Origin: Ectocarpus siliculosus
Taxonomy: Eukaryota; Sar; Phaeophyceae; Ectocarpales; Ectocarpaceae
Reading direction: 5' to 3'
Assembly: GCA_000310025.1 (NCBI GenBank)
Contig: FN648797.1
Location: forward strand, 1-41,406
Length of the DNA stretch: 41,406 nt
The position numbers were made by a program, and so were the translations under genes. Position 1 is the first letter of the stretch, and each line of letters opens with the position of its first letter. The notes under the pieces are model-generated. The model saw only the letters and a program-made list of their open reading frames with translations. It was not told where the DNA came from and searched no databases. Shown piece by piece: positions 1 to 41,406 of this stretch.

Positions 1-468
1 CAAACACGGCGATGGCTCCACCAATATACATTCATCCACCGAGTACATGTCAAAACGGCTTGAGTGGAAACCGCCAACGACTTGCCACAAAGACCAGTCG
101 GGAACGCCTTGCGCGTGACAAGCCACACAGAACGCTTTAAGCACGAGACAGTGGAATTACGGTGCTTCTCGCCCAGCATTCACTATCTCAACCATGAACC
201 TCAGCTACAATGATATTGACCTACTCGGTCCGAGGTTGGAGGTTGAGCCCCCCGTCCTTCCGCGGTGTTTGCTCCTCCGCAAGGTATAGCCCAACTCCCC
301 GGAACAGACATTTCCCACCCGTCCTTGGAACGCGTACATTACACTCATTCGAACCAACGTCTTTTCGCTGTGCTCCCGCGTATAAGACGAAACAGCCTGC
401 GGCTAACCACGTTACCCCAGTTATTCCCCGAAATCGATTTTTTCTACACGTAGAAACATCCAGATATT

Positions 469-549
469 TTAAGTGCCTACGTAGGCTGGTGGTCTGTTGT
501 AGAACACGAAGTTGCCGAACCGAATATCTAAGTACTTCTCGTCGGTGAT
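469..549 (-). CDS. Possible 3'-terminal coding exon, unassigned
   Basis: A short open frame on the minus strand reads ITDEKYLDIRFGNFVFYNRP and ends at TAA (469-471), preceded by an AG. The composition looks protein-like, but it starts in phase 0 while exon B ends in phase 2, so I cannot link them. It could be the end of this gene through an unseen exon, part of another gene, or chance. Confidence 0.22.
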   Translation of the reverse strand: MTDEKYLDIRFGNFVFYNRPPAYVGT

Positions 550-740
550 CTTACCGTCGTGAGATTGCATTCATCCCCCCCCGGCCCCAACGCTACATTC
601 CCTGAATAGTATACATCGTTAGGATTACACATTGCATCCGTCCTCCGTTCCGAAAGAGAGCGAATTATTTAGTTTTCTATCCGCATGGATAGTTAGGTGA
701 ATCTTGTTTTCCCAAGTGCCTCGTTGACGTAGGCCCTCAC

Positions 741-1016
741 CCGGTTGCAGAGAAACAAAGAAGGAAGAGATCGGACGTGAGCAAGAATCGATTTGCATCA
801 CTGTAGGACTTGAAGGAGTAGGGAGATTTCCGCCTCATGCGTTTGTGAAGACCTTCAAGTCGGTCTCTGAGGGCGACTGTTGCTATAACGTAGCCCGATG
901 CCGGGACACTAACAGCGTCGCGAATGAAGTAAAAAGTAGCCACCGCCAACACTGACAGAGGTTTCCTGAGCAAAATATCGACCAGCACCGTGATTCCGAC
1001 AGATGTCATCCAGCTT
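741..1016 (-). CDS. Terminal transmembrane exon, copy B (long tail)
   Basis: The acceptor before 1016 has the same one-base phase as copy A. It encodes ITVLVDILLRKPLSVLAVAT followed by an uninterrupted basic tail (ALRDRLEGLHKRMRRK) and a hydrophobic end (FLLTSDLFLLCF). A consensus donor (GTGAGG) lies at 739-740, immediately overlapping the TGA stop at 737-739, so the exon either ends there or splices onward to the left. Because the shared segment keeps its frame here, B looks like the intact version. A and B cannot both be included: the phases do not match, which points to alternative use. Confidence 0.6.
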
Positions 1017-1560
1017 CTGCCAGAGGGAATCCAGGGGAGAAAACAACGGCATGTGTAGGCGTCGTGTTGTAATCGTGTTGCCGCGCACTCGAGAAGGATA
1101 GATATATCATGAACGCGCCCTTAGCTCACCTGCGTACTATTATTGTACATACGTACATATGTATATGTACTCATGTCTCAGTCATCTTAGAGATCACCAT
1201 GGAGCAAGGCTCTGAAGTCACCTAGACTATTGTGTTGTACTTCGAAGTAAAATACGTCGAGTATATAATAGTGTGCAGAATACCTCAGGCAAACATGCAC
1301 CGGTCAACCATAGCAGCTATCGGCCACCGGTTTCCTGCCATCATCCCTTTCCGCCCACGGTTGGTACCTACTGTCGGCAGAGCCACCGGATTCATTCGTA
1401 CTTGAGAAATCTTCACACAGCCAAGGGTATGCGCGAAAAACATTACAACACACACATAGGCTTACTAATCGAAAATCGGGGTCCGTGGGGGGGGGGGGGG
1501 GCATGCACCCATGTATCCCCGGGTTTCCGCGGAGGCGTCGGCGCTTTGGCGTCCGGCTCT

Positions 1561-1579
1561 CTAACCCTAACCCTAACCC
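1561..1579. repeat. Short interstitial telomere-like repeat
   Basis: About three units of CCCTAA (TTAGGG on the other strand). TTAGGG is the telomere repeat of many eukaryotes, including brown algae. The tract is short, and unique sequence continues on both sides, so this is not a chromosome end. A 14-base G run (1488-1501) lies just before it. Confidence 0.6.
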
Positions 1580-2589
1580 ATAAGCTCTCTCTCGCAGAGA
1601 ACGTAGCGAGACACCGGGCGAGAACTCTCAAGCAGGGGTCCGCATGAGTAAGCGGGGTAGATTGATGAAGTCAAACTTAACCCTAAAGACAAAGGCTACG
1701 AGTAGATTGCGAGACAATGTTCCCTGTTGTGCACTGCTAGAAGCGGCAACGGCAAGTTGCAAGGCAGGTGGTTGTGTTGGATGGTGGTTAGCGGCGAGCT
1801 GCTTCGCTCATGTCGAGCTTTGGTCGATGTTGGGATTCTTGTAGCTATGGCGCTGCAAGGCGCTACCACCGTACGTATGTTCCCGTAGCACGGCTGGGTG
1901 AGCGTGGGCCGGCTTCTGACGAGCAGATGCGGAAGGGGCAACGAGAGCGAAACATGTTTGCAATCCGTTTAACCTCATGGTAACTTTTTGACGATTCGTG
2001 GTAATTTGTCGAATTCTCCCCCCTCCGGGAGGGGGGCGGGGGGGCTATGTGTCCGGATTTGTTTTTCGCTGAGACCCTTCACATAGCATCAACGGTGTAC
2101 CAACTGGGAAGGGCCCACTATCCGGATGGATACAGTAAGGGGCCGTAGAAAATACCCATGGGAAGCCCATGGGCGGCCAGTGAGAGCATTTTAACCGAAC
2201 CACCAGTCAGTGTACTCCTAAACAACAGTTTATCTGCATTGATTGGAACGGGCAGTGTGTTTTCGTCCTATTTATTATGGCGACAGTCCCCCCACTTCTT
2301 TTTCGTTATGAGATGTGTACTACACTATTGAGTGTATTGAGAGTACGACACTTTCAGTGTGTTTTTCGTTCAACTACAACCATCCAGGGTCACACAGGAC
2401 GGGGGCTTGTTTTTCTTCGTTTCATTCATTTTCGTGCCCCACCTTCCTCTTGCGGTGCCTGCTGAACTTCATTTTTGTCGCGAGAAGGCTCTTTCCCTCG
2501 TCGAAGGTGCTAACGTCGAAGTTTGGTTCTCACGAGAGCTTTTTCAGCTATATCTCGCTTTCAGCCGGAAATAGTGTAATCTTTTTACC

Positions 2590-2658
2590 CCATATGGGGA
2601 TATGAACACACGACCTTTGCGGCAGCGGTGTTCGAGGATACCACTAGACCACCGGGGC
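2590..2658 (-). repeat. tRNA-derived SINE-like element, copy 2
   Basis: On the minus strand it starts GCCCCGGTGGTCTAGTGGTA and continues CCTCGAA, matching the copy at 37084 with about two differences over this stretch; a degenerate B-box (GTTCATATCC, 2598-2607) follows at similar spacing. The 3' parts of the copies have diverged. It lies between the two copies of the terminal receptor exon. Confidence 0.5.
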
Positions 2659-2738
2659 GGCTAACAGTCCTAATGCAAACCCTAACTCTAACCGCAAGCC
2701 AACACGATGCGTGCTAGGTTGGCGTTGGTGGCTAAGTT

Positions 2739-2875
2739 CTAGGTTGATGTGCCCACGGTGGGCACTTCATGGGCCACCCATGGGTATTCGCCCATGGGCG
2801 GCCCAACCAGTGCCCATAGGCGGTCCATGTGTGGCCCATTGGTGACCCATGGTGTCCCATGGGCGGTTTAGCGAA
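2739..2875. repeat. Cluster of CCCATGGG-type palindromes
   Basis: Repeated GCCCATGGGCGG, CCCATGGG and close variants (CCCATAGG, CCCATTGG, GCCCACGGTGGGC) are packed into about 130 bp; two further units lie at 2155-2176. It looks like a degenerate minisatellite built on a short palindrome. No coding function is apparent. Confidence 0.55.
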
Positions 2876-4368
2876 ACTGTCAGTAGTGTGGGAGACTGAT
2901 GCATGTGGGTCTTGACACCTTTTGGTACAACTTTCTGGACACACCAGCCGGGGTTGGAGTTGTTTCATTTCGGTGAGAACGACCAGGTTCTATCTCGACG
3001 TCCCTAATCGGACAAACTACGTCTCGGGACGGAAGAACAATATCAAGTCGTTCGTTCTCGTCGTATTGCGCACCCCCTGTGTCCAATGGTCCTGAATCCG
3101 AACAATGAAATGGACGTCCAGTTGCGTTCTTTGCGAGCTTTGTGGTCGACGACGTAATGTGCATGACAAACAAACATTGCCGGCATCATTGACTACAATT
3201 TTTACGTCGTGACCTCATCAGGCATATTTACATTGTTTATACTACTTCGTGAAAGTGAATACGGGTTTCATCCCCGACAGGGACAACACTGATTAACCGA
3301 ACGCCGTCGTCCTGCGTCACTTGAAAGCTTCAATTGCGTGGTAACCGTCCCGGCCTCGGAGAGGATGTTGACCTGTTCCAGATTGGGCGGAGCTTCAACT
3401 TGATGAGCAGACAAGAAACGTTTATGATCGAGAAGGCGAACACGGACACAGGCACATGATAATGCAAGAGGCACCAATCAGCCAAATGTGGTGATTGCGT
3501 GTAGAGAGGTACAGGATTATCGATGATAGCGTTCTAGCGACTCTGGAGTTGGGGAGAAAATCTGCTCGATTCGAAACTTCCGACTGAAAGTGATCAGGGC
3601 TGACTGACAAACAGACAGAAATACGGATACATTTGTTTGTTTTCGTGGAGCGGTGAAACCTCTAGCGACCGTATCGATCAAGTGACGAAATTTGTTATAT
3701 GTGGAGGGAGCAAAATATCAAAACTGGAACGACAAGATAAGTACTTGCAAACCCCAACAACGTCGCTAACAAAACTCTTCGCTGAGGTAGAAGGAGGGAG
3801 ACGCATGGAGAAATCCTAAATGCCGCACAAACTGAAACACAATATTGAAACAAGGACAGTTTGGTTTAAGGCGTAGGCGAAGGTGTAGACAAAGCAAACC
3901 GAGGTTTATTGAAACAGTTCGAACTGCCATACTGTTTATATTGGGGTATCCGGAATGTATTGCGTACCCGGTTTTTCACCCTCACTGGATTGGTTTCTCA
4001 ACACTCTTGATACCGAGAACATTGATACCGAGAGCATGCTTTTTACCGGCATACATTGTATCGTCCTCCAACGGACTGGACGACAAGGGCTCGACGAAAA
4101 AACATCCCCAGTCATCCCCCAATCATACTCTCCTTACAGAACTTTGTGTTCAGTTGTAGCACGCCCCGACGAGCCCCTAGTGATATAATACATTCGTAGC
4201 GCGTCCGTGATTGTAGACTATGCTTATTTGCAAAAATGGTTTCTACTACTGCCGGTTTTCGTACCACTATGCGTGTATCCTCCGCCCCCCAACACCCTAC
4301 ATGCATGTGCACAGTAGTCTTGAAGAGGAAAGAAGGCATTGAAATCAATCACCAACTAATTGCATGAG

Positions 4369-4537
4369 CTAAAACTTCCCAATCGGTCTCTGAGATCGGC
4401 CCTTGCCAATATACACCGTTCCCGGGACACGAGCACTATCACGAATGGTATTGACTGTGGCCACCACCAGCACTGACAGGGGCTTCCTGAGCACAATGTC
4501 GACCAAAACAGTAATTCCGGTCGCTGCAATCCAGTTC
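4369..4537 (-). CDS. Terminal transmembrane exon, copy A (short tail)
   Basis: An acceptor before 4537 leaves one base that completes the Arg codon begun at 5028, so the exon joins in frame. It encodes ITVLVDIVLRKPLSVLVVAT, a membrane helix with the 'D..xxxPLxVL' pattern of polycystin-type C-termini, and stops at TAG (4369-4371). Compared with copy B (741-1016), the frame shifts just before the shared LRDRL-like segment, so the tail reads RSQRPIGKF and ends. It may be a short-tailed alternative last exon or a decaying duplicate. Confidence 0.6.
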
Positions 4538-7500
4538 CTGCACGGAGAATCGAGCGCAGGAGGAGGCAATAGATTGTGGCAATGGTGCCTTGTCGATAAG
4601 AGATGAAACCTTGGCGAAGTGTAGGGGGAAGTGCGTTTAGTCATCCAGACCCCTCCTCGCTACTCTCGCAGCTGACACAGTCCACTCAGTGCCTACTTGA
4701 AAAAAAAACATGTGGCGCGAACCTGGAAATGAACCAAATTCCGGAACATTTTGGGCAAGAGAGAGATGTGGCAAACAAACTCGTTGTTGTCAAACAAGAG
4801 TGAAGCATTGTGCTCGGAGAAAACCGAGCAAGGCTGCTGACGACAGTGAGAACGACCCGTCGAGCGTCCGCTCGGAAAGTTCAGAGCCGAAGACAGTTCC
4901 GACTTAAAAAAATGGCGGGCGCGTAGAGGGAGCCTGAGGAGCTTTTCGACTTCTCGTGCGCGTCAGGCCTGCGAGCGGCACTACACAAACACGTTACCAC
5001 TATTGGAAATTGTGGCAGTCCCCGCACCGTATAGCAGGACCATCGTACATGACCACGTAGCAGAGGTTGATCCATGCAACCGACGCGGTGAAAACGATGA
5101 GGCATGTGTAGGCCCGAAACGTCAGTCGCCTTCGCATGCTTTTGACGCGAGGACACTGCCATACGACCACTTCTTGGCGCCGAACAGCCCTTCGCGGCGG
5201 CAGCCCCAGCAGTTGTTGGTGAATCAGCACACGTCAGTGACGGCGAGCACATGCATTCATCATTAGTACCCGGAAGGAAGGGTGACAATTTTATCATTCA
5301 TACTCATTCGTCGTGGTGTTCTGCACTCCCTGATCGACCTGCCCAATTCCACGAGCAGTACTACCCATGCCAATACTGTAAACATACGGGTGTTGTTGTC
5401 GGGGCCACACCGGAATTCTGACGACAGCAACAAGACGTTTATGTGATGAAAATCAAAATCTTCCCGTGGATGACGGAATCTCAGTTCTCTTTGATGCACT
5501 CGACGTGCATATAGCTTTATTCATACCTCTGATGGGCTTGGTACATTCGCACCAGGGTCTGAATCTTTACCGCAGCCGTGTTGCGCAAAATGCAAAGGTC
5601 GATGGTCGAGGAGCTGACGTGCTGGTGGCTGTGGTCCACCTTGGGCGGCGGTCGGTACATTTTGGCCATCGATATCTGGGGCACAAAATCCAAACATTGA
5701 AGAACGGCGAGCACGCAACCAGTATAAGTGGAGGGAGGGAAGCAGAGGAGCTTCAAGGAAGCTCGAATCAAAACCGATCGGCCACGATGGCGGTGCACAT
5801 GCCACAGACTCCATGACTTCGGTATTGGCGGAACCGTGCCGCAAAAGAAAACATTATCGCACAATACTTCGTGCGCTGCCTGCACCCCCGCTGTACTGCC
5901 GACAACCGCATTTCTCGGGCTGAGCTTGAAGTGCACCCGACGGTGCGCACACGCTGCTCTAGAGGGGTTTGGACTGACCCTCTCAGGCTTTTGATAAGCG
6001 AGTTGTTTCAAGGCCTAGGCATCACCAGTATTTCGCCGACTGCTCTGAATCCCAACATCAATGTCTGAACCGTCAAAATGAGATTTCATGGGGGTCGGGG
6101 GTCCACGATTGCCCAATCGAGGCTTGTGGTCCTATCTGGGATTGGTCCACGCCTCGTCCGCTACGTTTACGGTGTTGGTTGAAATCCTTGTATCTTGTTC
6201 GTCTGTGCATAGAACCACAAGGAAGCATAGTATAGAACGAAAGAAGATTGGGTGGGTGGGAAACGACACAAACAATTCGCAGCTCCTGACGCTGGTAAAC
6301 CATTAGAATCCTTTTGTGTGCTTCTTCTCTCTGTGGGCTACGATGTTTCTGGCACGCTAAGACGCTCTACGTTAACACATGTTCAACAGTGTGATAGAAC
6401 CCAACTCCTTGCCTCATTCTGGGTCCCCGTATCATGTGGGCAATACGTTCCTGCGTACCCCAATCTGAACGTCATGATAATTCGAATGAGCTCAACAGAC
6501 ATGTTTTTTTCGGTCGACGACTTCAACAAACCTGCCGTAGATGGGAGGACCATACACGGCGTAAAGAACAGATCGATAGCGGGGAATCATATGGCCACGT
6601 GCCAGATGCGGCTCCTACAGACCCCGACTCGATGGCGTACCTGGGACATGTATCTTTGATTCACCGCGTCCATACAGGGCATCAGTTCATTCTGCAGGAG
6701 AGGCAGGAGCAGCCAAAGGACAGAATACACAGCGACCGGCGCCACAGGGGCAGAGAAGGGGGGGAAACAAGATTTGATTCGCACAGCGATGAATAAATGG
6801 CTGTCCATACAGCCTACGGATGTATGAAGGCACAGGCCGGAAATCCATACCAACGGTGTGGCAGGCATTCTACTCAGCTGCCCCTGTGGGCCCCGACATT
6901 CGCGAGATTCGAGCTAGCTCTCATACTGGTGTTCAAGCGAGGGAAAAGTCACAGGATGGAGGAACTATTGAAGGAACCAATGTCCGGGCGTGTGCTGCGT
7001 AGATTTCAACAATTAGACACGAACGAGTTCAGCGGAAGACCTAATGTTCCGAATGCGATTCAACATGCAACGTGTCCTCGAGCAAGGGCCTATTTTACCT
7101 TGTGGCTTCCAAATATCTTGACGACGGAGAGGGCGAACAACGTTCCGTACAACGCAGTGGACGATGCCGCGTTTCGCACCCCGTGGAATGCCAGGACGAC
7201 CTGCAACGCGGTCACCACTATCCTCGCGAACACGATCGAGAAGAGCACATTAAAGTTCAATATGCTGAACGACGACGCCCTTGTGGAGAGAACAGCATCT
7301 GTAAATGTCGCCGGAATACGTGGGTGTATGCGTGCGGATGTCAGCTGTAGGTGGTACCACAACGTTTTACGATTCAACTACTCATCGATGAGGGAACGGA
7401 GAGTGAACCCTGATTGAGATGACATGACCCATTGAAGTACTCTATTTTTCCAAGCGGGGGGTAATCGAAAGACGGCATTCCCACCATTGTGAGAATTATC

Positions 7501-10500
7501 CGTATTTTCTTCAAGGAACATTTCCCCAGATCGGGGTCCCTGAAGGGCTACCATAGAATAGGAGAGTGGCTCATGTGGTTGGACTTCGAAAGGAACAAAA
7601 AAGCGATACACTGCTCGAGACACAACATCTCGAGGAGGGCGTTCAAAAGTTCAAAAAAGAAGTGAGAGGTTGCAACTTCTTGCCAACAACACTTCAACAT
7701 TTACGATGGGCCAGAGGAACAACCACACCACAAAAAATGCATCACGTACGATATTCTACCACCGCTGCAAATTGCCATATTCCCTCATGTCTGTCTGAAC
7801 GTCGAACGCGCCCTGAAAAAAGCTGGATTGCTCACCAAGGAAGAGGAGCCCCAGAAGCAGGCCCGCCACGGTAGTGGAGATTAGAGCTTTCTCCAGCTGG
7901 TCTTCGATTCCAATCGTTGCCGATAGCGCGACGCACACCAAATCGAGCAACATTTGCCAGAGGCCGGACCACACCAGGTTCCTTGGAGAAAAATCCGCGG
8001 GAGGAAGAGAAGGTGTAAGATCGAGAATGGCCTATTAGTCAAGACTGGTAGGAAAGGTCCGGCCACGGTTGGTTGGACCCTGCGGTTCCTGGCTTCTGAA
8101 TAGTCCCCAGGTGAACACGTAAGCAGGCACCCGCGGCGTAGAGCTGACCCAAACTGCGAGCAACATCTTTACATCTTCGCGTCTTGTTTCGTTGTGGGTG
8201 GCGTGGCATCACCGCAAGCTACATACAACACACGGTGGACTATCCAACCCTCCCAATATTGCCGCAGGCGTTTCCAAACTATCCCGCGCTCGTCCGACCG
8301 GAACTGCTCAACTACGCTGCCATTGGGTGTATCTCGCAGAGAATCATCACGGTGGGCTCCAGCCGGAAGTCTCGCCAAATGTTTGGTGCATCATCCGAAC
8401 CGAGATCACAATAGCAAACTCGCGCTGGAAGGGCCTCCAGGCGTATTCATTCCGTACGTCATCACTCGGAATGCTACTAATTTGGGTTTGTTGTAGCCAT
8501 GTTGGTGAAAAGGTACAGTATTCTGCTGAGGTCCGGCAAGCAGCCTCTGCCTGTTTGGTGTTTAAATGTGCAGGTCGTGTCACCCTATTCGTCTTCTTCT
8601 ACGACCAGACCTCCTGCCAGGGCTTGACTGCCGTCGTACTCACGTTCCACGATCAACAGCCCCACCCGTGGAGTACCGTCGACCCCCTCGGAATGACGGC
8701 GGCACTCGCAATGTGCTCCTCAACACCGCCGAGGAAATCAGACGAAAAACTGCCATCACCGTGTTCGGCTCCCGCAGCCACCTGCCCGTAAGAGGGCGCA
8801 GTGGAGTTGGTGCTGAACGCGATGTTGTTTTGTTGTCTCATCAAGCCTTGTCTTGTGTCTTTTACATTCAAAATCTTCCTCCAATAACTTTAGCCTTGGT
8901 GGAGTACGCACCGTTGGACCATTGGAAGAAAGAGCAAAACAGAAGGCACCTTACGTGAGGTGCAATGGGTACTGGGAAGTGGGCAACGCCACCACCATGA
9001 GACAGAGCACGACAGGGCCTGGCTTCCCACACGACTGGCGGTTTCCACCAAGCACCACCACAGATGAAGGCATACCTCGTTTGGGAGTTGGCCTTGGAAT
9101 TGGTCATGTCTTGGGCTGTTAGAACTTCTTGGTTCGTGGATGGGACAATCTGCAGAGATTGACGTTTGGGCGAACACGACAAACCAGGGCGTTGTTTGTC
9201 CTTTCCTCGGATGGGTACACTTCTTGAAACTAATGCGCACCACGATGTACACCGGTTGTTTATGACACGAGAATGCGTGATAGGATGAACTGCTGTCCAA
9301 CCAGCTCTTGTGCCCGGTACAAACATCTGAACCGCCTTGCATTCGGTGGAAAAGCGGCTGGAAAAGCGGCTGGAACACCGATATAACCGTGGGTTTACAC
9401 CGTCTTCTAGGTGAAGCGTTGATGCATTCCTTCGGTCTATTTAACACTGTTTAAACGGCTTGAACAAATTTCATCCTAGCGTGTTGTCTGAACCAACGGA
9501 CGTTTCCTCACCTTTTCCCACGCATGGAGCATTGTCACCGTGACCGACGGGGGGGGGGCAGCTGCAGTCGCGAACAGCTTGGGAATTAGGATGGAAGCCG
9601 GCATCGAAACAGCCAAGCTGCAAGGCAAACAACGTCAGGGTGAACGGTCGGCACGGCCGAAAGAGTCGGTATCGGCATCGAAGCCTCCAGCTGCAAGCAA
9701 TGTTTGGCCATCCTTAGCAGCTACAGCGTTGCCGTACGTGTGGTGGGTCAGCGCACAGAGACGGGCACAAATCCGCCATGGACATCCCAACACGTCTGGA
9801 GGCGCTGTGATAGGAGAGAGAGAGAGTACATTCGAGGCTTATCTAGCCCCCGTACGACCCACCTGACAACAACATGAAGCGCTCGTATTTTGTAGCTCGT
9901 CGAGTTTGCGACAAAACTCGCCTCTACCAGCATATGGACGAGTATCTGCGCAAAAATCAACAGGGACAGCTGCCACACAAGAACGGCGGGGCAAGAGCAC
10001 GACCAACGACAACGAAAGTGGAGTCTTCGGGTATGAAGTGCAAACGTCGGTGTCCTGATCCTTGTGGGACGGACTACAACCTTGGGACGGACTACAACCT
10101 CGGGCTATTTTTGTACCCGCAATGCCATGTTCTTCCACTGGACACAACCCACAGAAGTGCCTATTAACATGTGCATACGAGACGATTCCTCACGATTTGC
10201 CCACGGCACCTATGCTCGTTACAACCTGCCGCGGAAGCGAGGTAGCCAGGTCCGACAAAGCGACGTCGCTATGGCACTCGAATATCGGAGCCTCCAGAAA
10301 AATAGACATCAGCTGAACGGGGTAAGGGCATGACGTCTACATGGATGGAAGTGCAGGGCACGAACACGCAACCACCTCTGTTCCCGCACCTGTTCACGGG
10401 TGAGGGTTAGGTCCGAAGAGGACGGCGCCACAATGCCAAACCAGGGGTGGTGGCGAAGGACCAAGCGAAAGAAGCTTCGAATACGGCGCGCTAAGCTTCG

Positions 10501-13500
10501 ACATCTGTGGTTCAGCAGGGAAAAAGTTGGAAGCCTCAGACTACCGTCGCGCGGACCGCGTTGGTGAAGACTCTGAATGGCGAAATTGTGCCCTTGCCTC
10601 ATGTCTGTTGATAATATAGATGGCTGGCCCCGAATTGGGGTCGGTGTTTCGGCATGGATACCACACCGACCCCGAACCAAGAAACACACTTCTACACACC
10701 TGCTTTGTCTGTTCTCTTCGCAAATAGAGCACAAAGGCTAAGAAATCGGCTGTCGTGTTCGGTCTTGCTGATCTTTGCCAAATATGGTGTCATGAGTGGG
10801 CCTGCCCTTTGAAGAACACCGTCTTCCTTGCGCTGGTGGTGATTTTTCGACCCCCCTCACCTTTTCATCATATACTGCCGAACCGCCGTCTTGGCGCGTC
10901 TTTGCAACCGCCTTCTCGCGTGGCGGTGGTGCGTGTCAGGTGTCGGGTCCGCTTGGACCAACGCTGCCAAGGTAGGGCGATTCCGAGACTACCGAGGGGT
11001 TCATTCAAGAGTCACATTTCGGCCGGATGCGGGGAAGAGTGTTCGTCACGTGGAAGATCAATTCCGGGGGCATCATGTAGCAACAGGAGCAAGAGATCAC
11101 GCCATCCGCCACGCATGTACCACTCTCCGCATCAGCTCACCCGCAACCACGCACAAATGCTATTGTACAAGCAATCACCCCCATACCTTCCCGGTGGCTA
11201 CGTAGACCTCGTCGGTCTTCCTTGCCAACTGCTTGCTGAGGTTAGTCTTGACATCCGCCATTCTTGCGGTGGTGCGGAGGAGCACTAGCAGCAGCAGGAC
11301 AAAAAGCAGTAGCAGGCCACCCATCTTGGAGATTTCCCGCACCTTTAGAAAGACGGCTATCCCCGCGGTCTATGGTGTGATAAACACGTAACGTTTGGAG
11401 GTTAATTCACGGAAAACGGGAAACAAACAGACCGACGGGTTAACTACATGTACTCGAACAAGGTGCGTTCTGGTGGATATTGAGACATCGCAGCTTGAAG
11501 ATCAACCATGGCTCGCCAGGCAAAACGGCGACGTACGCGTGTTGCCTTCATGTTCGGGCATGCTCAAGAAGCGTGTCAATGGAACTGCACTATTTTACAC
11601 CCACGTCAACGAAGGCCTTGGTCTCTTTTCTCCCACCACCTCTGCTCCTCTCCGAGCGGATTCTCTTTGAGGGCCCATGTGCGAACCTCAATGATTCCGC
11701 ACTTGCAATGCTGGTGCGTCTGGGTTATTTCGAGAGACGTCTTGTTCGGGCTCTCACCAAGTCCACATGCTGAAAACCCGAGCCGACTTCGTCCGCAGAT
11801 ATTGTGAAGTCCGACAAGTGAAACGACCAACAGGTAACGTTCAAACCCGTTAGTCCATCCGCGTTGCTTTCGTCCATTGGCGTTATGGCGGCCTCGGTTA
11901 CTAGCCCATCCTCATCCCAGAGCCCGGTAATCTCGTTGTAGTACACGCAGGATGGGCTATTGGACAACGTTGTCGCCATTGAAGCCCTCATCGTCATTCG
12001 AACTGGTGCTGAGAGGGCAATATCCTGCGAGATGGGCGTCAAGAGTTTCGGCCAAGATTTCGGCCAAGATTTCGGGAATGCTGGTGACCGAGGCGGAGGG
12101 TGAGGAAATTTCCGGATGAGCAAACAGAGCGGGTGGTTTCCCCCCCTTGCAAGCAAGAAACTTCCTCGCAGACCATACCGCTCCGGCAATACCCCGTCAA
12201 CAAAATCGAAAGGGCCCGAACTACGCGAGAACGACCGGGCACACCTTGCTTTGGATTGACAACAAACGTCGACTGCTCTGTACCTAAGCAGAATGAAGCC
12301 TGTCGGGCTCCGACTTTAACCTATCCAGGCGCTTTTGTAGACCATGTATTTGTCTGGTACTTGCAGCTTCATACCTGGCCTCCACTTGAGGTGGTGATTG
12401 TTATGCTCGATACCCCAGCATCTACTTGGCTTGATGGTCTGCCATTGGCGCTGAACTGTAGGCTGGCGATCGTTATTGTGGCTGACGCCGTCGCAATCGA
12501 GTCCATCCGGCGTCGTTGCAAAATGCGACCGTTGATTATTCGGCCCGCTGAACTAGAGGATGAGGTCGTCATTCGTCTTCTTCTCCGTTGCACGCTTGTG
12601 GGGTTTATAGCACCCTCAGGAACAGATACCGATAATGAACCTGATCGAATGGCATGTGGTCGAGCAAAGTGAGCAGATCCTCTGAGTGCTAGCACGGATG
12701 AGGGTAGTTAAAAAACCCTTCAGTGTCGCTCCATGTTCCTTGACGATGATAGCAAAGCACGCGCCCCTCGCCTAGCGCCATTGGGCGGTGTCAACGGATG
12801 AGGGCAAGAGAGACATCGTCTCACCAGCGTCGAAGTCCATGGCCGCGGTCTTCGAGGTGACAAGGCCCAGCACATCAATGAAACTGTTCCCAATGAGTGC
12901 CGCGTCCTCTCCGTCTTCCAGGCTTGATGTCATCAGTAGCGCCATCGATCTCACCGTTTCCGGCAATCTGCTCAGGCAACAGGTCGTTGGGTGTTCGAAA
13001 TCAAGATTGGCCCGAGGTAGGACAACATCGCAGCATGCTTGAGCGGAAAACGTTTTCTCCATTTCAACGCCCGGATCAGTGCGAGACACCGTTGTCAACC
13101 ATTTCCATCGAACGGATAATACTGCGAAAACAAGTGCCATGAACCTCGATCACGCTCGTCCCTGGAAGTGAATCGGGTGCGTTTCGGGAGAAACGACCGA
13201 CATATCCCGAAGTCCCTTCTACACCCTACTTTTTGAAGCCGAGATGCGATTTTCACTTACAGTTCGGCGGCAACATCACCGAGCTCCTCTCGTCCCACAA
13301 CTCCAGGTGAAGAAGCGTTGTATCCGCCGATGACGTTATCAAGTAGTTCGAGGGTGGGGCTGAAGGAGTCCGAATCCCAGGACTCCTCTTCTAGCGCACG
13401 CTCCAGTACCCCAGCGGACAAAGACAGAATCGCCTCCTGTTGATGAAGTTCACGACAAGTGAAAACGAGGCTTGAGGAGCACCAGTTGATCTGGGTTAAC

Positions 13501-16500
13501 TTGTCGTCTCTCAGGCACCGTTGAACCTTCATGAAAATGCTTGCACATGAGATGAAGCGCGCTTAGAGGGGCGAATCGATCGTCTTGGATGGGTCTTTTT
13601 GGAAATGGGCACAACCAACGATAGCATCCGCTACGAAAGGGAAATATCTCAACAACGGCCTTCCGAAATTATGCGGAACCGCAACGCAGTTCAATCTCGT
13701 TCAGCATCAGCGGTAGAGTGGTTGTGCCGTCAGTCATCGCGATTCTAGGCATGCGGTCATGTATTGACGGATGACGGTACGAGCGCGGTAAGAAGGCAGG
13801 GATTCCTTGGAATCAAACGATCAGGCAAACAACGCATATTGTAGTCGACGCTCTACCACATGTGCGTTCACTACCATGGGAGATGATGACAAAAATTTCG
13901 CACCTGCGAATCCGATGTTCGTAGGTTTTCGCTCCCTGACACCAGCACCATCGCATCTAGTAGTGCCCCCGCGGTCGTTGTGGAGTACTCCAACACCTCG
14001 AAGTCACCCGCTGTGTCTTGAACCATGGTCGCCATCAAACCCTTCGGATTGGCGAAAAGGTAGCACGGCAGGACACTCGAGTAGTCCGGCTTAGATCTGT
14101 GTGGTGCGTAGTCCTCCTACAGACCACCGGCAAACGATATGCGGCGCCGACACACATGACCAATGCCACCGAAATGAGGACAACATCTCGACTACAAGCT
14201 CACCTGGTACAATGCAATTTCCTCTGGGACGTACGGAGACGCATCCTCGAATTGGTCCACCAGTAAGGAGGCGTACGCCCGGACAGTTGATGTTGCTTCT
14301 CCTGGGGTGTCGGCGGTCTCGTCATGTGCAGCCTGGTAGGCGTCGATGATTGTCTGCACACCAGATGGGTCGGTGTGATTAATCATATGATGCATGCCTC
14401 TGACGAGCCTTTACACAGAGAATTTACCTACAACAACACGCCATCAAGTCTCTCGTCATTCTGGCGCGTCGCGATCAAGCCCGATTGTCCGTTGAACCAA
14501 AACTTCCTAACGTTCAACTACCACACAATGTTGCTGGATGATCGTCATAGTGCAGCCCCCCCGCGTGGTTGTAGCCATCACCAGTTTTCGCACCCAATAA
14601 CGAGGAGGTGTACTACACACTGTGTTTCGTCGACTAGAATACGCAAAGTAAAACTCATGTCCTGTACGTATCGGATGCTTAATTTCACTTACAGCATCAC
14701 CGTTTGAAGCAGTCCAACCAGTAACCCGAACAGTCACCGGCGACCCAATGGCGTCGCTTGTTGACACTGCCGTTGCCCCGAAACTATCAGATACATGGCC
14801 TGTACATTGTTTAGCGTGCGGAAGGGCAGGTCACACATGCCCTGGCAAGAAGGGGAGTTGTCCTGCTTCGGAGGGGTACGCCTAGGGACGTTCGAGAGTC
14901 GCGTCATTGTCTGCACTGACCGTGAAATACGTTGAACGTCGGGAAAGGGTATTCAGACCACGCAGAAAGGGCAAACGCTGTCAGGGTATCGTTGCTAGTT
15001 TCGCCAATCCAGTCTACAACGATGACCGTCGCGGGTATGACGTGCGAATGCAATACAATTTACGCCGGTGGCAGGAAAAAAAGAAATCGTAAGGAGGGAA
15101 ACGAACAGAACTTCCTAGAGTATCCACCTTTGATCAACATCGTGTAGTTGTCCGACGATGGGCCGAGAGGCAACGACCCTTGCCACTCCGGCAATTCCAC
15201 CGCGAACACGGAAAGGCTGCGTTGCTGGCCGCTTTCCTCCTGTGGTGAAGACACGAAGAAATGACTCCGCTGCGATCGACATACTGCATATCAGACCCAG
15301 CACGCAGCGTGTCTATCCACAGGTCCGGAAACAAAAGGCATACACAATCAGTGCCCACGCCCGTGCCTCTCACGGAATACTCCACTGCACACGTGCCATG
15401 ACCTCGTACCTCGACAACGCTACCCAAATCCTTCGGCCACACTGATCCCGTACGACCCCCGCGTTTTCCATCATGCCTGCATTATGAAAGTCTACATTGC
15501 CTCAGCAACCATTTCCCTCGTGACCATCTCCGTCGTGGGCTTCTGGAACATCCATCCTCGGTACCACTATGCGTTTTCTGCCTAGATGCTATCTGGTATC
15601 TGTGTTGGGCATCGCGCAGCAACGTCGTTGTGTTTACCATCTTCTCCATAGTGTGATAATCGAATGGTCAATCTCTATGCTGTACCAAATGAAGCTGCAT
15701 GAGCATTATTGTACCTCATTGTTGTACGAAAAGGAGAACAGTAGTGGGAGGTCGTCCACTTCGTCCGTCCAATCTAGACTCTCCAGCACAAACGTATCGA
15801 TCGCTGCGACTCCCGCCCTTGGAGAAGCAACGACGTGGCCCCCAGTGGGGGGCGCGTTTATTGTCAACGTCATATCCGCAAAGCCTGAAGGTGGTTGCAG
15901 GACGTGCGGAATCGGGTATCGTGCTTCTGGTTTGGTGGCGGAGAGGGGTTGAGGTCCTAACCGGACAATTTATCACGAAAATAACTCACTCAACCACGAC
16001 ATCAGTTAAAGCCCACGGGTACGCATCGCAAATCGAAATAGTCAAGCGACTTTTCCAAGATCCAGCAGAAACAGCGCAGCCTAAACCATTTTGAGCGATG
16101 CGAGTGGCAATACACACGAGCGAGTCTTCGGCAGGCGTATCAATCTATTCCCCGGACAGTAGGACCATTGTCACGCCCACCTGTTGCTTGGGAAGCCACG
16201 TCCGTTGCTGACAGGCGAAAGGTATAGGTAGATCCACCGGTGAGCAACCCTCTTGGGATCACAAGGTTGGCCCTGGATTGTCAGTACGAAGCACGGAAGA
16301 CCCGGTCAACGTCGGTACAGCGAACCTCCCAAATGAAATGTAAAAGGTGTTTGGAGAGCTGGTTGTGTCAATGAGGTTCACGAGCTTTCGTGGTTGCCGT
16401 CGCTGCGGTCAAACCACGATGTCGAACGATTTACGCAACGCATATACATACGAGTCGTTTGTTCTCACCCCGTCTGAGCAGTAGCGAAAACCGTGCTCCA

Positions 16501-19500
16501 CTCCCGCTCTTCCAGGTCGAGGTCCCCTTCGGCCTGAAGAAACAAGTGGAGCCACAATAACATCGCGTATTTTTTTCTTGCGGTCGAAAAGGGTGCTTCT
16601 CGACCTCAGGTACGATCGTCGTCGGTAGCAAGGGGCTCCACAACAGAAGCCTCAGCTCCGACTGTGTGTGGTCTTTCGATGACTGGGGATGGGCATTGGA
16701 GCTGCCGCCACAAAAATATAGCGGCGCAGTGTCCGTCCTCTGTTCGCTAAGTTCACGTATCGAGAAACCTCACTATTGTTGTTTATCCTTGCAGCACCCT
16801 CGCTAAAGCCCGCCCTTGTGTTCTATCTACCTGGGTCCACAGGAGATCGTACGACGATGACTGTTCCGAGACAGATCCATAGATGACCACTTTTTTGGTA
16901 GGGTCTTGCTTCAGGCTGTCGTCCTTGGAGATCAAAACCACCTCGGGAGCCTCGAAGGACACAACCTTGTCGCGGATAAGTCGAAAGGAACGCGCAGGTT
17001 ATTTCCACGGATGATCGTTTTTACTTCCGAAGGCAAGTTCGAGTTTCGAGGAAACAGTACGACGAAGTTTCGATGGGGGAGCGTGCAGCATGTTGAATTG
17101 AAGCAGGCAACAAGTAAGCAAACTCCACCGTGTATGCTCGTGGAACTTGGGTTGTTTGGCTTGAGGAGTAGGGAAGAAGGGGTACTGGATCCCAGGTCAG
17201 AACGATCTTGAATCTGAAGAAACAGAAACAATTCAGCTACAAGAAGCCCGCGAATACTAGGTTTCCTCGACGGCCAATACTTCTATGACGGCCCGGCAAC
17301 GTCATTGGCCCTAAAAGGCCAACATCAAGCTGTAGGTGCTAACGGGAATGCTTGCGATGCGCCACAAACAGGTAGGTTCACATCCGCACTTGGCTTCATG
17401 ATTCCTTACGTGAACAAAGAAGACTCTGTTGCTCGCCCTCACCTGCACTTTGACGCTGACCGTATCCCAGCGGAGCTGACTGTATAAGTCGGAAGAATCG
17501 GCGCTGCCCTTGCTGACGTTGAGGAAGAACTCGTAGATCTGCCGTGACACAGGTTTTGAACGGGATCGGCTCGGCTGGCGTGATTGATTCCGAGATCAAA
17601 GTCAATCAACAGTCTCTCGGCAGGATACGTAAATTCACGTGAGCAAAAATGTTATAGGCACGCCCGGCAGAATAAATATCGATGGTAGACAGCGGTCGTC
17701 ATCTTCTAGATTCATGCGGAGATGTGCGCCACGGTAGCTTGTGGATTTGGTTTGCAGCAGCTTGCGGGATGTCAATATGCATCAACCAAGAATCAAGTCA
17801 CAAGCTGGAATAAAATGGATCTTCTGACACGAAACATAAGGGAGACGACAGCGATTTTTTCCCGCGAACGGCGCCGAAAGTACTCGCGGCGAAGATTGAA
17901 GTTGCCAGGGCTACACTGGGTGGCCAGGTTGGGCACCAACTATAGCCTAGGGGGAGGAGGTCGGGAGGCAGAGTTCGTCCTTGAATCCATTTCAATCTTA
18001 GGCTTGTAGCTTGCAGCCCGCCGTGTTCGTCGGAATAACGCCACTATCCGAGATGCGGGATAACTTGAACACTTTGGGCTGCAACCTTCCTGCAACCCCC
18101 CCCCCAACCTTTAGTAGGTTCCTCAACCTACCCACAACCTGCCCTGGCCACCAGCTTGCGTGTAGCTCGACACCGAGGAGGCGTTCTGAAACTTACGCAG
18201 TCGGGAGGTTCTTACCAGCCCTGACTCCAACTCCTCGGAAGGGATGACCAGTACGGATCCGTCTGCGTCCGCAGTCCAGTCATCTTGTGACGTGCAGTTC
18301 TGTGAACACCACCACTCGTACCTGAAAAGTGTGCATCATCACCCGGGACGTCGTACGTCGAAGCTACGCTCGATTCACGTATGGGTACGTTGAATTAGCC
18401 CTGCGAACAATGTGTGTCCACGGCTTGAATTCGCCCATACCTTCTGAACTGGCCACCAGGGCAACAGGCTTGCTGTCAATTGCGCGCCGGGCACATCAGG
18501 CAACTAGGGCAACCACCCAAACGGTGCTAGTATATTGTGTTCGTCTATGTGTCGGGAGGCTATACCGCCGCCCCGGACGTCGAGTAGTTAGATCAATGCG
18601 ACAGGCCTCGACCAGCGCATCTAAAGCAGATAGGGCTAAGTCATCCACGGTGTACGGTCAAAGATGGGGCGTTCATAGATTATTCCAACGCTGTTGCAAT
18701 CCACATGTCCCCTATGGGTCTGTGACACGGGAGCAGGAATGTACACTGAACACACCGCATGTCTAGTTCCGTGATGTCGTCGTCGTCCACCGAGTCGCTC
18801 CCGTCCAGCACAAGGTCGTTGCCTGCGGATGGTATTGGAGTGTTGGGCCTTGAGGATACATGGTGTAATATCGCCCATGCATGGCATTTGCGGAAGCCAG
18901 GTCTACTCACGCACACTATTGCTTCTTGGAAGTATTACACTTGACGCACAGACCTACCTGTTCTCTTAGGATGGCCACAGGGTCACTATTTTACATGAGA
19001 GTGGCCGAATATGGCCGGGACGAAACGTGCCGAAAATGGCACCAGGGATCCTATTCAATAGGATGGTCATTCTCTGTGCCGCTGATATTATTTTTTGTCG
19101 CCGTTATAATCGCCTTTGCCCCTGCTGTACTCATTGGGGCTGGCGAGGATCTCAGGCCTCAAAACCAAGAGTTTTTTCCTTTCGACACGACCGTTCGGAA
19201 CCAGACACCCTAATAGAGACCAACGCAATCCCTATCCACCTGCAGAATGTTGGCGGAATTCGCCCCCTTGGATGTTGGCCCGCAGAACCCCTTGTTCAAC
19301 AGAAACCTGTCAGGCGAATGGGAACGGGCAGCTTAGCGTGGTATTACGGCACAGTTTTCTAGGAAATACAGCTGTGATTGCGTAAACCATTTCCTGTGCA
19401 GGTATGTGGAGGGGCAAGGAACAATAATTCGATTTGTAGAACATACCAGGAAGACGTACCTCAACTTAGAAGCAAGTGATGTACAATATATCTGGCACTT

Positions 19501-22500
19501 GTGAACTTCGCACAGAGTTTAACGCACCTCCACGGTCATTGAGGCGCTCGCTTCGGACAGCTGCGAAGTCGCAGTTGCGGCAAAGAGGTAGCTGGACCCC
19601 GGATAGCCCAGGGTGTACGCAGGAAACGTAATGGCCGTAGGATCGCGCTGCGCTAAGCCCTTCGAGTTTGCGTGAAGCGGAAAAGGACAAATTGTCGAAG
19701 AGGTTACCCCTCGCCAACCATCCAAAAAGGAGGTGGGGTGTGGGACAGCCTGCTTGCCCTAGAAGCAATCATCTAGAGTCTGTTTTTTTCTCAGTGTGAG
19801 GAATCAACCAGAGTGAAGCAGCACGAGAAAACAAACACGTGCCACGATTCCCACCGCTCTGGCCTAGCGCAGGTTGTATACTACCGTTAACGTATTTCGC
19901 TTGCGCTTCGCATAGCACAAAACGTATGCCGAGTGAGCCTCCTTCGCCTGCTCTGGACAGCGGTATTGTCGGCGTTCATGAACATGCGGTGGCTGTGCCT
20001 CAGCTACCGTAGAATCTTTGTTTTCAGCATGTTCAGCGTCCTGATGTCAGCAACCGTCAGTCGGATGATTCCAGGACGAGCGGGCCGTCATTCGTGATTC
20101 ATTGGAACGTGAAGCGATGGCGTGAGGATGAACCCGCTTGTCGTTTGTCTTGCATGTCTCCTCCCATGTTCACGAGGCGAACACGATGAGTGCGTAGCCA
20201 CAGACATGCAGAGTTCTTTGGGTTGGAACCAGAAAGGCGGGAACAACCTAAAATCCGTTTGGTGCCTCGACACGGTGGCGGCATTGTTGACCATGAATCC
20301 TGGATGAGTTCAGATCGTTGTAGGTGCCTCTCGTAGCACAAGCCTCCATCCGCGTGAAAAGCGCGTGTCACCGTGGCATGCAACCCACGGCATTGCCACG
20401 GCATGATCCTCAACTCATTTGATCAAACAGAGTAAATCAACTAGTCTCGACTCCATCAACAGTGGGTATGCTATTTTTTTGCTCTGCCGTTGTGGTTGCT
20501 GGAAGGAAGAACGCCCACTATTTTTTTCTTCCATCACCTGAAACACTTCAGTACCGATTTCGTCGTATCCAGCTCCACCAACTTCGGACCACGAATGATT
20601 GAGCTGCTGCCTTTCGCCTGGACATAGTGGGTTTGCGGGCGAGTCCACGAAAATGGCGGAAGTGATGCAGAGACGCCCTTTCTCGGGCAACAGTAGGAGG
20701 CTAATAGCGGTCAAGGAGGGCGTCTCGCAATTTACGCCGAATGGCGCTCTTCCTCAATTTCAGTGTGGGCGCTGACAGCGTGTACAGTCGAGTAGAGTGT
20801 TTAGTGGGACGCGGGGTGCCGGGCAACTAATTTCGAGCTTACCGCACGCCGGTGATGTTGCTGTGATCCTCAGGGAGGTTGGCCGGCTCCTCTTCACAAC
20901 TCGTGTTGCTGATCCAAGAACTGCAACCGACGGTATGTCCTCGGCTCTACAGAGCAGGTTTGCAAACGCAACAACATGCAAGGGTTGGAAAACTGTTAAA
21001 GAGCACGTGGCTGTCATTTGCCTCGTATTGTCTAGGAGTCACGCGAAAAGTAACAGTATCGTGGCCGATAATCTCCCGAAGGTGAAGCTGGTTCGTTCGG
21101 GTGAGTCGTCGACTTTTCCACGGAATTCTCCAAAGCACCGCTGTTTTCATCTCATGGAAACGCGGAAGTGTGGTCTGTAGTCGACATGACTCTGGTGTTG
21201 GAGCACACCCGTCTCCCACGAAGGCGTTCTGGAGGCAATCGCTCAAGAACTCCTTCCAGGATACCTGGTACCAGGGTACCACATTCCGGAACAGCCCATA
21301 CTGCAAAGTCGAAAATAGAATCACATCTCAGATACACATCTCACATTCTCGTGACGGCGACAGTTACTCCGTTCGTGTCGCCAAGGAAGTTCCCCACGGT
21401 CAGGGCAAACATGAACTTCACCCCGGGCTCTAACGCAGCTGCGTCGAGTTCTGCGACCAGAGATCCTTCAAACAACGCGAGAGCAGCCTCAATGCTACTC
21501 GTGTTGGCGACAGACGCGGCCGAAACGTTCCAGGACGCCGACATCGTCCGCGAAAGTGCCCCTGAGGACGCCCGTCCGTCTAGCGTGAGCGTGCCGCATA
21601 ACCCCACGGTCTTGGTGCACCCAGCAGAATCGGTCATTACATTTGTGGAAAGAATGGGGACGACAGCGGGCGTTGAGGGTTGGGAACGGAGTTTCGACAT
21701 CTGTGTCACTGGCTTTCATGCACGAGGCCCCCTCGTGGGTATGCGTGTGGTTAAGCGGTTTCTTTCTGACACAGCGGGGTCCTTCCCTCAAGCTGTCAGG
21801 AGAGCACGACTCGGTGTACTTCAACCTGTGTGACAACCGACAAGCTCTTTCGAAGAGTCGTTCCAACCCTCGGAAAGGCAACTACAACTCGCTTTGGAAG
21901 CCGCACGTTGTTTCTTGCCAGCACAGTTTTCAAAAGCATGTGAGTGCTTACGCCACTATCGCGACACTGTCAATATATATATGCATAGTGCTGACAATTA
22001 GTACCTCGTTCACTTTTCATGCTTCAAGACCAAAATCATCATGTTGCATGACATGCGTATACTCCTAAATCCACGTCCTCGGGTGGGCATTGTTCCATAC
22101 ACAATGGTGCCAGGCCAAACGTCTGACGGCTATACCTGAGGGGCTACCAGGACCGCCGATACCGCAGGAGGGTTCTCAGGGACCAACACTGGTGTGGAGC
22201 CCTCGGAGGAGAGAACAGCTAGTGCCTCCGTGCGGACGCCACCGTCGAGAAGGCTTATGCAGGAAGCCTGGCTCAGGCATGACACTCCGGAGCCCGTGTC
22301 CGGTTTGACTATTGCATCGTAGCCGATGGCTATGGTCAACTCTCGCTCCCCCGTCCATTCGCCTGGATGAAAAATGAGGACATAAATGTTTCGGACACAA
22401 CCAAAGGAGAGGTTTCCGTCGCTGATGCTGAAACTGATGAGACACACCTCACCAAAAACACATCCCATCCTGCATAATGCGCGACAGGTATGAGCGTTTA

Positions 22501-25500
22501 GCGCTTGCACGAGGCCGCCCTGGAGTGACTAACCGAGCACGGAGTGCTACTTGCAACGCAAACCGTGAACAATAGTATCCACCCGAGCGGGAAAATGGAC
22601 GGTTCTGCGCTCGTCAACGTGATTGAGTTACGCTTGGTACACCCTTCATTTGCAACGTTGTACAGAATGTAACATACTCACATGCTGCCCCTTCGCCGAT
22701 GGTGGCAATCGAGGATGCATTGAGCAGCGCTTTGCACGACCCCGGGCCGCTTCCTGATGCGGTGTCGGTGGCGTTCAGCAGCCCGCTACTTGCTGAGCTC
22801 TCGGGTGAAAACGCGACGATGATCGATTCCCCGTCGTTTGAAAACATGGCCTGCTTGCGTTTCACAAGTACAGGTCGCGGTCTAGCATGAAGTACATATC
22901 GCACAGACCGCCAGTGTTGAAATATGGTAGGCTAGAGGAATTCGGGGTCGGCTAATGCTTACGAGATACTTCAATAAAGGACGCGTGGTTCTCTGCAGAG
23001 ACATGAACCAGACAATGTGTGAAACACGTGCTACCTGGAGCAGCTCGGGCGGGGCGGTACGGGCTTCGAGAGATACCGTTCCTGTGGCATACTCGATGAC
23101 GCCGTCCGACACCGACGGGATCCCTCCAAGAATGTACCTGAACCGAGGTAAAACGTTCGGAGGGACCTTCATGTGGCATCTGGGTCGTGGCACATGTGCA
23201 CGTACACTATTCATTGGCATCGCCTTCGCTCCACCGAGAGCGGCGGGGTGAACAAGCGCATGGAAACACATGAGGCGAGTGTGGCAACATTAAGCCCATG
23301 TGCCTAATAATACAAGAGGAATGTGGGCCCACCCGTCGTCTATGAGTAACAATGACCGCCTCCGTAGCGCATGAGGTGGGGTGGGGTGGGGTGGGGTGGG
23401 CGCGATGAATGCCAAACGTTTCGCATACAGGAAACATGGTGGTTAAGTTTGGTCAGAATATCACCAAACGTCTCGAACGAGGGCATCGGAGTCGAGGCTC
23501 GTCTTACCCGTAACCATGTGAACCTTCGCTGTGAAAAATCAAAGGATGCATTCCAAGACCTTTAACCTCACCCGCCGGCTAAAGTGATGTTGACTCCGGC
23601 ATCCCATGAGCCGGCATACGCTTCATCGAAGGTTATGAGTGCCGTCAAGCTGTCTTCCGACCAATCGCACGTTGACTGGTTTCCGAATGTCGTTCGAGTG
23701 TCCTCGTCGAGCACTTTCTCGACGTCACACCTACCACGCATCCAGATTATGCACCAGAACGAGGAAGTAAATGACGAAATAATGCGTTTGCGTTCTGGTA
23801 ATCGCTCACACGCCAGTTTCGGCACATGATCAAGATGTGCTCCTGATTGTCGAATCTGTCCAAACGAGAACTACCAGAGATCGATCGAACACCACATCAG
23901 GTGCCGTAAGATCCCCACGGATGCCAATACGGAAACAAAGACATGCATTGTCCAGTAGCAGTCCTAAAGGTACGCTCACAAAAGGAATAACTATTTCCAG
24001 CAGTACGCTTGTCAGTATCGGTTACGACTCACGGGCTCTATTTCGCACTGAAAGGTACCCAGCACAGCTCTCCGAAACAAGAAGCGAGAACCGCAAATGG
24101 AAACAGTGGACAAAATGGCAACGAAGTTATTGAATCCTCTCACCCTTTGTCATACTCCCCCGAAACGATGTCGTAGCCGCAGAGTGCCACATTCGCACCA
24201 CTCCAGCCGACCTCAGTACAAAAGCATCTACTGCTGAACTGCAGGGAGAACGTCCTTTGCGTGTCAGAGAGCACGGCAGACTCGAGGTTTGGCGCAGGAA
24301 GCAGAACAGCCACGGCTGGGCCACTCGTGGGCAACGGCGCTGATGTCGTCGGAGCCAACGTTGGTCCAGGTGTAGGTGTTGAAGTGCCTTCACCAGGCGT
24401 TGGCGCCGGCGCTAATGTGGGGGGTCTCGTGGAAGGGGCCGGAGTTGGTCCAGGTGTAGGTCTTGGAGTGCCTTCATGATAACAAATTGAGCAACACGGC
24501 GCAAGTAGTGGTCCGTCCGCCAGAACCTCTTAAGGGTTATCCTGAAACATGCGATAGATTTAGGAATCCCAAGTCGTGGAGCGCCTTTTTCGAGGACAGC
24601 ACTCGACACGGCTTTTAGACGGGCATTCCCATGGTTCACTCGAAGTTGTTATCCGTCTTTCTATCTTGTCCCTAGCCTGCTGTTAAACCCTGCGTTCGTT
24701 GTTATTTGAGGTATTTGAGCAATTCTGCCCGCCCATTCGACGACTCTCCCTGAAACGACTTCCACAAAATGTTTACCTTTTAGTCTCAGCGACACCAATC
24801 GTGCCCTGTTTGAAATCTCGCATGACGTTATCGAGATAGCAAGCTAACCGTTCCGTTGCGAGTGTGTTCATCTCATGTCTCGGCGGTGGTGTTCCTGCGT
24901 TCGACAATCTCCTAGGAAGAGCGTTTCCGGGCGGAAACTGCGCCAGTCACTCGAGTTGTTCGTTGGTGGCCGAAAGAATAATACAACATCGACGCGCCGA
25001 CGGCTCGAAAACGAATCTTCAACTATCAAATCGGTTGATATTAGCGACGAGCCGCAAAATCGTGTAGCAAACCAATATCGAACCCTCAATGAAAACCGAG
25101 CGCATGACGACGATTTCGGAATGCACGAAACACTAAAACCAAAAGGCGAACCGCGAAAAACGCTCTCAGCTGCAGGTATCTACAGTCGAGCCTGCAAAGC
25201 CTGGCTCTGCCTATAAGGTGGAACAAGCGCTGATACCTTCACAGATAGGCACACAGCACACCGCATGGGGGCAGGTTTGAGCAATATAGTCACGTGCAGA
25301 GAATGCCTCTACGAGACCGAAACCAACTTACCGACGGGTGCCGACGTGGGGCTCTCAGTGGGCGACGGTGAAGGAATAAGTGTCGTCGGGAGCGATGTCG
25401 GGCTCGGTGTCTGACACAGCGAGGATGTCCATTGGAGATTGATTTGTGGTCGGGTAACAACAGATAATTGCGAAACCCGGCACCGGACGTTGATGAGGTT

Positions 25501-28500
25501 AGTTAGTCTTCCAACAGTTTACCAATTCGTAATCGGAACAAGAGGATGTGCGTGCCTGCCAGCTGCTTGTCACGCTGACTAAGTACGGGTGCCGTCGGTG
25601 CTTGGGGGGTGGAATTGATCGTACCGTGGGCACTCCAAGGCGAGACCGTGGCCAATGACTGAGGTTGGCTCAAATCAATCGAGACCTTTCGTTTTCATGT
25701 TATCTTGAGTATACCTGGTCACCAACTTCGAACGTGAGCAGCCGTTCTCCATCAGCCACCTGATAGGACATGGAAGGCATGAGACATGAGCGATTCAAAA
25801 TTGGTGGGCCGGCAGAAAAAATACCAACTTCAAGAGTACCAAACATCGGCGGCGCTTCAGGACATCGACTAACAACCCATCGATTACAACGGACGACGGG
25901 TTACACGCATACTTTGCCAAGACGGGCTTCGGATGGAAAAAATGGGACCTTGACTGCTAGAGAAGAGTGACGAGGCATCAGAACACGCGTTGTGCAGAAC
26001 TGGAACAAGAAACACTCCACATGTAAGAACTGGATGGTGACCTGTGAGGGTAGGTAGCTCCAACACCTGCTCCTACTGTACGTTTGTGGGATTCCTGCAG
26101 TCGTTGGATATGTTGCTTCCCGGTTTCACTACTGTCATGCCGTAAAACGTTTCGTTCTGTCATGTCGTGAGCTAGGGAAGCCTTTTCGACGATTCCTACA
26201 ACACTCGAAAATGATGCGTCGAAAATATTTCATGCGTCACTCACGAAAATGTGGTTTCCATCCGGTGACGGCAGCAACCTGTTATACGCGTCCGGTTCGC
26301 CTGTGGCGACGCTGCATATCACCGACCCACTGCATGATAGTCATCATCGGGAACGAGGTACAGTCAGGAGAAACGTGCTGGTGTTGGGGGTGCCGCAGTG
26401 CTCGACAACAAATCCCTACACAAATGTCAGACGTGCTGGATGCAAATTTTGCCTCTCACAGGTCACCATCCGGAGTCCTAGCGTGCTGGAACAGATCCCC
26501 AGTGGCTTGGTTAAGCCCGTAAAAGATCTGCGCAGAAGATTAGCAGAGAGGCATCCAACAAGGAGTACACAGACACCAGACTTCAGGCGTACTGACTGAT
26601 CATTGATAGATCATGTGGGATGCTGGTGTGGTGGCAAGCCGTGGAGTTGCCGACCTGTACAGTATACGTATCCCTCCACGTCAGGGGTTGGCAGATGCTG
26701 ATGCAGGCATCGCTCGGGTTATCCGGTCACCGACGACAAGACGTAAGTTCCAGCGGGCAAAAGCAAGGTCCCCGGAAGCGTACCAAAATTCGAAAAATGC
26801 ACGATGCGCCAAAGGCGAAAGCCACAATGAATCTCTGTACATACCCTTTCAATGCGCCAAACATCATAGCTCCGCGTTTAAATGACCTTGCCCGAATCTA
26901 GGACGACACTGATGCAAAGAGCGGAGGGCATGAAAAGAGGTATTTCAAGCCCAGCCAAAAGCCAGCATGTCGTGGTATGCTGCATCTCAAAAATGCAAAT
27001 ATGTAATCGTACATTCCCAAGATCCAGCAGTCATCATGTCAGCAGCCAACTACCCAGCAGCAACATACACGCGTCCTACACAATACCACACGTACCCTCG
27101 CCCGAACATACGTAGCCACTGATGCAAAGGTAGATGCGTGTTGGTGTGCTTGTGTGCTTGTGGGAAAACACACAGGAGCTCTATTTGTGAGTCGGCAGGG
27201 CTCACATTGAGGGAGGAGGTATGGTTTTTCAAGCCGTATCATAGATCATGCTCATAGATCATTTGAAGATACACTGAAAAAGAGTAGTTTAGGCAGCTTG
27301 ACGACCGATATATTCAAGGTATACAAGGTCGATCTGCCCGACCGGCCGCCCCGCGACTACCCATCAACCCTTCGATGACCCTGTCTGTGGCCACCACCCT
27401 TTCGCGGGCTGCCCTCATGACATCCCAACCAACCCCTACAACCGTGTAGAAAAAAATCAACGCGAAGCGGCTCGATCGGTTCATTTACGCTGCAGAGCAA
27501 GGGTATCCCGAGGCTAGGGTCTACCCCATGAACTCCTCGCGGCATTTGCCGCCCCCTCTCCCCTTCTTTGATAAGGGAACGAATAAAGACAACAGAACCT
27601 TACCCAAGGAGAAGAAGGGGGATCCAAACAGGTAGGTTCCTTCTCACCGTGCCGTTGGGGCTGATGGCGACTGACGTGTAGTCCGCAGGCTCAACCTCGT
27701 CGCTGAAAGAATTCCCGAGCAGTAGCGTGCCGCCGTTATTGGAGCTGTCCAACATCACGACGTTACCGCTCAACCCCTCTATATAGACCTGGGTGGGTGA
27801 ACAGGGTGGTGGTCGGGACAACAAAGGAACAGGCAGTGGAGGTGACGAGAAGATAGATCAACTCCATGAAAACGTGCCAAGCAAGATTGCGGGTTAAGCC
27901 ATTCTACCGATGGTCAGCTGGTGACGAACGGAACTAATCCGAGCGAAAGCCGGTGAGAACACGGCGACACCGCCCCAACCGCTGCCTGAATGTCAAACGG
28001 AGGAGCCCATGCTTGCAACCTCACCCCTACCGAGGTCGGCGACACAGCGATGTACGAAGGCCTAAGTATCTTGCTCGGGATCTTCGTGATCGATTGTATG
28101 GACCCGGTCAGTTCATCTTGACCCACGCTGGCGCCGACGTTGAACACCTTCACGACCAAGTACGACGACACGAGTACCTGCGTCGGCGAGCGCATGACCA
28201 GGATACGATCAACGCAACATAGCCAGCTGCTTGTAGGGGTAGGGCATGCATCGTTTCGCTGAGCTCGGTTTCACCTTCCAGACATCCAAAGATCCAGTGT
28301 ACGGTAGGGTAGGATATCGAACTACCACGAATGCCAGTCCACGAGCAGGAAGAACAGGATTTTTATCTGGAAGTGCGACAAAACATAACGCAGCAGTCAT
28401 GCAATACTATACCACGTAGTCCCCTGTTGGATCGGCATTGGCGGCGGTAATGGCAGCGTTGGATACTTGATCAAAATATTGCAGATGCCCGTTGTTCTTG

Positions 28501-31429
28501 CGCTCGAACCGGTAAATGTCGCCCTCATCCACGGCAACCTGGAGTGTCACGGATAACAATCAACTTCAACACGTTGCATACTTTTATGTCCAGTGGCTGG
28601 ACTACTGCTAGAAGTGCCCTCGTTTCGCAAGAAGCACATCAAAACGAAACAAATGTGGTCGCATAGCCTGCCTTACACACGGGTTAACTGTTTGTGCGCT
28701 GCATGGGTAAGATAGGCAATGGTCAACCGTGTCCTGCGACGGCTGCAACACCCCGGACGACCGTTCACGCATGCATCGGTGGGAGAAAGTCCGTCAGCAT
28801 AGGGCCGCTGCATACTCATTCCGCGCCACTCACAAGCAGAGTATCGCTGGATGTCATGCCCAGGTAGAGAAAGTTGGTACTTGAACCTATGTCGTCTTCG
28901 TTGATAGGACTAGACGAAGAACGAGAACAAACGGGCGGTTAGTGTTTGTTTGTGCTGTGTGCAGTGGTGTTGTAGTTGGCCTCGCTGATGTTGTTGCAGT
29001 GACAATACTGGAAGAGCACCTCCAGAAATGACCGCACGGAACGATATCCACTGTCGATTCAGAAACAAGGCATTTGAAGGCCTAGGGATGTGTACGATCG
29101 ATGAGTCATTGTCAATAATATGGGTATTGTTTTTTCTGGTGTCGCGTGTGAGCTTCGTGAGTTCTACAATCTCGATGGTTGGTGAGTGCACGCACCGTGC
29201 ATGCTAGCAAGAGAACCCTCCCCCCTGTGCGTACGATAATGACAGGTTTGGCCTCAATATAATTTCCTGCTTCAAGTACCACGGCTCAAAAGCTATGCGC
29301 AATGTGCGTTGCGCAAACTTCTCCAACCATGAAACGACGCAAGTACTTCAAACGTCATGTACACGTGCGAAGGACATCATCAAGAACGTTTGGGGGGCGA
29401 ATCGACTCTCCGACGTGAAACGTTCTACCGATGTACCCAGATATGCCCAAGCTACTGACCTGGAGATATCCACTGTTTCGAACGAATATATTTTCTTGGA
29501 GCGGAAGCAGTGCGGGGCAACGGCCAACACACCCCGGTCATGATGATTCCCGTTGAAACGTTCATTGCGCCGGCCGCATTATGCGGTCGCGTCGGATTCG
29601 GACGGCAACCAAAACGACGGGGGGGAGGATGCGATAGTCTTGGAGATCTTCATGAGCTTGAGGGGGGGAAAGCCTGCACAGTCGGGGGGAACGTCAGTCT
29701 CTAACTCCCCAACAGCATGGGTTGGTACATACTAGATCGATATCGATGGTTGGGTATTCGCCAGAAACCTAAATTTCCTGTGTCGGCTCTCAAGTCTTTA
29801 CTGCCCACTCCTGCCTGATTCGCCAGTTCAGCGCAAATCTCGCAGCAAGTTGATAAACGATCATTCATGTAGCCTGGATGGGTTGTGAAGGGAGTCAACA
29901 ACCCTGGCTACTCGAGGCCAGCAACAGCGACATCTAGTCAGATTTTTCCTGGCGCAGGTGGGGGAAAAGAGTCAATGACTTCGAGGCTAACAGTACCCCC
30001 AGGTCAGCGGACAGTACTCACCGACAGGACTGGCAAAACGATGTATATGTTGGTTCCATCGAGGCTCGTTGTGACAGCAGACGCATACAAGGAAGCGTCT
30101 TGCGATTCGTAGGTGTATTCGCTGACGAGAGTGAGCTGGCCGTTGGGGTTGACGTCGAAGCTTCTGAAAATGTAGACCGGATCAGGCCCTTCATCGATTG
30201 CCGTTGATATCAGCTGCAGTGATGACGGGTGGGGGGAACATGCAGCCTGAAATGGCCTTGTCTCTGTATTCGAGGTGATATTGCAAAGGTGATACCGTTT
30301 CCCGAATGACACCGAGAAGATAGCGGTAAGGAGTTGACGTTACCGGGTTGTTGCTTAGATGTTGCCTCTGTTCATCCAGGCAACCTACACTATATTGAGA
30401 ACCTCGCGGCCCACAACTATACTTGACATCAAGGTGTTTTTTTTTTTTAGAACGAACGAATGGGTTTCAACACGAACGATATTTCTGCACACGTGTCTGA
30501 CGGTTTGGTGGTCCCTTCTGATTGGGTAGACATGCCGGGGATAAAAATAGATGATATCTGCGTCTCTCTCTCGCTGTTCTTGTGCATCGACGGAGGTTTC
30601 CTCCCCTTACGCGTTCGTACCGAAAGGCCATCCGGTGTGATAGCAAGCCTGTCATTTGGAGTGTTGCCTCCTGTCAAGACCGAAGAAGTTGCGTTGGAGA
30701 ACCTATTCAGGTGATCGACGCAACGGAGAATGTGGGCACAGAAAGGACGGAGGGAACGTGATTCCGTTCGAAGACTACCATCGGGTTAGGCAGTCCTACT
30801 CTTAGCAGACTGAATAGCAGCGCATGTATGCGTGTCACATTTAACCTGTGTTGCTCACGTGCATTGAGCCGCCGCCCGCCTTGCCGTCCATCCACAGGTA
30901 AACAACAACGCAGTGGCCCCACGGTAACCAAGTACCCGTGCTGTCCCTGTCATCATAGCTCGGGCAGCAGTGCGTGTACGGGTATTCCCTGCCGGCGCGC
31001 AACCCGTACACTAGGTAGGGTTAGGCAGTCCTGCTCTTAGGGCGTAGAAATTCTTACACACAACACAATACATAGTCTATCGCTGTATTCAAACGACGAC
31101 ATTTCCAACGACGCTGGAATGCGTATCTGCACTGCTGTAGCACGGAACCCACTTGTCACTCCTTCAGCCCCATCAGCAAGCAGCCTGGCTTCAACGGCCG
31201 CCACAGCAGGGAGGTTCGTGCCGTTTTCCCCATGGGTTCCTCAGTGCACGTGCCGGGGAGGTTACTTTACAGCAGTACAGCAGTAGAGGCGAACGGTCGC
31301 AATAAAATGGTCGCTAACGTTTCATGTCTACAGCCACAGTGCCGTGACGTCACTGTAGTGGGCTAGGCGAGAGAGGGTGGAACAGAGTAGTGGAAGCAGG
31401 TGGCGATGGAGGGACCCGAGAGACTGCAT
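4369..31429 (-). CDS. Giant multi-exon receptor: beta-propeller + REJ + GAIN/GPS + multi-pass membrane domain (polycystin-1/PKDREJ-like)
   Basis: This gene has about 54 exons, rebuilt by hand; every proposed intron is GT...AG on the minus strand and codon phase is kept at each junction, giving about 2300 codons. The order is possible signal peptide, propeller repeats (about 1-415), Pro/Thr/Ser hinge (about 420-500), REJ-type ectodomain (about 500-1350), linker and GAIN-like region with a GPS near residue 1709, TM1 (about 1735), then a multi-pass membrane region with an IQ motif near 2165. Known REJ/GPS proteins such as polycystin-1, PKDREJ and sea urchin suREJ are surface receptors linked to Ca2+ signalling and gamete interaction; a similar role here is inference. 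I see no PLAT domain after TM1. Both ends are uncertain: the first exon is a weak call and the last exon has a second copy at 741-1016. Architecture is confident; a few splice sites may be off. Confidence 0.8.
5028..11342 (-). CDS. Multi-pass membrane domain with IQ motif
   Basis: Exons 11187-11342 (TM1, GGLLLLFVLLLLVLL), 10861-10988 (basic cytosolic loop), 10390-10504 (RHHPWFGIVAPSSSDLTLTR), 9863-9969 (LLIFAQILVHMLVEASF), 9539-9617, 9076-9149, 8644-8781, 7836-7981 (two helices), 7099-7298 (long hydrophobic exon), 6641-6691, 5527-5675, 5339-5417 and 5028-5155 (TM, CLIVFTASVAWINLCYVVMY). About nine helices are visible before the last exon. The 'HxW...TR' loop before TM2 is also found in polycystin-1-like proteins, but the PLAT domain expected there is absent. 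Exon 5527-5675 has AAVKIQTLVRMYQAHQR, an IQ-type calmodulin-binding helix. I cannot show a pore; channel function is not claimed. Confidence 0.75.
11758..14353 (-). CDS. GAIN-like region with GPS autoproteolysis motif
   Basis: Exons 14204-14353, 13904-14041, 13261-13436, 12825-12967, 12375-12640 and 11758-12024. The first five encode a helical, acidic region (for example LERALEEES) ending in a strand-rich part with SVSVPEGAI. The sixth contains a GPS: a Cys and a Trp, then LNVTCWSFHLSDF, where His-Leu/Ser would be the cleavage site near residue 1709. GPS motifs sit at the end of GAIN domains, and in adhesion GPCRs and polycystin-1 self-cleavage leaves two non-covalently bound fragments. The usual C-x-C-x-H-L-T is C-x-S-x-H-L-S here, so one conserved cysteine is missing. 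TM1 follows about 25 residues later, as expected. Confidence 0.8.
14693..19306 (-). CDS. REJ ectodomain, second half
   Basis: Exons 19240-19306, 18756-18822, 18216-18321, 17443-17538, 16831-16965, 16326-16384, 16181-16272, 15715-15884, 15374-15441, 15128-15216 and 14693-14799. Motifs run in REJ order: VEQGVLRANIQGGEFR, NDLVLDGSDSVDDDD, YEWWC, IYEFFLNVSK, ANLVIPRGLLTGGSTYTFRL, MTLTINAPPTGG, then a stretch rich in W, D and FSFSY, and finally VSDSFGATA with SPVTVRV. The 'N-x-PP-x-GG' and 'DSxGA' signatures are characteristic of the C-terminal part of the REJ module in polycystin-1 relatives. The split at 16273-16325 implies an intron of only 53 nt and is the weakest join; exon 15374-15441 is also less certain. 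Confidence 0.8.
19528..23730 (-). CDS. REJ (receptor for egg jelly) ectodomain, first half
   Basis: Exons 23572-23730, 23035-23137, 22682-22850, 22136-22362, 21345-21700, 20843-20946, 20538-20617 and 19528-19659 (or starting at 19647). Family-like motifs include FSNDGESIIVAFS, a Cys-Glu-Trp-Thr block, LDGRASSG followed 14 residues later by SWNVS, RPTSLRITATSPAC, LNHSWSEVGG and ITFPAYTLGYPGSSYLFAAT. REJ modules alternate 'xLxLDaSxSxG...xxYxWSV' with 'LxLPAxTLxxGxxYxFxxxA', and both halves appear in order. One of the phase-1 breaks falls inside a cysteine codon and restores Cys exactly on joining 22682 to 22362. The region would be extracellular. Confidence 0.82.
23375..23400 (+). repeat. GGGGT simple repeat
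   Basis: About five GGGGT units inside the receptor intron between exons 23035-23137 and 23572-23730. On the plus strand it could form a G-quadruplex; on the transcribed receptor RNA it is a CCCCA tract. Confidence 0.7.
24144..25410 (-). CDS. Pro/Thr/Ser-rich hinge and start of REJ ectodomain
   Basis: Exon 25332-25410 encodes 26 residues rich in Pro, Ser and Thr (for example PSPSPTESPTSAPV). Exon 24144-24471 continues with TPRPTPGPTPAP and a second TPTPGPTLAPTTSAP block, then becomes a globular sequence beginning VAVLLPAPNLESAVLSDTQ, as at the start of REJ modules. Such low-complexity segments are usually O-glycosylated stalks between extracellular domains. A nearly exact 32-bp direct repeat underlies the two PTPGPT blocks, so the hinge probably varies in length. 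Confidence 0.78.
24361..24474 (-). repeat. 32-bp direct repeat inside the hinge coding exon
   Basis: Two nearly identical 32-bp units about 80 bp apart encode Glu-Gly-Thr-(Pro/Ser)...PTPGPT. This is an in-frame coding duplication in the Pro/Thr-rich stalk. Confidence 0.6.
25715..26527 (-). CDS. Last propeller exons of the giant receptor
   Basis: Exons 26460-26527, 26245-26329 (or starting at 26311) and 25715-25759. The first reads IFYGLNQATGDLFQHARTPD and ends in phase 2; the second contains LLPSPDGNHIF, a typical propeller 'SPDG' turn; the third is a 15-codon exon reading VADGERLLTFEVGDQ. Phases 0-2, 2-0 and 0-0 link them without a break to the preceding propeller exon (27648) and the following hinge exon (25410). 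The start of the middle exon is ambiguous between two AG acceptors that keep the same phase. Confidence 0.62.
27648..31239 (-). CDS. Beta-propeller exons, N-terminal part of the giant receptor
   Basis: Exons at 31062-31239, 30621-30702, 30022-30213, 29460-29494 (35-nt microexon), 28834-28909, 28413-28538, 28031-28177 and 27648-27788. They carry repeated blade-like motifs: LAITPDGLS, DPVYIFRSFDVNPNGQL, KIYSFETVDIS, VAVDEGDIYRFERKNNGHL, SYIAVSPTS and TSVAISPNGT. The pattern 'xxxVSPDGxxVYV ... IxxFxxxxxTGxL' is that of seven-bladed lactonase/YVTN-like propellers. Several exons begin and end in phase 0, roughly one blade strand group per exon. The domain would be extracellular if the signal peptide is real; its ligand cannot be read from sequence. 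The most upstream exon (31062-31239) has no ATG and was recognised only from its open frame and fitting splice phase, so it is the least certain. Confidence 0.7.
30783..31040 (+). repeat. Pair of 23-bp direct repeats
   Basis: GGGTTAGGCAGTCCTACTCT at 30783-30802 (continuing TAG) recurs at 31018-31040 with one change. Both copies lie in the intron between receptor exons 31062-31239 and 30621-30702. Origin unknown. Confidence 0.5.
31354..31429 (-). CDS. Proposed first exon with short signal peptide
   Basis: An ATG at 31429 opens 25 codons with a hydrophobic stretch (LLPLLCSTLSRLA), then a GTGACG donor after 31354 in phase 1. That joins in frame to an acceptor before 31239, across an intron of only about 114 nt. 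The choice rests on phase, on the hydrophobic start expected for a protein with an ectodomain, and on the nearby divergent gene, which leaves little room further upstream. The donor is not a strong consensus, and another upstream exon is possible. Confidence 0.35.
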
Positions 31430-31703
31430 AGGCCAATTCCGGCTGGATCGTTGAACCAATATGGAAACTAGAGTGGAGGGGTAGGCCCTGGCGAAGCAAG
31501 CGGTAGGTGATAGTTAGGATATGGCAAGCGCAAGCACGCGAGCACAGACTGAGCACCCAGCACCGAGAACTCCCATTTCCCACCTCTCCTTGGTTCTCCG
31601 TGTTTTTCGGAGGCGACTCGCTGGGCTGATTCCGCCGCATTTTTTGTCCCGGTGTGGGCAGATGTGCATGCTGTGTGTAACTTGTGCGCGTTGTAGGGGC
31701 ACC
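31430..31703. promoter_or_regulatory. Shared divergent promoter region (inferred)
   Basis: About 274 bp separates the proposed start codons of the minus-strand receptor and the plus-strand D27-like gene. It must hold the 5' UTRs and core promoters of both if the first exon of the receptor is right. I see no convincing TATA box or other named motif. Confidence 0.35.
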
Positions 31704-34700
31704 ATGATGCGGCTAAGAGCAACAGCCTTCGTGGCATCAGCGTCACTGGCGCTTTTGATGCCGGCAAAGTCCTTCATACTGCCCACCTGTCCACACACAA
31801 CAAGCATCGGGCAGCGCCAAGGACAAAGTGCTTCATGCGCTGGACCAAGTCGGGAATACCAGGCGCGGTTTGATGGAGAAACGGACACAGCCGGCGCTCT
31901 TGGCAGGGTAGGGGCGGCGAGGATTCCACCCCTTAGTGCGATAGCTCAGGTAATGCGTGGGTGTGTTTGTGTGTGTGCCCGCTTTGTCTTGCGGGGGGCT
32001 GAGGTTAGGTGTATTGTAGGTCCAAGTACGTTCGCGTACACCTGGCAGCCCGCACAGCTATTTTTCGTTGACACATGGTTGACACGGACTTGCAGCACCC
32101 GGAACACATGCAGTAAAACGCAGACGAGGTGTGTTTGACATGCACTGCTGCATTCCTGAAATAATTCCGCCAGTTGTCAGGCATCCATCCACGACCAAGG
32201 GCTCTTTGTAGAGGTACAGTTGCATGTAGGATTCATCCGTCACTCGCCGATACAACAACTGGCTCTTTACGACGGGTGAGGCCGAGCGATTTTGTGATCG
32301 ACTGGTTTCGTAAACGACCGAAACAGCAGCCGGCGATCACATACGAGATGCGTAAGACCCGCTGGGACGTGTTCCGGAGGAGAAATTACTGCAGATGCCG
32401 CACAGAGCAGCGGTTGGGACTTGTCATTGCCAGCAATTCGCGCAGTCTATTCATACCTCCAGATGCCTTCTCCACGGGTAGAATCAGCAAAAACAAACAC
32501 CCTCTAAATTCAAGACACATAGGCGACACGGCGGGCGTTTAGGCAATGTTACAGTGTTGTTTTGCCGGGATTTTTTTTGTTTATTGCTGTCCGGGACCAG
32601 CGTTCCCAAACTTCAGAACGCCTTGCGAACCATCACCAAACAATAGGGCCACACTACGCACCTCAATTGGCACTTTGTTGTTGGGCGATATCTCAATATA
32701 CCGAGCGTTAACCGCAAGTGCCACTCCGAGGGTGCCAGCTGCAGGGGCGACACGCAAGGGTTGTTCATTGTTACGGTCGCCGGACCTCCCCCGTCTGATG
32801 ATACCAGGCCCCAAACATATCTCCTCTCTGTCTCGCTATCGTTTCCGTTTTTTTTTTTCCTTCTCAACCACCACCCTTTCCATGTCGTTGGATTGCGGAG
32901 CCCCCGGCAAATATCCTCTTGGAAATAGAGTGCAAAGCGGGCCCAGATCCTTGTTTCATGTTTGTCGATATCTGCATCCAGGAGGGGCGAACCCCTAATG
33001 TCGTGGATGCCACAGAAAGCCAACGACACCAGCTTGTGTGTCCACCGTTTGGTTGAAGTCGCACGGCCCAGCGTCAGATGCTGATGCGTCCTCCAAATCC
33101 GTCTGTTCAACCACATCTGCCTCCAAGTCAACCTGTCGTGTGACACTGGTAACAAGCACAGACTGCGAAAAAATGGCGGAAGACCGGTATACAACGTCTA
33201 GTAGGATGTGAAAGTACTGTGCGGTCTTGTTTCAACAGCCCACGTAGATCCAGGGTGGCGCCAGGTGTAAGTGCGCCAAACCGCTTGCCCGGGGACGATA
33301 TGGGAAAAAGTCCCACATCGGAAAAAAAGCCTGATTACTGGGTCAGCACTTTTCCAACGCTGTTTTCCTTACCCAGAATGCCACACGCCCTCATTTCCCT
33401 TCGTTCCTTCGGCGAGAAGGGCTTGTCAGGACCGTAGCTACTCGGAGGTGCCTTCATACGTGACGGTGGTGGGCTTTAGTGGCGGTGGTGCCAAGAAGGT
33501 CGAAAAACCAATCCCGGCAAAACAGCACTGGCTAAGGTTATTACGGGAAATCAGTAGATGGCATCATGGAACAGCGACCTGCGCGTGGGCACACCCAGAT
33601 CTGTTGCTGGGGGTGTGCTGTCGAAGGCTGCAGATGAGGCCCAAAATGTCAGCAAATCTGGGTCCAAATCGAGGCCCATTCCATTCACGATCCACTGCAG
33701 TATGGACGGCCACAGACCCAATCTTACAAACTGCTAAACGTCCAAGGCGACGACTACAGGAAGTCTGGGTCTGTCACGGTGCGTACAGCAGTGGATATTG
33801 AATGGAATGAGCCCAGACGTATGGACACAGCAGCAACCTTCGAGAGCACGGCCCCAGCAACAGATCTGGGCGTGCAGTATCACAGGTCGCCGCACCATGA
33901 TGTCCTCCGCTAAATTCCCATCAAACACCAACAATTTCTGAGCCGGAAGGTCGTTTTCGATTTGGTGGCCTCGTTGCATCTTGGATTTTGGTTGCCGGGG
34001 TTGTCATGCCCCCCTGTAGGACGCTGTTTTGGGCAGCGTACCGTCGAAAGCAGCAACATTACCCAAACCAGTTCAATGACCAGGAGAACGGTGTGACTAG
34101 GAGCCGTCTAACGCGTTAAACAACGTACACTCAATTTTCGGCGACCACGCCATTTTCGTCTCTTCCCCGGATGGCCTTCTGTTTTTGTTTCTGAGTTTCC
34201 AAGAGTGAACCAAGGGATGCAATTTCAAGTTTACCCCACATAGCGTGTAGAGGAGATGGGAGGGCTCCAGATTGTATGTCGTTGATTTCAAACGGTTTGA
34301 CCCTTCGGGTCCATTTTTGTTCAGCCTGCCTTTAGTAGGGTAAGACAGCCTGTGACCACGGCAATCGACCGGTCAAGTGTTTAATCAGTACGGACAGCTA
34401 GTACTGCGTAAAGAGATCGGAACGGTTTTTGTTGTGTGTGAAGACACTACCAACAACCCTTATGCCCGTGCCGCGAAGGGCCACCTCTTGTAGCCTGATT
34501 GTTTCGTGTATCTACTGCTGTATATAGAGGTACGCGACGACCGCAGGAATGCAGTTGTATACCGACAACCAGTATGGAGGTTGTGTGTTTCTATCTAGCT
34601 TCTTGCCACTTGTTTTTGGCAGCTGAATTGTGTTGCTGTTGGCTCGCGTGTGTTGTGTCCAGTACTATGCCTTACCCAGACAGCGACGAGAATGGTGAGC

Positions 34701-37700
34701 GCTCGTCTCGTTTTCGATGTGACAGGCTATTGCTGTCTTTTGCGAGACTGGATCAAGGCGTTGCGGTGATTCCTTCTCAGCCTAATGCTGCTTCCCCGAA
34801 TTTGTTTCTAGGCGCTTTGTGCCTGCCGACAAAGTAATGTCGACATGGTGCTTGCGTGCTGGCGGAGGCTGGACTCGGCGATTGCGTTGCGATAACCTAG
34901 CATCGTTGGGCAGCGTTTTTTCCTCCCTGAACCGCAGGTTTTCCCGAACACACGAACGACTCAGTGCATGCTCGTGTTGCAGTACATCGGCTCTGCGGGG
35001 GGTCGTCCCCTGACTCATTTTGCTGTTGACGCTCTTTCTGTGCTCCACGTTTGTCGGGTTGTTTCGTATTTTGGATGCCCTCGGGATCGTTCTGAAGAAT
35101 GCCCGAGGCCCAGAGTGCCGAATTTGAAAACTCTACAGAAACCTTTGCGGGACACACAACCATGGCTTCTCGCACGTTCTCGCCCGAACCCATTAAGATA
35201 CTGGTGTCAAAAGGGTTTGCATGGTTATCTACCCTCTACGTCTTACTAGACATGGGGCTGAGAATATTTCAGATTGATGCGTCCTGTTTTTTCTGTATCC
35301 CAATATCACACGTGTGCACCAACGTCGGTGATGGTGTGTCTCTGTTCCTGTTCCTGGTGTTGTCCGCCGTTTTCCGTACGGAAATGATGGGTCTGGCAGG
35401 AAGGAGTTGCACAGCTGAGACCGCCGCTTGCGGCGGATTTCTACAGCGAGAGCTTGCTTGACAAGGTAAGACAAACGCAGGCATACGAGTCGGCCGCCTT
35501 GTACACCCCCTTCAACTCGTGCTGCTCGCTTGTACAGCTTGCTTGTAACGGTGCAACCCCACGTCTTTTCTTCAAATTCGGATTCTCCTCGCATACCTGG
35601 ATTCCCTGTGGATTCCCTGTGGACACTATATCCACCAAGGCGTCTTCGGCTGTTTTCATCCGCACAGCGACCCAATGGTAGCGTGGGTTGCGTCGTAAAC
35701 CTACTGATTGCAGATGTGGGTGCGAATCTCTCTCGGGAGTGAAGAAATGGCAAATCTGCGGTGGAAAGCGATATTATTTACGGTCCGTGCACAACAATTT
35801 GTGCATTCACGTTTTGTGCGATAACTTTCTTTTGAAAAAGAATTGAAACGTGAAACAACGATGGTCGTGACCGCCTCGTCGAGATACGTCGATATCTGCA
35901 GAGTTTTTTTTGTTCTGACGATATGCAACAATTTTGACAACAATCATACACGGAACTCCCTGAACACGACATACATCCCCTCTGCATTCACGGAACCCTC
36001 GACCGTACCCCCGAAGCCCCCCCTCACCCTCTACATTACGGACACCACATGCTAGCATTTGTACAGATACCACGCAGACGCATGATCGACAACACCGTTG
36101 GGCGTTAAAAGGCACAAAATATGAACATTGACGGGTCTATACATGTACATAAACCTATACAAACACTCGGGGGCAGTCAATCGTAAGGGGTAAGTGCTGA
36201 AAAAAAGTAGAAGGCCAACATGAAAGAAACAGAAACATGCACAAGGCGCACAACAATCCGGCAAAGCTACCACGAACTCAAAAACACACACACATCACGA
36301 CGCAGCGTTCTCGGCCACGTCCATCAAAAATGCGCCGTCGTGGCCATCCGAGAGCGCGTCATCAGCGCCGGGAGATGGAAAATCATGTTGCAATGCCGGC
36401 TTCGGCTTCTTCGAAATCGCCTGACCATTGGCTCTGCGGCTGCCGAACTTCTTCTTCTTAGCCCGTCCCCTAGGCTTCCCCATGGTGCTTGCGTGCTTGT
36501 TTCGTGGTTTGGGCCGCAACGTGTGCGTGTTGTGCGCGCGTGCGTGTTGCCCCATCCAAAAAAACATTTCCCATGGGGACGGCACAACAAAATGTGGAAT
36601 ATCTCGGAAACCAGATTTTTCCCAACAAAACCCAGTAATACCGACCTAGATACTGAGGAGAGGAATCGATTGCCGCCGTTTATTTTGAAATCGGTCGGTT
36701 GGTTATCACCCAAAAAAGATTTCAAACTGATGCTCTACTGTCGATTTTTGAGCGATATCTCCGTCAATTCACAAAATTTCGAAAAAAAAAAAAAACCGAC
36801 CTGGCAAATTGCGAGACGCGTTCGAATCCGTAGAGTTTTTGTAAATCGGCATAGAACACGCCCCTGGAAAAAGAATTCAAGTTTTCCCGGTTTTGTGCCG
36901 ATAAAAAGTCAAGAAAAAAGAAAGAAAGAAAAACTTTCCGTCACTCCATGCGCCTGGAAACAGGGCGTTTGCCGGTACTTTCAGATGTCGGAACAACCAC
37001 CTGTGTGCAGAGAAAAGTTGTCATTTGTGCCGGGAATGTTTTGGATTTTCTGTTGTGCACGGACTACAGGAGTATGCACGGTCGCCCCGGTGGTCTAATT
37101 GGTATCCTCGAAACCTTCTAGAGGTCAGGTCAGGGGTTCGAATCCCGGCGTAAGCGAGCTTTTCTTGCAAAGTGAGTTGTTTCTCTCGCTTCCGCTCCTG
37201 GCCTAGTGGATAGCGCTAGTTCGTGTGTACACAGAGGGAAGAGAGTGCTGAACTCTTCTCGCATTAAAAATCGAAGGCAACGTACCGCAAAAGGGGACGG
37301 TAGAGAGGGGCCCTTCTGTGTGACCACGGGTTGGAGTATAACGGCACTAGTGCTGTGAGCGCTGATTTGAAGTGAGGACAAGAAAAAAAATGCACAGTAT
37401 CAAGGGAAGGGTGCTTTTTCGCGTTGTTGTCGAAGGCAGTCGCCGCAGACGGAAGGAGGGACAGCGACAAACCACGTCGTCCCTGTGCTGCCTTCCTTCT
37501 GTGCGATCCCGGTTGCTATGTTAAACAATAAACGAACGGTGTCCACTATAGTACAGAACACACACTCAACATACCCCAGCGTTGCTCAAGTTCTTGGTCT
37601 CGCGATTTTTATCTTGAAAGTGCGGGCAAGTGTTAGAGGCCCCCGTTCCTTCCCACGGGGGGGCTACCGTGCCCACCCACAGTAGTAAGAGTTGATCTGG

Positions 37701-40280
37701 GGACTATGTTCGCCCAGGACCGATGCAGATGAGTAAAACCTTGATTATCACACACAGTGTCCCTTCCAGCACGACATAAGTACAGTGAACACATGTGCGT
37801 GCTCTCTCTCGATGGGCCCCGCACTTGGACCCCCAATAGCATACCCCCCACACACATATACTCTCCAGATGGGATCTTGCATCCAAGTGCCCCAAACAGC
37901 AAGCACTAAGCATGCATTGCCCCAATTGAACTTGCACACCGCGTGTGCCTCCTTATGTAACCCTTGACATTTGGTCTAAAAACCAAGTCACATAAACCAT
38001 TGCCCTCCATGCTTGTGTGCTTCGTTGTTGGACCTCCTTTGTGCTGAAGGTCGCGCTAGCGCTGTTCCGGGTTCTCGTCCAGAAAGAGATCGGGTACAAG
38101 TCGGAGGAGCCTGGCTATGCTGGCCTCATCGACGAAGCCCAAAACTACATGGTGATACAGGCGAGTTCGGCCCCCGTTTTGGCAATATATGCGCGTTGCC
38201 ATCATTGCATGGCCACCCACCCGAGGGAGACGTCAAGGTGGCTTGTTGAAAGACATTTCCTTGTAGTGGGGGCTGGCGGCGGGGTGCCCACATTTTGCCA
38301 ATGCTTGCCCAAGCCACACACAGTCACAGGAGTCGTGTTATTGTTCTAAAGAGTAAGTAGGGTAGTTCGCGACTGTCGTTCAACCGAGCGGCCTTCAAAG
38401 AGGAAAAGCGGTGTCAACCTTTCGCCACGAGGCTCTCGCAGGTGTACCCGATTTGTGCGATGGCGTGGAGAGCGAATTTAGTTCTGATGACTTGCGGTGT
38501 CATCATTGACGGCAAAGTCCAAAGATTGATAAGTCGTAGCTCTTTTTCATTCGACGACCCCATTGAACGACGTCGCTTCAATGTATGTGCATAGATTTCC
38601 CTGGATCTTGCATGCGCATTCACTTGTTTTTGTTGTGGCCATACACCCTTGAGGGAATTGCTTAAGCTTCGGCTCTTGGCCCGACCGTACCGTCCTTGCC
38701 GCCTAGCAGCCGCTTTGCGAATACGTTTCCCGATTTACTTTGCACAGCCTGTTGAGGCACGTGTGCGTTCCCCTCCCCTCCAGTTCCTTTGCGCCTAGGC
38801 ATGCTGCGCATAGCGCTTATTGCGGCACATATTGTTGGTTTGTCGACGTCTCCCACGAGTTTACCCGCACGAACCCTCACACATCCCTTCCCGCCCCCGT
38901 ACCTTATTGTGCATGGTGAATCGCCAGGGCGCCTCAGTGGAAGATCAGCAAGACATGGTCGTTCGAGTTCTGACCACTATCGCCGGCCCCGCTGTTCCCC
39001 CTGTGTACAAGCTGTTCATGGCACCATGGCCGTGGGCACCTTTCCTGACCGCGTTTTTCACACCTCCCTTTTTCAAGGTACTCGCTACGCGCCCCTCTTG
39101 GAATGCTTGGTTTGGTACGTGCTTGGCTGTTGCAATGACGGAGTTTCTTTCCCAAACATGTACGCAAAAGGGTGCCTCGTTGAGAACATTTGTTGTACAG
39201 TGGATGCCTATCACTGTATTTGGCTGTTTGCGAAATGTCTGGGTCCGGATGTGTGATGCCTTTTTTCCTTCGTATTCGGATCCACGAATTTGAATCGACA
39301 AGCGAGTTGACGGTGTGCTGTAGCATAATGTTTTCCTCGAATGACTTCCTGCTGTTCTTTGACGTACGAAAGGCAGTACCGCACGGTGTCATCCTCTACT
39401 TTGGCTTCCCCTAATCGACCGTGTGGTATTTTCTTTGTTTCTTCATGGCGTCCCTGGCCGTATTTTTTCTGGAGTTTCTCGTCGGTCCGAACAAGCTTGA
39501 CGCGCGAAAGGATGACACCCCCGGCGGTGTGTTCGTGGAAAGGTGTCGATTTTTGGAGGAGACCAATTGCAAGGTGAGGTGTTACTGGTGATGCCGCTCT
39601 TGGTTTGCCCGCTTTATAGCCGCCGTAGCTCCCCCAACCCGCAACACTCATCGCTTGCGCTCGGGCCATGGCATGTCACCTGGTGGGACTTTACAGTACG
39701 GGCCATTGTTTGTTGTCGACATTCATGTCCAGCCACGGTTCCGTAGTACTTCTTTTTTCGGGACCTGACCATTGAGGCGTTTCGCTGCCAGCAAGCGTAA
39801 GCAGACTGTTTCTCAAAATGTTGTCACCCGCTACACCGCGCCCCCACCTTTCTCGATCCCAAAACACGCAAGTCGGTGGCTTGTCGTCGTAATGTGTTGC
39901 GAGGGTGTCAGGGTTAGGGCTCCACGTAACTCAATAGCATGATGGGTCGAAATTTCCCTGCTAGTTGCCCCCGGCCTGTGTTTCTCTTGGCGCAAAGACC
40001 CAAGTATCTAACATTCCTCTTGTGTGGCACGCCTTTCATGCAACGGGGTCAGGGGTTGTGCACAAACATGTGCAAGATCCCGACCGAACGTTTTTTCGAG
40101 GAGACGCTGGGCCTGACGATGGCGATGGAGCCAGACTTCGACACGTACGAGTGCCGCCTGAGCTTCGGCCTCGAGTCGCCCGCGATGGAAGAGGACGACA
40201 CAGTTCCTCGTGGCTGCCTATCTGGCTGCAGCTGCAAGGAGCTCGGGGCCGTGGTGGCTACCACGTGTTCGAAACAGTAG
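31704..40280 (+). CDS. D27: DWARF27-like beta-carotene isomerase (DUF4033), plastid-targeted
   Basis: Six exons, all phase 0: 31704-31949, 35415-35465, 38050-38151, 38928-39077, 39475-39573 and 40053-40280, totalling 291 residues, the usual D27 size. D27 proteins are plastid iron-binding isomerases that act on the C9 double bond of beta-carotene, the first step to strigolactones in plants; relatives in algae have less clear substrates. Hallmarks are VQKEIGYKSEEPGYAGLIDE, the FLVGP motif, ERCRFLEETNCKGLCTNMCK and IPTERFFEETLGL with MAMEPDF, then a Cys-rich end (GCLSGCSC). Residues 1-27 (TAFVASASLALLMPAKSF) look like a signal peptide plus a Phe-containing cleavage site, as in plastid proteins of algae with secondary red plastids. 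The start is the first of two adjacent ATGs, in a CACCATG context. The family call is very secure; substrate and product are inference. Confidence 0.92.
31950..35414 (+). other. Intron 1 of the D27-like gene
   Basis: A 3.5-kb intron starting with a GTAATG donor and ending with a TTGCACAG acceptor. It contains the 979-bp inverted-repeat element. Several open frames appear on both strands, but none has recognisable family motifs. Confidence 0.6.
32552..33530. mobile_element. 979-bp element with 21-bp terminal inverted repeats (hAT-like ends)
   Basis: The left end CAGTGTTGTTTTGCCGGGAT and the right end, read on the other strand, CAGTGCTGTTTTGCCGGGAT match over 21 bp with one T/C difference. The ends begin CAGTG, as is common in hAT-superfamily DNA transposons. 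I could not find a clear 8-bp target duplication (flanks end CAATGTTA and begin GCTAAGGT). It lies in intron 1 of the D27-like gene. No transposase is evident, so it is probably non-autonomous or decayed. A short minus-strand open frame inside (32581-32814, containing GVALAVNARYIEISPNN) is unexplained. Confidence 0.5.
35466..38049 (+). other. Intron 2 of the D27-like gene
   Basis: A 2.6-kb intron between a GTAAGA donor and a GCTGAAG acceptor. It holds SINE-like copy 1 and an A-rich tract near 36781. The 292-codon open frame at 36220-37098 is Arg/Lys-rich, lacks family motifs and runs through poly-A, so I regard it as chance. Confidence 0.55.
37084..37150 (+). repeat. tRNA-derived SINE-like element, copy 1
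   Basis: The sequence has an A-box-like TGGTCTAATTGG (37091-37102) and a B-box GGTTCGAATCC (37135-37145) at tRNA-like spacing, the internal RNA polymerase III promoter. The acceptor and T stems do not pair fully, so it is not a normal tRNA. Its first 28 bases are nearly identical to the element at 2590-2658. A second A-box-like segment, TGGCCTAGTGGATAGCG, begins at 37199. It is in intron 2 of the D27-like gene. Confidence 0.55.
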
Positions 40281-41406
40281 ACAGATTCCAAGTTCTCGGT
40301 ATGTATTCGATCCCCTCACGAGGTTGCTGCCTTTCTCATAGCCATATCTGCGAACACAACAATCAGTTTCTTGTGTGGCTCCTTCTGTCGAGAGTTGGGC
40401 ACTGCCGGTTGTGACGTAGTTTGTGATTTCCTCCATTTATTCATTTTTCTAGATGATATGCTTCGCAGTTCAAGACCGACCAACGCCTTTTCGCCGTCAA
40501 GCCCCTCTACGTGGTTGGATTGTTGTTGTCGATACCGCCCGTGGCTACACACTCAAGAGCCAACGTTGGTCCACTATGAACCGGTAGAACGTTGTTTTTC
40601 GGTTGTACCCCGGGCACGTAATGTCAAACAGGAGGATGTAGTTGGTGACTGTTCCGGCACCAATTTGCGAAGAATCAAGTGTCCTTTGGGCTGCTCCGTA
40701 TTTCAAAGGCGTTGTACAAGTTAGAGATCTATGTCGCTTGGTTGTCGCAATCCACCTTGACGTGTCGGCCCACGGTGGGCCCGGGGATAAGAAGCATCGA
40801 TTTAGAGTTGCCAGGTGGAGTCTCAATCTCATCTGTTGGGCCGGACTCCAGCCTTTGTCCTTGGCGGTCTTGAAATGAAGGTTTAATGTTCTATGTAACT
40901 ACATGTAGTCGGCCCTGCTGGGTCCTACCTTCCACTTTCCATCGTTGCTTCCGTTACATGAGCTAAACGCGTTTCTCGCAGCGTGGTGCGTCCTCTAGGA
41001 CTTTGGCCTTGCGGTTCGTAATATTCGGAACGAAGGCATGAGGGCGACGGATCTTTGGACGTGGAATCGCAGCACGTTACGATGACACAAAATGTTTATG
41101 AAATTCTACAGCCTATTCTTTATAGTTTTTGACACCGTGCACGTGGGACGCATCTTTCTGCAAACGAAACGTCCTCACAGCGAAAGCCGTGCAGAAAGCA
41201 GCAGTCGGTTCTCCTGTTCGGTTAGGAATAGGACAGTTGGTCGGATCGATGCAAGAAACATAGTGTTGACCCCCCCCGCTAAACTTGTTCCTGAAAGCAT
41301 GAACCATGAGAAACCGTCCCAAAATCGTCTCACACATAATTTCTCGCCAAGGCCGGCTGAATCAGGGCTACAGTATGCACGTGGTAGATAGCAGGACAAA
41401 CAACGG
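40281..41406 (+). other. Probable 3' UTR of the D27-like gene and downstream DNA
   Basis: No recognisable coding sequence after the TAG at 40278-40280. Open frames here, including one of 99 codons at 41092-41391, have no family motifs. Long 3' UTRs are usual in brown algae. I cannot locate the polyadenylation site. Confidence 0.4.

Follow-up and report, generated by a model that had tools for sequence, protein, structure and literature searches.

The stretch of DNA analyzed here (the window) is 41,406 bases long and makes up the entire contig C251 of a 189-Mb assembly. On its minus strand, a single intact gene that encodes a surface receptor of the PKD1/REJ type is predicted. Our hand-curated model places 51 exons between positions 30956 and 4369 of the window and encodes 2,254 amino acids; all 50 introns are GT-AG, and the frame is kept at every exon join (Table 1). 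An earlier note on this DNA had described more than 50 minus-strand exons in consistent phase. The exon number and the single frame stand, while the 5' limit that it gave, 31429, moves to 30956. The note had also taken the source for a probable alga, and it is indeed a brown alga, with all 150 scored EsV-1-7 matches (880 first-look candidates in the genome) over the Pfam cut-off. Exact matches to Ectocarpus primers place it in Ectocarpus or very near to it.

Table 1. Features of the predicted receptor gene and related sequences. Positions are those of the window unless a contig is named.
Feature	Position	Strand	Basis or remark
Exon 1: start codon and putative signal peptide	30859..30956	-	Model; homologous first exon in paralog C
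Exons 2-11: beta-propeller-like head	25715..30702	-	Collinear in A, B, C; hhalign; exon indel deficit
Exon 12 and 5' part of exon 13: Pro/Thr-rich stalk	24320..25410	-	
Rest of exon 13 and exons 14-20: cysteine-containing ectodomain, stalk to REJ	20538..24319	-	No Pfam name
REJ domain, Pfam PF02010, amino acids 882-1205	15135..19596	-	E=3.3e-43
Exons 33-38: putative GAIN-position region, ending in GPS	11758..14353	-	By position only
GPS, PF01825 match	11955-11800	-	
HL/S cleavage-type tripeptide	11820-11812	-	
Exon 39: TM1	11187..11369	-	Hydropathy; conserved in window and paralog alignment
Exons 40-41: short basic linker at the PLAT position of animal PKD1	10390..10988	-	No PLAT match
Exons 42-51: TM2 to last TM	4369..9969	-	No PKD_channel match
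IQ-like motif, weak, intron-split	5570-5189	-	
Stop codon	4371-4369	-	Exon 51
Second, diverged last-exon copy	887..1030	-	58% amino acid identity to the real last exon; in C9 too
Bridging exon, paralog A	C9 1073978-1074294		
Bridging exon, paralog B	C9 1106644-1106969		
Bridging exon, paralog C	C9 1156835-1157160		Strand aligned
Expanded stalk repeat, C9 copy	C9 ~368897-370104		Inside stalk exon

The first gene finder called too many small exons, and exons were then picked by conservation in paralogs and curated by hand. Because paralogs guided this choice, similarity to them is no independent proof of each exon boundary. Closer to independent are dN/dS and indel tests against a copy of the gene, either the other haplotype or perhaps a recent duplicate, that lies at C9:344878-379305. 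This copy is collinear with C251, with ~91-99.8% identity per kb within the gene, and has identical splice dinucleotides at 50 of 50 donors and 50 of 50 acceptors. Between the two copies there are 77.5 synonymous and 115.5 non-synonymous changes, for an overall dN/dS of 0.50 (Fisher p=3e-6; codons adjoining the repeat in exon 13 are possibly misaligned), and reading these exons in the wrong frames yields values of 1.01 and 1.23. The sole exon indel between the copies falls in the stalk repeat of exon 13. Across the propeller half, 1,065 exon bases hold no indel, where 8.4 would be expected from the 33 indels in 4,192 intron bases (P=2e-4).

The match to C9 ends upstream of the gene, near 34.2 kb of the window. 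Positions 34400 to 38400 look like mobile or repeat DNA, since C343 carries a 98% copy and dozens of other places match in part. Beyond the 3' end of the gene, at a distance of 3.3 kb, both copies carry a second version of the last exon (C9:345765-345902 in the C9 copy), which we read as the trace of a partial tandem duplication or as a neighboring family member.

C9 also carries three paralogs one after another, with A at ~1.064-1.093 Mb, B at 1.099-1.136 Mb, and C at 1.146-1.173 Mb. Our models of these, and of loci E, F, G, and H described below, are rough and include false exons. Exons of A, B, and C are collinear with those of the window gene from the propeller onward and, in A and B, up to the last membrane exon. 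The first exon of C (1145588-1145667) has an equivalent donor end and the same phase as exon 1 of the window. In all three paralogs, a single open exon runs from the final strand of the propeller through the Pro/Thr stalk into the beginning of the REJ-side ectodomain. One exon likewise covers the end of the propeller and the start of the stalk in E and F. Because of the bridging exon in the three C9 paralogs, we assign propeller and REJ to one gene, and the phase fits at every join. The single protein proposed in the earlier note is thus upheld, and separate genes for propeller and REJ/GPS, the main objection raised there, are very unlikely given the paralog exons.

Taken alone, the window propeller is recognized weakly. 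Pfam returns only a WD40 match (E=0.099), with no match to the Lactonase profile in the propeller piece, and the matches in the PDB are also weak, five of the six being to the WD40 protein LST8 (E ~0.25). A profile built from the window, A, B, and C retrieves three weak PDB chains, none of them a propeller. Relatives on other contigs were compared with the seven-bladed beta-propeller family Lactonase (PF10282; cut-off, 21.7 bits), using selected exons joined and trimmed by hand. F (C26) scores 29.1 bits (E=7.4e-7) and E (C26) 22.6 bits (E=7.1e-5), both above the cut-off, their propeller pieces being 95% identical; G (C15) stays below it (12.0 bits; E=0.12), as does the window propeller, and paralog C has no match. 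The joint profile of E, F, and G finds 20 PDB sequences at E<=0.1, named as WD40 repeat proteins, designed repeat proteins, and other propeller proteins, with no single stretch passing alone. Aligned with hhalign, the window-group and E/F/G propeller profiles match at E=1.2e-4 (probability 55%, 78 columns). Since the paralogs are collinear, the profiles align, and E and F pass the Lactonase cut-off, we infer by homology that the window head is propeller-like. The model may lack a propeller strand between exons 8 and 9. The lactonase-like N-terminal propeller of the earlier note finds backing in E and F; the propeller call that Pfam makes on the window itself is the weak WD40 match.

REJ, GPS, and a multi-pass membrane domain follow in the order that the earlier note had given. 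The REJ domain is clear in the spliced protein (148.4 bits; cut-off, 25). The GPS reaches 22.3 bits there (E=2e-4; cut-off, 22.5) and 26.5 bits, above the cut-off, in an exon-by-exon profile search of the genome. HL followed by T or S is a cleavage-type motif, and an HLS tripeptide is present at the GPS of the window gene, A, B, C, E, and G. The genome search for GPS at E<=1 finds eight places, with the window and the C9 copy over the cut-off and G below it (18.4 bits). The same search gives no match up to E=1 at the GPS of A, B, C, E, or F, and that of E has none in a joined piece of selected exons either. Because the profile misses them, the GPS call rests on alignment and HLS in A, B, and C and, for E, also on a published report (PMC4700764). 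Further GPS matches above the cut-off lie on C15 (three; C15:4846-4921 kb) and C21 (one; C21:2106 kb), and additional family members are likely.

After the GPS there are eight strong hydrophobic segments and possibly a ninth, by a simple hydropathy threshold that three weaker segments of the ectodomain also pass. Pfam finds neither PLAT nor PKD_channel in the spliced pieces of the window gene at E values up to 5, in agreement with the earlier note for PLAT, and we reject an embedded PKD channel or PLAT domain in this gene. A profile search of the genome for PLAT gave no match, nor did control sequences. PKD_channel has eight matches in the genome, all on other contigs. Three of these fall within 40 kb (C16:6600-6639 kb) in a possible cluster of PKD2-like channel genes, which are potential receptor partners. 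A profile of the membrane part (window, A, and B) finds no polycystin in the PDB. Because the membrane part matches no solved polycystin, we limit kinship with PKD1 to REJ and GPS; the last membrane hairpin may resemble that of PKD1. The IQ-like motif is matched at E<=1 in three of three members of the membrane alignment, the best at 0.04, below the cut-off. Pfam gives no match to 7TM_2 or another 7TM family, whether for the window gene (searched up to E=5) or for the three members of the alignment (up to E=1).

A REJ profile search of the genome gives 14 matches, which group into 10 loci, or nine if the window and the C9 copy are haplotypes. Nine of the ten were inspected, and the tenth locus (C15:4851515) lies outside this count. 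Propeller or propeller-like exons precede REJ in eight of the nine (C251, the C9 copy, A, B, C, E, F, and G); no propeller was found within the stretch inspected for H (C2:8056-8072 kb). We therefore reject the idea that the domain order is an oddity of the window. By eye, the upstream exons of H encode repetitive beta-helix-like sequence, NFTTPAPTAIG repeats, and EGF-like cysteines. A further fragment with a GPS region, D (C9:386-396 kb), is absent from the REJ matches. In F (C26:1089-1109 kb), three exons joined together give a WSC domain (E=6.7e-12) after a likely signal peptide seen by eye, and there is also a sub-threshold LNR-like stretch (E=0.02). Its head is richer than that of the window gene, with a likely signal peptide, WSC, propeller, LNR-like stretch, and repetitive stalk before REJ. 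E shows, by eye, the end of a WSC-like sequence very similar to that of F; in the window gene we saw none.

Proteins with REJ, GPS, and several TM segments are already in print for brown algae, as male-gamete-specific PKD/REJ-like proteins (PMC4700764, PMC3879662), so that this part of the possibly undescribed domain order in the earlier note is not new. PMC3879662 reports five REJ-like proteins as male exclusive in Ectocarpus and is the source of qPCR primers for one gene, Esi0130_0068, with a 147-base product. Both primers match C26 exactly, with a product of 147 bp as published, at locus E (C26:1051-1077 kb), and no second place in the genome is listed for the 20-base primer when up to two mismatches are allowed. 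As the primers fall on C26, the window gene is not Esi0130_0068. PMC4700764 describes Esi0130_0068 as a male-gamete-specific protein of 1,427 amino acids, with a 976-amino-acid ectodomain containing REJ and GPS, 6 to 7 predicted TM segments, and positively selected sites in or beside REJ. Its authors state that the protein lacks a lectin domain upstream of REJ, and the main text uses neither the word propeller nor the word lactonase. Upstream in the Esi0130_0068 locus, however, are propeller and Pro/Thr stalk exons. Counted back by hand from TM1 in our rough model, 976 amino acids end near exon 46 or 47, past the stalk, and the published model therefore apparently begins after the stalk and lacks the propeller head. 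Esi0130_0068 thus resembles the window gene in REJ, GPS, multi-pass membrane part, and upstream propeller and stalk exons, and the two belong to the same family. They differ in locus, in the WSC-like end at the Esi0130_0068 locus, and in TM count, which is 8 to 9 by simple hydropathy for the window gene against 6 to 7 in the paper's prediction.

The propeller has the highest amino acid divergence among the ectodomain parts tested. Between the window and the C9 copy, it carries 46 non-synonymous and 17 synonymous changes, compared with 26 and 34 in ecto-N and REJ (p=0.001); the excess is weaker when ecto-N, REJ, GAIN, and TM are pooled (62 and 49; p=0.034). The propeller ratio is also higher in three of three paralog pairs (p=0.003, 0.0005, and 0.036), counted on the 4 propeller and 12 other exons whose ends could be set in A, B, and C alike. 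Its dN/dS is 0.87 between copies and 0.41 to 0.54 between paralogs, which points to a coding sequence under some constraint. Positive selection on the propeller is not claimed, as 0.87 is not above 1, and relaxed constraint accounts for the excess as well as selection does. Several observations count against a propeller that stands out: its half of the gene is the more diverged overall between the copies (introns, 0.066, compared with 0.043 in the two stretches that follow), the GAIN and TM parts also have high dN/dS on few changes (0.72 and 0.96), and the selected sites published for Esi0130_0068 are those in or beside REJ. Among the paralogs, the exons of the GAIN/GPS region give a dS of 0.04 between A and B and 0.33 to 0.36 between either and C, and the pairs split differently elsewhere; this may perhaps reflect gene conversion between A and B.

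The stalk differs between the copies in length. Its 84-bp (28-amino-acid) Pro/Thr unit is present about once, plus a variant, in the window and in ~3.6 and 7.2 copies on the two sides of a run of N in C9. This run is probably an assembly gap, and because it lies there, the frame of the 880-base length difference is unreadable.

Several features of the window gene recur in animal proteins. Sea urchin SpREJ proteins and human PKD1 also have REJ and GPS before TM1, a multi-pass membrane part in most cases, and WSC in some members, namely human PKD1 and SpREJ6, 7, and 10 (PMC1934368). Five of the ten SpREJ proteins have no PLAT, whereas all five human members do (PMC1934368). Because of these sea urchin proteins, loss of PLAT is unremarkable, and the earlier note's reading of it as a departure from animal proteins does not hold. 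In PMC3652789, the egg-jelly receptor is mentioned in the reference list only. Animal members differ in that they begin with C-type lectin, PKD, or EGF domains, and human members in that they have PLAT and, for the most part, 11 TM segments that include a channel region, neither detected in the window gene. The window gene shares with adhesion GPCRs (class B2) and other GAIN/GPS proteins a GPS with HL/S just outside TM1, and autoproteolysis at this site, as in adhesion GPCRs, is likely. In contrast to adhesion GPCRs, it has no 7TM family match and combines 8 to 9 hydrophobic segments with a REJ domain. The word propeller does not occur in PMC1934368, and a search of open-license PMC full texts, preprints excluded, found no report of a propeller in the PKD1/REJ family. 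Thus, of the domain order that the earlier note considered possibly unreported, only the propeller/WSC head and its family-wide order look new, and WSC heads as such are known from PKD1 and SpREJ6, 7, and 10.

We favor, as the probable joint explanation, one gene for a PKD1/REJ-type receptor with a propeller head, a ligand-triggered mechanism, and a role in gametes. The architecture is near certain, and our confidence in mechanism and setting is moderate. The mechanism is modeled on that put forward for polycystin-1 and adhesion GPCRs, in which cleavage is combined with a tethered agonist, as described for polycystin-1 (PMC9672506). The propeller-like head would reach out on its stalk and bind a ligand, probably a glycoconjugate of the partner cell. 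The GAIN/GPS region would cleave itself at HL/S, and ligand binding or a pull on the head would then shift or remove the N-terminal fragment, exposing the new N terminus (SDFTIS...) to the membrane domain. A second message would follow, likely calcium through a separate PKD2-like channel. Our best guess for the setting is gamete recognition or adhesion, which we favor because the gene is kin to the male-gamete-specific Esi0130_0068 and because five REJ-like proteins are reported as male exclusive. Recognition of gametes by the window gene itself is plausible.

The same architecture could instead serve adhesion, wall integrity, or mechanosensing in cells or flagella, with a long, variable stalk setting the reach and a WSC/propeller head gripping the cell's own wall or matrix. 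The WSC domain of F, the strong difference in stalk repeat number between the two copies, and the discussion of polycystin-1 as a mechanosensor (PMC9672506, PMC1934368) are consistent with this reading. We nevertheless consider it possible rather than likely, since the closest studied relative is specific to male gametes and has sites under positive selection (PMC4700764), and since five REJ-like proteins are male exclusive (PMC3879662). We also consider it improbable that the gene in the window is itself non-functional, be it a duplicate in decay or an alternative haplotype of its C9 counterpart. The collinearity of this 41-kb contig with C9 at high identity and a TM-part dN/dS of 0.96, on only 19 changes, would fit such decay, but the 51 exons contain no stop or frameshift, and the overall dN/dS is 0.50. 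That two adjacent genes were wrongly joined, across a 1.2-kb gap with one small exon between the last propeller exon and exon 13 and in a model built on genomic sequence rather than transcripts, is highly improbable in view of the bridging exons of A, B, and C, the exon shared by propeller end and stalk start in E and F, and the fit of phase at every join.

Returning to a gamete receptor with a propeller head, these results give a corrected picture of the REJ family, with ten loci in one genome. To our knowledge, no gamete-recognition receptor has been identified in brown algae. One published candidate is a male-gamete REJ/GPS protein, and its locus and relatives carry an N-terminal head (a propeller, with WSC in F). 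This head, whose rate of change exceeds that of the remaining ectodomain in the genes tested, is a concrete candidate for ligand binding. We tentatively propose that the REJ/GPS proteins of brown algae may be receptors for gamete recognition whose fast-evolving propeller head, in some with WSC, on a Pro/Thr stalk of variable length takes the place of the lectin heads found on the sperm REJ proteins of animals. If this is true, the recognition surface would lie outside what the published study of the male-gamete gene, apparently done without the head, has covered.
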